Positions 1 to 64,000 of a DNA stretch of 64,000 bases are shown in pieces. The DNA lies in contig CALSRS010000001.1 in the NCBI GenBank assembly GCA_943788815.1, forward strand, positions 1,301,501 to 1,365,500, in the 5' to 3' direction. This stretch comes from an uncultured Gammaproteobacteria bacterium (GTDB lineage Bacteria; Pseudomonadota; Gammaproteobacteria; Eutrophobiales; Eutrophobiaceae). Position numbers and translations under genes: made by a program. Under the pieces are notes generated by a model. The model ran no database searches and was not told where the DNA came from. It worked only from the letters and a program-made list of their open reading frames with translations. Position 1 is the stretch's first letter; every line of letters begins with the position of its first letter.

Positions 1-1289
1 CTGTCGAGGTTCTCATCACCCGTCTGTTTTATAGTCGAGACTTCTGCACCAATCCCATAATCCAGTTCCAGTTGATCAAAGGCCCAGCTATCTCTTAATA
101 AAAAATCACCTCTGTACTCTTCAACCCGGGTATTGGCGCCCGGTACAATTACTTCTACGGACCCTGAACCATCATCTTCAGTTTGAAATAACTCACTGTC
201 CAGAGAGTTATATGCCCCTTCTACATTTACTTGTATCGTATGTGAATCCAATCCTGTCCAACTCAGTTCAATTCTGCCTATGGCTTCCTGTTCCCTACTG
301 TCACTATTACCAATCCGAAAAAATGTCTGCTCATCCAGGACATTAAATCGAGTCTGAGATGAGACTTCAGAATCATCTTCGATACCATATAAAAATATGG
401 TCTTACCAAGTAATTTGGGCGTTATTAATCGCTCAGCATTAATTCCTATTTCAAATTCGGTGTCTTTTCTATCATCAAAAAACTTCTCTGTTCTAGGATC
501 AATTCCAATAACTAATGGCGTTCTAACAGAATCTTTAGGTTCTTTTTCGGTATTAATACTTAGCCTGGAATTTAACTGCAGCAGCGTTATCCCAAACAAA
601 CTGGATGCATTTAGATTAAAATTACTCTTTATTCCACGTTCGGTGGAATCATCCAGTCGTCTCTCAATTAGCTGATTGGCACCATTGAATACGTTTTCTG
701 GACTATGCTCTCCAGTAGAACTACGGTCACCACTAGCACCCAGGTTAAATTCAATCCCATTCCAGGTGTCAGATAATGAGACATTGCCTCTAAACAATAG
801 TCTGTCGACTATCGTGTTACGCCGCATGCCTGCTTCCCATCTGACCGTAGCAGGAGAGTTATTAACTAAAACAATATTTGCAACGATCGTATGCCCCCTG
901 AGATCAACACCACTAACCTGCCCTCTGATCAATTCGATACGATCAACCTGACTTGCCGGAATCCTGCCAAGTAGCGCCGCAAGCGAATCTTCTTTGGAAC
1001 CCGGGCGCCTGCCATCTATTAGTACATTACCAGCCGAAGCACTATATCCCCGGTTGTTATTGACATCATCCAGAACAAAACCAGGAACTTGTTCCAACAT
1101 ATCCAGCGCATTATTGGGTTGGAATTTATTAAAATATCCCGCCGTATAATCAACCACATGGTCTGATGCATATTCAGAATCAATTACCTCGTCAGATATT
1201 GTCTGGGCATAAGTATCTATTGAATAAAATACAGAAAATACTGCAACAAATAGATTTGATATTAAAATATGAGCTAGAAGAATTTTCAT
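1..1289 (-). CDS. TonB-dependent receptor-like outer membrane protein (partial, C-terminus beyond left edge)
   Basis: Open frame on the minus strand from ATG at 1289 to the window edge, not in the ORF track because it is truncated. My translation begins MKILLAHILISNLFVAVFSVFYSIDTYAQTISDEVIDSEYASDHVVDYTAGYF and includes NALDMLEQVPGFVLDD, GNVLIDGRRPGSKEDS and VDRIELIRGQVSGVDLRGH, typical plug-domain sequence. Clearly homologous to the protein at 14617-16743. Confidence 0.85.
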   Translation of the reverse strand, partial: MKILLAHILISNLFVAVFSVFYSIDTYAQTISDEVIDSEYASDHVVDYTAGYFNKFQPNNALDMLEQVPGFVLDDVNNNRGYSASAGNVLIDGRRPGSKEDSLAALLGRIPASQVDRIELIRGQVSGVDLRGHTIVANIVLVNNSPATVRWEAGMRRNTIVDRLLFRGNVSLSDTWNGIEFNLGASGDRSSTGEHSPENVFNGANQLIERRLDDSTERGIKSNFNLNASSLFGITLLQLNSRLSINTEKEPKDSVRTPLVIGIDPRTEKFFDDRKDTEFEIGINAERLITPKLLGKTIFLYGIEDDSEVSSQTRFNVLDEQTFFRIGNSDSREQEAIGRIELSWTGLDSHTIQVNVEGAYNSLDSELFQTEDDGSGSVEVIVPGANTRVEEYRGDFLLRDSWAFDQLELDYGIGAEVSTIKQTGDENLD

Positions 1290-1574
1290 GTTGAATAATA
1301 ATGGTACCTACTATGGCGACGAATGTGCTTACTTAAAATTGGGAAAGCCTGAGTTCAAAATGACAGCGCAAGTCTAACATTTAAGATACGGTTCATATAC
1401 GTTTTGAGCTTTAAAATTGACTGTTTTAAAGGATATGTTGTCAGACATAAGCAAGAATTGAACATCAAATGTCATTGCTGATGTCAATTGTGAAAATATT
1501 TAGAAAACTGAGTGCAGTTTGACTCAAAGACAGGGTGTTTTGTTATGTCCAGTATATATAGTCACTACCGTAAA

Positions 1575-3296
1575 CTATGGAACACCGTATCTGAAACTTC
1601 TTATGTAGTTAATAATATTCCACCTGTCTACTTCTTGTATTTCATTACCAAGCGGAGGCATGTCCAATGAAGGTATTCCCTGCGTAATCCACCAGTATAT
1701 TTCTCCATCAGTATGAACGTCCATATGAGATGATCCGAGATCAGGAATCCTCCCTCGGTTTTGTAGTGCCCATGTACCATCTCCCCTTCCTGTATCACCA
1801 TGACACTCCCCACAATGTTCAACAAAATTGTTTTTTCCCTGATTAATAGATGATGATGTATATAATGCTGGATTCTTCCAGTAAGTAGATGGATAAGTCT
1901 TCACTAATACCACTGACATCACCATATATATGCCCAGCGAAAGACCAGCTAACCCAGTAATTGCAAGACGTGACGAAATTTTTTTCGTGTACGAATGTCT
2001 AGTCAAATATGCATATACAAGGATTAATCCTATTCCAACCAAAAACGTGATGACATTCGATTTGTTATAAGTAATTGAAGACCAGCTTAAGTATGTACGA
2101 ATATCTTCTACCAAAGGTTGTGCAGGAACGATAATGGTATGACTGCCCAAATTCATTGTACCGTCTGACATATGGATAGTTAGATCAAATTGCCAGTGAC
2201 CGGGGATTGGAAATATCGCTTCTCCCTGAAAACTGGTCTGACTCACTTGTATAGCTTCTTTACCATAAACCCCAATATTCGTATCGGGAACATAAAGATC
2301 AAAATTAATAATCGATGGTGATGATTCCATCATAAGCTCTGGTAAAAAAACTTCAAACCTCACATCTGTTGTGCTACCTGCAACCGGTTGCGCGTCAATT
2401 CGGATATCTTGATTTGCGATACTTAGTTGCCATGTTTGAGGATTGAAAAATGGTGCAATACTGGGAGGTAATTTAATCGTCAAAATGCCGGAAATAATAA
2501 TTACAGAAAATAGTATGCATGCCTTAAACAGGCTCACAATTGGTATCTTTTGCCGATGTTCCTGATCTGAGATCTGCTTTACATCCTTAGTTAATTCCGA
2601 TGAATGTTTAAGGCGAATGATTTCAAAGATGAAAAAGAAAATGATTGCCATGGTCAGATATAACTTGGCATTCAGATAGCTTCCATATTCAGTAACATCT
2701 AAAACAGCAATATTATGAACATTACCCACCAATAGTATGGCCCCAGTCACCAGTAGAAATATTAATAAGCCCGTAGAAATTATAAAAAATTTATATTCCA
2801 ATTCTTCATACTCAATCTTGTTTGATAGTCTTTTTCTACTAAGCTTTTTAAACATCAGCAAACATAATCCAGCAAACCATATGCCGGCGATCCCTATATG
2901 GGCTATGAGACTTATGTAGGGGTAAATACCAGCTTCATAAGCAGATTGAGATGATGAAGCATGTAGGGTGATTATTAGAAGACAAATTATTAATACTAAA
3001 TGAGAAAAAATTTTATTTCGAAAAATATCAAATTTAAAAATTAGATATAGATATACAGGAACAAGGAATAAATTGAGGCGTTCAAATATTTCTGCCGCAG
3101 ATTCGGAATTGAATATAATTTCAAGTAACATCGAAATTATATAAATGGTCGCGCCTGATATTAAAAAGCGTTTGCTAATTTTATACAGATCTTCTTGAAC
3201 ATGAAGATTACTGCCTGATAATCCAATTAACTGGATAAAGAGTAATGGTCCAGTAAGCAATACTACGCCTATGGTCTTTAATATCGCCAATGTCAT
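1575..3296 (-). CDS. CopD-like multi-TM membrane protein fused to a C-terminal cytochrome c domain
   Basis: 573 aa ORF with multiple hydrophobic TM segments, a CopD-like region (YISLIAHIGIAGIWFAGLCLLMFKKL), and a C-terminal haem motif CGECH followed by GDTGRGDG and SLDMPPLG. Confidence 0.75.
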   Translation of the reverse strand: MTLAILKTIGVVLLTGPLLFIQLIGLSGSNLHVQEDLYKISKRFLISGATIYIISMLLEIIFNSESAAEIFERLNLFLVPVYLYLIFKFDIFRNKIFSHLVLIICLLIITLHASSSQSAYEAGIYPYISLIAHIGIAGIWFAGLCLLMFKKLSRKRLSNKIEYEELEYKFFIISTGLLIFLLVTGAILLVGNVHNIAVLDVTEYGSYLNAKLYLTMAIIFFFIFEIIRLKHSSELTKDVKQISDQEHRQKIPIVSLFKACILFSVIIISGILTIKLPPSIAPFFNPQTWQLSIANQDIRIDAQPVAGSTTDVRFEVFLPELMMESSPSIINFDLYVPDTNIGVYGKEAIQVSQTSFQGEAIFPIPGHWQFDLTIHMSDGTMNLGSHTIIVPAQPLVEDIRTYLSWSSITYNKSNVITFLVGIGLILVYAYLTRHSYTKKISSRLAITGLAGLSLGIYMVMSVVLVKTYPSTYWKNPALYTSSSINQGKNNFVEHCGECHGDTGRGDGTWALQNRGRIPDLGSSHMDVHTDGEIYWWITQGIPSLDMPPLGNEIQEVDRWNIINYIRSFRYGVP

Positions 3297-3361
3297 TGGT
3301 GTAATCTGAACATATTTAGACTCAAGAGATTTAGAAAAAAATTATTTATGCATATAACAAA

Positions 3362-3667
3362 TTAAACCGGACGGTTTCTCTTTTTGCTATTTATTAAGAC
3401 TATTCCCATAATCACGAACCCCAGTACCAGCACGCCTGAACCTACCAAGGTTAATACCGATAAATCATCATACTTACCACCATAATCAAGATTGCCGTCA
3501 TAAACGACTGTCGTATTTCCATCCTGGGACGACTCAGATGTGTAGGGATTTCCCAGATCTCCATCTATGCCTTGAACCTGTTGTAATCCCAGGAGTCCAA
3601 ATAAGAGAATCGTTAATAAGGGACGTTTTATGATTGTCATAATTGAATATTTTATTAGTTTTACCAA
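3362..3667 (-). CDS. small secreted/membrane-anchored hypothetical protein
   Basis: 101 aa ORF with an N-terminal signal-like hydrophobic stretch (start may be internal at 3640), a short acidic/Gly/Tyr middle, and a C-terminal TM followed by a basic tail (NSKKRNRPV). Confidence 0.5.
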   Translation of the reverse strand: MVKLIKYSIMTIIKRPLLTILLFGLLGLQQVQGIDGDLGNPYTSESSQDGNTTVVYDGNLDYGGKYDDLSVLTLVGSGVLVLGFVIMGIVLINSKKRNRPV

Positions 3668-3754
3668 ATACTTAACAGTAATCTAGCAACCAAAATAAGG
3701 TAATGATAGACTGATTTTATACTCATATAAGCTTTACTGTTTGATTTTCCTGGA

Positions 3755-4192
3755 ATGCGAATGAAACGAATAGAATTTACTAAACTTACATTAACTACTG
3801 TGTTTTTATCATTTTCGATAATGGTGGGGATATTCCCTGTTAAAGCTACAGATGGTGATCCGGTAATGGACTTAGGGATATTTAGCTGGATTAAATATCA
3901 ACAGAAAACATTCTTCACTGATATCGTAGAAATTACTCTGGAAAATGGTAAATTCAGTGAATCACTAACAGAGGTAAGCGTCTATCAGCCCATAATAATC
4001 GAGAACAAGGACGCGGAAAACCATCGAATTGTCTTTCTACCTGGCTTAAAAAATAAAATGGACTTTGCTTATACTTCACCTGTCATTCAACCTGAAGAAC
4101 GCTGGGGCCTGGAAATTCATACATTTGGTGATTTTCCTTATCAATGCACGCTGCACCCTGAAGAGAGAGGAACTTTTACAGTTAAATTATAA
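3755..4192 (+). CDS. cupredoxin-like (plastocyanin-type) periplasmic protein
   Basis: 145 aa with signal peptide; ENHRIVFLPG and C-terminal FPYQCTLHPEERGTFTVKL match the cupredoxin Cys/His ligand loop. Confidence 0.75.
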   Translation: MRMKRIEFTKLTLTTVFLSFSIMVGIFPVKATDGDPVMDLGIFSWIKYQQKTFFTDIVEITLENGKFSESLTEVSVYQPIIIENKDAENHRIVFLPGLKNKMDFAYTSPVIQPEERWGLEIHTFGDFPYQCTLHPEERGTFTVKL

Positions 4193-4219
4193 GGATTGCT
4201 AATATCAGTTCGCGTCGGT

Positions 4220-5209
4220 TTAGTTTGAGAATTTAATTTTTAGATCTGTGCTCAGTATGAGAAATCCAAACAAGCCTATCGACCCAAATATCAAAAACCA
4301 TATACTCATATCACGCCGATAAAAATCACCGGTGTTTCCATCCTCTAGTAATTCAAGGCTCTGATTTAAATCGATAACCAGATTTTCTATGTCACCTTCT
4401 GCATAATATTTACCCTGCGATTCGCTGGCAATAAATTTTAGAACATCATCTCTTAGTTGAACAAATACCGTTTCACCATCAAGTTCGAAATGTTGATTGG
4501 TACAAATTCCTCTTTCAAAACTAATAATTGGCGTTTCTGATGTGTTACCTACCCCGACTACATTTATCTTTATCTCGGCATTCCTTAATTTTTCAAGCGG
4601 CTCAGAAAATCTTCTACGATATGCACCGGATACGTAACCATCACTGAGCAGTACAACATTTTTCACATTTCCATATATCTCAGGCAAACGTACTTTTTTA
4701 TCTGCAATGACTTCCAGAGAATTAGCCAACTCGGTTTTAGTAGCTTCAAATGTCATCCCAATATGTATACCGTCATTAATGACGTCATTGAGATATTCAA
4801 GGTTAGTAGTCATCTGGGTTACTGGAAAAGCAAATCTATCAAAAATAAAGACCCCAAATCGACCTTCAGGAACATCTTTTAGTATTTTACGCATGACAAC
4901 TTTTGACCGATCCAGAAAAGACAGATCCCCACAAGATTGTCTTGCATCCATACTCCTGGATACATCAACCAGAATCAAAAAATCACCTGATCTTTTTGAT
5001 TCTACGTAAGGTCTTGCTGCGATAGCAACCATGGAACCGATGAACATGAATGCAAATATATATTTAAGGACAAAATGAGAATTTGACGGCGCCTTACCTT
5101 TATAAACTGAAGCAAATTTTACTGATACATTATTGCTATGGTTTAATATAAAAAAAACCGGGATGAGAATCAGAAGTAAATATAAAATTTTTGTGTATTC
5201 AAAATTCAT
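4220..5209 (-). CDS. VWA domain membrane protein (MxaL/Bat-like)
   Basis: 329 aa; N-terminal TMs, MIDAS-like DVSRSMD, later LLSDGYVSG, C-terminal TM. Confidence 0.75.
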   Translation of the reverse strand: MNFEYTKILYLLLILIPVFFILNHSNNVSVKFASVYKGKAPSNSHFVLKYIFAFMFIGSMVAIAARPYVESKRSGDFLILVDVSRSMDARQSCGDLSFLDRSKVVMRKILKDVPEGRFGVFIFDRFAFPVTQMTTNLEYLNDVINDGIHIGMTFEATKTELANSLEVIADKKVRLPEIYGNVKNVVLLSDGYVSGAYRRRFSEPLEKLRNAEIKINVVGVGNTSETPIISFERGICTNQHFELDGETVFVQLRDDVLKFIASESQGKYYAEGDIENLVIDLNQSLELLEDGNTGDFYRRDMSIWFLIFGSIGLFGFLILSTDLKIKFSN

Positions 5210-5214
5210 TCAAA

Positions 5215-6267
5215 CTATTTACTCGATATTGATGATTGATGAAACAATGTCTCACTAAAAAAAATCATCATAACGCCCATAACAACAACAAGCAGGGCAA
5301 TTACCCATCGAAGATCTGCGATAAATTCCTGCTCTTCGCTTAGATATATAGGTGACTCTTCAAGCTCAGATACCAGATCATATGCCTCCTGCATTTCTTG
5401 TTCAGAATCCACATAAAAAATCCTGAAACCAGGGTCATTAGCAAACTCTTCGGAGAGCCTCGCAACAATAATTTCTGATATTCCAACACCAATTGTATAT
5501 AGCCTGATCCCTGCTTCTCGAACTGTTCTGATTGCCAGCCCCATATTCTCAAGCTCATCTTCAGCATCAGTAATTAAGATTATGGCACCACCATCCATTC
5601 CAGACTGTTTTTCAATAACAGTTCTAGCCATACTCAAGGCTTCATCAATATTTGTCAGAGATGAAAACCGTTGTAATTGAGATGTCTCACCCTGACCAAT
5701 TTTTTCTTCAAGTACTTCTATAAAATTATTGTCAGTTTCAGTTGTTGGCCATCTAGCCAGAAACGGCTCTGTACTAAATAAAATTAAACCAATTCTTGAG
5801 CCTACGAACCTTTCTATAAAATTATATATAGTCTGTCGTGCTGATTCGTATCGCGTTTGTTTATCCTCTGCAACTTCACCCACTATTTCATTTGCGCCAT
5901 ACCTTGCAAAGCGTTCTTCCTTATCGGGAATTTCCAATGGTTGCCCCATGGATCTGGAGATATCAAGTGCTATTACGAGATTTTTTGATGCTGATTGCTC
6001 CCCTACAGATAGTAAAGGTGATGTTGTATATAGAACCGGCCCTGTCCAGATTATTCCCAAAAATATAACGACTACTAACCACATAAGAGTTTTTATCAAA
6101 TAGCGATTTCTGCCAAAAATATGTCCGCTTGATTTCAAATATTCCAGATCGGTCAGTGCAATAACAGAACGTTTTCGCTTTTGATTTAAGCCCCATAGCA
6201 AAACGAAAATAATAGGGACTATTACTAGAAATAATGAAAGCGAAATAAAACTGAATGAAGAGATCAT
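5215..6267 (-). CDS. VWA domain membrane protein (MxaC/BatA-like)
   Basis: 350 aa; MIDAS-like ALDISRSMGQPLEIPD, later ILITDAEDE, N- and C-terminal TMs. Confidence 0.8.
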   Translation of the reverse strand: MISSFSFISLSLFLVIVPIIFVLLWGLNQKRKRSVIALTDLEYLKSSGHIFGRNRYLIKTLMWLVVVIFLGIIWTGPVLYTTSPLLSVGEQSASKNLVIALDISRSMGQPLEIPDKEERFARYGANEIVGEVAEDKQTRYESARQTIYNFIERFVGSRIGLILFSTEPFLARWPTTETDNNFIEVLEEKIGQGETSQLQRFSSLTNIDEALSMARTVIEKQSGMDGGAIILITDAEDELENMGLAIRTVREAGIRLYTIGVGISEIIVARLSEEFANDPGFRIFYVDSEQEMQEAYDLVSELEESPIYLSEEQEFIADLRWVIALLVVVMGVMMIFFSETLFHQSSISSK

Positions 6268-6287
6268 ATGATCGTAGTTAACTGTAT

Positions 6288-8006
6288 TTAGAAGCCTTCA
6301 AGTATGAAGTAATCTTTATCGTCTTTTCCTTCTTTAAGCTCAGCGAACTCATCGGGCATTTCCATCTGCATAAATTGTTCAAGATCCATTAGTGTCTGAC
6401 GCTGTAATTCTCCCATCTCTGATGATTGCTCACCTTCTTGCAGCAATTCGGTGACAGTTTCTGCATAAGCATTCCTGCGCTTTTGAATTAATTCCAGGTT
6501 TCTACGATAATCGATATCATTGGGATTTAATCTGACGGCAAATTTAAGGGCAGATTCGCCCTGGGTCATAAAACGTATACCGTCTCGGATCATACCTACT
6601 AGTAAAAACGGATCTTCCATGGCCAGTGAATGCATTAACGCGTCCAGAAAAACCCTTTGTTCCTGGAACATAACTTCAAGTAATGCCTCTTGCTGGTATA
6701 TATCCTGACCTACCAGTTCTGGTGTTGCCGAAAAGGTGCCTGCATTGTAATAAGCGATCGCTTTGACACGTTCATCATCAACAGATTCTGCATAATTGGT
6801 GATTTCTTCATATTTTTCTTCCACCAAATCATTACTGTTTAATACATCAACTATACGATTATATTCATTAATTTCAGATGAACTCCATTTCATTGGATTA
6901 ACAGACAATATAAACAAAACGCCTGAGGCTAAGAGTATAAAAAAACAAAATGAAACTAGAACTGGCTGCCTTGCCAGGCGCGCTGAGAATGTTGGGAGTA
7001 TTTCAATCTTTAATTTTTCTTCTTCCACCAGATTTGATAATTGGCTATCGAGTATATTAGTTATTTCATTTAACAAACCACTTCCGGGTTCGGTCTTAAG
7101 GTAGCCCTGGTAGAATATATGTCTTGCCCTATCAACTATCTCTGCCCATTCTGTATTTTCAGATTGTTGCCCTGACCAGAAATCGCTCGGATTCATTTCC
7201 AGTTTATACATCAACAGATCAGTAAAGATAAATTCACAATGCGTTAAAAATTCTCGTGGGAGATATCCCTTAGTTTTGATATTTTCAAATTCCCGCCATA
7301 TTCTTTCTGGTTCTGATAATGTCTCAACAAGGCGTACTCGACCGAATAACCAAAGCAAACCAATTGCAATTCCAGCGAGTAACAAGCCAATTAATGCCAT
7401 ACCCCCACCACGCATTCCCGCAGGATTATTTATCTTGCCTTTCATTGCTAGCAATGGGATTTTTGACACATTTTGCGGATAATATTCACCGATATGTACT
7501 TGAGGTGCATCTAAGCGATAGGAACTTAATTCGGCTATATCATTATCCTTATTTGTAAAATATATAGTTGGTGGGGATAACACATAACTTTGTGCCGGTT
7601 CGACGTCTACCGCATGCAATAGGAACCGCAGATTATATTCTGTAACATTACCTGCTATTAAAGCTGTTCTTTCAGAAACCTCTAGCCTGTTAAATGGGAA
7701 AAAACCAATCCCATTTTTAAAGGTATCTGTGTCAGGAGTTAACTTATCGTTACGCCATAATAAACGAATACTGTAGCTTGCAAGTTCACCTATTAAATAA
7801 CTGTCTCTATCCAGTGATGCCCATCCACGTATTAGTTCACCTTCCCTGAGCCCACTATCTTCATTTTTAATCACTGGGTACCAGCTATCAGGTTTGCCCT
7901 GAAGAGAAAAATAAAAAAGCGCCAGACTAAAAAATGACAATATGAGAACAATAACCACAGCCATGATTATCGTCCGGCTTTTTATTAAGCGCTTGAATTC
8001 TGTCAC
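6288..8006 (-). CDS. membrane protein with periplasmic N-terminal domain and C-terminal TPR-like region (MxaA/MxaK- or BatD/BatC-like)
   Basis: 572 aa; three TM segments, C-terminal helical TPR-like region (AIAYYNAGTFS, ALKFAVRLNPNDIDYRRNLELIQ); first gene of a tightly spaced set with two VWA genes. Confidence 0.55.
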   Translation of the reverse strand: MTEFKRLIKSRTIIMAVVIVLILSFFSLALFYFSLQGKPDSWYPVIKNEDSGLREGELIRGWASLDRDSYLIGELASYSIRLLWRNDKLTPDTDTFKNGIGFFPFNRLEVSERTALIAGNVTEYNLRFLLHAVDVEPAQSYVLSPPTIYFTNKDNDIAELSSYRLDAPQVHIGEYYPQNVSKIPLLAMKGKINNPAGMRGGGMALIGLLLAGIAIGLLWLFGRVRLVETLSEPERIWREFENIKTKGYLPREFLTHCEFIFTDLLMYKLEMNPSDFWSGQQSENTEWAEIVDRARHIFYQGYLKTEPGSGLLNEITNILDSQLSNLVEEEKLKIEILPTFSARLARQPVLVSFCFFILLASGVLFILSVNPMKWSSSEINEYNRIVDVLNSNDLVEEKYEEITNYAESVDDERVKAIAYYNAGTFSATPELVGQDIYQQEALLEVMFQEQRVFLDALMHSLAMEDPFLLVGMIRDGIRFMTQGESALKFAVRLNPNDIDYRRNLELIQKRRNAYAETVTELLQEGEQSSEMGELQRQTLMDLEQFMQMEMPDEFAELKEGKDDKDYFILEGF

Positions 8007-8185
8007 GATGTAACCCAGTTCTCTTTCCTATCGATCAACTAATAAAAATATACAGGTGTTAATTAAAGCTTATTATATGGGATGAATCGGTTGTATTGTA
8101 CTACCAAGTAACATTTCCATTTCGACAATTTGACAAAATTTTCTTTATTCCGGAACGGAATTTGAATGATTAAAAATTTATAAGA

Positions 8186-8216
8186 TGCCTATCACCCGCC
8201 TCGCGGGTGATAGGCA
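8186..8216 (-). terminator. intrinsic-terminator-like hairpin downstream of the amidohydrolase gene
   Basis: Perfect inverted repeat TGCCTATCACCCGC-CTC-GCGGGTGATAGGCA, 14 bp arms, with an A/T-rich flank on the minus-strand 3' side. Confidence 0.7.
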
Positions 8217-8246
8217 AATTGAAATTATCGCTGAGTGATTAACCGA

Positions 8247-10346
8247 TTAGTTAGTCACATTCCAGGGAGCGGCCGGGTCACGATAAATAACTTTACCACC
8301 CACTATCGTCACCAGGTTCTTGTTATTCTCAAGCTCTGATTCCGGTTGTTCCAGGTAGTTATTCTCAATAATGGCAATGTCCGCAAACTTACCTACTTCA
8401 AGCGATCCAATATAGTCTTCTGCCAGCATTGAAGCCGCATTGGCATAGGTGAACAGTTTCAAAGCTACCACTCTGTCTACCGCCTCTTCCGGTGCCGAGG
8501 TACGGCCTGCGGCAGTACGGGTGGTAAATAAAGGCATGTGGCGAAACAACAAATCCGGTGGGCCGGCACTGTGGGTCTCTGCAGCTACCCTGACACCAGC
8601 ATCGATTAGACTCTTCATCGGAGCCAGGAACTCATAACCTTCTGGACCATAGAACGTATCGATAATATTGGGTTCGGAGGTCAAGGCACGACGGATCTGC
8701 ATGGGCATGATAATGTTATATCGCTTCAGACCGGCAATAACATCAGGCTCCTTGCCTACCATGGTACCGTGGGCCATAAGGATACGCATCTCGCGTACCA
8801 TCTCTTCGGTTACCGGCCCCTGGGCAACTGCCTCATCCAGATAGCCTATAAACTGCCGCATGCCATGACTACCTACCCCATGAAGTCCAGCAATACGCCA
8901 ACCTTTCATGATGGCATTGTGCATGCCGATAATCTCCGGGGTACGCTGACCTTCAAGTAGAAAACCACAACGTTCCCGAGACTTTGCCTCACTGGCCACG
9001 TCGGGCAGACCCGGCAAGTCCGGACCCAGGCACGCAATCTCCGGTGTATCCCAGGCACCTTCTGAACCTATCCCGTGATTCCATAGCCAGCGGTTACCAC
9101 TGGTAGGTCCGTTAGACCAGTGAGCGCCCATAAATGGGTAAACATTTTCTACAAAATCCGGTGAATGCAATTCGTTACGATGAAACTCGTAAGTGTAGGC
9201 ATGGCGGATGGGTAGTCGGCCATCACGTCTTAATAAATAATGATAGGCACTTAACTGGTGGGGGAAGTCGACACGGGATCCAAATGCGGTAATCCCGGAA
9301 CGGGCCATGTATTCAAATCCTTGCTTAACTGCTTCAGCATATACCGGTGTTGGGTAAGGCTTTTTCAATATCTGTGTCTGCCAGGAATTTTTCTCGCCAG
9401 TTCCCAGAATTCCCCTGCCCCCTGCATTGCGTATATCAGGTCTAAGCGCGTTAACCGTAGCCTCAAGACCGGGCATCCATTCGTTGGTCTGTTCCCATCC
9501 AAGGTCATTGAATATGATGTAGGCATGACTACCAGTGAGTCCCAATAATGCACGGCGTTGGTGAGCCACTACGTCGGCAACCAGGGTATCGTAGTCATGC
9601 TCATTATAGGCAACAGTTGCTTCGCGTAATATCTCAACATCTTTTAGACTGTTGTGCCTGCGCACACTACCATCAGGTTCACGCACATTTCTGACACCCG
9701 CATTGGCAGGGTTGTTGGGTAATGCACCTGTCAAACCAGCACGAGTAAATGTCTGATCAGCCTCGTCAGGGGTCCCTATCCACCCTTCTGCGATATCCCA
9801 GATGGTAGTAACACCTTTGGCGGGATTAGGTTGAAGTTCAATCAAAACCCATTCGCCAGGTCTTATGCCAGCCTCATCTGCATAGCGTGTAATCTTTTTA
9901 TATGTCTCTTCTGGTGTCGCTTCGACCATGATACCCATGGATACATGCTGCAATTGAAGCTCCTGCTCAGGCAGATTTTGTTCAATCAGACTAAATGGAT
10001 GGGTATGACTTTCAATAAATCCAGGGATCAACATCTTGCCGCCGATATCAATGACCTGGGTATTGGGTCCTTTCATAGTGGCCAGATGCTGAGCTGTGCC
10101 AATCGCGAGAATCTTTTCACCTTTTACCGCGATGGCTTCGGCAATCGTGCCTGGGTCATCATTCATTTGATGTTCATCCAGTGTAACGACTATGGCATTG
10201 GTATAGATGGTGTCCGGCCAATTAATAATTTCATCTGGTATCTGCTGGGCGTTCACATAACAACTGAATAAAAAGACTGGCAGAAAAAAGACAGGGAATT
10301 TGTTTGAATTTAAATATTGTATGTTCATGGTGCGCTCGCTTTCCAT
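8247..10346 (-). CDS. secreted amidohydrolase family protein (YtcJ-like, amidohydrolase_3 type), full length
   Basis: 699 aa; signal peptide, N-terminal beta domain, FIESHTHPF HxH motif, GLHGVGSHG, LMAHGTM, C-terminal SLEVGKFADIAIIE. The start may be at 10328 (MNIQYLNS). Confidence 0.85.
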   Translation of the reverse strand: MESERTMNIQYLNSNKFPVFFLPVFLFSCYVNAQQIPDEIINWPDTIYTNAIVVTLDEHQMNDDPGTIAEAIAVKGEKILAIGTAQHLATMKGPNTQVIDIGGKMLIPGFIESHTHPFSLIEQNLPEQELQLQHVSMGIMVEATPEETYKKITRYADEAGIRPGEWVLIELQPNPAKGVTTIWDIAEGWIGTPDEADQTFTRAGLTGALPNNPANAGVRNVREPDGSVRRHNSLKDVEILREATVAYNEHDYDTLVADVVAHQRRALLGLTGSHAYIIFNDLGWEQTNEWMPGLEATVNALRPDIRNAGGRGILGTGEKNSWQTQILKKPYPTPVYAEAVKQGFEYMARSGITAFGSRVDFPHQLSAYHYLLRRDGRLPIRHAYTYEFHRNELHSPDFVENVYPFMGAHWSNGPTSGNRWLWNHGIGSEGAWDTPEIACLGPDLPGLPDVASEAKSRERCGFLLEGQRTPEIIGMHNAIMKGWRIAGLHGVGSHGMRQFIGYLDEAVAQGPVTEEMVREMRILMAHGTMVGKEPDVIAGLKRYNIIMPMQIRRALTSEPNIIDTFYGPEGYEFLAPMKSLIDAGVRVAAETHSAGPPDLLFRHMPLFTTRTAAGRTSAPEEAVDRVVALKLFTYANAASMLAEDYIGSLEVGKFADIAIIENNYLEQPESELENNKNLVTIVGGKVIYRDPAAPWNVTN

Positions 10347-10629
10347 TATGAATTTAAATTATCAGAATAAACTGAAGATATTGTAATTATATTGATATTT
10401 TTATGTGAAATATTATAACCAATGTTTACCTGTGAATGTGTAAATAAGTGTGATTAGATGAATTAATATTATTACATTTAAATCAACATGTTATATAACA
10501 ACTTCTCCACCAGCAGCAGGGTTATGACTTTATGGAATGCTGCCGCTATACTTTATGCATATCAACAGCATCTGGGTTTGCCCATTACGATACTAAACCA
10601 CGGTAATGTTACTTATTAGGGAGAGAATC

Positions 10630-12318
10630 ATGCAATTACGTGAATTAAAATACCATTCAAAATTATTGCTCATTTCAGCAATTATATTTTCCAACTATTC
10701 AGTTACTACGCAGGCACAAGGATTTCGTTCCTGTGATAATTTTCTGCCTGCCCTTAGAACTGTAAGAGATTATCGTATTGGTCCTGAATCATGTCAGATG
10801 CTCGAAACAGAAGTCATTTATAAGGACAAGGAATTTATACGAGTTGATATGGGCATTAGTGGGACCGTGGAAGGCTTTGTCACCCGAGAAGGAGACTATA
10901 ATGAATACCTCACCAACACGCCTGAGCTTGTATTCCCACAGGCACAGGCCTCGGATGTTCAGGAACCCGTATTTGCAGTGGCTAATTACGAACGGGCGCG
11001 GGGTGCAGCTGTCTTGCTTGTTTATCCAAAATCTCGCCGCGACTGGAATGGCAAGCTTTGGGTGACCGCCCATGGTCGAGGTCGTTCTTTTAACAATGGT
11101 TCATTAAAAATCTGGCACAAGTACATGGATCCTGATGACCCCATTGCAACATTCAATAAACTGGAAAAGGCCATGCTGTCATTGGGATATGCCATTGCCG
11201 TGACTCGCCGTACCAGTGAAGAAAATGTGGGTGAGATCATCACTACACTGGAAGACGGTACTGTTGTGGATTGGGCGGCATTTAATGATAGTCACTCATT
11301 AATCAAAGACTATACCGCGATTGCTGAAAACACCCTTAGACGCAGGCTGGGCAAGTCACCAGATAGGACTTTTTTATACGGAAAATCTGCCGGAGCCCGA
11401 TTGGCGAGAGGTTTAAATTATTTTGGAAGCCGCATAAATAAAGACATCAATGGGAACCAGGTATTTGATGGCTTACTGGTTGATGACTCTGCCGCCGGAA
11501 CCTGGTTGCCAGTGGTAATGGAAAACGGTAAAGACGTGTTACTCACTACACCGGAAGAAAAGCAGGCCTTTGTTCCTCAGCTGGAGCTGGTACATCAAGC
11601 TTACTGGAACTTCAATAATCATGATTTACCAGAATTTGTGACCCACAGTTTTCTTGCCAATAAATATAACAATGCCATGATTCTTAAAGAAAAAGGTTTG
11701 ATGGATAAGTTTCGAATGTATGAAATACGACAGTTGAGCCACGATGGAGGTTCATATATGGCTGATGGTAGAAGAGACCGATTACAAATACTCGACCTCT
11801 CTTTGTTGATGGAAGGGGCTATCAAATTACTGGATGCCTGGGTTGAAGGTGAACCGCCACCAGCATCTCGTTCTGACCATCCGGAAATAGGTGATATTAA
11901 TGGCGATGGCAGTATTGATTTTCCTGCCATATCTTATCCGGAAGTAGCCTGTCCGCTAGGTAAGTTTTATCCGTTCCCAAGAAGTGGTTCAGGGGCCACA
12001 ACCTGGGCAGCCTTTACAGGTAATGGAATTGAACCCCGGGATGACAATGGCGTATTTGTGGATATGAATGGCAACGGCCTTTGGGATTTTCGTGAAACAC
12101 CTGAACAAGCCTGGCGTCGCCTCGGAATATTAGCGCCAGGAGAATCCCTGACACGTACCAGATATGTAGATTGTGTTAGAAGCGCAGCATCAACTTTAGC
12201 TGAAGAGGGTTTTATTGATCCTGAAGTCGTAGAAGCCTATGTCATAAACGCCAGGTCAAAAAACCTGACACCAACATCAGATGATGAACACGCATTGATT
12301 TTCTTTTCGCGCTTTTAA
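10630..12318 (+). CDS. secreted alpha/beta-hydrolase-like protein with EF-hand-like Ca-binding loops
   Basis: ORF track starts at 10606; an in-frame ATG at 10630 has a better RBS (GGGAGAG). Signal peptide, nucleophile-like YGKSAGARLA (GxSxG), plus DINGDGSID and DMNGNGLWD loops. Confidence 0.65.
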   Translation: MQLRELKYHSKLLLISAIIFSNYSVTTQAQGFRSCDNFLPALRTVRDYRIGPESCQMLETEVIYKDKEFIRVDMGISGTVEGFVTREGDYNEYLTNTPELVFPQAQASDVQEPVFAVANYERARGAAVLLVYPKSRRDWNGKLWVTAHGRGRSFNNGSLKIWHKYMDPDDPIATFNKLEKAMLSLGYAIAVTRRTSEENVGEIITTLEDGTVVDWAAFNDSHSLIKDYTAIAENTLRRRLGKSPDRTFLYGKSAGARLARGLNYFGSRINKDINGNQVFDGLLVDDSAAGTWLPVVMENGKDVLLTTPEEKQAFVPQLELVHQAYWNFNNHDLPEFVTHSFLANKYNNAMILKEKGLMDKFRMYEIRQLSHDGGSYMADGRRDRLQILDLSLLMEGAIKLLDAWVEGEPPPASRSDHPEIGDINGDGSIDFPAISYPEVACPLGKFYPFPRSGSGATTWAAFTGNGIEPRDDNGVFVDMNGNGLWDFRETPEQAWRRLGILAPGESLTRTRYVDCVRSAASTLAEEGFIDPEVVEAYVINARSKNLTPTSDDEHALIFFSRF

Positions 12319-12325
12319 GATTAAA

Positions 12326-12360
12326 AATAAGAAGGGTAACGAATCGTTACCCTTCTTATT
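12326..12360. terminator. bidirectional terminator between convergent genes
   Basis: Perfect palindrome AATAAGAAGGGTAACGA-A-TCGTTACCCTTCTTATT (17 bp arms) between the genes ending at 12318 (+) and 12384 (-). Confidence 0.85.
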
Positions 12361-12383
12361 ATAAATAACCACCATCAGAGGTA

Positions 12384-14471
12384 TTAATTCATAATCCTCC
12401 AGGGGGCATCTGGATCCTGATAAATAACTTTACCACCCACTATCGTCACCAGGTTCTTGTTATTCTCAAGTTCTGATTCCGGTTGTTCCAGGTAATTGTT
12501 CTCGATAATGGCAAAGTCTGCAAACTTACCCACTTCAAGTGATCCTATATAGTCCTCTGCCAGCATTGAAGCCGCATTGGCATAGGTGAACAACTTCAAT
12601 GCCACTACCCTGTCTACTGATTCTTCCGGCGCCGAGGTACGGCCTGCAGCGGTTCGGGTGGTAAATAAAGGCATGTGACGGAACAACAAATCTGGTGGGC
12701 CGGCACTGTGAGTCTCTGCCGCCACTCTCACACCTGCGTCTATAAGACTCCTCATCGGGGCCAGAAACTCATACCCTTCCGGACCATAGAATGTATCAAT
12801 GACGTTGGGTTCAGATGTCAGGGCACGGCGAATCTGCATAGGAATGATAATATTGTAACGCTTAAGGCCGGCAATGACATCCGGCTCCTTGCCTACCATG
12901 GTACCGTGGGCCATAAGGATACGCATCTCGCGGATCATGTCTTCGGTTACCGGCCCCTGGGCAACTGCCTCATCCAGATAGCCTATAAACTGCCGCATGC
13001 CATGACTACCTACCCCATGAAGTCCAGCAATACGCCAACCTTTCATGATGGCATTGTGCATGCCGATAATCTCCGGGGTACGCTGACCTTCAAGTAGAAA
13101 ACCACAACGTTCACGGGACTTGGCCTCTTCGGCAACATCCGGCAGGCCGGGGATGTCTGGCCCCAGGCAAGCAATCTCCGGCGTATCCCAGGCACCTTCT
13201 GAACCTATCCCGTGATTCCATAACCAGCGGTTACCACTGGTAGGTCCGTTAGACCAGTGAGCACCCATAAATGGGTAAACATTTTCTACAAAATCTGGCG
13301 AATGCAATTCGTTACGGTGAAACTCGTAAGTATAGGCATGGCGAATGGGCAATCTTCCTTCCTTGCGTAGTAGATAATGGTAGGCACTGAGCTGATAAGG
13401 AAAATCTACCCGCGAACCAAATGCCGTGATCCCTGAGCGGGCCATATATTCAAACCCTTTCTTAACTGCCTCCGCATAGATCGGCGTTGGATACGCCTTC
13501 TTCAGTACCTGCTCCATCCAGGAACGTTTTTCCCCAGTACCGAGTATCCCGCGCGGGCCAGAATTTCTAATGTCAGGTCTCAAAGCGGTAACAGTTTCCT
13601 CGAGACCCGGTATCATTTCATTCGTTTTAGCCCAGCCAATATCATTAAAAACAATAAATGCATGACTACCTGTGAGTCCCTGCAGTGCCCGCCGTTGATG
13701 GGCAATGACATCAGCAATCAGGGTGTCATATGTTTCTCGGGAGCCATAGTAGTCGTGCGAATTTTCTTCCGCTTCTCGCAGTATCTCCACCTCATTGTGG
13801 GTAATGTTACGTTTGACCAGACCATCTGGTTCACCCACTATCCGGATTCCTGCAGTCGCTGGATTGTTGGGTAGTGCCCGTGACAATCCCTCCCTGGTAA
13901 AAGTTTGATCCGCAGGATCCGGTGTCCCTATCCAGCCTTCAGCGATATCCCATACAGTCGCAATGCCTTTTTCAGGATTGGGTACAAGTTCTATCAATAT
14001 CCATTCCCCGGGCTTAATACCGGCTTCCTCTACATATCGTGCTATTTTGGGATAAGTCTCCTCTGCGGTTGCTTCCACTTGTACTCCCATGGAGATATGG
14101 GGCAAGGCCAGTTCCCGCTCTGGTAGATACTGCTCAAAGGTACTGAAAGGATGAGTATGGCTCTCGATGAATCCGGGTATGAGCATCTTCCCGCCCAGGT
14201 CGATTACTGTTGTATCCGGCCCGCGCATTTTAGCAAGCTCGTTGGCACTGCCTATGGCTTGTATCACCTCACCATTAACGGCGATCGCTTCAGCAATAGT
14301 GCCTGGATCATCGTTCATAGCATGCTGATCAAGTGTCACGATAATGGCGTTGGTATAAATAGTATCCGGCCAGTTAATAAGCTGCTCGGGTATCTGTTGC
14401 GCATGTGAAAGATTTGCCAGAAAAGTCAGACAGGTAAATAGCGTGATTTTAAGACCGTGTGATCTTTGCAT
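12384..14471 (-). CDS. secreted amidohydrolase family protein, full-length paralogue of 8247-10346
   Basis: 695 aa, very similar along its full length to the 8247-10346 product; has FIESHTHPF, HGVGSHG, MAHGTM. Confidence 0.85.
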   Translation of the reverse strand: MQRSHGLKITLFTCLTFLANLSHAQQIPEQLINWPDTIYTNAIIVTLDQHAMNDDPGTIAEAIAVNGEVIQAIGSANELAKMRGPDTTVIDLGGKMLIPGFIESHTHPFSTFEQYLPERELALPHISMGVQVEATAEETYPKIARYVEEAGIKPGEWILIELVPNPEKGIATVWDIAEGWIGTPDPADQTFTREGLSRALPNNPATAGIRIVGEPDGLVKRNITHNEVEILREAEENSHDYYGSRETYDTLIADVIAHQRRALQGLTGSHAFIVFNDIGWAKTNEMIPGLEETVTALRPDIRNSGPRGILGTGEKRSWMEQVLKKAYPTPIYAEAVKKGFEYMARSGITAFGSRVDFPYQLSAYHYLLRKEGRLPIRHAYTYEFHRNELHSPDFVENVYPFMGAHWSNGPTSGNRWLWNHGIGSEGAWDTPEIACLGPDIPGLPDVAEEAKSRERCGFLLEGQRTPEIIGMHNAIMKGWRIAGLHGVGSHGMRQFIGYLDEAVAQGPVTEDMIREMRILMAHGTMVGKEPDVIAGLKRYNIIIPMQIRRALTSEPNVIDTFYGPEGYEFLAPMRSLIDAGVRVAAETHSAGPPDLLFRHMPLFTTRTAAGRTSAPEESVDRVVALKLFTYANAASMLAEDYIGSLEVGKFADFAIIENNYLEQPESELENNKNLVTIVGGKVIYQDPDAPWRIMN

Positions 14472-14616
14472 TGTTCTCCCCCGTAAGTTATTTATATAAC
14501 TATGTTATGAGTATGCGTCCTGCATTCATTAAATAACATTATAGCCAGATTTATAGAAATAATTTAAACGGGGAGATTTACAGGCAAATGGGACTAATTT
14601 TTAGCTGAATTTATTA

Positions 14617-16743
14617 TTAAAAAGACCCTGTCGCTCTAAAAAAAATCCTCTGACCCGTAAACCCACGGCGTAATTCACGGCGTTGTACCGGTGTCAAGGA
14701 ACGTTCGCCGACATAAACAGTACGATCTCGTTCCACAAGGTGATCCAGCAGATTACTACCTTCAAGCGTTAACTTGATACCAAACCAACGTGAGGTCTCT
14801 ATAAATGCAGACATGTCATATCCTTCATTAAAGATGTCCAGCTCATTCGCCTTATAGCGAACCCGTTCATCACGTTCTGCTATCCCTAATCCCCATGATA
14901 TCCTGGCCGCCTCAATATCCTGGCGAAAATCAATATCTATTGCATAACGGTTTTCATTTAGAAATCCTACATCTCCTCTGAATCCACCTTCACCTGATAG
15001 TCGTCGATTTATTCTGGTAACCGGGTCAACCACTGTGGAATCCTGCCAACGGGCATTAAATGATAATTGAGCATCATCTATACCAAATTTATCGAGAGGA
15101 AATGTAGTTTCCAGGATCACTCCCCAGCGTCTACCATCACCAATATTTCCTGGTGCCTCAACGGTGGCCCCAAGGGGTAGTAGATCGAGCACATCTTTAA
15201 TCCAGTGATGGAAGCCAGTAATTTTGACGACACCCACCTCACCAAAGCGCCGTTCATGACTCAATTCAGCGACCCAGGTACTATCTGGATGTAAATCAGG
15301 ATTTCCTAATGCCACATCATCATCCTCAAATACCGTGGCGCTGACAAAATCATTAAAATTAAGCTGTGCTACCTCTCGCTCCGCCCTTAAGCGCGTCTGA
15401 CTTCCTTGCCTGGCTGAATGAGTAATGATTGCTCTGGGTTTGATAAAAGAAAAAGTTCGTTCAAGAATTGAGTCACCCATTTGGGAGATGGTAGAACTCT
15501 CCCAACCCAGTCCTGCATCAAAATCAAATTGGCCCAATGACCACGAATCCTGAACCTGAATATTCCAGCGCACCTCTTCAACCCGGGTATTTCCACCGGG
15601 GACATTTATGACGACAGGACCGGCTCCAGTGTCATCAGTAAATATCTGCGAGTTATCCAGAATATTCTCTGCGCGCTCAAAATCAGTTTGAATGGCGTGA
15701 CCTGAAAATCCACTCCAATCCGTTTCCAGGCGCGCTATAAATTCAGAATTGGAAAATTTTTCATCCTCTAATTGAAAACGGGTTTGCCCTCCATTTACAT
15801 CCAGATCTCGTTGTGAGACCAAGGGATCACCATCCAGTAATGAATATAAAATAATCGCCTTACCCAATAAATTTTCATTCAGTGAACGCTCAGCGTCAAA
15901 CCCCAGTTCCAATCTCTTATTGCGGCGTATCGTTGTGATCAACTCTTGTCGTGGTTCTTCTCCTGGAATTTGCGAGATGCGATCAATGGTAAATAAGATG
16001 TCTCTATTTTCCAGCCCTATACGGGAATTGAACGTTAGAAATGTTTTGCCCAACCAGGATGAGGAATTAAAATATCCGTTTGTCGTTGGGCCGTCTGCGT
16101 TATCAACATTTGTTCGAATCTCGGTAAGTACACCATCACCATCAAAGCGCTCTATGGTTGCCGGGTCACCAAATTTTGCCCATCGAAAATCAGCACCGAC
16201 ATTATATTCCATCGTTCCCCAGCGATCTGATAATGAAATACTACCTCCAGGTGAAGTACCTGTGCCCACAGTCTCTCGTACCTGGACTTCCCAACGTATG
16301 GTTGCCGGGGCATTTTCATTGAGGATGACATTTACCACCTGTATATGACCTTGTAGGTCTATGTCCCTGACCTTTATGCGAATTAATTCAATGCGCTCAA
16401 CAAGATCGGCAGATATTCTACCCAATATAGCAGAGGGGCTATCCTGTTTAGTGCTAGGCCGCCTGTCATTTATCAGGATGTTTCCTACCGCTGTGCCAAA
16501 ACCGCGCAGGTTCCCACCATCATCAGGTGTAAATCCTGGTACCCGTCTCACCATCTCCAGGGCAGTGTTAACCTGATAACGACTAAAAAAGTCGGAGGTA
16601 TAATTCACAATATCCTGGTCCGAATTATTCGTGACGGACGTTTCATCTATCTGTGCGAAAACGTTCGCAGATAGTACAAGTGACATTAATGCATAGACAA
16701 AAACGAACCTTAAGAAAAAGGTCATTGTTATAGCTCCCGACAT
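14617..16743 (-). CDS. TonB-dependent receptor-like outer membrane protein
   Basis: 708 aa; signal peptide (start possibly at 16725, MTFFLRF), plug-like GNILINDRRPSTKQDS and VERIELIRI, terminal aromatic residue typical of outer membrane barrels. Paralogue of the partial CDS at 1-1289. Confidence 0.8.
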   Translation of the reverse strand: MSGAITMTFFLRFVFVYALMSLVLSANVFAQIDETSVTNNSDQDIVNYTSDFFSRYQVNTALEMVRRVPGFTPDDGGNLRGFGTAVGNILINDRRPSTKQDSPSAILGRISADLVERIELIRIKVRDIDLQGHIQVVNVILNENAPATIRWEVQVRETVGTGTSPGGSISLSDRWGTMEYNVGADFRWAKFGDPATIERFDGDGVLTEIRTNVDNADGPTTNGYFNSSSWLGKTFLTFNSRIGLENRDILFTIDRISQIPGEEPRQELITTIRRNKRLELGFDAERSLNENLLGKAIILYSLLDGDPLVSQRDLDVNGGQTRFQLEDEKFSNSEFIARLETDWSGFSGHAIQTDFERAENILDNSQIFTDDTGAGPVVINVPGGNTRVEEVRWNIQVQDSWSLGQFDFDAGLGWESSTISQMGDSILERTFSFIKPRAIITHSARQGSQTRLRAEREVAQLNFNDFVSATVFEDDDVALGNPDLHPDSTWVAELSHERRFGEVGVVKITGFHHWIKDVLDLLPLGATVEAPGNIGDGRRWGVILETTFPLDKFGIDDAQLSFNARWQDSTVVDPVTRINRRLSGEGGFRGDVGFLNENRYAIDIDFRQDIEAARISWGLGIAERDERVRYKANELDIFNEGYDMSAFIETSRWFGIKLTLEGSNLLDHLVERDRTVYVGERSLTPVQRRELRRGFTGQRIFFRATGSF

Positions 16744-16875
16744 GGTGATTCGAAATTATTAATTATGGGATAGAGTACGTGAATACAAATGCCGTTATGC
16801 ATAACTGCACGGTTTTTTCACACTTTACGAAATAACAGACTCTGTAATGACGATAATTCTTCCTGAATTTACAGT

Positions 16876-17250
16876 CTATTCATCCGAAGAGGCAGCAAAT
16901 CCGTTTAGTGACAACAAATATGCCATTACATCCAGATACATTTCTTCAGATAAACTTCCTGGTGAATCCTGGGGCATCGTAGTACTGATCAGATCGTAAT
17001 AATCACTAAGGAGTGCTTCGGTGTCATCGGACTGCTTAAATATGGTACGAAAATCTCTTGGGATATGACAATTTCGACAAATGCTGGTGAATGTGTCCTT
17101 ACCGCTTTGAGATTGCTCCGCTGTAAATACACCCTGTAATATTCCTTGTGATACTTCTTCTTGAGCTGTAGTCGTTGCACAAGCGACCATCAAAACAGTG
17201 ACAGGTATTAAAACTAATTTATACAATAAGTACTTATTTATTTTCTTCAT
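16876..17250 (-). CDS. c-type cytochrome, putative lipoprotein
   Basis: ORF track gives 16876-17340; the internal start MKKINKYLLYK at 17250 gives a lipoprotein-like signal (VLMVACATT). Haem motif CRNCH, then TTMPQDSPGSLS. Confidence 0.7.
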   Translation of the reverse strand: MKKINKYLLYKLVLIPVTVLMVACATTTAQEEVSQGILQGVFTAEQSQSGKDTFTSICRNCHIPRDFRTIFKQSDDTEALLSDYYDLISTTMPQDSPGSLSEEMYLDVMAYLLSLNGFAASSDE

Positions 17251-17343
17251 TTTTAAAAAAATGCCATTTATCAAAAATCGACCTACATAATAATTTATAT
17301 AATTTGAAAGTGCACCAATTAGACTGCCATAACAACTCAATGC

Positions 17344-18867
17344 TTACCAACAAGACTGGGATATTGGCGGCTCAATAACTGAACAATCGTCTGGAGCTCG
17401 CTGAATAGTTCCCTTACGGATAACATACTCAATATCACGACTATTGCTAATATCCTCGACCGGATTGGAACCTAAAATCTGAATATCTGCCAATTTGCCC
17501 GGCTCTATAGTGCCGATGCGGTCTTCCTTATATAAAAACTCTGCCGGCCACCGGGTTGCGCCCAAAAGTGCGCGATAGGGAGTGATCCCCGCATCCACCA
17601 ACATGTCTAACTCTCTATGCATGGTGAGCCCGGGCATTTTTGCGTCCGTGGTATCCGTTGCGGCAATGACCTTGCCACCCGCCTCGGTCAACATGCGCAG
17701 AAAATCCTGGACCTTCTCGAACCCCTCTCGCATCTGGCTCAGGTGTTCCGACCCAATATCATCATCTAATTGATAGGCGGCGTAGATCCGGGGCTTGAAT
17801 ACCTCCGGAGTATCACTGAAGAGTTGCCCGAATTCAAACAAGGCCTCGTCTTCTTCGTTAAATGACGCCGCCCGATGGGACAGGCGGCCATAGCGCGAGG
17901 TCATGGTGGGGTTCACAAAGACCTCATTGTCGATGAGGTACTGGATCATCTCTGGTGCCCGATCCATGTCCATGAGGTAATCATAGTCCGGGGAGAAGAA
18001 TTCCTCATCCAGGCGCTCATCCGTCATGGAGTGGGTAATTGAATACATGTGTTCGATGAACTTTTGTCCAAGTTCTATGACTTCACGGGCATCATGGGAG
18101 TGCCCGGTCACGGGGACCCGCCGTCTCGCCCCCTCCTCCAGTGCGACTTTGAGGAATTCTGGAGGGAGTTCCGCTTCTACGGTAATAAAGTCCACGCCCA
18201 GGTTCATGAGGTTATCAATATAAGGCAGCACTTCATCCACACTTTGCAGATGATGGGAATGGTCCTGAGTCGGACCTTCAGGCCCACCTAATTTTATGCC
18301 GCCAATATAGAGTGTGGGCCCATTGGAGATGGGTGAGTTATTCACCAGCTCTTTGTATTCCAACAGCCATTCATTGGGATTGGCTACCTTGCAGCGAGCA
18401 CCGCAAGGACTGAAGTCTTGCAGTGTGGTGACACCGTAATGTAAAAATGTCCTACGCCAGATGGCGGCATCAGGTGTCCAGGGCCGAAAGTGAATATGAG
18501 AGTCAATGAGCCCGGGCAGGATATAGCCGTCGCCAGCATTGATGGTTTCCTTCGCCGCAGGCAGTGACTCATTTGAATCGGCCGCAATTATATTAGTTAT
18601 GGTGCCAGCATTGACCACGATACCCTTGACTGGAACGACGGTGGGGTCATCACTCACCATGTCGATGAGTTGTCCGCCTTCGATAACTAGATCGGCTTCA
18701 TCGGGTGTGGATGGTGTCGCGGTTTGAGCAGTGCTACTGGCTGGAGGCGGTGCTGTATTTGTTGCCTGTTGCGAGGTGGTGGTGTTATCTGAACAGCCAG
18801 TGATTATGGCCAGCATTAAACTTATTAACAGGATCTGCCAATTCCTGAAACGTGATGATTGCTTCAT
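17344..18867 (-). CDS. amidohydrolase family protein, putative lipoprotein
   Basis: 507 aa; lipoprotein-like signal (MLAIITGCSDN), HxH motif LIDSHIHFRP, HSHD, AATDTTD, C-terminal IGTIEPGKLADIQIL. Confidence 0.85.
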   Translation of the reverse strand: MKQSSRFRNWQILLISLMLAIITGCSDNTTTSQQATNTAPPPASSTAQTATPSTPDEADLVIEGGQLIDMVSDDPTVVPVKGIVVNAGTITNIIAADSNESLPAAKETINAGDGYILPGLIDSHIHFRPWTPDAAIWRRTFLHYGVTTLQDFSPCGARCKVANPNEWLLEYKELVNNSPISNGPTLYIGGIKLGGPEGPTQDHSHHLQSVDEVLPYIDNLMNLGVDFITVEAELPPEFLKVALEEGARRRVPVTGHSHDAREVIELGQKFIEHMYSITHSMTDERLDEEFFSPDYDYLMDMDRAPEMIQYLIDNEVFVNPTMTSRYGRLSHRAASFNEEDEALFEFGQLFSDTPEVFKPRIYAAYQLDDDIGSEHLSQMREGFEKVQDFLRMLTEAGGKVIAATDTTDAKMPGLTMHRELDMLVDAGITPYRALLGATRWPAEFLYKEDRIGTIEPGKLADIQILGSNPVEDISNSRDIEYVIRKGTIQRAPDDCSVIEPPISQSCW

Positions 18868-19225
18868 GTTAATACCCTCCCCCTTTATGACGCTACAATT
18901 CGTTAGTCCATATGTGATCCGTCATCGATGTAATTCAGTGTGTCCACTAAAGTGGACGCTTTATTTCACTGGACCCTGGTCGCTTCGAACACCCTGTCCT
19001 CTCGCGACATTTTCCACATCCTGTGGATCGCATACGCCAGGTTAACGACCAGAAATTGATTAACAAATAAGAGATAACAATTAATGTTGATAATTATCTA
19101 CAGATTCAGAAATACTTCAGACAACTGACCTTAAACAACCCACTCTTGCCAGAAAGGCCAGTTGAGTTCACCTATTTTAACTACCTGAATGTCTATGCAG
19201 GCTTGAATGTTCTTCCCTGGAAATT

Positions 19226-19257
19226 ATTCCCCGGACGATGTTAATCGTCCGGGGAAT
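19226..19257 (-). terminator. intrinsic-terminator-like hairpin downstream of the TonB receptor
   Basis: Perfect inverted repeat ATTCCCCGGACGAT-GTTA-ATCGTCCGGGGAAT (14 bp arms) just after the stop at 19267. Confidence 0.7.
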
Positions 19258-19266
19258 AGTTAGCTC

Positions 19267-22200
19267 TTACTGAAAGTTATAGGTAAAACTGGCACCGTAG
19301 GTATTGAAATTGGTCCTGTTTGCTGAGTAGGACGCATAGCCATCCAGTGCAAAGTCAAATTCCGGCCGGTAGATGGCAGTGGCCTCCAGGATGCTGCGGG
19401 CATGAAGGCGAAAATCCCATCTGCCGTCCGCACTGCCGATGCCAGCGGTAATATTCATATCACCGTGTACCGGAAACATCACCTCTCTGGACAGGTCTTC
19501 ACTGATCAGGTACTCATCAGAGAGAAAACCATAAATGTTAAAGGTGAATTCATAATTATCACCTATCGGGTGGATATAATTCGCGCTCGCGACAAATTTG
19601 AAATTAGGTGTGCGATTTGCCTTGTCACCGGATCGATTGAACGTGCCACTGGGAGCGACGGTACCATCAGCCAGGGTTTCATCCTCCAATCGGCACCCGC
19701 CATTCAGTAAGTATATAGCAGGCACTGATCTCCTCAGGTTCACAGCGTCCCGCCCGGTCTCGGCCAGGGTATCCATAATGTCATTTGCCTCAGCAAGTTC
19801 GCCTGCCGTACGGCCACCGGGATTGTTAATGGCATCAACGGCTGCCGCGATGGTTTCACTGGCGGAACAACCGCCACCATCAAAATCCACCATTTTGCTC
19901 TTCATAATGGCGCCACCGAAATTGACACTCAATCTGTCCGTCACCGCCGCCTGGAAGGAAAATTCAAGCCCGTCCACGTCCTGGCGTCCGGCGTTGAGGC
20001 TGACGGTGGACTGCTCGGTGGGGTTGAATAGCGGTGCCGCGCCACTGGTCTGCAGGTCCCTGAACTCGGTCATAAACCCGGAGATATCATAGCGGACCCG
20101 CCTGTCAAACAGGGTGCCCTTGATACCGGCTTCATAGGAGGTCACAAACTCCGAATCGAAGGTCATGGTTTCGATGGAATCGGGGATGGTAGCAAACCCG
20201 GTATCGGAGATGGGTCCCTTGAAGGCGGAGACATACTTGGCCCAGAAGGTATGGTTCCTTTCCATTGCATCAGGAGTAAAACTTAACACAACCTGGGTAT
20301 CGTAATTTTTATCACCATGGTCCACGTCATAAGGGCCACCTTCCCGTTCATAGCGTGGGGTCCTTACCGGTGCTGTCAGGCCCACTGCATTGACCTCAGG
20401 TTTACGCCAGTTGAGTGGCACACCTCTTTCTGACTGCCATCTGCCTACAGTCCAAAGATTATCAAGATCCGCTCCATCTACCAGGATAAGTGGGCTGTCG
20501 ATACGGACGTAGTCTCTCGGACGACCAACTGATCGTGCACTTAACGTTACTTCGGTCAGGGTGGGGTCCACCCGGGTAAAAGTAGAGTCGACAGGACAGG
20601 TTGCCGGGTCATCATCCAGAGTGGGATTGTCTGCCGGGTCATAATCACAGGGTGCCTCATCAAAAATCCATTGTGCCGCCTCACCGGTAATGGTGGTACG
20701 GTGTTGGTCCGAACTGTAACGGCCACCTACTGACAGGTTCATCTGGTCATCAAGAAATTTGAAATCCAGGTTCCAGAACGCGTTGGTCCAATCGGCATCA
20801 TCTGTGTAATGATTCATACGTTGACCTCGCCTGAGATTGGCACGGCCGCCATTACTGACACCACCCATCTTTGCTTCCTGGTGGAACACACCCACCATGA
20901 AACCAACGTTGATTTCATCAGATAGCTCATAACCTTCCGGTCGGGATGTCAGGCGTGCCTGGGTACTCCATTGGCCATATCTTTCATTACGGGCCAACGG
21001 GTTACCAAAGAAGAAGCTGTTTGAGTTGTCCTCCATGGTATCCCGGTAATAATGTACGTAACCGCCTTCTACATTGGCCTGCATACCATTGGCAAGCTCA
21101 TAATCAATGGAAATCATGGTATTGAAGCTATCGGTATCGTCCTTCCAGTCAATAGTACCGATATTAAAACCACCGTCCAGACTGGGACCGCCGCGGTTTT
21201 CCATGGTGTAGAACGCCTGGGACGCTTCACGGATATCGATAAAACCCGGCCCAACGTTACCGCTGGAACGTTCCTCAAAGAGATTGGGGAAAGAACCGGG
21301 ATCCAGGTAGGGCGCGCTTCGGGTTTGACCATAGTCACCCTTGAAGCAATCCTCACCGGATTTTCGCTCCGGCAGAACGGCGTCCGAACCCATGCCTATA
21401 CCTTTGGGGGGTGGGGCGAAAACGGATTTGTCATTACCAATTGTCGGGTCATCACCGATGCCCGGCGTGGAGGCCGAACCCTGAAGGACATTATTGCGGT
21501 TAATACCAGCAAGCCGGCCTGCGGTTAAACAATTCATCTGAATATCTCCACCCACTCGGTGCTTGCTGCCCTCCAGTTTGGTGAAGATGGTCAGGTCTTC
21601 TCTGGGTGTCCATAACGCACTGATCCTACCGCCGGTATTTTGATATTGTGGGTGGCGTTTGTGCGAGATACCGTTTTTGATCGGTCCGCCGGATTTATCA
21701 TAGAGACCGGCCACACGAATGGCCAGGGTATCTGAGACAGGACCGCCAATGCCGCCTTCCCATTCATAGGTGCCGTGATTACCGATTTCAAAGGTGGTCG
21801 TGCCTTCCCAATTCTGGGTAGGACGTTTGCTCAGGATGTTAAAGGCCCCGGCGGTGGCATTCATACCAAAGAACAGGGGTTGTGGGCCTTTCAAGACCTC
21901 CATACGTTCTACATCCATGAATGCTGTTCTGATCATGGAGACCCGACCAAAATGCATGCCGTCTACAAACATCGGTGCCGCTGACTGCAGGGTCATGGAG
22001 TTACCGTATGTACCAAAACCACGCACCGTGGTAACGGTAGAATCGGCTTCATCTTCCATGGTGACGGAGGGAGAGAAGGTGGCAAAATCCTCAATATTAC
22101 TGAACCCCTGCTCACGAAGCGTATCACCCTCAACAACGTTAATTGAGATGGGTACTTCCTGAAGACTTTGTTCGCGGCGCTGTGCCGTGACGATCACTTC

Positions 22201-22290
22201 CTCCAGTTGCTGGGCATAGAGATGTCCTGACTCCAATGCCAGAAATATAGTGATAAAGATCCCTAATGAAAGTTGCTTTTTGGTATACAT
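19267..22290 (-). CDS. TonB-dependent receptor
   Basis: 1007 aa; signal peptide, LEEVIVTAQRREQSLQEVPISINVV, RVSMIRTAFMDVERMEVLKGPQPLFFGMNATAGAFNILSKRP, C-terminal FTYNFQ. Confidence 0.95.
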   Translation of the reverse strand: MYTKKQLSLGIFITIFLALESGHLYAQQLEEVIVTAQRREQSLQEVPISINVVEGDTLREQGFSNIEDFATFSPSVTMEDEADSTVTTVRGFGTYGNSMTLQSAAPMFVDGMHFGRVSMIRTAFMDVERMEVLKGPQPLFFGMNATAGAFNILSKRPTQNWEGTTTFEIGNHGTYEWEGGIGGPVSDTLAIRVAGLYDKSGGPIKNGISHKRHPQYQNTGGRISALWTPREDLTIFTKLEGSKHRVGGDIQMNCLTAGRLAGINRNNVLQGSASTPGIGDDPTIGNDKSVFAPPPKGIGMGSDAVLPERKSGEDCFKGDYGQTRSAPYLDPGSFPNLFEERSSGNVGPGFIDIREASQAFYTMENRGGPSLDGGFNIGTIDWKDDTDSFNTMISIDYELANGMQANVEGGYVHYYRDTMEDNSNSFFFGNPLARNERYGQWSTQARLTSRPEGYELSDEINVGFMVGVFHQEAKMGGVSNGGRANLRRGQRMNHYTDDADWTNAFWNLDFKFLDDQMNLSVGGRYSSDQHRTTITGEAAQWIFDEAPCDYDPADNPTLDDDPATCPVDSTFTRVDPTLTEVTLSARSVGRPRDYVRIDSPLILVDGADLDNLWTVGRWQSERGVPLNWRKPEVNAVGLTAPVRTPRYEREGGPYDVDHGDKNYDTQVVLSFTPDAMERNHTFWAKYVSAFKGPISDTGFATIPDSIETMTFDSEFVTSYEAGIKGTLFDRRVRYDISGFMTEFRDLQTSGAAPLFNPTEQSTVSLNAGRQDVDGLEFSFQAAVTDRLSVNFGGAIMKSKMVDFDGGGCSASETIAAAVDAINNPGGRTAGELAEANDIMDTLAETGRDAVNLRRSVPAIYLLNGGCRLEDETLADGTVAPSGTFNRSGDKANRTPNFKFVASANYIHPIGDNYEFTFNIYGFLSDEYLISEDLSREVMFPVHGDMNITAGIGSADGRWDFRLHARSILEATAIYRPEFDFALDGYASYSANRTNFNTYGASFTYNFQ

Positions 22291-22721
22291 ACCCCCCCCT
22301 TTTTTTTATTTGTACTTATCTAACTAAATGTCCGGTGATACCTCTGTTAATACTGAAAATGGAACTCATATATATTCTTGTACATATATATTTACCCAAA
22401 AATTGTATGTTCTTGATTGATTTCTAAACTGCAACTAAGTATTTACCCTTGATTAATAATTGCAAATAATTACATCTCAGTCAATTTAAGGTCTATATGT
22501 CACTACAATAGCTGATATTTTAATTTGATGTCAAAGTGTGAGGGATGATTTTTAATTATATGAGTAAGAATCTGGATACGATTTTTTTGTAATATTCTGC
22601 ATAAATTACATATTTTTTATTGATATTTATCTCTCTTCCAATATATAGATCAGTGAAAAGGAATCACTAGCACTGATTGAACAACCAGCTGATATCATTT
22701 GGTTTTATACAATTAGTGAAA

Positions 22722-22756
22722 TAAAAAAAGGAGGGTAAATGAAAAGTTTACCCTCC
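22722..22756 (-). terminator. intrinsic terminator of the PQQ dehydrogenase gene
   Basis: GGAGGGTAAA-loop-TTTACCCTCC stem preceded on the plus strand by A7, i.e. a U-tract on the minus strand. Confidence 0.85.
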
Positions 22757-22788
22757 TGTCCCACTATTGATATAGATATAAAAAAAAA

Positions 22789-24582
22789 CTATTCGGGTAA
22801 TGCAAACACATAGATCGCATTATGCATGCGCACCGTCTTGAGTTCAGGCGCCAGTGCCAGCTTGCCGCTAGTATGCGCGGCTCCATCACCGGTCAACACT
22901 GCTAAATACTGTCTACCATCAACCGCGTAAGTAATCGTACTGTTCTGTATGATTCCACCCAGTATAGATTCCCAGAGTTTATCGCCATTGGCTGAATCAA
23001 AGGCCATGATGCGTCGGTTCATATCTCCCCAAAAGATCAAATCGCCTGCCGTTGCCAGTACCGCACCATTGCTTGGATATCCTTGACTATGGAAGACTTC
23101 TTTACGACCGGTCTCCATATTAACCTTGGCAATCCCGACATAATGATCGGGATCAGAGCCAGGACGAATAAAGGTTTCACGACGGTGTCCATTGGCGGTA
23201 TTAAATGCGGCAGTTCGATTATTACAGACATCATGATAAGGGATATACATGGCATTTTCCCCAGGATGATAAGCCATGGGAAAATACCCTTTGGTATTGG
23301 CAAAGCAGATGAGTTCATGGAAATCATCTTCCTTAGACATCACCATGTCACGACTGATCATGGTCCTGCCGGTTTCTACATCGATATCTGATATGTGAAA
23401 TGCCGGTGTATCAAACGGGAAAGGAATCGCCCATAGAAATTCACCCGTGTCACGATCCAGTACCGTCAGTCCACCCGGCTCGCCTACTGTCAATACCATG
23501 TTCCTGATATCACCGCGCTGCACATTAGGATTAACCCAGTCTACTTCACTGGAATCTGGATTAAATGCAGATGTCACCAACACACGTTCTTGTGTCCAGT
23601 CAGCATCCCAGTCATCACCGGGGACATGCTGGTGATACCAGGCAAGTTCACCAGTATCCACATGCAAGGCAACGGTTGAATTACAATAAAGTTCTGCAGG
23701 CGCAATTAAGGGAATAGCAAAGGGATTGCCATCGTGTCTTTTATAACGTGTATGAGGAGTTGGATTGGCTACTCCCCAGAAAACCAGCTTGGTCCGCGGG
23801 TCATAACTGGCGGGCATACCCCAGGGCGCGCAGGCACGACTACCATCGGGCATTCCACCCCAGGTATCACTACCCGGCTCGCCGTCACCAGCAGCAACAT
23901 TAAATCGCCAGACTTCTTCACCGGTTTCTGCATCATGGGCGGCAATGAAACAGGTCTCCCTCACATCGTCCCCATCATCACAGTTACGTCCGGTGATCAT
24001 CTTGCCATTAGCAACCATGGGTCCGGTGGTATATTCGATACCCTGCTTATAATCATGCGCAAGAGTTTCCCAATGTAATTCTCCACTGTCGGTCCCCAGT
24101 GCCAGAACATATCCATCGGGAGAGGCATAGAGTAATTTATCTTTATAAAGGGAAAGTGTACGGGTACGTTCAATGCCAATATAGTCTTCTATATCGTCAG
24201 GGAGAGGACGCTCATACTCCCAGATGAGATCACCATTGGTCGCATCTACGGCCTGGACGATACCCCTGGGGTTGGCGACATACATCACACCTTTGTAGAC
24301 TAGAGGAATACTCTCCTGACGGGTGCCGGGATACATACCCCGACTCCATACCAGACGCAGACCATTCACATTGTCCCGGTTGATCTGATCTAATGGACTG
24401 AATCGCTGATTGTCGAATGTACGACTGAACATCAACCAGTCGGCGGGGGACGGGTTTAATAGCATTTCTTCTGTGACTTGAGGTAGCTCAGAAGACATAG
24501 GTCCCTGTGCCTGACTGTTTAAATATTGAATTGATAAAAATAATATTAGAGCTAATTGATAGATTGCTGAAATGCGAATCAT
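22789..24582 (-). CDS. PQQ-dependent alcohol dehydrogenase-family quinoprotein
   Basis: 597 aa; signal peptide, DWLMFSRTFDNQRFSPLDQINRDNV, repeated beta-propeller W motifs (ATNGDLIWEYERP, AETGEEVWRF), active-site-like PGDDWDADWTQE, GDLIFWGDMNRRIMAFDSANGDKLWE. Confidence 0.9.
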   Translation of the reverse strand: MIRISAIYQLALILFLSIQYLNSQAQGPMSSELPQVTEEMLLNPSPADWLMFSRTFDNQRFSPLDQINRDNVNGLRLVWSRGMYPGTRQESIPLVYKGVMYVANPRGIVQAVDATNGDLIWEYERPLPDDIEDYIGIERTRTLSLYKDKLLYASPDGYVLALGTDSGELHWETLAHDYKQGIEYTTGPMVANGKMITGRNCDDGDDVRETCFIAAHDAETGEEVWRFNVAAGDGEPGSDTWGGMPDGSRACAPWGMPASYDPRTKLVFWGVANPTPHTRYKRHDGNPFAIPLIAPAELYCNSTVALHVDTGELAWYHQHVPGDDWDADWTQERVLVTSAFNPDSSEVDWVNPNVQRGDIRNMVLTVGEPGGLTVLDRDTGEFLWAIPFPFDTPAFHISDIDVETGRTMISRDMVMSKEDDFHELICFANTKGYFPMAYHPGENAMYIPYHDVCNNRTAAFNTANGHRRETFIRPGSDPDHYVGIAKVNMETGRKEVFHSQGYPSNGAVLATAGDLIFWGDMNRRIMAFDSANGDKLWESILGGIIQNSTITYAVDGRQYLAVLTGDGAAHTSGKLALAPELKTVRMHNAIYVFALPE

Positions 24583-24691
24583 GTAATCTCTCCCTCGTAA
24601 TCTTTACGCTAATAATTTTTTTTGATTCTGTCATAAAGTTTCAGGGATTGGAAACCCCTTTAAACTACATAATAAAGCTATCCGAATAAAT

Positions 24692-24726
24692 AAAAAACGG
24701 GTGTAGCTGGTTAAATCTACACCCGT
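24692..24726 (-). terminator. intrinsic terminator of the ankyrin gene
   Basis: ACGGGTGTAG-loop-CTACACCCGT with A-run on the plus-strand left side (U-tract on minus). Confidence 0.8.
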
Positions 24727-24772
24727 CGTGAATTTGTAAAGTCTTATGCTTTATATGTAGTTATATTCGAAT

Positions 24773-26443
24773 TTAGTCGACAGAACCTTTTTTCACATAC
24801 GTCCCGGCAAAGGGACTAGCACCATAATCAAGCAGTAACATTTCAATTTCCTTGTCATGCCTGCCAAGAGTCCTACGGAAACGATCATCATAACGACCTA
24901 CACCTACATTACGGTAATAACGTGATTCCGGATCACCAAGTGCAATCATTATTGGAGTCATGCCATAACGATCTTCTGCATCGAGATCCGCACCCTGCTC
25001 GGCAAGAAATTTGACCATATTTTCCCAGCTCAGGGTCGCTGCAAAGTGCAATGTTGTCCGCCCATCAATCTTTCCTGTTCCTGGTCCATTCACAGTGCGG
25101 TCATCCGTCAGTCTGGCATTCACATCTGTACCGCCCAGTGACAGAACATATGTTGCCGCTTCAATCGCCTGTTGTTCATCCCGGGCATGTTTTTCAGCAC
25201 CCCCGCCTGCGGCCAGCATAAACAAGGTCCCTCCTCCCATAGTCTTAGCATGGATATCCGCACCTGCCTCCACCATGATTTTAATGGATTCGGTATCACC
25301 AGAAGCCGCAGCCAGTAATAATGGAGTTGAACCAACGATGTCTATCTGCGACTGGTTGTCATGAACTCTGAGGAAAGGATCATCAAGATAAGGAAGGGTA
25401 TAGGCAACCGGGGCATCAGGGTTTGCACCTTTCGCCAGCAAGGCCTTCATTAACCGGTGCATAGGTTTGTGTATCCAACCCAGGTCATCGGTCCTGGTAG
25501 GTATCCAGTTACTCATATTGAGAATACCCTCATGCACGGTATAGTGAAGAGGTCCCAGACCCCATGCGTTAGTTATATTGGGATCCGCCCCTCGCTCAAG
25601 TAGGTACAGAGCAAGTTCCTCGTGACCTGATGCAGCAGCAATGACGAGGGGACTACCATCTTCATCTGAAGATTCATTAATGTCAGCACCTGCATCCAGC
25701 AAATACCTTATAGTATCGACATTACCTGACTGAGCGGCAAATAATAAGGGAGTGAAATTACCAGTGTATTTCCTGAACCGTGTTGTGGTGGGGAAATTCT
25801 GCCCCATGGTACTTTCCGTTTTGATGAGATAGGGTTCAGGCTCCATTACTGTCCTGGAACGTGGATTAAGTTCTGCCCCTCGATCAATCAGGTCCTTGAC
25901 GATCTCTGCATGACCCTCAGCTGCTGCCCACATCAATGCCGTCTGGTCTTTGTTGTTCTCCCTGGCATTGACATCTGCCCCATGAGCCAGCAGATCTTCG
26001 ACACCCTGTTTCGATCCGGTATTAGCGCAAGTCATTAACGGCGTTTCTCCCGTCCATTTACTTGCATTCGGATCAGCGCCCGCTCTTAGTAACTTTGCGA
26101 TTATGGCAGCATTGTTATTGTTACAGGCAAGATGTAACGGCGCTACCCCATTTTCATTGGCAGCACTAACATCAGGCCCATCACTGCCATATCTCAGCAG
26201 AAGGTCTACCATATCTTCATTGTTGTTATAGACGGCCCAGGCAATTGCGGTAGTTTTATCATTTCGGGAAGCATTTACATCGGCTTTATTATTGAGCAAT
26301 GTCCTGGCATTGCTGATATCACCAATGCGTACCGCATTGAGTAATTCATCATTTATATCTACACCCAGATCCTGAGCCTGGACTGCCGAATTAAGACTTA
26401 TGAATAACCCGACTCCAAGCAGACCATATTTGATATGACTCAT
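24773..26443 (-). CDS. secreted ankyrin-repeat protein (cassette copy 1)
   Basis: 556 aa; signal peptide ending AVQAQ; many ankyrin motifs (NGVAPLHLACNNNNAAIIAKLLRAGADPNA, DQTALMWAAAEGHAEIVKDLIDRGAELN). Confidence 0.9.
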   Translation of the reverse strand: MSHIKYGLLGVGLFISLNSAVQAQDLGVDINDELLNAVRIGDISNARTLLNNKADVNASRNDKTTAIAWAVYNNNEDMVDLLLRYGSDGPDVSAANENGVAPLHLACNNNNAAIIAKLLRAGADPNASKWTGETPLMTCANTGSKQGVEDLLAHGADVNARENNKDQTALMWAAAEGHAEIVKDLIDRGAELNPRSRTVMEPEPYLIKTESTMGQNFPTTTRFRKYTGNFTPLLFAAQSGNVDTIRYLLDAGADINESSDEDGSPLVIAAASGHEELALYLLERGADPNITNAWGLGPLHYTVHEGILNMSNWIPTRTDDLGWIHKPMHRLMKALLAKGANPDAPVAYTLPYLDDPFLRVHDNQSQIDIVGSTPLLLAAASGDTESIKIMVEAGADIHAKTMGGGTLFMLAAGGGAEKHARDEQQAIEAATYVLSLGGTDVNARLTDDRTVNGPGTGKIDGRTTLHFAATLSWENMVKFLAEQGADLDAEDRYGMTPIMIALGDPESRYYRNVGVGRYDDRFRRTLGRHDKEIEMLLLDYGASPFAGTYVKKGSVD

Positions 26444-26460
26444 ATAAAATACCTATAACC

Positions 26461-27798
26461 TTATGCCAATATTCCCTTCAACACACCTGATGCATCACTT
26501 CTTTCTGTGAGAAATTCCGCCGGATCGATGTTGCCCATCTTCATGACCGCCAGATGCAAGTCTGAGACGGCCTCGCCCTTATACTGTATGTGTTCCCCGG
26601 TCTTGAGCTGACCCTGGGCATTTCCCATGACCATCATCGGCACATTGTCATGCAGATGCAGGTTTGCATCGCTGTGGGCACCACCAGTCACAATTACCGA
26701 GTTATCAAGCAAGCTTGAATCACCTTCCTTGATTGAAGTCATCTTATCCATGAAATAGGCAAGCAGATTGGATTGATGCAGCTCTATCTTCTTAACAAGA
26801 TTGATGGATTCAGGGTTACCTTTATGGTGACTGAGAGAGTGATGTCCATCTTTTGCACCCAGTTCCAGAAAATTACGGTTACTACCTTCATGCCCCATCA
26901 TAAACGTTATCATGCGAGTCATGTCCGTCTGGTAAGCCAACACAATCATGTCAAACATGATCTTTACGTGGTCTTCATAAAGGGAAGGAATCCCAACAGG
27001 ACGTTCAAGACCCATACTGGCAAAATCAACAGCCGATTCAGCTGTCTTCCTTTCTGCAACCTCAATACTGCGCTCGATCTCACGAACAGAATCAAGGTAC
27101 TCCTCAAGCTTGTAACGGTCACTGGCATTAACACCAGTCATCAGCCGTCGAACCCTTTCACTCACCTCATCCAGGACGCTGGTCTTACGTTCCAGCCGAC
27201 GCCGCATGGCAACCGGATCCAGGGAATCGGTATCACCAAACAAGCGTTCGAATACCTTTCTGGGATTAATCTGTGTAGGTAAGGGTGTATGCGGATTACG
27301 CCATGAGATGGTACTAGTGTAATAACCTGCCAGACCATCAACCCTGTTAAATGCCCATTCTGGTGGATCCACACCCAGTTCCATGGAAGCAAGCTGAGTT
27401 TCCTCACCGATTTGTTTTGCAATAATCTGGTCTACGGAGACAGCAACCGGACTCTCACTTTTTGTCGGGGTCACGCCTGTCATATACGAAGCACAGGGGC
27501 CCGAATGTGATCCCTTGCCTGCAACCACGTCCAGTCCGCTGAGGACTAAAAAATCATCACGGTGTTTCGCCAGTGGCGCGAGGGTCGGTGACATTTCATA
27601 ATCTCGACCTGTGGTTCGCGGGATCCAGGAATCCATATGCCTGCCTGTATTTAAGTATATATAACCAATACGAAGAGGTTGTTTACCCATCTCAGCCGCC
27701 ATTGCCGGAACCATAGCATCCAGAAACGGTAATGCGAGTGTAGCCCCAGCTCCACGTAAAAATGTACGGCGAGGAATCGCTTTCTTTAATATCAGCAT
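26461..27798 (-). CDS. DUF1552 family protein, Tat-exported (cassette copy 1)
   Basis: 445 aa; Tat motif PRRTFLRGAGATLALPFLDAMVPAMAA; FMMGHEGSNRNFLELGAKDGHHSLSHHKGN; close to the copies at 33152 and 40919. Confidence 0.85.
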   Translation of the reverse strand: MLILKKAIPRRTFLRGAGATLALPFLDAMVPAMAAEMGKQPLRIGYIYLNTGRHMDSWIPRTTGRDYEMSPTLAPLAKHRDDFLVLSGLDVVAGKGSHSGPCASYMTGVTPTKSESPVAVSVDQIIAKQIGEETQLASMELGVDPPEWAFNRVDGLAGYYTSTISWRNPHTPLPTQINPRKVFERLFGDTDSLDPVAMRRRLERKTSVLDEVSERVRRLMTGVNASDRYKLEEYLDSVREIERSIEVAERKTAESAVDFASMGLERPVGIPSLYEDHVKIMFDMIVLAYQTDMTRMITFMMGHEGSNRNFLELGAKDGHHSLSHHKGNPESINLVKKIELHQSNLLAYFMDKMTSIKEGDSSLLDNSVIVTGGAHSDANLHLHDNVPMMVMGNAQGQLKTGEHIQYKGEAVSDLHLAVMKMGNIDPAEFLTERSDASGVLKGILA

Positions 27799-27800
27799 GT

Positions 27801-30272
27801 TCAGAGCCTCCTGTATTGAAATGATGTACTTTCTATAACGCCTAGTATAACAGATGACCAGGTGTAGTTATCTTCACTGGCATCTTTAACGATCTTTCTC
27901 AAGGCAGGCATATCATAATACTCAACCGCCCGTCCTAATGCATACGTCATTAATTTACTGGCAACCGTCTCTACAAAACGATCGGAATGCTTGAGTAAAT
28001 TTTCCTGGAATTCAAGCGAATCATTAAAATCTGTGTTATCGAACAAGATGCCGGAAGTATCTACATCGGCATCAGCTTCAACATAGCGTTCACGGTAGGC
28101 GCCGATAGCGTCAAAGTTTTCCAGTGCCAGGCCAATGGGTTCCATCATCTTATGGCAGTTTGCGCAAACAGGGTTCTGGCGATGGGCTATCATGGCATCT
28201 TTCATCGTTAGTGCCTTGCCTTGATCATTTTTTACCTGCAACTCAGGCTGAAATGCATCAGCAGGTGGTGGAGGCGGAGCCATATTTAACATATTTTCCA
28301 ATACCCATTGGCCCCTGACAACAGGAGAAGTTCGGTTACTAAAAGAGGTAATGGTTAATAACCCTGCCTTACCCAACATGCCATAACGCATTGGATTTTC
28401 CAGCCTAAGCTTGCGGAAATTGTCGCCATATACACCTGTAATGCCATAGTGTTCCGCCAGGCGTTGATTTACAAAAGTCGAATCAGAAGTCAGCATTTCC
28501 TTGATACTTTGATCTTCTCTCACCATATTTTCAAACCATAGTGCAAGTTCCTGCTTCATGGCGGTTCGTAACTCACCATCAAATGTAGTGAAAATTGCCT
28601 TTTGTGGGTCAACGATATCCAGGTTTCGTATCGCCAACCATTGAGATCCAAAATTATCCAGCAAGGCATTGAAGCGTGAGTCAGCAATCATTCTATCTAC
28701 CTGTTGTTTCATTACTTCAGGCTTACGTAACTGACCTGATTCAGCAACACTCAGTAGTTCCTCATCTGGAATACTGCTCCAGAGAAAAAATGATAACCGG
28801 GATGCGAGATCTAGATCTGATATCTTGAATGCCTCACCAGCTGATCCGTCTTGCGGATCCTTTTCAATTCGGAACAGAAACTCAGGACCGGCAAGAATGC
28901 TTTGTAAGGCAAGTTGAATACCTGATTCAAAGCCATCCTGGTCCCGACCTTTACGATATAGCCTGATCAGGCTTTGCATTTCCTCTTCTTTTACCGGTCG
29001 CCGATAAGCCAGATGGGAAATACCAGACAATATTCGGCGGGGACAGGCTTCATCACTGGAATTTTGAGGCTGACAAACAAATATCTTTTTACGACTTGGG
29101 GTATCGGGTGATTCTTTAGCATTGAATGGGCCTGTAACAGTCACATTCAATATTGCCGGTTTACCGCCCTTGTAGCTGGGAAGATCAGTTATTGTTAATT
29201 CCGGCATCTTGACACCGGGTCTCTTAGCGAAGTCATCAAGAAAAGTGACACCCACTGTATGACTCCCAGCCTTGACGTTTACCCTTACTTCCAGATCCTT
29301 GTCAGCAGAGAATTCATAACCAATCTGATCGGGGTCACCGGCATAGTCAACAATCGCATTGTTGGTAAATAATGGGCCTGAGCGGCCATGGACTTCGCCC
29401 CCGATTTTAAGAACTTCGATACGCTTATGATCCAGACGAAAATCCATAAGGTGTTCATTTCTCAGGCCGCGGATATAGCCTTCGTCATTTCTGGTGAGCC
29501 TGGCCCTAATAGTGTATTCGCCATCTAACGGGAAGTAATGCTGAAAAACTGTCCCACCACGGGAACCAAATGGTAGATCGTCCGTGGTCTGACTGTCCTG
29601 CAGATATTCATCCGGCACGTCATAGGATTCACTGGCGGGGCGCATGGATTCAGGGCCAACCGCCAACTGACTTACCCGGTTGGCAGCGTACATATATTGT
29701 TCCATTAATAATGGTGAAACTGACAGGGCATCGGCCATGTTATCGAAGCCCATGTCCACATTATCTGGTGGCAAAAATTTGGTCCCATCGATATCCAGTG
29801 CTAACAAATCGCGGACCGCATTAGTATATTCAGTTCGATTTAAACGGTGTACGGTTGGTCGACCTGGGTCAGGTTTTTTTTCTGCAATAGCATCAAGCTC
29901 TGATGTTAAATAGGAAAGAATAGATATGTACTCAGCCTCGGATGGGCGTGCCGGAAATCCTACCTGGGGCATGGCACGTAATGTCAGCTTGGTAACTACC
30001 TTCTCCCATAGCGCTGGATCTTCACTTACATCTTGGACATTAGCTTTGTCCAACATAAGATTTGCTGTGTTTAACGTTTCGTTATGGCAAGCAACACAAT
30101 ACTTATTTAGCATGTTTCGATAATCATCTGTATTGGCATTGTCCTGGGCACCAACAGGTGTAATTGACGAAACGATGACGAATAAGGCGGCAATTAAAAC
30201 CTTAGCATTAGGTTTATTTGTTACATCTACAAGCAAATATGACAATACGACATCCTCCTGAAATCTTGACAT
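27801..30272 (-). CDS. DUF1592/DUF1588-type (planctomycete-type) dihaem cytochrome c protein (cassette copy 1)
   Basis: 823 aa; N-terminal haem motif CVACHNE, C-terminal CANCHKMMEPIGLALENFDAIG; YRRPVKEEEM and RLSFFLWSSIPDEELL typical of this family. Confidence 0.85.
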   Translation of the reverse strand: MSRFQEDVVLSYLLVDVTNKPNAKVLIAALFVIVSSITPVGAQDNANTDDYRNMLNKYCVACHNETLNTANLMLDKANVQDVSEDPALWEKVVTKLTLRAMPQVGFPARPSEAEYISILSYLTSELDAIAEKKPDPGRPTVHRLNRTEYTNAVRDLLALDIDGTKFLPPDNVDMGFDNMADALSVSPLLMEQYMYAANRVSQLAVGPESMRPASESYDVPDEYLQDSQTTDDLPFGSRGGTVFQHYFPLDGEYTIRARLTRNDEGYIRGLRNEHLMDFRLDHKRIEVLKIGGEVHGRSGPLFTNNAIVDYAGDPDQIGYEFSADKDLEVRVNVKAGSHTVGVTFLDDFAKRPGVKMPELTITDLPSYKGGKPAILNVTVTGPFNAKESPDTPSRKKIFVCQPQNSSDEACPRRILSGISHLAYRRPVKEEEMQSLIRLYRKGRDQDGFESGIQLALQSILAGPEFLFRIEKDPQDGSAGEAFKISDLDLASRLSFFLWSSIPDEELLSVAESGQLRKPEVMKQQVDRMIADSRFNALLDNFGSQWLAIRNLDIVDPQKAIFTTFDGELRTAMKQELALWFENMVREDQSIKEMLTSDSTFVNQRLAEHYGITGVYGDNFRKLRLENPMRYGMLGKAGLLTITSFSNRTSPVVRGQWVLENMLNMAPPPPPADAFQPELQVKNDQGKALTMKDAMIAHRQNPVCANCHKMMEPIGLALENFDAIGAYRERYVEADADVDTSGILFDNTDFNDSLEFQENLLKHSDRFVETVASKLMTYALGRAVEYYDMPALRKIVKDASEDNYTWSSVILGVIESTSFQYRRL

Positions 30273-30689
30273 GATTAGGCTAGAACCAAGCCTTAAAAAA
30301 TACTGCGTGATCTAAGTTCTTTCTTAATTCTAACTTACAAAGATACACCCCGAGTAAATGTCATGTAAATAGCATCAAGACCCTAATTTACACATATATT
30401 TAATATAGTAAGTTATTGATTTTTATAAACAAATATTAATAATCATTCTCATTAAAGCCATAATGACCTTTTGTGCAATGGATAGACCTTTAAAATGTCA
30501 AAATTGATCCTTGTTTGTGACCTTGCGATAGAATTGGAATAGTGCTAAAAATGCATTGTATATATAAGGTATATTTCTGCACAGAGCTTAGGTTTCACTG
30601 TGACTTTTAAGGCACAGTTACCTATTTTTTTCTTGGGATTCATCACGAAGATGGAAACTATATTTATGTTAAGGGGTGGAAATACATAA

Positions 30690-33155
30690 ATGAATTTATT
30701 TTTTCAGAACAAAAGAATTAAAAATAAATTTCTTGCTGGAATAGTTTTGATATTTTCAGGATTGTCATTAAGTGGGAGTGCTTATGCACAAGATACTCTT
30801 GATACTACTGCGTCAGTTTCAAAACAACGGGAATTTTTGACTAAGTATTGTGTTGCCTGCCATAACGAAACGTTAAACACAGCAAATCTTATGTTGGACA
30901 AAGCTAATGTCCAGGATATTAGTGAAGCCCCTGCGCTGTGGGAGAAGGTAGTTACCAAGCTGACATTACGCGCCATGCCCCAGGTTGGTTTTCCCATGAG
31001 ACCCAGTGAGCCAGAATACGAACAGATGTTGTCTTACCTGACCGGGGAACTGGATGCCCTTGCAACAAAAAACTTGAACCCCGGCAAGCCCACGATTCAC
31101 CGATTAAATCGAACGGAATATGCAAACGCGGTCAGAGACCTGCTGAACCTTAAAATCGACCCTGCTGATTACCTTCCACCCGATAATATGGCCGAAGGTT
31201 TTGACAACATCGCAGATGTACTTGCTGTATCTCCTCTACTAATGGAGCAATATGTACTTGCTGCAAGCAAAATCAGCCGGCTTGCCGTTGGGCCTTCCAA
31301 TATGCTGCCGGTGAGTGAAACCTATGAAGTGTCTGAAGAATTTTTACAGAGACACAGGATGAGTGAAGACCTGCCTTTTGGTTCCAGAGGGGGTATTGCT
31401 ATTAAGCATTACTTCCCAATGACCGGGGAATACACCATGCGCGTCAAACTTTCTCGAAACGGCGAAGGTTACATCAGGGGGATGAGACACGAGAACCTTA
31501 TTGATGTCAGGCTGGACCACAATAGACTGGATCTGTTTAAGGTCGGCGGAGAGGTTTTCGGAAAATCAGGTCCACTATTTACGCACAGTCAAAATCCGGA
31601 TTTTGCTGGTGACACAGATCAGATTGGCTATGAACTTTCAGCCGACAAAGATATGGAAGTCACTTTCTCTGTCACAGCAGGGGAGCATCTTGTTGCCGTG
31701 ACATTCATGGATGCAAGCGCTAAAAAAACGGGATACCTGACGCCTGAACTCATGGTTCTCAACGTACAAAACTTTAAGGGTGGCGAAGCGATGCTGGACA
31801 GCGTAGTCATCACTGGCCCTTTTGGTGACACCGAAACCGGCTTAACACCCAGTCGTGAAAAAATCTTTATCTGCGAACCTGGAACAGTCTCCCAAGAAGA
31901 TCTCTGTGCCAACCAAATCATTACAAACATTGCCCATAGGGCGTTTCGCCGACAGGTTAAAGATGCTGAACTAAAAGATTTAATGGCCATGTATCGACAG
32001 GGGAGCAGTGAAGCAGGTTTTAACAGAGGTATAGAACTGGCACTGCAACGAATTCTAGCTGGTCCAGAATTTTTATTTCGAATCGAACAGCAACCGGATA
32101 ATGTAAAACCCGGAACGGTTTATCCTATTTCTGATCTTGACCTTGCCACGCGATTATCATTTTTTCTCTGGAGCAGTATTCCAGACGATGAATTATTGTC
32201 TATTGCTCAACGCAATGAATTACGTAAACCAGGCGTTCTCGAACAACAGGTCAACCGGATGTTAGCGGATGCCAAATCGGAAACGTTTATTAATAACTTT
32301 GGTGAGCAATGGCTGGCTCTGCGCAAGATTGATCTGGCAGCACCACAAAAAGCAGTATTTCCTTTATTTGATGGCGCTTTACGCGATGCGATGAAACAGG
32401 AACTCTCTACCTGGTTTGCCTATATGGTCAAGAGTGACAAAAGTGTACTGGATATACTCGATGCCGATTACACCTTTGTAAATGAAAGACTCGCACAGCA
32501 TTATGGGATTGAAGGTGTGTATGGTGAAAAATTTCGCAAGGTAAAAATAAACCAACCTGAACGAGCTGGATTACTTGGAAAACCGGGCCTTTTAATGGTG
32601 ACCTCATTTAACAGCAGGACGTCACCTGTGGTCAGAGGAAAATGGGTGTTAGAAAACATGGTTGATATGGCCCCACCACCTCCTCCTGCCGACGCATTTG
32701 AACCCGAACTACAAGTCCAGAATAAGGAAGGCAAGGCATTAACAATGAAGGAGGCGATGATAGAACACCGCCAAAATCCGGTTTGCGCCAACTGTCACAA
32801 GATGATGGAACCCATAGGTCTTGCTCTTGAAAATTTTGATGGTATTGGCAGTTATAGATCACTATATGAAGAAGCCAATGCTGCTGTAGATCCTTCAGGG
32901 ATACTTTTTGATAACACTGAATTTTCGGATACCAATGACTTTCGTAAACAATTAATAAAGCATTCTGACCGATTCGTCCACACTGTCGTTATGAAATTGA
33001 TGACCTATGGCCTGGGCAGAAAGATCGAATATTATGACCAACCGGTTATAAGAGATATAATTAATAAAACTGATACTGAGGATTACACCTGGTCGTCTTT
33101 GATACTGGGTGTCATCGAAAGTACACCATTTCAATACAGGAGAACCCCGCTATGA
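30690..33155 (+). CDS. DUF1592/DUF1588-type dihaem cytochrome c protein (cassette copy 2)
   Basis: 821 aa; CVACHNE and CANCHKMMEPIGLALENFDGIG; paralogue of the 27801 product. RBS-like AAGGGGTGG upstream; stop overlaps the next start (ATGA at 33152-33155). Confidence 0.85.
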   Translation: MNLFFQNKRIKNKFLAGIVLIFSGLSLSGSAYAQDTLDTTASVSKQREFLTKYCVACHNETLNTANLMLDKANVQDISEAPALWEKVVTKLTLRAMPQVGFPMRPSEPEYEQMLSYLTGELDALATKNLNPGKPTIHRLNRTEYANAVRDLLNLKIDPADYLPPDNMAEGFDNIADVLAVSPLLMEQYVLAASKISRLAVGPSNMLPVSETYEVSEEFLQRHRMSEDLPFGSRGGIAIKHYFPMTGEYTMRVKLSRNGEGYIRGMRHENLIDVRLDHNRLDLFKVGGEVFGKSGPLFTHSQNPDFAGDTDQIGYELSADKDMEVTFSVTAGEHLVAVTFMDASAKKTGYLTPELMVLNVQNFKGGEAMLDSVVITGPFGDTETGLTPSREKIFICEPGTVSQEDLCANQIITNIAHRAFRRQVKDAELKDLMAMYRQGSSEAGFNRGIELALQRILAGPEFLFRIEQQPDNVKPGTVYPISDLDLATRLSFFLWSSIPDDELLSIAQRNELRKPGVLEQQVNRMLADAKSETFINNFGEQWLALRKIDLAAPQKAVFPLFDGALRDAMKQELSTWFAYMVKSDKSVLDILDADYTFVNERLAQHYGIEGVYGEKFRKVKINQPERAGLLGKPGLLMVTSFNSRTSPVVRGKWVLENMVDMAPPPPPADAFEPELQVQNKEGKALTMKEAMIEHRQNPVCANCHKMMEPIGLALENFDGIGSYRSLYEEANAAVDPSGILFDNTEFSDTNDFRKQLIKHSDRFVHTVVMKLMTYGLGRKIEYYDQPVIRDIINKTDTEDYTWSSLILGVIESTPFQYRRTPL

Positions 33156-34489
33156 TGATATTCAAAAAAGCGATGCCAAGACGTTCCTTCCTCAAGGGTG
33201 CTGGCGCGACAGTTGCGCTACCCTTTCTCGATGCCATGGTTCCTGCCCTGGCTGCAAGCGGTGGAACCGGGCAACGTCCATTCAGAGTGGGTTATATTTA
33301 CCTGCCAACTGGCCGAATCATGGAAAACTGGACACCCTCAAGTACAGGTAGCGACTATAAACTGACCCCAACACTGGAACCTTTCGCTCCCCACCGCGAA
33401 GACATGCTGGTGCTCAGTGGTCTGGATGTCAAAGCAGGCAAGGGTTCTCATTCGGGCCCAGCTGCATCCTATATGACAGGCATTACCCCGGAAAAAGGCA
33501 CAAACACAGTAGGTATCTCTGTTGACCAGGTACTCGCAAAACAGATAGGCAAGGATACAACACTGGCATCTATGGAGCTGGGAATTGATCCACCTGAATG
33601 GGCAGGCGGTGCAGTTGACGGTCTTGCAGGTTATTACACCAGTACTATTTCATGGCGAACTGAAAACACGCCTTTACCCAGGCAAGTGAATCCTAGAAAC
33701 GTCTTTGAAAGATTATTTGGTGATACTGATACTCTGGATCCTGAAGCATTAAAAAAACGGATGGAGTCAAAGAGCAGCATCCTCGATTCGGTTGGTGAAG
33801 GCGTAAAAAGATTAATGACTTCAGTCGGCACAACAGATAAATATAAACTCGAAGAGTATTTTGAAGCTGTGCGTGACATAGAAAGAGGTATCGAGGTTAC
33901 TGAAACCAAATCTATGAATCAGGGATTTATTGATTCAGACATTATACGACCGGCAGGAATCCCCGTTACATATGAAGACCACGCAAACTTGATGTTCGAC
34001 ATGATGTTACTCTCATACCAAACAGATATGACGCGGGTGATCTCTTTCATGTTGGGCCATGAAGGCAGCGACAGAAATTATCTTGAACTGGGTGCAAAAG
34101 ACGGACATCACTCACTAACCCATCATAAAGGCAGACAGGAAGCGATTGATCTCGTTAAAAAGATCGATTTGCACCAGTCTGATTTATTGTCCCGCTTCAT
34201 TAGTAAAATGAAAGCGGCAGATGATGGGGAAGGATCTTTACTGGATAATACAGTCATTGTGGCCGGATGCGCACATAGTGATGGTAACCTGCATTTACAC
34301 ACTGATGTACCTACCCTGGTATTTGGAGGCGGTGTGAAAAATATTAAAGGTGGAAGACATATCCGTTATGAAGGTGACCCGGTATCCAATCTACACCTCA
34401 AGGTAATGGAAATGGCTGAAGTCTCTTCAGAAGAATACCTGACTGAGAAGAGTGATGCGACTGGTGTACTTGAAGGACTGACCGCATAA
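33152..34489 (+). CDS. DUF1552 family protein, Tat-exported (cassette copy 2)
   Basis: 445 aa; PRRSFLKGAGATVALPFLDAMVPALAA; FMLGHEGSDRNYLELGAKDGHHSLTHHKG. Confidence 0.85.
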   Translation: MMIFKKAMPRRSFLKGAGATVALPFLDAMVPALAASGGTGQRPFRVGYIYLPTGRIMENWTPSSTGSDYKLTPTLEPFAPHREDMLVLSGLDVKAGKGSHSGPAASYMTGITPEKGTNTVGISVDQVLAKQIGKDTTLASMELGIDPPEWAGGAVDGLAGYYTSTISWRTENTPLPRQVNPRNVFERLFGDTDTLDPEALKKRMESKSSILDSVGEGVKRLMTSVGTTDKYKLEEYFEAVRDIERGIEVTETKSMNQGFIDSDIIRPAGIPVTYEDHANLMFDMMLLSYQTDMTRVISFMLGHEGSDRNYLELGAKDGHHSLTHHKGRQEAIDLVKKIDLHQSDLLSRFISKMKAADDGEGSLLDNTVIVAGCAHSDGNLHLHTDVPTLVFGGGVKNIKGGRHIRYEGDPVSNLHLKVMEMAEVSSEEYLTEKSDATGVLEGLTA

Positions 34490-34509
34490 CACTCCTTTTA
34501 AAAAAAACT

Positions 34510-36192
34510 ATGGAAAGAAAAAATAGAAATATGGGAAATTTCAAATCACATCTGAGATCGATCATATTCCTTACGGGCATTCTGCCTGGTCTGGGTTTCA
34601 CCATGAGTCACGATATGGATATGGAACTCATCAGGGCTGTGAAACGTGGAGACATGCAGTTGGTTTCATCGCTGATTGACAATGGTAGTAGTGTCAATTC
34701 CGCTCAAAATGATGGTACTTCTGCCCTCGCCTGGGCGGTTTATCAAGACAATGAAGACATCGTTGACCTTTTAATTAATAGCGGAGACGGTGCGGATGTA
34801 AATGCACCCAATGAATACGGAATAAATCCATTACACCTGGCCTGCATGAACCAAAGTGCCAATATTGTGAGTAAACTACTTCAAGCTGGAGCAGATCCGA
34901 ATAATACAAAGTGGACTGGTGAATCCCCATTAATGACCTGTGCCAATACCGGTACACTGGACGCGGTCAGGGAACTGCTTGATAACGGTGCCGATGTTAA
35001 CGCGGCTGAGATTACTCAGACACAAACTGCTCTGATGTGGGCGGCAGCTGAAAAACACTCTGATATAGTCGCCTTACTGATAGATCGCGGGGCGAATATC
35101 AATGCGGTCTCAAAACTCATACCTGAAGCTGAGCCTTTCCATGTGGAAACACCGGGCTCCATGGGATTGAATTTTGCCCACACTCTAAGATTTAAAGAAT
35201 ATACCGGCGGCTTCACCGCATTGCTGTTTGCGGCACAGCAAGGCGATATTGAGTCGATGCGTATCCTGCTTGATGCTGGAGCTGATATTGACTTTGCAAC
35301 GAATGAGGAAGGATCAGCCCTGGTCATCGCTACCGCTGCTGGTCATGAGGAACTGGCCAATTATCTTCTCGAACGCGGCGCTGATCCAAATATCAAAGAT
35401 GCATACGGACACACCCCTCTACATTTTGCAGTGCATAGAGGCTTGCTGATAATGAATAACTGGGCGCCCTCTGAAACCGATAAATACGGTTGGGCGCGAC
35501 ATAACCTGCCAAACCTTGTTAGAACATTATTGCAGCATGGTGCCGATGTTGACCCCAGGGTCGAGTATGCCTTGCCATTTCTGGACAACCCATTCCTATC
35601 TCGAGCGGTTGAGGATCCCGCCCAGATTGAAATAGTTGGGTCAACCCCCCTACTCCTGGCGGCCGCATCTGGCGACATCGAGATTATGAAAATATTGATA
35701 GACCACGGTGCCGATAGAAACGTCAAAACTTATGGTGGAGCCACACTTTTCATGCTGGCTGCCGGTGCTGGCGCAGAGAAAGGAATAAGGGATGAAGCTA
35801 CGGCGATTGAAGCTGTTAAATACGTATTATCTCTGGGTAATGTAGATATCAATGCTCAGCTTACTGAAAATGATGCAAAGAATGGACCTGGTGCAGGAAA
35901 AATTGATGGCAGAAATATTATTCATTTTGCCGTAACACTGGCCTGGCCTGATATGATTCGGTATCTGGCAGAGCTGGGAGTAAACCTGGATAAAAGTGAC
36001 CGATACGGCATGACCCCTCTTATGATCGCCATGGGTGACCCTGAAGTACGCTACTACAGAAATATTCCAGTAGGTAGATATGACGATCGATACCGCCGAC
36101 CAAGAGCAGATAAGGAGATGGAAAATCTATTACTTGAAGTTGGAGCCTCTCCTTTTGCTGGCACACTTATAGATAAGGGTTCGGTAGACTAA
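34510..36192 (+). CDS. secreted ankyrin-repeat protein (cassette copy 2)
   Basis: 560 aa; multiple ankyrin repeats (YGINPLHLACMNQSANIVSKLLQAGADPNN); C-terminal ASPFAGTLIDKGSVD matches copy 1. Confidence 0.9.
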   Translation: MERKNRNMGNFKSHLRSIIFLTGILPGLGFTMSHDMDMELIRAVKRGDMQLVSSLIDNGSSVNSAQNDGTSALAWAVYQDNEDIVDLLINSGDGADVNAPNEYGINPLHLACMNQSANIVSKLLQAGADPNNTKWTGESPLMTCANTGTLDAVRELLDNGADVNAAEITQTQTALMWAAAEKHSDIVALLIDRGANINAVSKLIPEAEPFHVETPGSMGLNFAHTLRFKEYTGGFTALLFAAQQGDIESMRILLDAGADIDFATNEEGSALVIATAAGHEELANYLLERGADPNIKDAYGHTPLHFAVHRGLLIMNNWAPSETDKYGWARHNLPNLVRTLLQHGADVDPRVEYALPFLDNPFLSRAVEDPAQIEIVGSTPLLLAAASGDIEIMKILIDHGADRNVKTYGGATLFMLAAGAGAEKGIRDEATAIEAVKYVLSLGNVDINAQLTENDAKNGPGAGKIDGRNIIHFAVTLAWPDMIRYLAELGVNLDKSDRYGMTPLMIAMGDPEVRYYRNIPVGRYDDRYRRPRADKEMENLLLEVGASPFAGTLIDKGSVD

Positions 36193-36207
36193 AATTTATT
36201 TACCCTG

Positions 36208-36233
36208 CATTTTGTGATATCAATCACAAAATG
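36208..36233. promoter_or_regulatory. CRP/FNR-superfamily-like operator palindrome
   Basis: CATTTTGTGA-TATCAA-TCACAAAATG, a perfect 10 bp inverted repeat containing exactly TGTGA-N6-TCACA; lies between the ankyrin stop (36192) and the cytochrome c start (36441). Confidence 0.45.
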
Positions 36234-36440
36234 AGGTGAATCTCCGAATTAAACATCAATTTCCACCAAAATAAGCTAATCATTCAGAACTAAAATCTAT
36301 ATTAGAAGGTCGAATATAGTACTTAGAGAGAGTTTAATGAAACCCGCAGTTTTGGTATGATACGTGCGGCATAACAAAGGAAGTTATCTTCCCTAACATT
36401 TGAAGAGTTTATTAAAGTTGTTAATTCAAGAGGAAAAATA

Positions 36441-36761
36441 ATGAAAAATTTGAGCTATATATCTGCGCTTGCTTGTACACTGTTTTTAGTTGGCGTTTCA
36501 CCCGCACAGGCTGCTGGCGATGCTGCTGCCGGAGAATCACTTTATTCATCCATGGGATGCATGGGATGTCATGGTCCGTCGGGTAACAGTGCAATGCCTG
36601 ATATGTTTCCAAAGTTAGCTGGTCTCGAAGAAGCATATATTGATGAACAGTTACATGCTTTCAAGAGTGGTGAAAGACAAAATGCCACGATGCAGCCGAT
36701 GAGCAGCAGTCTCTCAGATGCGGATATTGCTAACATGGCAGCCTATTTAGCAGCACAATAA
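36441..36761 (+). CDS. class I c-type cytochrome
   Basis: 106 aa; signal peptide ending AQAA, haem motif CMGCHGPSGNS, Met-ligand candidate region NATMQPMSSSLSD. Confidence 0.9.
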   Translation: MKNLSYISALACTLFLVGVSPAQAAGDAAAGESLYSSMGCMGCHGPSGNSAMPDMFPKLAGLEEAYIDEQLHAFKSGERQNATMQPMSSSLSDADIANMAAYLAAQ

Positions 36762-36768
36762 CTTTACA

Positions 36769-36806
36769 GTTAGCCGGTCATCATTGCTTTTTGATGATCG
36801 GCTAAC
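36769..36806 (+). terminator. intrinsic-terminator-like hairpin after cytochrome c
   Basis: GTTAGCCGGTCATCA-loop-TGATGATCGGCTAAC, 15 bp stem with one G-T wobble. Confidence 0.6.
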
Positions 36807-36823
36807 CTTCATAGGTTGTATTC

Positions 36824-38182
36824 ATGCTTTTAGTCAAAATAATTCAATACAGCCTTTCCAGGAATCATCCCAAGCTCCTTGTACTTTTAATTACACTCAT
36901 ATTGCCTAATGCTTTTGCGCAGGATCTTAGCAGGGCACAAGCAACTGATGGCCCAAGTTTAATTCCCCAGGAAGGCATTGCGCTGTATGACCGTGAACAT
37001 CCGGTAATTGGTTACTCAACTCAAGCACCCATAGATAGATTTGCGCGACTGGGGCGTGAGATTGCAACTGGGAAGATTTCACTTAATAAAAATTCTACTC
37101 AAGGCTATTTAAGTGACCTGTTAGATAAACTTGAAATTGATCCAGATTCTCAAACCCTGGTTTATTCCAGAACCAGTCTTAACACAGGGTTAATCAGGGC
37201 AAATAATCCACGGGCGATCTATTTTAACGATGATACTTACGTTGCATGGGTGCCTGGTACTAATGTTATTGAAATCGCAACTATGGATCCTAACCTCGGG
37301 CCAGTATTTTATCTATTTGATCCCGATAGTATTGGTATCGAACGACAAGCAGGACAGTGTTTACGCTGTCACGATTCACTTACTTTATCCGGTGGTGGAG
37401 TTCCTCGATTTATACTTGGCTCGGGTTATACCTACTTTAATGGCAGCCTGGTTTCTCATGAAGGCTGGATACTCACCGACCAGGAAACACCTATAAAATT
37501 TCGCTGGGGTGGATGGTATGTCACGGGGCAGCATGGCAAGCAAGTTCATCTCGGAAATATTGTGGTGTCAAAGGCAGAAGAATTACAAGACCTTGAACAG
37601 GCGCGAATTGGGAATATAAACCGTCTGGATGATTTCTTTAAGACAGAATTATATCTCACACCCAACAGCGATATCGATGCGCTGATGGTATTAGAACATC
37701 AGGTACAAATACAAAACATGATTACCCGGGTAAATTATGATGTACGAAATTTACTTGTGCGTGAATTCACCAGCGTGATGAATGAAAGTGGGATATCACA
37801 GGAGACTAAAACCAGTATTACCGAGATTATTGAACCCCTGGTCAAGGCAATGTTCATGGTTGGTGAGGCGGAAGTTATAGACAGTATGAATGGAAATACA
37901 GGATATAGAAACAATTTTGAAGCTCGAGGACCAGTAGATTCCAAAGGAAGGTCTCTCAGGCAACTGGACCTGGAGTCCAGGCTATTTCGATACCCGTTGA
38001 GTTATCTGGTTTATTCAAGCGAATTTAAAGCCCTGCCAGGCCTGGCGAAAGAATTAATATTCGAACGATTTAATACCATACTCAATGGGAATGATACCAG
38101 TGACTCGTACTTACACCTCGATGAAAATGACAGGCTTGCCATTTATGAAATACTGACTGAAACACATCCGGATTTCCAATAA
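36824..38182 (+). CDS. secreted monohaem c-type cytochrome-like hypothetical protein
   Basis: 452 aa; signal peptide ending NAFAQ; one CxxCH motif GQCLRCHDSLTLSGGGVPRFI. Confidence 0.6.
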   Translation: MLLVKIIQYSLSRNHPKLLVLLITLILPNAFAQDLSRAQATDGPSLIPQEGIALYDREHPVIGYSTQAPIDRFARLGREIATGKISLNKNSTQGYLSDLLDKLEIDPDSQTLVYSRTSLNTGLIRANNPRAIYFNDDTYVAWVPGTNVIEIATMDPNLGPVFYLFDPDSIGIERQAGQCLRCHDSLTLSGGGVPRFILGSGYTYFNGSLVSHEGWILTDQETPIKFRWGGWYVTGQHGKQVHLGNIVVSKAEELQDLEQARIGNINRLDDFFKTELYLTPNSDIDALMVLEHQVQIQNMITRVNYDVRNLLVREFTSVMNESGISQETKTSITEIIEPLVKAMFMVGEAEVIDSMNGNTGYRNNFEARGPVDSKGRSLRQLDLESRLFRYPLSYLVYSSEFKALPGLAKELIFERFNTILNGNDTSDSYLHLDENDRLAIYEILTETHPDFQ

Positions 38183-38277
38183 AGAACCTCTTAGAATTAT
38201 GCGCAAACAGTACTAATACTTTGTCACTAATATTATTATACTTTTAAATATTAAAGCCTTTACTAAAGGAGAAACAG

Positions 38278-39150
38278 ATGGATCGTAAGATTTCTGATCT
38301 TTATGACGAATACCTGCATACCCCCATGGGACGAAGAAACTTCATGCACAAACTGACCTTACTTACGGGTAGCGTCGCGGCCGCATCGGCGGCACTTTCC
38401 CTACTGGAAGGAAACCAGGCGGTAGCTGCACAGGTAGAAGAAAATGATCCCCGGCTTCGTACTTCAATGATTTCCTACCCAGGTGCAGATGGTGAGGTTA
38501 AAGCCTATATGGCGCAACCAGTAGGCGCAGGAAAATTACCTGCCATCATAGTGATGCATGCCAATCGTGGTCTTTGGCCACACTTCAAAGATGTTACTCG
38601 CAAGATGGCATTAGGTGGGTTTATTGCGATCGCCCCGGATATGTTGTCGAGGGCCGGAGGCACACCAGAAGGTAATTCCAGAGGCCCAGAAGGTGATGAG
38701 GCATTGGCAAACCTGGCAAAAATAGATTCTAGTGATATCGAAAATGATTATGTTGCTGCGGTAAACTTTCTTAAAAATCATAACGAAACAACAGGTAAAG
38801 TGGGATCTATCGGATTTTGCTGGGGAGGAGGACACTCACTGGGGCTTGCGGTAAATTCGCCAGATCTAGGTGCTGCTGTTGCTTATTATGGCTCACCCCC
38901 AACATCCGGCTATGAAAAAATCTGCGCCCCTATACTGGGAAACTATGCCGCAGATGATCCTAGACTGGTCGGCAGCCTGCCGGACTTTATCAGTAACATG
39001 GAAAAAAATGCTAAGCCCTATGAGCTGTATATCTATCCGGGAACAAAACATGCCTTCAACCAGGACAACCGACCTGATCGATACAATCCAGAGGCTGCAA
39101 ATCTTGCCTGGGAACGTACTACATCATTTTTCAAGAAACACCTGGCTTAA
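38278..39150 (+). CDS. dienelactone hydrolase family protein, Tat-like signal
   Basis: 290 aa; MGRRNFMHK Tat-like motif; Cys nucleophile motif IGFCWGGGHSLG; C-terminal YPGTKHAFNQDNRPDRYN. Confidence 0.85.
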   Translation: MDRKISDLYDEYLHTPMGRRNFMHKLTLLTGSVAAASAALSLLEGNQAVAAQVEENDPRLRTSMISYPGADGEVKAYMAQPVGAGKLPAIIVMHANRGLWPHFKDVTRKMALGGFIAIAPDMLSRAGGTPEGNSRGPEGDEALANLAKIDSSDIENDYVAAVNFLKNHNETTGKVGSIGFCWGGGHSLGLAVNSPDLGAAVAYYGSPPTSGYEKICAPILGNYAADDPRLVGSLPDFISNMEKNAKPYELYIYPGTKHAFNQDNRPDRYNPEAANLAWERTTSFFKKHLA

Positions 39151-39173
39151 AATAATTATTTTTATGTCACACT

Positions 39174-39207
39174 GGATCCGGAGTACTTGCATAATTTCTC
39201 CGGATCC
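39174..39207. terminator. probable bidirectional terminator between convergent genes
   Basis: GGATCCGGAG-loop-CTCCGGATCC (10 bp arms) between the convergent genes ending at 39150 (+) and 39248 (-). Confidence 0.5.
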
Positions 39208-39247
39208 TGAGTGGCATTAATGAATTGTTTTTTTTAATAGCGAAATA

Positions 39248-40897
39248 TTATTCGCCAGAACGGTCGCGAAATTTACCAGTAAACGGTTTTGCACCCAGCT
39301 CTAACAATAGAGATGAGAGTTTCTTGTTCTCAATTGGGGGAGGCGAACGAAATCTAAAGTCTGAATTACCTGCACCTACCTGTCTAAACAACCTGCCTTC
39401 TGGATCGCCCATAGCCATGAGCATGGGCGTCATCCCATAACGATCTTTTGCATCTAAATCAGCGCCATTATCCGCCAGGAAACGAATCATGTTTGACCAG
39501 CCAAGATAAACCGCATGGTGCAAGCCTGTTCGACCATCTTGTTTGCCCTTTCCCGGACCAATAGCTGCGATCTCAGTCAGCGCGGCATTTACATTTACAT
39601 CTCCCAGGGACAACAAAAATTTGGCTGCTTCAATAGCATCGGCTTCATTGCGAGCACCTCTTTCTGATCCCAGTCCTGCCGCAAGCATAAATGCTGTACC
39701 ACCACCTATGGTCTCCACATTTTTGTCAGCGCCATATTCAAGAAGGTATTGCATAGCTTCAATATCACTGGAAATAGCAGCAATCATAAACGGAGTAGCC
39801 CCCACTGGATCCACCTGGGGAGGATCTTCCATAGCGCGAGAAAAAAATTCCATGTTGTGATATGGCAAGGAAAATTTTATCTTCGCATTTGGATCGGCAC
39901 CTTTTTCAAGTAGTGCCTTTACCACTTTAGGCATATTACTGCGGGTCCAACCAAACTTGTCCGTATCTGATGGTCGGAAGGTGTTAATTATGAGGACGCC
40001 TTCATGTAAGGCGTAATGTAAGGGTGTCATTCCCCATCCATCACTGACATTGGGATCTGCGCCGTTTTCAAGGAGCAGCATCGCCATCGCCTCATGACCA
40101 CTCTGTAGCGCAATGATAAGCGGTATACCATATTCACTATTTGAGGCATTGATATCCGCGCCAGCACTTATAAGTACCGTCGCTGATTCTATCGCTCCTT
40201 GTTGGGCAGCAAAATACAATGGCGTAAACCCACCGGTATATTTAGCAAAACGGATGGTATGCGGATAATTCTGACCAAAAACGACATTTTCATCTTCAAT
40301 GATATAAGTTTCGGGTTCCGGGATAAGTTTAGACACCGCATTCACATCTCCACCGGCATCAACCAGAAGCTTTACTGCATCTACATTATTTTCTGCAGCT
40401 GCCCACATCAAGGCAGTCTGGTTTTCCCGGTTGTCACTGGCATTAACATTGGCGCCGTGCTGTATCAATGCCTGCACCGCACTCGTTACTCCAAAATTAG
40501 CGCACAACATTAATGGTGAGACACCGGTAAGCTTATTTAGATTGGGATCAGCGCCCGCTTCCAACAGACTGATAACGATGGGAGCATTGCTGTTTTCACA
40601 GGCAAGAGATAGTGGCGTTACTCCAAAATCATTCGCCTTATTAACATCAGCACCAGCAGTTAACAATGAATTTACAGCCGTTTCATTATTATGATAAACC
40701 GCCCACGCAAGCACGCTGGTCCCATCACCTTGAGCTAAATTAATATCTTCACCTTGTGATATCAGGTTTTGTATTTGATCGAACTTATTATCTTTGGCTA
40801 CATCAAGCAAAGTTAACGCTGGACAATTAATAGCGAAAATACTGAGTAGCAGGATAAGGACTGGCTTTACCTGCCAGAGATACAGTCGCATTACCAT
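39248..40897 (-). CDS. secreted ankyrin-repeat protein (cassette copy 3)
   Basis: 549 aa; ankyrin repeats (FGVTPLSLACENSNAPIVISLLEAGADPN); C-terminal region homologous to the copies at 24773 and 34510. Confidence 0.9.
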   Translation of the reverse strand: MVMRLYLWQVKPVLILLLSIFAINCPALTLLDVAKDNKFDQIQNLISQGEDINLAQGDGTSVLAWAVYHNNETAVNSLLTAGADVNKANDFGVTPLSLACENSNAPIVISLLEAGADPNLNKLTGVSPLMLCANFGVTSAVQALIQHGANVNASDNRENQTALMWAAAENNVDAVKLLVDAGGDVNAVSKLIPEPETYIIEDENVVFGQNYPHTIRFAKYTGGFTPLYFAAQQGAIESATVLISAGADINASNSEYGIPLIIALQSGHEAMAMLLLENGADPNVSDGWGMTPLHYALHEGVLIINTFRPSDTDKFGWTRSNMPKVVKALLEKGADPNAKIKFSLPYHNMEFFSRAMEDPPQVDPVGATPFMIAAISSDIEAMQYLLEYGADKNVETIGGGTAFMLAAGLGSERGARNEADAIEAAKFLLSLGDVNVNAALTEIAAIGPGKGKQDGRTGLHHAVYLGWSNMIRFLADNGADLDAKDRYGMTPMLMAMGDPEGRLFRQVGAGNSDFRFRSPPPIENKKLSSLLLELGAKPFTGKFRDRSGE

Positions 40898-40918
40898 GAA
40901 ATGTCTATGTCGCTACGA

Positions 40919-42265
40919 CTATACCAGGCCAGGCAAAATGCCGGTGGCATCGCTGGTGTCATTTGAGACAAATTCATCAGTAGGTGTTTCAAACATATCC
41001 ATCACTGCCAAATGCAGATTGGATAAAGGCTCGCTGTTATATCGGACATGACGTCCACCATTGATTCGACCCTGGCCTGCTCCCAATACCAAGGTAGGAA
41101 CATCATTATGGATATGCAGGTTACCGTCACTCAATGCACTACCTGCAATAATAATTGAATTATCCAGTAGTGATGTATCGCCTTCCATAGTGGTCTTCAT
41201 CTTATTCAGGAAATATGCGAGCAATTTAGATTGATACAGATTAACTTTCTTTAACATCTCGATGGCAGGCTTATTTCCTTTATGATGTGAAAGTGAATGA
41301 TGACCATCCTGGGCACCCAGCTCCAGATAATTACGGTTAGTCCCTTCATGGCCCATCATAAATGCAACCACACGGGTCATGTCAGTCTGGTAGGCAAGAA
41401 ACATTAGATCAAAAATCAAACGTGCATGCTCATCATACCTGGCCGGGATACCAGCAGGCCGGTTAAAATCCGCAACTTCCTTGCTTTCACCAGCAACTTT
41501 GGTTTCTGCTACCTGTATACCTCTTTCAATATCTCTGACGGCATCAAGATATTCTTCTATCTTATACTTGTCATTGCTATTAACCCGTTTCATTAATCGG
41601 TTTGCCCTTGAGTTTACCGAATCCAGCACACTGCTACGTTCCTCAATACGCTGCTTCATCGCCTTAGGATCGACTGTATCAGTGTCACCAAATAGACGTT
41701 CAAATACTTTTCGGGGATTATCCTGCGTAGGTAAAGGTGAAGTCGCCGAAGACCAACTTAAGGTACTGCGATAAAATCCATCGTAATCAACTTCGTTACC
41801 ACCTGCCCATTCAGCTGGATCCAGACCCAATTGCAGTGATGCCATCTGGGTTTGTGAGCCAATCTTTCTGGCCACATATTGATCAACAGAGATACCCACC
41901 GAATTATCATAAGGATGTACACCCGTCAGGTAAGCGGCACAGGGTCTGGCATGGGTTCCACCTCGTTCCCCTGGTCTGAGATCCGCAGCCTTAATATCCA
42001 GGCCGCTCAATACCAGCATGTCATCTCTATAGGGTGCCAATGGGGCAAGAGTCGGCGTCAGTTCATAATCACGCCCCTGACTTTTTGGCGTCCAGTTTTC
42101 CATGATGCGTCCCACAGGTAGATAGATATACCCGAGTCTTAATGGATTTTTAGCCGGTGATGCAGCCAGGGCAGGAACCATGGCATCCAGAAAAGGCAGA
42201 GCAAGTGAAGCACCTGCACCTTTTAAGAAGGTACGACGCGGTAGAGATTTTTTAAATATCATCAT
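40919..42265 (-). CDS. DUF1552 family protein, Tat-exported (cassette copy 3)
   Basis: 448 aa; LPRRTFLKGAGASLALPFLDAMVPALAA; FMMGHEGTNRNYLELGAQDGHHSLSHHKGN. Confidence 0.85.
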   Translation of the reverse strand: MMIFKKSLPRRTFLKGAGASLALPFLDAMVPALAASPAKNPLRLGYIYLPVGRIMENWTPKSQGRDYELTPTLAPLAPYRDDMLVLSGLDIKAADLRPGERGGTHARPCAAYLTGVHPYDNSVGISVDQYVARKIGSQTQMASLQLGLDPAEWAGGNEVDYDGFYRSTLSWSSATSPLPTQDNPRKVFERLFGDTDTVDPKAMKQRIEERSSVLDSVNSRANRLMKRVNSNDKYKIEEYLDAVRDIERGIQVAETKVAGESKEVADFNRPAGIPARYDEHARLIFDLMFLAYQTDMTRVVAFMMGHEGTNRNYLELGAQDGHHSLSHHKGNKPAIEMLKKVNLYQSKLLAYFLNKMKTTMEGDTSLLDNSIIIAGSALSDGNLHIHNDVPTLVLGAGQGRINGGRHVRYNSEPLSNLHLAVMDMFETPTDEFVSNDTSDATGILPGLV

Positions 42266-42349
42266 GGTAGCTGTGCCTCTGCATTATCTTCTTATCTAAT
42301 TCTTGTCTATTTACTGTCAAAATTCAAATTGTCAAAATTATTCAGCAAT

Positions 42350-44761
42350 TTACCGGGCTTTTCGATACTGAAACGGCCTGCTTTCAACCACTGCCTGGAT
42401 GAGTGCAGACCAGGTATATCCCTGGTCACCAATTTTCCTCACAATGTCCCTGACTTCGGGTTGATCATAATATTCCAGTCCGCGACCCAGGGCATAGGTC
42501 AGCATTTTTTCTGCTACGGTATGTACCATACGATCAGAATGACTGACGAGTCTTTCCCGGAATTCACTGGTGGAACTAAAAGGACTTCCATCGAACAAGA
42601 TACCTTCGGGATTCACATCAGTCCCTGCCTCTTCATAGCGGGTTCGATACGCCCCTATGGCATTATAGTTTTCAAGGGCAAAACCAATGGGATCCATAAG
42701 TTTATGACATGATGCGCAAACGGGATTCGCACGGTGCTTTTCCATGGCCTGCTTCATTGTCATTACCTTGCCGTCATCACTTTCCACCTGAAGTACAGGT
42801 TGAAAGGCATCATCAGGTGGAGGAGGTGGTGGCATATTCAACAGGTTTTCCAACACCCATTTTCCTCGTAATACAGGGGAAGTCCTATTATTGTAGGAAG
42901 TTGCTGTTAGCAGGCTGCCTTTTCCTAACAGGCCAATACGTTCTTCATGCTCTTTGAGATCAACTTTCCTGAAGCGACTACCATGGACACCTGCTATGCC
43001 GTAATGCCTGGCCAGTCGCTCATTAAGATACGTAAAGTCTGATGTTAATAGTTCATTGATACTCTGATCTTCGCGCACCATATCTGAGAACCACATATGT
43101 GTTTCAATTTTCATGGCCTCGCGAAGTTCATTATCAAACTCAGCAAATATCTCGGGATGAGGGGCAATAATGTCCATGTCTCTTACCGACAACCATTGAT
43201 TGCCGAAATTGTTTATAAAGGTATTCGATCTGGGATCGGCTAATAATCTCGAAACTTGTGCATTGAGTATTCCAGGTTCTCCCAAGCTGCCTTGCTCAGC
43301 AAGTGATATCAATTCTTCATCCGGTAAACTGTTCCATAAAAAGAAAGACAAACGGGATGCCAATTCAAGATCTGATATAGGGTATATGGAACCCGGCACA
43401 ACACTGTTGGGATCTTCTTCAACACGAAACAGAAATTCTGGACCAGACAGAATGCCCTGTAGAGCAAGACTAATGCCTCCCTTAAAACCATTTCTGTCCC
43501 TGCCTGTCTGAAACAGGTCCATAAGTTCTTTCATATCGGTATCGCTAACCGGACGTCGGTATGCCTGGACTGCCAGTCCCGATAGAATACGTTTGGCACA
43601 CTGGTCTTGTTCATCTGTTGAGTCGGGTGTGCAGGTAAATATCTTTTCCTGGCTGGCCGTTATCCCAGGGCCGGAGGCCTTAAATGGTCCGGTAATGGTG
43701 ACGCTGGCAACTGCGGGCTCTCCACCCTTGTAGGAACCAATATCCAACAGCGTCATTTCTGGTTTTTTCATACCGGTAGGCTTGGTATCGTAGTCAACAA
43801 ATGAAACCCCTAGCAGATGAGAGCCTGCTGTTGCAGTAAATACTACTTCAAGTACTTCGTCTGCATTAAATTCATATTTTGTCTGTTCAGCTTCGCCCGC
43901 ATAGGCCGGGTTCTGACTTTCATTAAACAATGGACCACTGGCGCCCAGCCGTTTTCCACCAATATCAATTAGCTGCAAACGTTCATGGTCCAGCCGGATA
44001 TCCAGCTGGTGCTGATTACGCAAGCCACGGATATAACCCTCCATACTTCGTTGAAACTTCACATTGATCCTATACTCACCGTCCATAGGAAAATAATGAT
44101 CAAAGGCAACACCGCCCCGGGTACCCAACGGGAGGTTTTCATTCATTCTTGATCTCTGAATGAATTCAGGTGAGACATTAACAGTCTCACTTGCGGGTAA
44201 CATCTCATCGGGGCCTACAGCGAGCTTGCTTATCTTGCTAGCAGCTAACATGTATTGTTCCATTAACAAAGGAGATACAGCGAGTACATCAGCAATATTG
44301 TCAAACCCATGGCCGATATTGTCAGGTGGCAATAATTCCTGGACATCCACATCCATAGCGAGGAGATCGCGTATGGCATTTGCATATTCTGTTCGATTTA
44401 ATCTACGAACGGTGACACTACCTGGATTAAGATTCGATTCAGCAAGCTTGTCCAGTTCGGTTTGCAGGTAAGTGATGAGTTGATGATATTCTTGATCTGT
44501 AGGCCGTACTGGTATTCCTACAGGGGGCATTGCCCTTAGCGTCAGTTTTAAATTGACCCTTTCCCATAGTGCCGGATCCTGAGTAATATCATTAATATCC
44601 GCTTTATCAAGGAGCAGGTTGGCTGTCTTTAAGGTTTCGTTGTGACAACTCACACAATACTTATTTACCAAGGCCCGATTGTCTGACTGTGCCTGTACCA
44701 GACTTGAAAAAATCAGTAATACAAAAGATATGCTTAGGTAATTAAATCTGTAACCACACAT
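42350..44761 (-). CDS. DUF1592/DUF1588-type dihaem cytochrome c protein (cassette copy 3)
   Basis: 803 aa; CVSCHNE and CASCHKLMDPIGFALENYNAIG; RLSFFLWNSLPDEELI. Confidence 0.85.
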   Translation of the reverse strand: MCGYRFNYLSISFVLLIFSSLVQAQSDNRALVNKYCVSCHNETLKTANLLLDKADINDITQDPALWERVNLKLTLRAMPPVGIPVRPTDQEYHQLITYLQTELDKLAESNLNPGSVTVRRLNRTEYANAIRDLLAMDVDVQELLPPDNIGHGFDNIADVLAVSPLLMEQYMLAASKISKLAVGPDEMLPASETVNVSPEFIQRSRMNENLPLGTRGGVAFDHYFPMDGEYRINVKFQRSMEGYIRGLRNQHQLDIRLDHERLQLIDIGGKRLGASGPLFNESQNPAYAGEAEQTKYEFNADEVLEVVFTATAGSHLLGVSFVDYDTKPTGMKKPEMTLLDIGSYKGGEPAVASVTITGPFKASGPGITASQEKIFTCTPDSTDEQDQCAKRILSGLAVQAYRRPVSDTDMKELMDLFQTGRDRNGFKGGISLALQGILSGPEFLFRVEEDPNSVVPGSIYPISDLELASRLSFFLWNSLPDEELISLAEQGSLGEPGILNAQVSRLLADPRSNTFINNFGNQWLSVRDMDIIAPHPEIFAEFDNELREAMKIETHMWFSDMVREDQSINELLTSDFTYLNERLARHYGIAGVHGSRFRKVDLKEHEERIGLLGKGSLLTATSYNNRTSPVLRGKWVLENLLNMPPPPPPDDAFQPVLQVESDDGKVMTMKQAMEKHRANPVCASCHKLMDPIGFALENYNAIGAYRTRYEEAGTDVNPEGILFDGSPFSSTSEFRERLVSHSDRMVHTVAEKMLTYALGRGLEYYDQPEVRDIVRKIGDQGYTWSALIQAVVESRPFQYRKAR

Positions 44762-44879
44762 GGTAAGTCCCCCGGATTAACCAGTTCTGCTACAGAAATT
44801 ATACGCTCCCCGCTGATATTATCGACCCACGGGAAGCGCAAATATTATGGAAATGATTCTTTGTATAAATATAGATTAT

Positions 44880-46652
44880 TTAAGGCAAAGCAAAGACATA
44901 CACGGCATTATGACCTCGTGGTGTCGATAACGCAGCCAAATCCAGGGGTCTTTGGGTTGCAGAATTACCATCCCCGGTCATGACGGCAATATACTGCTTA
45001 CCATCAACGGCATAACTAATGGTGCTCATCTGTATGACCCCGCCCAGGGCGATTTCCCACAGGATTTCACCATCATCCGCATCAAAGGCTCGAAAACGCC
45101 GGTCCATGTCCCCCCAGAATATGAGATCTCCCGCCGTTGCCAGCACCGCGCCATTTCCTGGCAAGCCTGATTCAAAAAGGCGAGTCAGTTCCCCGGTACT
45201 AATATCTATCTTACCCAGGGCATAGGCCTCATCGGGATCGACACCGGGTCGTAATATCCCATTTCTGTCCCGATATCCCGAAGGGCTGGAGAGATCCGCC
45301 GTCATGCCCAGACAATAATCATGAAACGCCACATAGACAGAATTGGTACGCGGATGATAGGCCATGGGCCAGTAACCACGGGTATTGTGATAACAGGTAA
45401 TGACGGAGTCACCGTCTTCTTTAAAGACGTTGTCCCAGTTGATCTCGGCAACACCGGTATTGACATCAATGTTAGAAATATTGAATCTGGCATCATCCAC
45501 AGGAAACGGCATGGCCCAGAGAAATTCTCCATCATCGGCATCCAGTACCCACATCCCGCCACCTTCTCCGATGTGTACCACCACATCGTATTCTTCATTG
45601 GGATCAATGTTGGGATTGATCCACTTCACTTTCGTTGGATCCGGTTTGAGTGTGGTCCTCGCCAGGACACGTTCGTGGGTATGATCCGCATCCCAATCAT
45701 CCCCCGGCAGGTGCTGGTAATACCAGGAGAGTTCTCCTGAGTCCGCCTTTAATGCAATTGTGGAATTACTGAAGAGATCCGCCGGCGCCGTGCGGGACGT
45801 TCCGTCAGGACTGCCGTGCCGACTGAGGCGAGTATAGGGTTGAGGATTCGCAATCCCCCAATAAATCAAACCATTATCAGGATCATAAGATCCAGGTAGT
45901 CCCCAGGGAGAGGCCACGCGTTTTTCTGTCGGCACATTTCCCCAACTATCACCCCCAAAATCCCCTTCACCTGCCGCGGTATGGAAACGCCAGGTCTCCT
46001 CGCCGGTCATGGCATCATTAGCCCCAATATAACAATTGGTATAATTTCGACATGCGCGGGCGGTAATAACATTTCCCTCAACCACGATCGGGGCAGAGGT
46101 ATTTTTTGACCCTGAACCCGGCTCATAGGATTCAACTTCCCAACGTACACTGCCATCCCGGGCATCCAGTGCCACAAGATAACCATCTGGCGATGTGTAG
46201 TAGATCATATCATGGTAGATAGCGAGCGACTTGGAACTGGTACCGGCTATGGCAGATAAACGCACACCACTTGGTGCTTCGCGATTGTATTCCCATACCA
46301 GGTCACCATTGGTAGCGTTCAGGGCAACAACTGAATTGGTTGGTGAAACCACATACATAATACCGTTGTAAACTATCGGGATGGTCTGTTGTGTGCCATC
46401 CGTCATCCCCCGAGACCACACCATCTGTAAGCCATCCACATTATCACGCGTAATCTCAGCTAGGGGACTGAAACGTTGCTCATCATAAGTACGACCCAAC
46501 ATCAACCAGTCATCAGGGGATGGGTTGGTTAACATGTCGGACGTAACTGGACTAAAATTACCAGTTTGCGCCAAGGACTGACCTATACACAGTATTAAAC
46601 TAATAAAAACTATTTGTGACCGTATTGTTATTTTCATGGTTTCTCCCCCCAT
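44880..46652 (-). CDS. PQQ-dependent alcohol dehydrogenase-family quinoprotein
   Basis: 590 aa (start possibly at 46637, MKITIRSQ); DWLMLGRTYDEQRFSPLAEITRDNV, PGDDWDADHTHE, GDLIFWGDMDRRFRAFDADDGEILWE. Confidence 0.9.
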   Translation of the reverse strand: MGGETMKITIRSQIVFISLILCIGQSLAQTGNFSPVTSDMLTNPSPDDWLMLGRTYDEQRFSPLAEITRDNVDGLQMVWSRGMTDGTQQTIPIVYNGIMYVVSPTNSVVALNATNGDLVWEYNREAPSGVRLSAIAGTSSKSLAIYHDMIYYTSPDGYLVALDARDGSVRWEVESYEPGSGSKNTSAPIVVEGNVITARACRNYTNCYIGANDAMTGEETWRFHTAAGEGDFGGDSWGNVPTEKRVASPWGLPGSYDPDNGLIYWGIANPQPYTRLSRHGSPDGTSRTAPADLFSNSTIALKADSGELSWYYQHLPGDDWDADHTHERVLARTTLKPDPTKVKWINPNIDPNEEYDVVVHIGEGGGMWVLDADDGEFLWAMPFPVDDARFNISNIDVNTGVAEINWDNVFKEDGDSVITCYHNTRGYWPMAYHPRTNSVYVAFHDYCLGMTADLSSPSGYRDRNGILRPGVDPDEAYALGKIDISTGELTRLFESGLPGNGAVLATAGDLIFWGDMDRRFRAFDADDGEILWEIALGGVIQMSTISYAVDGKQYIAVMTGDGNSATQRPLDLAALSTPRGHNAVYVFALP

Positions 46653-46734
46653 GATTGATATGACATTATCAAAATAGTGCCATATCCATACAACTTGTAC
46701 TAGCTGATAATCAAAATTTGAAAAATGGCAAAAA

Positions 46735-46759
46735 AAAACCGGGGACTAGCCCCGGTTTT
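46735..46759 (-). terminator. intrinsic terminator of the TonB receptor gene
   Basis: AAAACCGGGG-ACTAG-CCCCGGTTTT with A8 on the left side (U-tract on minus). Confidence 0.85.
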
Positions 46760-46779
46760 ATGATGTAACTACTATTTAC

Positions 46780-49560
46780 TTATTGAAAGTTATAACGGAA
46801 ATTCACACCATAGCTACGGAAGTTATTCGGTGAAAATTGAATACTCTGATAACCGTTCGGTTCAACATCAAATTCAGGATGATAAGTAGGCTTGGCCCCC
46901 AGCATGTTACGCACAAACGCTGAAATCTCCCAGGTTTCATCCACATCACTTAAACCTACCGTCCAGTTGAAGTCACCATGGGTGTCCCACTTATCGGTCT
47001 TGGTAAAGGCGTTGACGTCGGTGACATACCCATCAGAATAATATCCCTTGAAGTTAGAGGTCGCCTTGAACTGGTTGCCTACCGGCATCCAGAAATCCAG
47101 TGTCAACACAAACTTCCAGTCTGGAGTCTTGGCGGTCTCTTCTCCAGCCCTATCGATGAAGAAATCACCGTCGACCAAAGTACAGTTGTTACTGGTAAAA
47201 TTACGCTCTTCCTCCAGGGTACAATTGCCACCGAATTCTATAAACTCACCATCCATGAACGCGCCTGCCAGACTGGCGGTCAACTGTTCGGTGGCGGCGT
47301 AGTTGAAATTAAATTCCAGTCCGCGTACCCGCTGAATACCGGCATTGACATTGAGGAACGGGTCCTCTTCATTCCCGGTGGCCACCGTGGTTTGCAGGTC
47401 AAAGAACTTGGTATCGAACAAACCAATGTCGTACCGGGCACGGCCATCAAACAAGTCGCCCTTGACACCCAGTTCATAGGTCCTTGCCGTTTCTGGCAGG
47501 AATCCAAAGCCATCGGAGTCTGAGTTAAGCGTGGTCACACCAGTATCAAAACCACCGGCCTTGAAGGCCTCTGCCCAGCGGGCATAGAAGGAGTGGTTAT
47601 CCAGCTTGTAACGCAGGGTAACGGTGGGATCAAACGCGGTTGAGTTGAATATTCCATCGCCATTAGGGTTCGATCGCGTAGTAGTGGGTGTCCAGGGTTC
47701 ACGCCGCAGGCTCTCGCCATCCTCGGGCCCGCCCAGGGTATTGACCGTACGGTTAGGATAGATCAAGGCCCCTATTGCGTGGGTCCGTGGACTACGCCAG
47801 TTGGGTGGTGTCTCCCGCCCACTTGGACCGTCATAATCCAGAATCCAGAGCTCGTCTACATCTGCCCCGGGCAGGGTAAACATTACCTGATCTTCGGTTA
47901 CCTGAAGCGCACCAGGGTGCATTACACAAGTGTCCGGATCAAAATTCCCGCCACCCTCGTCTTCATCCGTAACAGCAGAACGACTGCCCCCAGAATTATC
48001 TGAATCGCAAGGCATGGAATCAAATACCCACTGCCCGGCGACACCGGCGATGGCACCGCTCTTGTTCAGGTCCACATAACGACCACCCAGGTCAATGGCG
48101 GCACGGTCATCCAGAAAGTTAAAGGTCACCGAGGCAAATGCCGTCTTCCATTCCTGATCTTCGGCAACGATGTCATTAGACCGTATCCCCCGGCGAACAT
48201 TGGGCCGGGTGGAGTTGGAGGTGATATCATAGTCCGTGGACTGTATGAAGAAACCCACCATCCATTCGATCATCCCACCAGAGGGCGAGGTAAACCGTAG
48301 TTCTGAACTCCATTGTTCATACAGTTCCACACGGTTCTGATAATTCAACAGAAATGGGGAGTTGGAATTGTCCCGGGTATTCACGCGGTCAAATTCACTG
48401 TAACCCGACAGGGAGTTGATCTCGATACCGTTGTCCATGGTGTAGGTCATATCCAGATAACCTGTCATAGAATCGGTCTTATCGATACCACGGGTGCCAT
48501 AGGGACTACCGTAAGAGCCACCGGATTGTTCCCACAACAGTTCATTATAGGCACCCAATGCCTCACGGGCATCGATGGCACCGGTAACGGAATTCTCTTC
48601 ACGTATATTCAGGGGCGGCGCATAGAAAGGCCCACCATTACTGATACCCTTGTTGGAATTAAAACAATCACCGTCTATATCGACATCCTGACTCCAGTCT
48701 TCTCCCCTTGGTGCCGGTGCAAAAACAGAGTTTTCCTGTCCTTCATCACCCGCCCTGGAGATATCATTTCTTCCATATATGAGTGGTCCATCAGTCAGAC
48801 AAACATGAGTCGCCTCAGGAAATTTTTCATAACCAGATGCCTCGAGCTTGAGGCGTGCCTCAAAGTTGCTGGTAGGAGTCCACTGCAAAATGACACGACC
48901 ACCCAGATTTTCATAATCACCAATTTTTAGTCCAGACACGACGTCTCTCATGAAACCTTCTGTGGTCTCATACTTGGTTGCAACTCGAATACCGAGGGTA
49001 TCAGTGATGGGGCCACCAATCGCGGCTTCAAATACACCCTTGGCGTTATTACCGTATTCAGCATCCACATAGCCTTCCCAGGAATCAGTAGGGCGGGCAC
49101 TCTGAATATTGAATGCACCAGCGGTGGCGCTCATACCAAAGAATACTGGTTGGGGGCCTTTTAGGATCTCGATCCTGTCCAGATCCATGAACGCGGTCTT
49201 GACCTGTGCAGGACGACCGTAGTGAATACCATCGATAAAGATAGGAACTGCCTGCTCGACTGTCAGTGCATTACCTGATGAACCAAAGCCACGAACAGTA
49301 CGCTCGGTTGAAAGAAAACCCTGATCATCAACCAGCACCGTAGGGGAGAAGTTAGCCAGATCATCCAGATTTCGATAACCCTGTTTCTGTAATTCAGCAC
49401 CACTGAAGGCCTCTATAGATATAGGCACCTCTTGCAAGGACTGGGTACGACGCTGGGCCGTGACCACAACTTCCTCAAGCACCTGGGCTGATACCAGCAC
49501 CGGACTGAGCATTAATGTTGAAATTACAGTGCCGAGCACCGCTTTAATGTATTTGGACAT
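46780..49560 (-). CDS. TonB-dependent receptor
   Basis: 926 aa; LEEVVVTAQRRTQSLQEVPISIEAFSGAELQKQG, DRIEILKGPQPVFFGMSATAGAFNIQSARP, C-terminal FRYNFQ. Confidence 0.95.
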   Translation of the reverse strand: MSKYIKAVLGTVISTLMLSPVLVSAQVLEEVVVTAQRRTQSLQEVPISIEAFSGAELQKQGYRNLDDLANFSPTVLVDDQGFLSTERTVRGFGSSGNALTVEQAVPIFIDGIHYGRPAQVKTAFMDLDRIEILKGPQPVFFGMSATAGAFNIQSARPTDSWEGYVDAEYGNNAKGVFEAAIGGPITDTLGIRVATKYETTEGFMRDVVSGLKIGDYENLGGRVILQWTPTSNFEARLKLEASGYEKFPEATHVCLTDGPLIYGRNDISRAGDEGQENSVFAPAPRGEDWSQDVDIDGDCFNSNKGISNGGPFYAPPLNIREENSVTGAIDAREALGAYNELLWEQSGGSYGSPYGTRGIDKTDSMTGYLDMTYTMDNGIEINSLSGYSEFDRVNTRDNSNSPFLLNYQNRVELYEQWSSELRFTSPSGGMIEWMVGFFIQSTDYDITSNSTRPNVRRGIRSNDIVAEDQEWKTAFASVTFNFLDDRAAIDLGGRYVDLNKSGAIAGVAGQWVFDSMPCDSDNSGGSRSAVTDEDEGGGNFDPDTCVMHPGALQVTEDQVMFTLPGADVDELWILDYDGPSGRETPPNWRSPRTHAIGALIYPNRTVNTLGGPEDGESLRREPWTPTTTRSNPNGDGIFNSTAFDPTVTLRYKLDNHSFYARWAEAFKAGGFDTGVTTLNSDSDGFGFLPETARTYELGVKGDLFDGRARYDIGLFDTKFFDLQTTVATGNEEDPFLNVNAGIQRVRGLEFNFNYAATEQLTASLAGAFMDGEFIEFGGNCTLEEERNFTSNNCTLVDGDFFIDRAGEETAKTPDWKFVLTLDFWMPVGNQFKATSNFKGYYSDGYVTDVNAFTKTDKWDTHGDFNWTVGLSDVDETWEISAFVRNMLGAKPTYHPEFDVEPNGYQSIQFSPNNFRSYGVNFRYNFQ

Positions 49561-49927
49561 TTAAATCCCCTAATAAAAAATTAATTAAATTGAATATATT
49601 TAGACTACGAAAGGATAGTATACGAAAAGATACCCCGTATAATCAATACCACAAATTGAAATATATCCAAATAAAACCTGTTATTTCAACTATTTGTAGA
49701 TTTACAACAGTTAGTGTTATAAATAATATTGGTATGGAGTTAGGGCATATAATCAAAATGGAATTTTTGTGAAAAATACCAGTTTAATTAAGTCTGATTC
49801 ACACTCCCAAAGATTAATTCTTCAGTATTAACAGCTTCCAAATTGATATTCTTGCTGTCCCGTGATGGTACCGGACGCTAGAAGATATCAATGACCCGCG
49901 GGCAAAAAAGGCCTGTTTTTTAAAGGT

Positions 49928-50302
49928 TTAGTCTCCAGACAGCAGGGGAATGTCATCCGGGTTTGGCGAGGTTGGAATATTTTGAAGATAAGAATAAATC
50001 TCTTGCAGCACATCCTCACTCATTATATTTGGTGAATAGGCGGGCATAACATTTCTGGGACGTCTTACCTGATTGGCAAATGCTTCATACGGGATCAAAG
50101 GCGCTACCAGCTTTAAGTTTAGACCTCCCTGCCCCTGAAAACCATGACACTGCCAGCATCCCATCTCGACATATTCGCGGTAGCCAGCCGGATGCTGTGA
50201 ATCATCCACTACACCCATAAAGTCCAGGGTCTGTTGAGCAGTAGCAAGATGGCTAGCTAATCCAAATAGAAAACCAATCAGGATTTTTTTTCTTATATTC
50301 AT
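49928..50302 (-). CDS. c-type cytochrome
   Basis: 124 aa; signal peptide, haem motif CWQCHGFQGQGG, RNVMPAYSPNIMS. Confidence 0.85.
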   Translation of the reverse strand: MNIRKKILIGFLFGLASHLATAQQTLDFMGVVDDSQHPAGYREYVEMGCWQCHGFQGQGGLNLKLVAPLIPYEAFANQVRRPRNVMPAYSPNIMSEDVLQEIYSYLQNIPTSPNPDDIPLLSGD

Positions 50303-50313
50303 TATGTGTATCC

Positions 50314-52254
50314 TCAGGCAGGTTGGCAGACAACGTCAACCAATGCTGGCAGGCCTTGATCAACTATATTAGTAGCACGTTTGATAGCAGGTCCTACATC
50401 GTCCGGATTGGTAATTGGTCCCTCTGAGTAGACGCCAAACGACTGTGCAAGGGTTGCGAAATTTATGAATGGATCTTCAAAGACATTTCCGATCTTGGCA
50501 CCATCACCATCCGCACCGCGCTGTCTGCGAGTCGCCATGCGCTGAAGGTGCATCACTTCGCGATGATAGGCGCGGTTATTATGCATCACCATCAGTATTG
50601 GTATTTTATGATGTGCTGCAGTCCAGATGGCACCCGGCGCATACAGGGCATCACCATCTGGCTGAATCGATACCGAAAACCGGCCATGTTCACGATTTGC
50701 TAATGCCGCACCGATGGTTGCGGGCAGGTTATATCCAACACCCGCCCCTCCAGAGCCACCAATATGGTGATAATGCTGATTCATATCCCAAAGCCTTGAT
50801 GCAGAAGGCAGTCTCGAAACATAAGACCAATCGCGGTCCCTCATTACATCCCACAGTTCCATACTCACTCGGCTAATACTGACAGGGCTCTGGTTCCATC
50901 CGATGGCAGCAGCCTGTCTTGTCCCTTCCAGGATTTGTTGATGGGATTTTTTATAACGTTGCTCCCTGTCTTTTAGTTTAGACCGCATGGACCGAGGCAT
51001 TTGGTTTTTTACCTCTTCGACCAAATATTCCAGAGAAGTTTCTGCATCGCCAGTGATATCCAGATCTACTGGTTGAAAACGTTGAAAGGTCTGGTAATTG
51101 GATTTAACGAATAGGTCCTCAGAACTGATATTGATCAGTTTCACGTCGTCTTTTGCAACTCGTGATTCCGTCCTATGTACCAGATCACGCATGGCATTGA
51201 CGTTATTCCAGAGCCCGTTTTCTTCAAGACCCAGGATCACATCTGCCTGACGTACCAAACCTCGCCCCCCCTGACTAAGGTAATGTTGATTGGGGAAATT
51301 CATTCGACCGGTACCCGATACCGGTGCCTGTAATGCCTCCGCCAGTTCAACCAGAAGCTCCATACCTCTGGGTGTTCTGGAAGTCCTGCCAGCCAGAATA
51401 ACCGGATTCTCAGCAGTAACGAGTAATTTTGCGGCTTCCCGCAAGGCATTCATATCACCATGGGGTGGTTGGGGCATGTTGAACTTGGGAATTGTAGGTA
51501 CGTTGCCGTAAGTATCGGCCTCTTGTAAATGACCATCTAACTGAATCACAACTGGCCCCATGGGCGGTGTAACTGCTAACTTATATGCACGTACTGTAGA
51601 CTCGGCAAAATGCGTCAATGACAAAGGCGTATCATCCCACTTGATAAAATCTCTAACCAGTTTTACACAGTCAATGGCGGAATGTGACCATTCTGCACCA
51701 GGACGCCTGTGAGTCGCTTCCATATGATTACCTGCAAAGATAACCATGGGGGCACGGTCACAATAGGCGTTATAAATAGCCATAGAGGCATGTTGCAAAC
51801 CTACAGTGCCGTGACAGGCCACTGCCATAGGCTTGTATGCCACCTTGGCATATCCATGACACATTGCCGCAGCAGTTTCTTCATGTAAACATGTCAAAAA
51901 TTCAGGTTTACTATTTTCACCATAAGTGGTGATAGATTCTTGTAAGCCACGAAAACTGGAGCCGGGATTTGATGCGACGTAATCGATATCCAAATGCTTC
52001 ATGACATCGACCATGTAATCCGAACCGGCACTTTGGACAAAATAATGATTAGCCTGGTCTTCGGTATAACCCTCAGGGACAGATATCTCCATAGCCTCTG
52101 CATGACTGGTAGGCGGAACTGCAGCAACGGCATTTGCCGCTGGATTGGTACCAGCTGTTTGCGCACCAGCCTTACTAACTGCTAATCCTGATGCGGCGGC
52201 AGCCCCAACCCCTTTTAGAAATTCACGTCGTTTGGCCATAATTCCCCCTCTCAA
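50314..52254 (-). CDS. Tat-exported ThDP-dependent enzyme (acetolactate synthase/benzoylformate decarboxylase superfamily)
   Basis: 646 aa (start probably at 52239, MAKRREFLKG); Tat motif KRREFLKGVGAAAASG; catalytic-Glu region LTCLHEETAAAMCHGYAK; ThDP motif PDGDALYAPGAIWTAAHHKIPILMVMHNN. Confidence 0.85.
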   Translation of the reverse strand: MRGGIMAKRREFLKGVGAAAASGLAVSKAGAQTAGTNPAANAVAAVPPTSHAEAMEISVPEGYTEDQANHYFVQSAGSDYMVDVMKHLDIDYVASNPGSSFRGLQESITTYGENSKPEFLTCLHEETAAAMCHGYAKVAYKPMAVACHGTVGLQHASMAIYNAYCDRAPMVIFAGNHMEATHRRPGAEWSHSAIDCVKLVRDFIKWDDTPLSLTHFAESTVRAYKLAVTPPMGPVVIQLDGHLQEADTYGNVPTIPKFNMPQPPHGDMNALREAAKLLVTAENPVILAGRTSRTPRGMELLVELAEALQAPVSGTGRMNFPNQHYLSQGGRGLVRQADVILGLEENGLWNNVNAMRDLVHRTESRVAKDDVKLINISSEDLFVKSNYQTFQRFQPVDLDITGDAETSLEYLVEEVKNQMPRSMRSKLKDREQRYKKSHQQILEGTRQAAAIGWNQSPVSISRVSMELWDVMRDRDWSYVSRLPSASRLWDMNQHYHHIGGSGGAGVGYNLPATIGAALANREHGRFSVSIQPDGDALYAPGAIWTAAHHKIPILMVMHNNRAYHREVMHLQRMATRRQRGADGDGAKIGNVFEDPFINFATLAQSFGVYSEGPITNPDDVGPAIKRATNIVDQGLPALVDVVCQPA

Positions 52255-52354
52255 TTGTCCTGTATAAGTCCATTTCTAATGATAAAATCTAATGGTTCTA
52301 AACTACCCTCAAGATATCCAGATCTCAAGTGATATTTTGTGAAAATAATGCAAA

Positions 52355-52381
52355 AAAAACCGGGGACTAGCCCCGGTTTTT
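52355..52381 (-). terminator. intrinsic terminator, near-identical duplicate of the one at 46735
   Basis: AAAAACCGGGG-ACTAG-CCCCGGTTTTT with A8 on the left side. Confidence 0.85.
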
Positions 52382-52402
52382 AAACTCAAACTTCTAGATT
52401 AG

Positions 52403-55195
52403 CTACCGAAAGTTATATCGGAAGTTGACACCATAAGTACGAAACTGATTAGGTGACATCTGAGATGAATTATACCCATCTTGCTCTACGTCAAAATCAG
52501 CATGATACGTAGGTCTGGCCTCTAAGAAATTACGTACAAATGCAGAGATCTCCCAGGTTTCCTCAGTATCACTTAAGCCTACCGTGATGTTCATATCTTC
52601 ATGACTATCAAACTTGTTAGTCTTGGTAAAGGCATTGACATCAGTGACATAACCATCGGAGACATAACCCTTAAAGTTAGAGGAAACCTTATAGTTATCC
52701 CCTAATGGCATCCAGTAATCCAGGGTCAGGACAAACTTCCAGTCCGGGGTCTTGGCCGTTTCCTCGCCACCTCTGTCGATGAGAAAATCACCGTCATCGG
52801 TTTCAAAACAGTTGGATCTGGATGTACCAATATCACGTTCTTCCTGCTCTGTACAACCACCGATATAGTCAATGAACTCACCGTCCATGAATGCTCCTGC
52901 AAGGCTAGCAGTCAATTGGTCAGTTGCGGCATAATTAAAATTAAACTCCACCCCGCGTACCCGCTGTGTACCCGCATTGGTATTTAAAAATGGATCGGTC
53001 GGATCACCTGTGGCAACTGTAGTTTGCAGGTCAAAGAATTTCGTCTGGAATAAACCGATATCATATCGAGCCCGGCCATCCCACAGGCTACCCTTGGCAC
53101 CCAGTTCATAGGTCTTTGCTGTTTCTGGCAAAAAGCCAAATCCATCAGCATCGGAGTTAAGAGTAGTAACACCGGTATCAAAGCCCCCAGCCTTAAAGGC
53201 CTCTGCCCAGCGAGCATATACGGAGTGATTATCCGTCAGCTTGTAGCGTAGGGTCACAGTGGGATCAAACTCTGAGGAGTTGAATACCCCATCCCCATTA
53301 GGATTCGATCGCGTGCTGGTTGGTGTCCAGGGAACACGTCGTAGTCCACTACCGTCTCTGGGTCCACCCAGAGTATTAGTAACACGGTTTGGATAGACAT
53401 AGGCCCCAATTGCATGGGCACGAGGACTACGCCAGTTGGGTGGAGTATCCCTTCCATCACTACCAGAACCAAAATCCAGTATCCAGAGATTGCTTTCATC
53501 TGCGCCGGGAAGAAGAACATCTACCTGGTCTGCGGTCAATTGAACGCCCATGGGATGTGTTGGACAGGTAGCTGAGAAATCACCGCCACCAGTGTCCTCA
53601 GTACCACCCGCACGGCTGCCGCCACTATCCGATGCACACGGTCTGGAATCAAAGACCCACTGCCCGGCAACGCCTGCAATGGCACCTGTTTTATCCAAAT
53701 CCACGTAACGGCCACCTAGATCAATTGCAGCCCGATCATCAAGGAAATTAAAAGTCACAGAAGCAAATACCGTCTTCCACTCTTGATCTTCTGCAACTAT
53801 GTCATTGGATCGTATTCCTCTGTATGTCTGTGGTCGAACGCTGTTTGAGCTAATATCATAGTCCGTCGCCTGCCAGAAGAAACCCACCATCCACTCTATC
53901 ATCCCACCTGAGGGTGATGTAACACGCAGTTCAGTACTATATTGGTCGTATATCTCAACACGGTTCTGCCAGTTCAACAAAAACGGTGAGTTAGAATTAT
54001 CACGGGTATTAATGCGCTTGTATTCACTGTAACCCGACAGGGAGTTGATCTCGATTCCATTATCCATGGTATAGGTCATATCCAGATAACCGGTCGTAGA
54101 ATCAGTTTTATCGATACCACGAGTTCCATAAGGACTGCCCCACGTCCCACCAGACTGATCCCAAAGATGTTGATTCCATGCAGCAACTGCTTCACGTGCA
54201 TCAATTGCACCTGTATTGGAGTCTTCCTCACGGACATTCAGAGGTGGTGCATACCAGGGACCACCATTACTAATACCTTTATTGGACCCGAAACAATTAC
54301 TGTCTATGTTGACATCCTGGTTCCAGTCTTCTCCCAGTGGTGCAGGCCGGAAAACGGAGTTTTCCTGCCCTTCATCACCTGCTCTGGAGATATCATTTCT
54401 TCCATAAATAAGGGGACCACCAGTAAGACAAACATGGGTCGCCTCGGGAAATTTTTCGTAACCAGACGCCTCAAACTTCAACCTGGCCTCAAAATTATCA
54501 GTGGGGGTCCATTGCAGAATGACACGACCGCCCAAATTTTCATAATCACCAATCTTTTGGCCTGAAACAACGTCTCGCATGAAACCTTCTGTGGTCTCAT
54601 ACTTGGTTGCGACTCGAATACCGAGGGTATCTGTGATTGGGCCACCAATGGCAGCTTCGAATACACCTTTGGCGTTATTACCGTATTCAGCATCCACATA
54701 GCCTTCCCAGGTATCTGTTGGGCGTGCGCTTTGAATATTAAACGCACCGGCGGTAGCACTCATACCAAAGAATACTGGTTGGGGTCCTTTCAGTACTTCG
54801 ACACGATCCAGATCCATAAACGCAGTCTTTACCTGTGCAGGACGACCATAATGAAGGCCATCGATAAAGATCGGGACGGCCTGTTCGACTGTGAGGGCAT
54901 TACCGGACGAACCAAAGCCACGCACTGTCCGCTCTGTAGACAAGAAGCCTTCGTCATTAACGAGTACAGTAGTAGAAAAGTTTGCCAGGTCATCTAGATT
55001 CCTATAACCCTGTTTCTGCAATTCAGCACCACTGAATGCCTCTATGGAAATAGGTACCTCTTGTAAAGTCTGGGTACGACGCTGCGCCGTGACCACAACT
55101 TCCTCAAGCATCTGGGCTGATACCAGCACCGGACTAAAGAATAATGTTGATAGAACAGCACCAAGAACTGTTCGGGATATAGTTTTACTGGACAT
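52403..55195 (-). CDS. TonB-dependent receptor, close paralogue of 46780-49560
   Basis: 930 aa; LEEVVVTAQRRTQTLQEVPISIEAFSGAELQKQGYRNLDDLANFS; long near-identical stretches with the 46780 product. Confidence 0.95.
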   Translation of the reverse strand: MSSKTISRTVLGAVLSTLFFSPVLVSAQMLEEVVVTAQRRTQTLQEVPISIEAFSGAELQKQGYRNLDDLANFSTTVLVNDEGFLSTERTVRGFGSSGNALTVEQAVPIFIDGLHYGRPAQVKTAFMDLDRVEVLKGPQPVFFGMSATAGAFNIQSARPTDTWEGYVDAEYGNNAKGVFEAAIGGPITDTLGIRVATKYETTEGFMRDVVSGQKIGDYENLGGRVILQWTPTDNFEARLKFEASGYEKFPEATHVCLTGGPLIYGRNDISRAGDEGQENSVFRPAPLGEDWNQDVNIDSNCFGSNKGISNGGPWYAPPLNVREEDSNTGAIDAREAVAAWNQHLWDQSGGTWGSPYGTRGIDKTDSTTGYLDMTYTMDNGIEINSLSGYSEYKRINTRDNSNSPFLLNWQNRVEIYDQYSTELRVTSPSGGMIEWMVGFFWQATDYDISSNSVRPQTYRGIRSNDIVAEDQEWKTVFASVTFNFLDDRAAIDLGGRYVDLDKTGAIAGVAGQWVFDSRPCASDSGGSRAGGTEDTGGGDFSATCPTHPMGVQLTADQVDVLLPGADESNLWILDFGSGSDGRDTPPNWRSPRAHAIGAYVYPNRVTNTLGGPRDGSGLRRVPWTPTSTRSNPNGDGVFNSSEFDPTVTLRYKLTDNHSVYARWAEAFKAGGFDTGVTTLNSDADGFGFLPETAKTYELGAKGSLWDGRARYDIGLFQTKFFDLQTTVATGDPTDPFLNTNAGTQRVRGVEFNFNYAATDQLTASLAGAFMDGEFIDYIGGCTEQEERDIGTSRSNCFETDDGDFLIDRGGEETAKTPDWKFVLTLDYWMPLGDNYKVSSNFKGYVSDGYVTDVNAFTKTNKFDSHEDMNITVGLSDTEETWEISAFVRNFLEARPTYHADFDVEQDGYNSSQMSPNQFRTYGVNFRYNFR

Positions 55196-55465
55196 ATAAC
55201 TGACCTCTTAAGTAGTAATTCGGCAATACAATGGATATATATTTATGTACATATTATATAACATTGTTTTATTAACACTACATAATTTGTAATAATATTA
55301 CTATGTTGTTTATTTAGTACTCTAAGTAAATCAATCTTTGAGTTGACGTCCTGAATAATATTTTACGAAAAAGATTTATTGCCAATAGTCTGATAAAAAG
55401 CATCATATTTTGCCAAAACAAAATGATTAATGAATGACTAACATATAAGGAATGCTAAATAAAAC

Positions 55466-55500
55466 AGAGATACCGGTAATAAATTATCACCGGTATCTCT
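55466..55500 (-). terminator. intrinsic-terminator-like hairpin downstream of the ThDP enzyme
   Basis: AGAGATACCGGT-loop-ACCGGTATCTCT (12 bp arms) with AAAA on the left side. Confidence 0.7.
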
Positions 55501-55541
55501 TAGAGTACTAAATGAATGGAATAAAATGAGGTTGAAAGATT

Positions 55542-57437
55542 TTAAACCTTGCGCGTCCTTTGCTCTGCCAGTGAGAACTTCTGGTAATCCGTTACTTCAG
55601 CTCCTACACCCAGTGTTCTGATATGAACGTCAAGCATAAACGGCCGACCGTCAGCCAGGGTTCGCAAACCTTTCCTGATAGCACCTTTCAATTGATTCGA
55701 ATTTTGCACCACGGCCCCATCTATATTGTAGGCGGCAGCCAAATGAGTAAAATCTACCCTTGGATTTCCTAGATAAGAAACATAATCCCGATTGGCCTGA
55801 CCTGCAGGTCCCATACGTCCCATAATCTGCCAGCGGGTTTCTTCGTAGGTACCATTATTAAAGACCACTATCATCACAGGGATGTCATATCGGGACATGG
55901 TCCACAGGGAATCATTTTGACCAAACAAGTAACCACCATCACCCTGTAAGGCAATAACCTGCCTGTTGGGCAACGCCAATTTCACACCGGCAGATGCACC
56001 TACGCCCCAACCCAGTGCCCTGCCTTCGGTACGACCAATCTTCATCATGGCATCATCTGCAAAGGGAAACATACCCAGAGATTTATATTCCGTGCCTTGT
56101 TCTTCAACAATAACCGCATCGGGTTCCAGTTGCTGACGTAATTCATAGGCCAGACGCTGCCAGGGAACAGGTGATCCTTTACTCAATCTTCCTGCGTTCA
56201 ATCTGGATTCCTGCCAGGCGGTCGTCAGTCCACCGGCCACACGCATGCGTTCCTCTGCCAATTGTTTAAGCTGGTTTGTGTTCGCCAGACTCTTGATGGC
56301 CTCAATTAAATCTTTAGCAATCTCATTGATATTACCCACCAGATTTGCCACGGTTGGGGAGTTTCTACCAACCGTATCCATATCCACACTGGCATGAATT
56401 TCTTTGACGGGGTTGGTACGACCGAATCCACCGGGTTCCTGTCTTGCGCCGAAGTTCAGGTAAAGATCAAAAGGTTGCTGGTATTCCCGCAGGTATGCCC
56501 CAAGATTATGATCTTCTCCCAACCATAAAGGATGGGTATTTGGGAAATCAGCAAAAATACTCCGATGTTGAATAACTGGTATACCAACGAGTTCACAGAG
56601 TTCAACCACTGCTGCACGGGCCTCACACTGACCAACTTCTGGACCAACTTTCATTAAGGGGGATTTTGCGCTCAAAATCACTTTGGCTGCGCGCTCAACT
56701 TCAGAGGTATCAGGACGAAGATCCATCGCGACGTTCAGTGCCTCTCCTGAGAAGATCGCGCCTTTGGTCTTCTTATACATGATATCCCTGGGAATACGTA
56801 GTGCTGTTGGACCTCCTGGTAAAACGCCGGCAACTTTATAGGCGCGACGCACCCACTCAGCCAGCCTTTCCGAATGATGTGCCTCCCAACGCCACTTGGT
56901 ATAAAACCTTACCGCCTCTATCCAGTTGTCTATATCCTCATGGCTATCTGTACCTTCCCTGTCTGAATTGGAATGGTCACTCATGATAACCAATCCCGTA
57001 CGGTCCTTCATGGCGTTATACATATTTGAGGTGGAATGCGGCAAACCTACCCGGCTGTACATACAGAATGATGGCTTCTTGGTAACCTTTGCATAGCCAT
57101 CAGCAATAGCGACAACCTGACCTTCATGGGTTGCCTGAATCAACTGCATGTCAGTTCGCCCGACCAGTGAGTCTGAAAAGGGGCCGAGACCTGAACCATT
57201 TGAGCAAAACAGATATTTAGTACCTGTTTCGACCATTTGTTCCATCATCAAATCTGCACCTGTTCCTTCCACGGTACGAACATAATTCTTGGGCAATTCT
57301 GCACCCGGTATAAAAGGCTCGACAGCTGCCAATGCAGACTTCGCCGCAGTGGCACTGTAGCTGGCCGCTGCCATACCTGCCAGAAAACTACGGCGGGATA
57401 TCTTTGCATTTACAAGATCGTTAACTAATTCTCGCAT
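55542..57437 (-). CDS. Tat-exported ThDP-dependent enzyme (acetolactate synthase superfamily)
   Basis: 631 aa; Tat motif SRRSFLAGMAAASYSATAAKSALA; catalytic-Glu region LIQATHEGQVVAIADGYAK; ThDP motif LQGDGGYLFGQNDSLWTMSRYDIPVMIVVFNN. Confidence 0.85.
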   Translation of the reverse strand: MRELVNDLVNAKISRRSFLAGMAAASYSATAAKSALAAVEPFIPGAELPKNYVRTVEGTGADLMMEQMVETGTKYLFCSNGSGLGPFSDSLVGRTDMQLIQATHEGQVVAIADGYAKVTKKPSFCMYSRVGLPHSTSNMYNAMKDRTGLVIMSDHSNSDREGTDSHEDIDNWIEAVRFYTKWRWEAHHSERLAEWVRRAYKVAGVLPGGPTALRIPRDIMYKKTKGAIFSGEALNVAMDLRPDTSEVERAAKVILSAKSPLMKVGPEVGQCEARAAVVELCELVGIPVIQHRSIFADFPNTHPLWLGEDHNLGAYLREYQQPFDLYLNFGARQEPGGFGRTNPVKEIHASVDMDTVGRNSPTVANLVGNINEIAKDLIEAIKSLANTNQLKQLAEERMRVAGGLTTAWQESRLNAGRLSKGSPVPWQRLAYELRQQLEPDAVIVEEQGTEYKSLGMFPFADDAMMKIGRTEGRALGWGVGASAGVKLALPNRQVIALQGDGGYLFGQNDSLWTMSRYDIPVMIVVFNNGTYEETRWQIMGRMGPAGQANRDYVSYLGNPRVDFTHLAAAYNIDGAVVQNSNQLKGAIRKGLRTLADGRPFMLDVHIRTLGVGAEVTDYQKFSLAEQRTRKV

Positions 57438-57474
57438 TTTAATTCCCCTAACTAATTCTATTTAATAATTCAGA

Positions 57475-57768
57475 TTACTTTGTTGAAAAATTGTCTGCTA
57501 AATAATCGATGATGTCCTGCATATCTTCCGGCTTGACAGGCGCGCCTCTGGCCACCATTTCATAAACATAAAATTCCCAGTCATCTGCAGACATTTTGTT
57601 GGATGGACTAAGAATATTATCCAGACCATGACAGGCAGAACAGGCCATAATTACCTTGTCCCGATGCTCACTTTCAGGAAACCCCTGAGCCTGAGATTGC
57701 CCATGCAGACTGAATAGCACAATAAATATAAATGTAAATTTAAAGAAAACGGCATTAAGAAATTTCAT
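57475..57768 (-). CDS. small c-type cytochrome
   Basis: 97 aa; signal peptide ending SQAQG, haem motif CSACHGLDN. Confidence 0.8.
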   Translation of the reverse strand: MKFLNAVFFKFTFIFIVLFSLHGQSQAQGFPESEHRDKVIMACSACHGLDNILSPSNKMSADDWEFYVYEMVARGAPVKPEDMQDIIDYLADNFSTK

Positions 57769-57877
57769 TAATCCTCCTGGCTAATGCAAATTTATAGTTA
57801 TTATTGATGAGAAGATAATACGCTAGCACACTCTAGTCTACCAGTACTTGAATATTGCTAAATTAATTCACAAAAAA

Positions 57878-58465
57878 CTATTCTTCAAACCGCCTGGCCA
57901 ACGGACTGCGTAGTCGCTCAGGAAAGGTCTTAATTTGCCTTTTTTGGTATTCATCTGATAGTAGTTGTTTAAAACTCCTATCATTATCATTACCTTCCAA
58001 CTCTTTTTTAATTTGAGTTATTAATTTTGATATTATCTGTCTTTCTTTCACGTAGTTTTTAAAAATTTGTTCATCCACTATGCCCAGTTTAGACATAGTT
58101 CGACTACTAAATTCCGAAAATCCCAATTCCTGAATTGTGCTATTTATTCCGGTCATTATTTCTTCGTCTGATATGCTAATTCCTCTCTCAACAGACATGG
58201 TCAGCAATATCATTTCATTCGCCCTTTGACTGAGATATTGATGTTGCATAGTCATTATCTCCTGCTGGTTCTTAACTGGCACACCATTTTGCACTGCGTT
58301 TAGAACCATGTTTAATTCAAATTCCAGTTCGAACTGCCTGCGAGTCAATTCAAGCTCACCATATTGGATGACGACTGGATTTTGGGGGCCGGTTGTCTGC
58401 GAAATTACAGGGCTAATAAAACCTATAAGAATAAGACAGGAAAGCGTAATCAATATTTTATGCAT
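57878..58465 (-). CDS. SurA-N-like periplasmic chaperone-type protein without a PPIase domain
   Basis: 195 aa with signal peptide; helical region resembling SurA/PpiC N-domains (LTRRQFELEFELNMVLNAVQ, ISISDEEIMTGINSTIQELGFSE); no parvulin domain visible. Confidence 0.4.
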   Translation of the reverse strand: MHKILITLSCLILIGFISPVISQTTGPQNPVVIQYGELELTRRQFELEFELNMVLNAVQNGVPVKNQQEIMTMQHQYLSQRANEMILLTMSVERGISISDEEIMTGINSTIQELGFSEFSSRTMSKLGIVDEQIFKNYVKERQIISKLITQIKKELEGNDNDRSFKQLLSDEYQKRQIKTFPERLRSPLARRFEE

Positions 58466-58592
58466 TTAGAAATCTATAAATTTAATAAAACGAGTGTATT
58501 CGTGTTACGAATTTTTAACTATAGGCTGGAGTCATGCTTTGGTGGGAATGACAGACGATCAAACTACTCATGAGTAGCAATAATAATCTCAG

Positions 58593-59993
58593 CTAACGCC
58601 TGACTGGACTATAGCCTGGATCTTGATAAACCACCTTATCTGCCTGAATAGTAAGAGCCACCTTATTATCGTGAATTTCTCTGTCAGGTCCTGATAGAAA
58701 TGGCTTGTCAGTCACAATGAAATCAGCAAACTTACCCACTTCCAGGCTACCCACTTTGGACTCTGCATAGAGAAACTCTGCAGATCGATAAGTGAATAAT
58801 TTAAGCGCAACGACCCTGTCCACACTTTGTTCTGGTGTAAACATTTCACCCTCATGATCACCACGTAATAATGTTCTGTTTACAAAGACATCCAAATCCA
58901 TGAAGTAAGTCGGTTCATGACTTTCACCCACCACATTTACCCCATTATCAATCAAGGTCTTGATTGGACCAAGAAAATTAAAGCAGTCTTCTACATAATT
59001 TTGCCTGCAATTGTCAGGTTCAATTTCCAATGAACGTCCTAGTGCAATAGGTAGAAAAAGATTGTATTTCAATGCCGCTGCCATGATGTCATCAACAGCA
59101 CCTAACATGGTGCCATGTGCAAAACCATGACGAGATGATCGTACAAAATCCAGTGTCAGGTACTTGGGATTGGCAGCCATGTGGCCTTCCAGCTTTTGAA
59201 CAAATAACCGAATTGCATGACTACCCACTCCATGTACACCTGCAAACCGCCACCCTGAACGAACGCCTCTCATCAATGCCTGTACTGTCGGCGCATTGAA
59301 ATCAGGACAAATCTCCAGTATCTCTTTTACCTGAGATTCTTCCACACCAGGTTTAACCGCCAGATCATCTCCCATACAACCGCGGTTTGGAGCATCCCAG
59401 TCACCCTCGGCGCTCATGCCATGCAACCAGAACCAGGGGTTGGATTCAATAGTTTCCCACATGGCCCCCCGGTGCTCATAAAATCCGGAGGCTGCAGATG
59501 TAGGTATGGCTTGACGTGCGAGGTCCCAGCTAAATGCAAACCGAAGAGGTAAGCGTCCTTCCTCTCTGAGCATATAGTTATAGGCTGTTACCTGTGAATT
59601 GGTATTTAATCGGGAACCAAAGGTTGTCATTCCTTTTGGGTGATATTCTTTTTCAACCAGCATTTTAAAACCGTCACCGTATTGCGCGGGTGTTGGCTGC
59701 TCCCTGAGTAATTGCGCCAGATGCGAACGCAAGGGACTTTGTGTAATCAGACCCCTCTCTCCGGGATTTTCCATACCACGTGCCTGATTATTGACAGACT
59801 CCACCAGGTCAGGCCACATCTCCAGCACCTTGTCCATGGCGAACTGATTGAATAACAACGCGCGGTGTGCCGCCTGAGATGTTTGAGTGCTAATTAAGAA
59901 TATTAATAGAATCAGGCTGAGTTGTTTTAGAGCAATTTTTTTCATTTCAATTATCCCGAAGCTTTTGAGTTTCTGCACTTCTTTACCAGCCAT
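58593..59993 (-). CDS. N-terminally truncated amidohydrolase paralogue with its own signal peptide (array member 1)
   Basis: 466 aa (alternative start at 59945, MKKIALKQ); signal peptide runs directly into AAHRALLFNQFAMDK; HGVGSHAI, FAHGTM, SLEVGKFADFIVTDKP; no HxH near the N-terminus. Confidence 0.8.
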   Translation of the reverse strand: MAGKEVQKLKSFGIIEMKKIALKQLSLILLIFLISTQTSQAAHRALLFNQFAMDKVLEMWPDLVESVNNQARGMENPGERGLITQSPLRSHLAQLLREQPTPAQYGDGFKMLVEKEYHPKGMTTFGSRLNTNSQVTAYNYMLREEGRLPLRFAFSWDLARQAIPTSAASGFYEHRGAMWETIESNPWFWLHGMSAEGDWDAPNRGCMGDDLAVKPGVEESQVKEILEICPDFNAPTVQALMRGVRSGWRFAGVHGVGSHAIRLFVQKLEGHMAANPKYLTLDFVRSSRHGFAHGTMLGAVDDIMAAALKYNLFLPIALGRSLEIEPDNCRQNYVEDCFNFLGPIKTLIDNGVNVVGESHEPTYFMDLDVFVNRTLLRGDHEGEMFTPEQSVDRVVALKLFTYRSAEFLYAESKVGSLEVGKFADFIVTDKPFLSGPDREIHDNKVALTIQADKVVYQDPGYSPVRR

Positions 59994-60018
59994 ACCCTGA
60001 TATAGGTAATCAATTATA

Positions 60019-61431
60019 TTAATTACCTACCCTCATTACAGGATCATAGTTTGGATCCTGGTAACGTATATCATCTGCAGTTACTGTCATTACCACTTTA
60101 TTATCACGTATCTCGGTATCTGGCCCAGATAGGTAAGGTTTATCAGTGACAATAAAGTCAGCATATTTCCCAACTTCTAATGTGCCTACTTTGGATTCAG
60201 CATACAAAAATTCGGCTGAACGTCTCGTGAATAGTTTGAGTGCAACAACCCTGTCCACCCCTTCTTCTGGTTGGTAAACAATTCCATCACCATATTTTTC
60301 AGTTGGCATGCGATTTTCATCTGATCCTTCAGATATTTCCCGATTGACATGCACATCCCAGATATCAAAATAAGTCTCAGGTGTTGCCGTACCGATCAAA
60401 CCTTCACCAACGACATTAACACCGGCGTCGATCAAGGTTTTTATGGGCGCCAGAAACTTCCAACCTGGCTCACCATAGTTTTGCATAATATTTTGTGGCT
60501 CAATGGCAAGCGAGCGACGAACATTGATAGGCAGATATAGATTGTACTTGACCATACTTTCAACGACGTCTGGTACAGCACCGGTTAGGGTGCCGTGGGC
60601 AAAGCCATGACGTGACTTACGGACATAATCCATTGTTAATACTTTGGGATTATCCTGCATAAACCCTTCGAGCTTTTGAACAAAAATCCGTATCGCGTGA
60701 CTACCCACGGCATGCACGCCGGCAAACCGCCATCCAGCGCGCACGCCTCTCATTAAAGATTGCACGGCGGGCTCATCAAAGGATGGACAAATCTCTATGA
60801 TTTCTTTGACCTCTCTGGCATCAACGCCTGGTTTTGCTGGCAGGTCATCTCCCATACAGCCCCTGTTAGGTGCATCCCATTCCCCTTCACTACTCATGCC
60901 ATGCAGCCACAGCCAGGGGTTTTTTTCTATGGTGTTCCACAATACTCCGCTGTATTCATATAACCCGGCAGATGCAACAGACGAGATAGCCTGTCTGGCC
61001 AGGTCATTGCTATAGGCAAGTCGAACCGGAAGACGCCCATCCTCTCGTAAAATATAATAATAGGCAGTGATTTGCTCGGCGGTATTTAATCGAGTTGCAA
61101 AAGTGGAAATTCCGGAGGGTGCATAGTGTTCTTCCACCAGTTTTTTAAATCCCACACCAAACTGGGCGGGTGTAGGTTGTTCGCGTAGTAACTGACCGAA
61201 ATGTTCACGTAGGGGGCTAGTCATGATGAGACCCCGGCTACCTGGATCATCCGCGCCTCTGGCCTGGTTATTTGTGGAGACCACAAAATCCGGCCACATT
61301 TCCAGCACCTTGTCATAAGCAAACTGATTAAACAACATGGCACGGTGGGCAGCATTTGCAACCCCACTGACTAACAACATGGCAACCATTGCCAGTAAAA
61401 ATATAAATCGGCTCAGTCTTGCTCCTGCCAT
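60019..61431 (-). CDS. N-terminally truncated amidohydrolase paralogue (array member 2)
   Basis: 470 aa; signal peptide then AAHRAMLFNQFAYDK; HAVGSHAI, FAHGTL, TLEVGKYADFIVTDKP; RBS-like GGGGGAGAAC upstream. Confidence 0.8.
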   Translation of the reverse strand: MAGARLSRFIFLLAMVAMLLVSGVANAAHRAMLFNQFAYDKVLEMWPDFVVSTNNQARGADDPGSRGLIMTSPLREHFGQLLREQPTPAQFGVGFKKLVEEHYAPSGISTFATRLNTAEQITAYYYILREDGRLPVRLAYSNDLARQAISSVASAGLYEYSGVLWNTIEKNPWLWLHGMSSEGEWDAPNRGCMGDDLPAKPGVDAREVKEIIEICPSFDEPAVQSLMRGVRAGWRFAGVHAVGSHAIRIFVQKLEGFMQDNPKVLTMDYVRKSRHGFAHGTLTGAVPDVVESMVKYNLYLPINVRRSLAIEPQNIMQNYGEPGWKFLAPIKTLIDAGVNVVGEGLIGTATPETYFDIWDVHVNREISEGSDENRMPTEKYGDGIVYQPEEGVDRVVALKLFTRRSAEFLYAESKVGTLEVGKYADFIVTDKPYLSGPDTEIRDNKVVMTVTADDIRYQDPNYDPVMRVGN

Positions 61432-61506
61432 TTGTTCTCCCCCACTATCTGTCTGCTTATTTTCGTCCCTTTAATCTAATAAAAGAGCCCTATTTTCCAG
61501 GTACAA

Positions 61507-62919
61507 TTATTTTACTGTCGGTGTGTACTCAGGATCCTGGTATACGGTTTCTCCAGCCTGTACCGTCATAACGACCTTGTTGTCCCTGATCTCAAGGTCA
61601 GGACCTGAAAGGTATGGCCTGTCAGAGACGATGAAATCTGCAAATTTGCCTACTTCAAGACTACCGATTTTTTCCTCCGCATATAAAAACTCAGAAGAAC
61701 GGTGGGTAAACAGCTTCAAAGCCACGACACGGTCTATGCCTTCATCAGCGACAATGACAGTCCCCTCTTCACCATGTTCGGGCGGACCATAATCATGACC
61801 TTCCGCATTTGCAATTTCACGGTTAACGTATACGTCTAGCCGATTAAAATATGTTTCAGGATTAGTGCTCACCACTTCGGCTTCACCAACTATCTTAACT
61901 CCAAGATCCAACATCGTTTTGACCGGCGCCAGAAAATTAAAACAGTCCTCGACATAATTCTGACGACAATTATCCGTTTCAATAGCAAGTGATCGTGCGG
62001 CGTCTATGGGTATATAAAGATTATATTTTTTCATGGACTCAACAACATCAGGCACCGGACCTATCATGGTGCCATGGGCAAAACCGTATCTTGCATTACG
62101 AACATAATCCATGGTCAGAAATTTGGGTCTCGCCTTCATGTGCTCTTCGAGTTTCTGCACAAATATGCGTATTGCATGAGTACCTACGCCATGTACGCCC
62201 ACCCATCGCCAGCCGGAACGTACGCCACGCATCAGGGCCTGAACTGAGGGAGCATTGAAGTCAGGACATATTTCCAATACTTCTTTAACCTGTCTTACCT
62301 CGACCCCGGCTTTAACTGCGAGGTCACCTTGCATACAACCTCGGTTCGGGGCATCCCAGTCTCCTTCAGATGTCATACCGGACGTCCATAACCATGGGTT
62401 GTACTCAATGGTTTCCCATAATGCCCCGCGGTGTTCATAAAACCCCGCTGCTGCGGCTTCAGGGATTGCCTGCCTGGCCAGGTCCAGCGCCATCGCATGT
62501 CGTATAGGTAATTTATTATCTCTGCGTAACAGGTAATGATAGGCACTCACCTGAGCCGCGGTATTTACCCTGGAACCAAATGTAGTCCTGCCAGCCGGAT
62601 GAAAATTATCCGCGATCAGTTTCTTGAAGCCATCCCCATACTGTTCAGGTGTCGGTTGTTCCCTTAACAACTGGTTCAAGTGTGAGCGCAATGGAGCCTG
62701 GTTTATTGCACCGCGTTGACCTGCGTTTTCCATACCCCTTGCCTGATTGTTCACTGACTCTTCGTAGTCCGGCCACATTTCCAGAATCTTATCCATCGCA
62801 AAGTTATTGAAAAGAAGAACACGATGGGCGGCCTGCACGGGAACACAGAGTATCAACATGCTGAACAGGACTAAAAAAACTTTTGTCATTAATTGTTTAA
62901 GTGTCACCATTATTTTCAC
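61507..62919 (-). CDS. N-terminally truncated amidohydrolase paralogue (array member 3)
   Basis: 470 aa; signal peptide then AAHRVLLFNNFAMDK; HGVGTHAI, FAHGTM, SLEVGKFADFIVSDRP. Confidence 0.8.
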   Translation of the reverse strand: MKIMVTLKQLMTKVFLVLFSMLILCVPVQAAHRVLLFNNFAMDKILEMWPDYEESVNNQARGMENAGQRGAINQAPLRSHLNQLLREQPTPEQYGDGFKKLIADNFHPAGRTTFGSRVNTAAQVSAYHYLLRRDNKLPIRHAMALDLARQAIPEAAAAGFYEHRGALWETIEYNPWLWTSGMTSEGDWDAPNRGCMQGDLAVKAGVEVRQVKEVLEICPDFNAPSVQALMRGVRSGWRWVGVHGVGTHAIRIFVQKLEEHMKARPKFLTMDYVRNARYGFAHGTMIGPVPDVVESMKKYNLYIPIDAARSLAIETDNCRQNYVEDCFNFLAPVKTMLDLGVKIVGEAEVVSTNPETYFNRLDVYVNREIANAEGHDYGPPEHGEEGTVIVADEGIDRVVALKLFTHRSSEFLYAEEKIGSLEVGKFADFIVSDRPYLSGPDLEIRDNKVVMTVQAGETVYQDPEYTPTVK

Positions 62920-62982
62920 CTATGAATTATTTTTTTATATATCTGTATACAGATAACTGTGCTGTATTAATCTCGAGATTAG

Positions 62983-64000
62983 TTATCGCGTAATTGGATT
63001 GTATTCCGGATCCTTGTATCGAGTTTCATTTGCCAAAACAGTCATAATTGTCTTGTTGTCCCGGATTTCACGATCAGGTCCGGATAAATAAGGTTTATCG
63101 ACAACAACAAAGTCGGCGAATTTTCCAACCTCAAGACTACCGATCTTTGACTCTGCATAAAGAAATTCTGCTGAACGGTAAGTGAACAATTTGAGTGCAA
63201 CGACTCGGTCTACACCCTCCTCAGGGTTATAGACCTCACCTTCTCCATAAGTCTCTGGTGCCGTTGCTTCTGTTCCTGCACCAATTTCCACTTCCCGATT
63301 TACATAAACATCCAAAATATCAAAATAAGTTTCTGGATCTGGCCTGCCTATTTCAAATTCACCAACAACTTTCACTCCTTGATCAAGCAGTGTTTTAACG
63401 GGCCCAACAAATTTAAAACAGGCCTCAACATAATTCTGTCGGCAATTGTCCGGTTCAATGGCAAGGGCGCGCCTAAGATTTATGGGCAAATACAAATTAT
63501 ATTTGAGCATACCTTCAACCACATCAGGAACCGCACCGGTCATAGTGCCATGGGCAAATCCATGTCGGGAATTTCTAACATAATCCAGTGTCAGCACCTT
63601 GGGATTGGCCTTCATATGACCTTCCAGTTTTTCAATAAATAGCCTTAATCCGTGACTACCTACACCGTGTACACCTGCGTAACGCCAACCGGAGCGTATA
63701 CCACGCATTAATGCCTGGACAGTAGGCGCACTGAAGTCTGGACAGATTTCGATAATATCCTTGACCTGAGATTCATCCACGCCTGCCTTCACAGGTAAAT
63801 CATCCTGTAGACAACCACGGTTCGGGGCATCCCAGTCACCTTCACTGGCCATACCATGCAGCCATAACCAGGGATTGGCATCAATGGTATCCCACATCGC
63901 ACCACTATAATCATTCAGACCAGACGCAGCAGATGAAGGAATGGCCTGTCGTGCAAGATCATAGGCATAGGCATGCCGTACCGGTAATTTCCTGTCTCGA
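62983..64000 (-). CDS. amidohydrolase paralogue, partial at right edge (array member 4)
   Basis: The frame continues past the listed Met at 63897 to the window edge (upstream residues RDRKLPVRHAYAYDLARQAIPSSAASGLNDYSGA align with the other members). Confidence 0.8.
   Translation of the reverse strand, partial: RDRKLPVRHAYAYDLARQAIPSSAASGLNDYSGAMWDTIDANPWLWLHGMASEGDWDAPNRGCLQDDLPVKAGVDESQVKDIIEICPDFSAPTVQALMRGIRSGWRYAGVHGVGSHGLRLFIEKLEGHMKANPKVLTLDYVRNSRHGFAHGTMTGAVPDVVEGMLKYNLYLPINLRRALAIEPDNCRQNYVEACFKFVGPVKTLLDQGVKVVGEFEIGRPDPETYFDILDVYVNREVEIGAGTEATAPETYGEGEVYNPEEGVDRVVALKLFTYRSAEFLYAESKIGSLEVGKFADFVVVDKPYLSGPDREIRDNKTIMTVLANETRYKDPEYNPITR

Follow-up and report, generated by a model that had tools for sequence, protein, structure and literature searches.

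Across at least two phyla, an ankyrin-repeat gene tracks one branch of the DUF1592-type cytochromes and their DUF1552 neighbours; judged by this sequence record, its product looks like a true third partner of a widespread redox machine. The DUF1592/DUF1552 pair is already known, with no function assigned to it. We found no report of the ankyrin partner in the open-access literature searched.

Three-gene cassettes in the window

The window, a 64,000-nucleotide stretch from an uncultured gammaproteobacterium, carries three cassettes with the order cytochrome, DUF1552 protein and ankyrin-repeat protein (Table 1). All nine ORFs described by a first-pass annotation were recovered at the same positions, and Pfam bore out its assignment of DUF1592-type, DUF1552 and ankyrin-repeat domains in each cassette. 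The tight spacing it described for the first two genes was likewise found (a 2 bp gap in cassette 1 and a 4 bp overlap in cassette 2), with 84 bp in cassette 3; the ankyrin gene starts 17–21 bp after the DUF1552 gene in all three. Both promoters probably lie in the divergent stretch that separates cassettes 1 and 2. This stretch also contains a 15/19 match to a Fur box, a score reached in 0 of 200 shuffles. Fur regulation of the cassettes was nevertheless rejected, as the box-like match is limited to this region, with none at most other cassettes.

Table 1. Features of the three cassettes in the window
Feature	Coordinates	Strand	Basis
Cassette 1 di-CxxCH cytochrome, DUF1587/1595/1592/1588/1585, 823 aa	27801..30272	-	ORF, Pfam
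Cassette 1 Tat-type DUF1552 (HXXSHH) protein, 445 aa	26461..27798	-	ORF, Pfam
Cassette 1 secreted ankyrin-repeat protein, 556 aa	24773..26443	-	ORF, Pfam
Intergenic region, cassettes 1/2 divergent; one Fur-box-like sequence	30273..30689	.	sequence
Cassette 2 di-CxxCH cytochrome, 821 aa	30690..33155	+	ORF, Pfam
Cassette 2 Tat-type DUF1552 protein, 445 aa; overlaps cytochrome by 4 bp	33152..34489	+	ORF, Pfam
Cassette 2 secreted ankyrin-repeat protein, 560 aa	34510..36192	+	ORF, Pfam
Cassette 3 di-CxxCH cytochrome, 803 aa	42350..44761	-	ORF, Pfam
Cassette 3 Tat-type DUF1552 protein, 448 aa	40919..42265	-	ORF, Pfam
Cassette 3 secreted ankyrin-repeat protein, 549 aa	39248..40897	-	ORF, Pfam

In the three window cytochromes, DUF1587, DUF1595, DUF1592, DUF1588 and DUF1585 all score above the curated Pfam cut-off, and each protein has exactly two CxxCH motifs (at positions 54 and 699 in P0006); at least two are present in 106 of 108 trios. 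The DUF1552 proteins match PF07586 with 285–304 bits against a cut-off of 30 and open with RR-x-F-L Tat-like leaders. A twin-arginine (RRxFL-type) motif recurs in 100 of the 108 trios, and PF10518 gives a weak match in 14 of 18 DUF1552 proteins. The ankyrin proteins of 93–101 of the 108 trios, depending on the cut-off chosen, begin with a hydrophobic N-terminus. All three window ankyrin proteins do share the DRYGMTP...GDPE end noted in the first-pass annotation. Rather than a special module or domain, this end is simply a subclade's final ankyrin repeat, in a version found in the window copies, L016 and L027 and absent from the 13 other ankyrin proteins of the genome.

Many old copies in one genome

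The description of the cassette as triplicated holds for the window but understates the 3.23 Mb genome, which encodes 17 cassettes in total. Nearly every matching gene lies inside one of them (DUF1592, 17/17; DUF1552, 17/18; ankyrin, 18/18), and a search of the genome returned no ankyrin match outside cassettes. Gene order is the same in all 17; the first two genes are separated by ≤2 bp in 15, and the DUF1552 and ankyrin genes by ≤50 bp throughout. Close relatives carry 10–20 copies. The window cytochromes share 57–62% protein identity and about 63–73% DNA identity with one another, and in the cytochrome tree two of them cluster with cassettes from a genus-mate and not together. On these two grounds a local triplication was rejected; the window copies are old paralogues.

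The ankyrin gene follows one cytochrome clade

In a tree of 150 cytochromes, all 120 members of one clade have an adjacent ankyrin gene and the remaining 30, bar one weak match, have none. Ankyrin presence accordingly requires 2 changes on the tree, compared with 26.9 in shuffles. The trio is conserved beyond the source genus: the link occurs in other Gammaproteobacteria, on a Novosphingobium plasmid and in many Acidobacteriota, and was retained while the cassette arrangement changed at least 16 times within the ankyrin clade. Of 37 ankyrin loci on a complete Vicinamibacterales chromosome, 31 lie ≤8 kb from a DUF1552 gene, against a random mean of 3.8 and a random maximum of 11; five unlinked ankyrin proteins score 382–427 bits with the cassette model, compared with 62 for an unrelated ankyrin. 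The three proteins also diverge together. Their pairwise distances correlate at r = 0.84–0.90 within the source genome, where shuffles reached at most 0.36–0.52, and at r = 0.73–0.84 over the 108 trios.

A targeted look found three clade members without an adjacent ankyrin gene, all on one complete Acidobacteriota chromosome, where same-family ankyrin genes also occur unlinked. The proposal of an obligate third partner is therefore slightly too strong for linkage, although the association is near-constant, extends outside the genus and across phyla, and survives rearrangement. Nor does it apply to DUF1592/DUF1552 pairs in general. Branches lacking the ankyrin gene include a Planctomyces plasmid, Sphingobium plasmids, a sister acidobacterial group and some Pseudomonadota whose cytochrome ORFs are very large (about 1,600 aa or more). 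A nucleoside-hydrolase-like third gene, considered as a general substitute partner, was found beside only a few ankyrin-less cassettes and was discarded.

A putative periplasmic oxidoreductase module

We consider it an evenly balanced proposition that the cassette products work together outside the cytoplasm as a single functional unit, a periplasmic oxidoreductase module in which the ankyrin protein is a scaffold subunit. The periplasmic haem-containing complex suggested by the first-pass annotation is plausible; its tentative oxidase/dehydrogenase assignment draws on haem motifs and neighbours. In such a unit, perhaps a physical complex, the DUF1592-type protein would be a c-type cytochrome with two haems and, by prediction, a beta-sandwich insert. 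The DUF1552 protein would hold the substrate site, and may be catalytic; as a Tat-exported protein it is probably folded, and perhaps metal-loaded, before export. The ankyrin protein would serve as a dedicated scaffold or docking subunit that positions the other two, and electrons would pass from the substrate reaction through the haems to the respiratory chain. Ankyrin-less Sphingobium pairs adjoin cytochrome b561, and one also cytochrome c', which suggests that these pairs exchange electrons with the quinone pool. Cassette neighbours otherwise vary widely, including amidases, amidohydrolases, PQQ dehydrogenases and oxidase subunits, and so indicate no single pathway.

The ankyrin protein could instead be a transient assembly or maturation factor of the exported pair, a reading we regard as possible though doubtful. 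A precedent appears in the titles of papers cited in PMC10294975, by which the ankyrin-like AnkB supports a catalase (CatB in Xanthomonas; KatB in Pseudomonas aeruginosa, where AnkB is periplasmic and required for optimal KatB activity; Howell 2000, cited in PMC10294975). The shared inheritance and almost equal gene numbers would suit a dedicated chaperone no less than a subunit. However, one dedicated ankyrin protein per paralogue, co-varying with its own cytochrome, exceeds what a general chaperone would need. Unlike AnkB, with its catalase, the ankyrin protein has a DUF1592/DUF1552 pair as partner in every cassette of the source genome.

Predicted structure places the DUF1552 protein on what looks like a diverged alkaline-phosphatase-superfamily fold, not a known dehydrogenase fold. 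Judged by their descriptions, the 50 best Foldseek matches in the PDB all belong to this superfamily (probability 0.91–1.00, E 7e-6 to 1e-3, TM-scores just 0.3–0.5). PDB sequence searches with the cytochrome and DUF1552 proteins gave no convincing match, and a fold search with the cytochrome returned nothing below E 0.001. The profile of DUF1552 aligns with that of DUF1501 over 379 columns (probability 73, E 3e-5), pairing the invariant His100 with a histidine. H100, H320 and H324 are invariant among 48 DUF1552 sequences; D125 and H381 are likewise invariant, and E304 and H325 nearly so. As to the canonical nucleophile and metal-binding Asp residues of the superfamily, an acidic residue following the first strand is not conserved. 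The C/S-x-P-x-R active-site motif of formylglycine sulfatases is absent, the stretch before the TG motif beginning instead with an invariant histidine, and the DUF1552 proteins have no sulfatase Pfam match. A bolder proposal, which we advance tentatively, is a new family of three-part periplasmic oxidoreductases. In it, a phosphatase-superfamily protein would have become a redox metalloenzyme rich in histidine, connected to a two-haem cytochrome and held by a dedicated ankyrin subunit, with an expansion to 10–40 substrate-specific copies in some bacteria.

Other substrates and roles were weighed. We think it unlikely that the pair, attached through the ankyrin protein, donates electrons for oxidative polysaccharide attack in the manner of Cbp2D of Cellvibrio japonicus. 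According to the available part of PMC8981238, that redox protein shares DUF1587 and c-type cytochrome domains with the cassettes, one of them reducing LPMOs, and deletion of Cbp2D and Cbp2E slows growth on cellulose. Weak CBM-like matches at the cytochrome beta-sandwich and the very large cytochromes of some pseudomonadotal pairs would fit this role. Those matches all have E values above 0.004, however, and the cassette proteins lack the CBM2 and YceI/X158 modules of Cbp2D, Pfam annotating no CBM or YceI/X158 domain in them; no LPMO was spotted beside the cassettes, and the window genome has no DUF1501 and one sulfatase match. The same part of PMC8981238 mentions no ankyrin partner for Cbp2D.

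Oxidation of hydrophobic terpenoid- or steroid-like compounds imported through TonB receptors seems less likely still. It is prompted by ankyrin-less pairs on Sphingobium plasmids, which have a TonB receptor and genes of steroid type in their vicinity (KshA_C together with a BphC-type dioxygenase for one pair, FadE30 for another); one such plasmid comes from a tomato-root isolate in a study of steroidal saponin degradation. That branch is distant and has no ankyrin protein, and KshA_C was found neither in the window genome, where a steroid pathway was rejected on this ground, nor in four genus-mates, one family member and two Acidobacteriota rich in the cassette family. Finally, linkage without function, by a mobile or selfish three-gene block copied whole with the ankyrin gene as passenger would suit the high copy numbers and a distribution limited, within the source family, to one genus and one other genome among those searched, but is very improbable given the old, diverged copies, the ankyrin gene's retention through the reshuffles, and the persistence of unlinked same-family ankyrin genes in a genome with ankyrin-less cassettes.

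Relation to known systems and significance

FAD-dependent glucose and fructose dehydrogenases also combine a cytochrome, a Tat-exported subunit and a third protein in one operon. The cassettes differ in that no window cassette protein has a Pfam match to the GMC flavin domain, DUF1552 has another predicted fold and the third protein is an ankyrin. DUF1549/DUF1553 and DUF1501 likewise pair a planctomycete cytochrome with a Tat-type protein; this pairing resembles the cassettes in the alignable DUF1501 and DUF1552 profiles and differs in its cytochrome domains. Closest in content are the PSCyt/PSD (DUF1592/1588/1587/1585/1595) systems of Planctomycetes and Verrucomicrobia, which have the same Pfam domains and an adjoining DUF1552 gene; the available text of PMC5615132 describes PSCyt3-type genes there as adjoining a conserved gene of unknown function and mentions no ankyrin partner, and the Planctomyces plasmid copy has none. 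The cassettes, by contrast, form a separate clade in Pseudomonadota and Acidobacteriota with an ankyrin partner.

The PSCyt/DUF1592 and DUF1552 families are abundant across several phyla and have no assigned function. The ankyrin protein defines a clade among them, offers a tag for pull-downs and focuses the search on a periplasmic redox function. The 10–40 diverged copies per genome may be paralogous modules acting on different substrates, and the 17 in the source genome, together with those of its relatives, would provide natural comparisons for substrate specificity.

Cassettes in the window genome

All three cassettes described in the first-pass annotation were recovered in the window, each encoding a DUF1592-type cytochrome (CYT), a DUF1552 protein and an exported ankyrin-repeat protein (ANK), with the 4 bp stop/start overlap in cassette 2 and the 2 bp gap in cassette 1 also as described; the gap between the CYT and DUF1552 genes of cassette 3 is 84 bp. 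Every CYT has two CxxCH motifs and all five domains DUF1587/1595/1592/1588/1585, and each cassette carries a twin-arginine leader on its DUF1552 protein and a hydrophobic leader on its ankyrin protein.

The window genome (3.23 Mb, 99% complete, three contigs) contains 18 DUF1552 genes (PF07586 search) and 17 DUF1592 genes (PF07631 search). The surroundings of each gene revealed 17 cassettes, every one ordered CYT-DUF1552-ANK on one strand. One cassette has tandem ankyrin genes, and one DUF1552 gene stands without a cytochrome or ankyrin neighbour. Since all 82 Ank_2 matches fall within 18 cassette ankyrin genes, this organism has ankyrin proteins of the cassette kind only as partners of the pair.

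Distances among the three proteins were strongly correlated across the 17 cassettes (CYT-DUF1552, 0.90; CYT-ANK, 0.89; DUF1552-ANK, 0.84; never >0.52 in 2,000 shuffles per pair) and across 108 complete trios (0.84, 0.81 and 0.73, respectively), which supports a unit rather than physical contact, as linked genes with shared inheritance correlate likewise. The three genes have evolved as units, with no evident mixing of partners.

Features of the window and of loci in the window genome (L017, L025) and other genomes
Feature	Position	Remark
Cassette 1	window 24773-30272 (-)	
Cassette 2	window 30690-36192 (+)	
Cassette 3	window 39248-44761 (-)	
Fur-box-like sequence	window about 30430-30452	Divergent region of cassettes 1 and 2; 15/19 matches; absent at most other cassettes
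Protein of 452 aa, no Pfam match	window 36824-38182	Between cassettes 2 and 3
PQQ-type dehydrogenase gene next to a TonB-dependent receptor gene, at two sites	window 19267-24582, 44880-49560	Directly flank cassettes 1 and 3
Two thiamine-pyrophosphate enzyme genes	window 50314-57437	One each side of a third TonB-dependent receptor
Two ~570 aa proteins, no Pfam match	window 6288-8006, 10606-12318	Amidohydrolase- and von Willebrand factor A-rich stretch
Amidohydrolase-family genes	window 8247-10346, 12384-14471, 17344-18867, 58593-59993, 62983-63897	Unusually dense
Lone DUF1552 gene	L017:5424-6773	
Cassette with tandem ankyrin genes	L025:1399-5287	
Ankyrin-less pair, then cytochrome b561	L117:2274-17460, L206:2596-17774	Sphingobium plasmids; L117 additionally with cytochrome c'
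Nucleoside-hydrolase-like neighbour of ankyrin-less cassette	L101:10712-11806, L120:5407-6456, L080:10408-11499	Acidobacterial; PF01156 match in L120 only, weak; L101 and L080 judged from sequence only

Ankyrin linkage beyond the genus

Using profiles of all three proteins, we annotated plasmid records, 80 loci from named genomes and 60 stretches picked by DUF1552 matches, blind to ankyrin. Among the DUF1552 genes of the 60-stretch set, an ankyrin neighbour was present for 35 and absent, despite sufficient sequence, for 21, and 6 lay near contig ends. This mixed presence is explained by the cytochrome tree (n = 150), in which one clade of 120 has an ankyrin neighbour in every case (120/120), against a single weak match (66 bit) among the remaining 30. 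Ankyrin presence requires 2 changes on this tree, compared with a mean of 26.9 for shuffled labels. The ankyrin gene lies downstream on the same strand in 90 ankyrin-bearing rows, upstream and divergent in 22 and upstream on the same strand in 7, and the arrangement changed at least 16 times; positional inheritance alone does not readily account for linkage that persists across this much rearrangement.

Members of the clade come from Gammaproteobacteria, a Novosphingobium plasmid and many Acidobacteriota, along with one Gemmatimonadetes and one Acidimicrobiia bin identified from record titles only. The initial observation holds, and is stronger than originally stated.

Pairs on other branches include those on two Sphingobium plasmids, with steroid-degradation genes and a TonB receptor nearby; one of the two strains originates in work on tomato-root isolates and the breakdown of steroidal saponins (PMC10653915). 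Four loci in Pseudomonadota genomes (L164, L165, L166 and L167) have pairs with a very large cytochrome ORF of about 1,600-2,400 aa.

The DUF1552 family has 10, 13, 17 and 20 matches in four genus-mates of the window genome and a copy in one genome among the other members of their taxonomic family that were searched. It occurred in 8 of 398 genomes drawn evenly from Pseudomonadota and in 18 of 119 drawn from the phylum to which a Vicinamibacterales genome belongs, reaching 35-40 copies in single acidobacterial genomes. Three records titled Klebsiella pneumoniae (L029, L059 and L077) have many DUF1552-family copies and are apparently mislabelled metagenome bins; the genome that holds L029 has matches agreeing with those in a congener of the window.

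Exceptions to linkage and possibly displaced ankyrin partners

Cassettes lacking an ankyrin neighbour were deliberately sought in G466, a complete Vicinamibacterales chromosome, which yielded three of clade type (L207, L209 and L210) and one cassette with a separated cytochrome (L208). With G466 cassettes added to the tree, ankyrin presence takes seven changes, part of which reflects misassignment, because L212 was credited with the ankyrin gene of the adjoining cassette. Adjacency of the ankyrin gene, proposed as an obligate third partner, holds for 120 of 120 clade members on the first tree, in at least two phyla, but not for other branches or these three exceptions.

Of the 37 ankyrin loci in G466, 31 have a DUF1552 gene within 8 kb (3.8 expected from random placement). 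Five unlinked ankyrin genes (L226-L229) score 382-427 bits over nearly the whole cassette ankyrin model, like linked ones; an unrelated ankyrin protein scores 62 bits. Together with near-equal numbers of cassette-type ankyrin genes (about 36) and clade-type DUF1552 genes (about 35) in our own count, these genes suggest that a displaced partner is retained in trans.

Structure and functional context

The DUF1552 model (mean pLDDT 82) had sulfatases, phosphatases and other alkaline phosphatase superfamily members as its 50 best PDB matches, at E 7e-6 to 1e-3 but with TM-scores that were low (0.3-0.5). Profile comparison with DUF1501 (probability 73, E 3e-5, 379 columns) aligned the invariant His100 of DUF1552 with a conserved His of DUF1501; DUF1552 has several other invariant His, Asp, Glu and Arg residues. 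The cytochrome model was good (pLDDT 89.5), but a PDB fold search with it gave nothing below E 0.001; the beta-sandwich portion shows a weak resemblance to carbohydrate-binding modules. A PDB sequence search found no convincing solved relative of either protein.

Cassette neighbours vary across the window genome and include PQQ dehydrogenases, TonB receptors, amidases, amidohydrolases, a dienelactone hydrolase and oxidase subunits; the genome has no KshA-type gene. The best-fitting hypothesis is that the cassette encodes a periplasmic oxidoreductase that would pass electrons via the two-haem protein.

One study places PSCyt genes beside conserved unknown genes and describes their function as wholly unknown (PMC5615132); another characterizes one cytochrome domain of Cbp2D, a DUF1587 protein (PMC8981238). 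In the open-access literature searched, DUF1552 and DUF1592 are each named in two papers but share none, and DUF1552 does not appear together with ankyrin; an earlier mention of the ankyrin association in subscription papers is possible. A conserved ankyrin partner, confined to a single large clade, adds a new feature to a known protein pair of unknown function.
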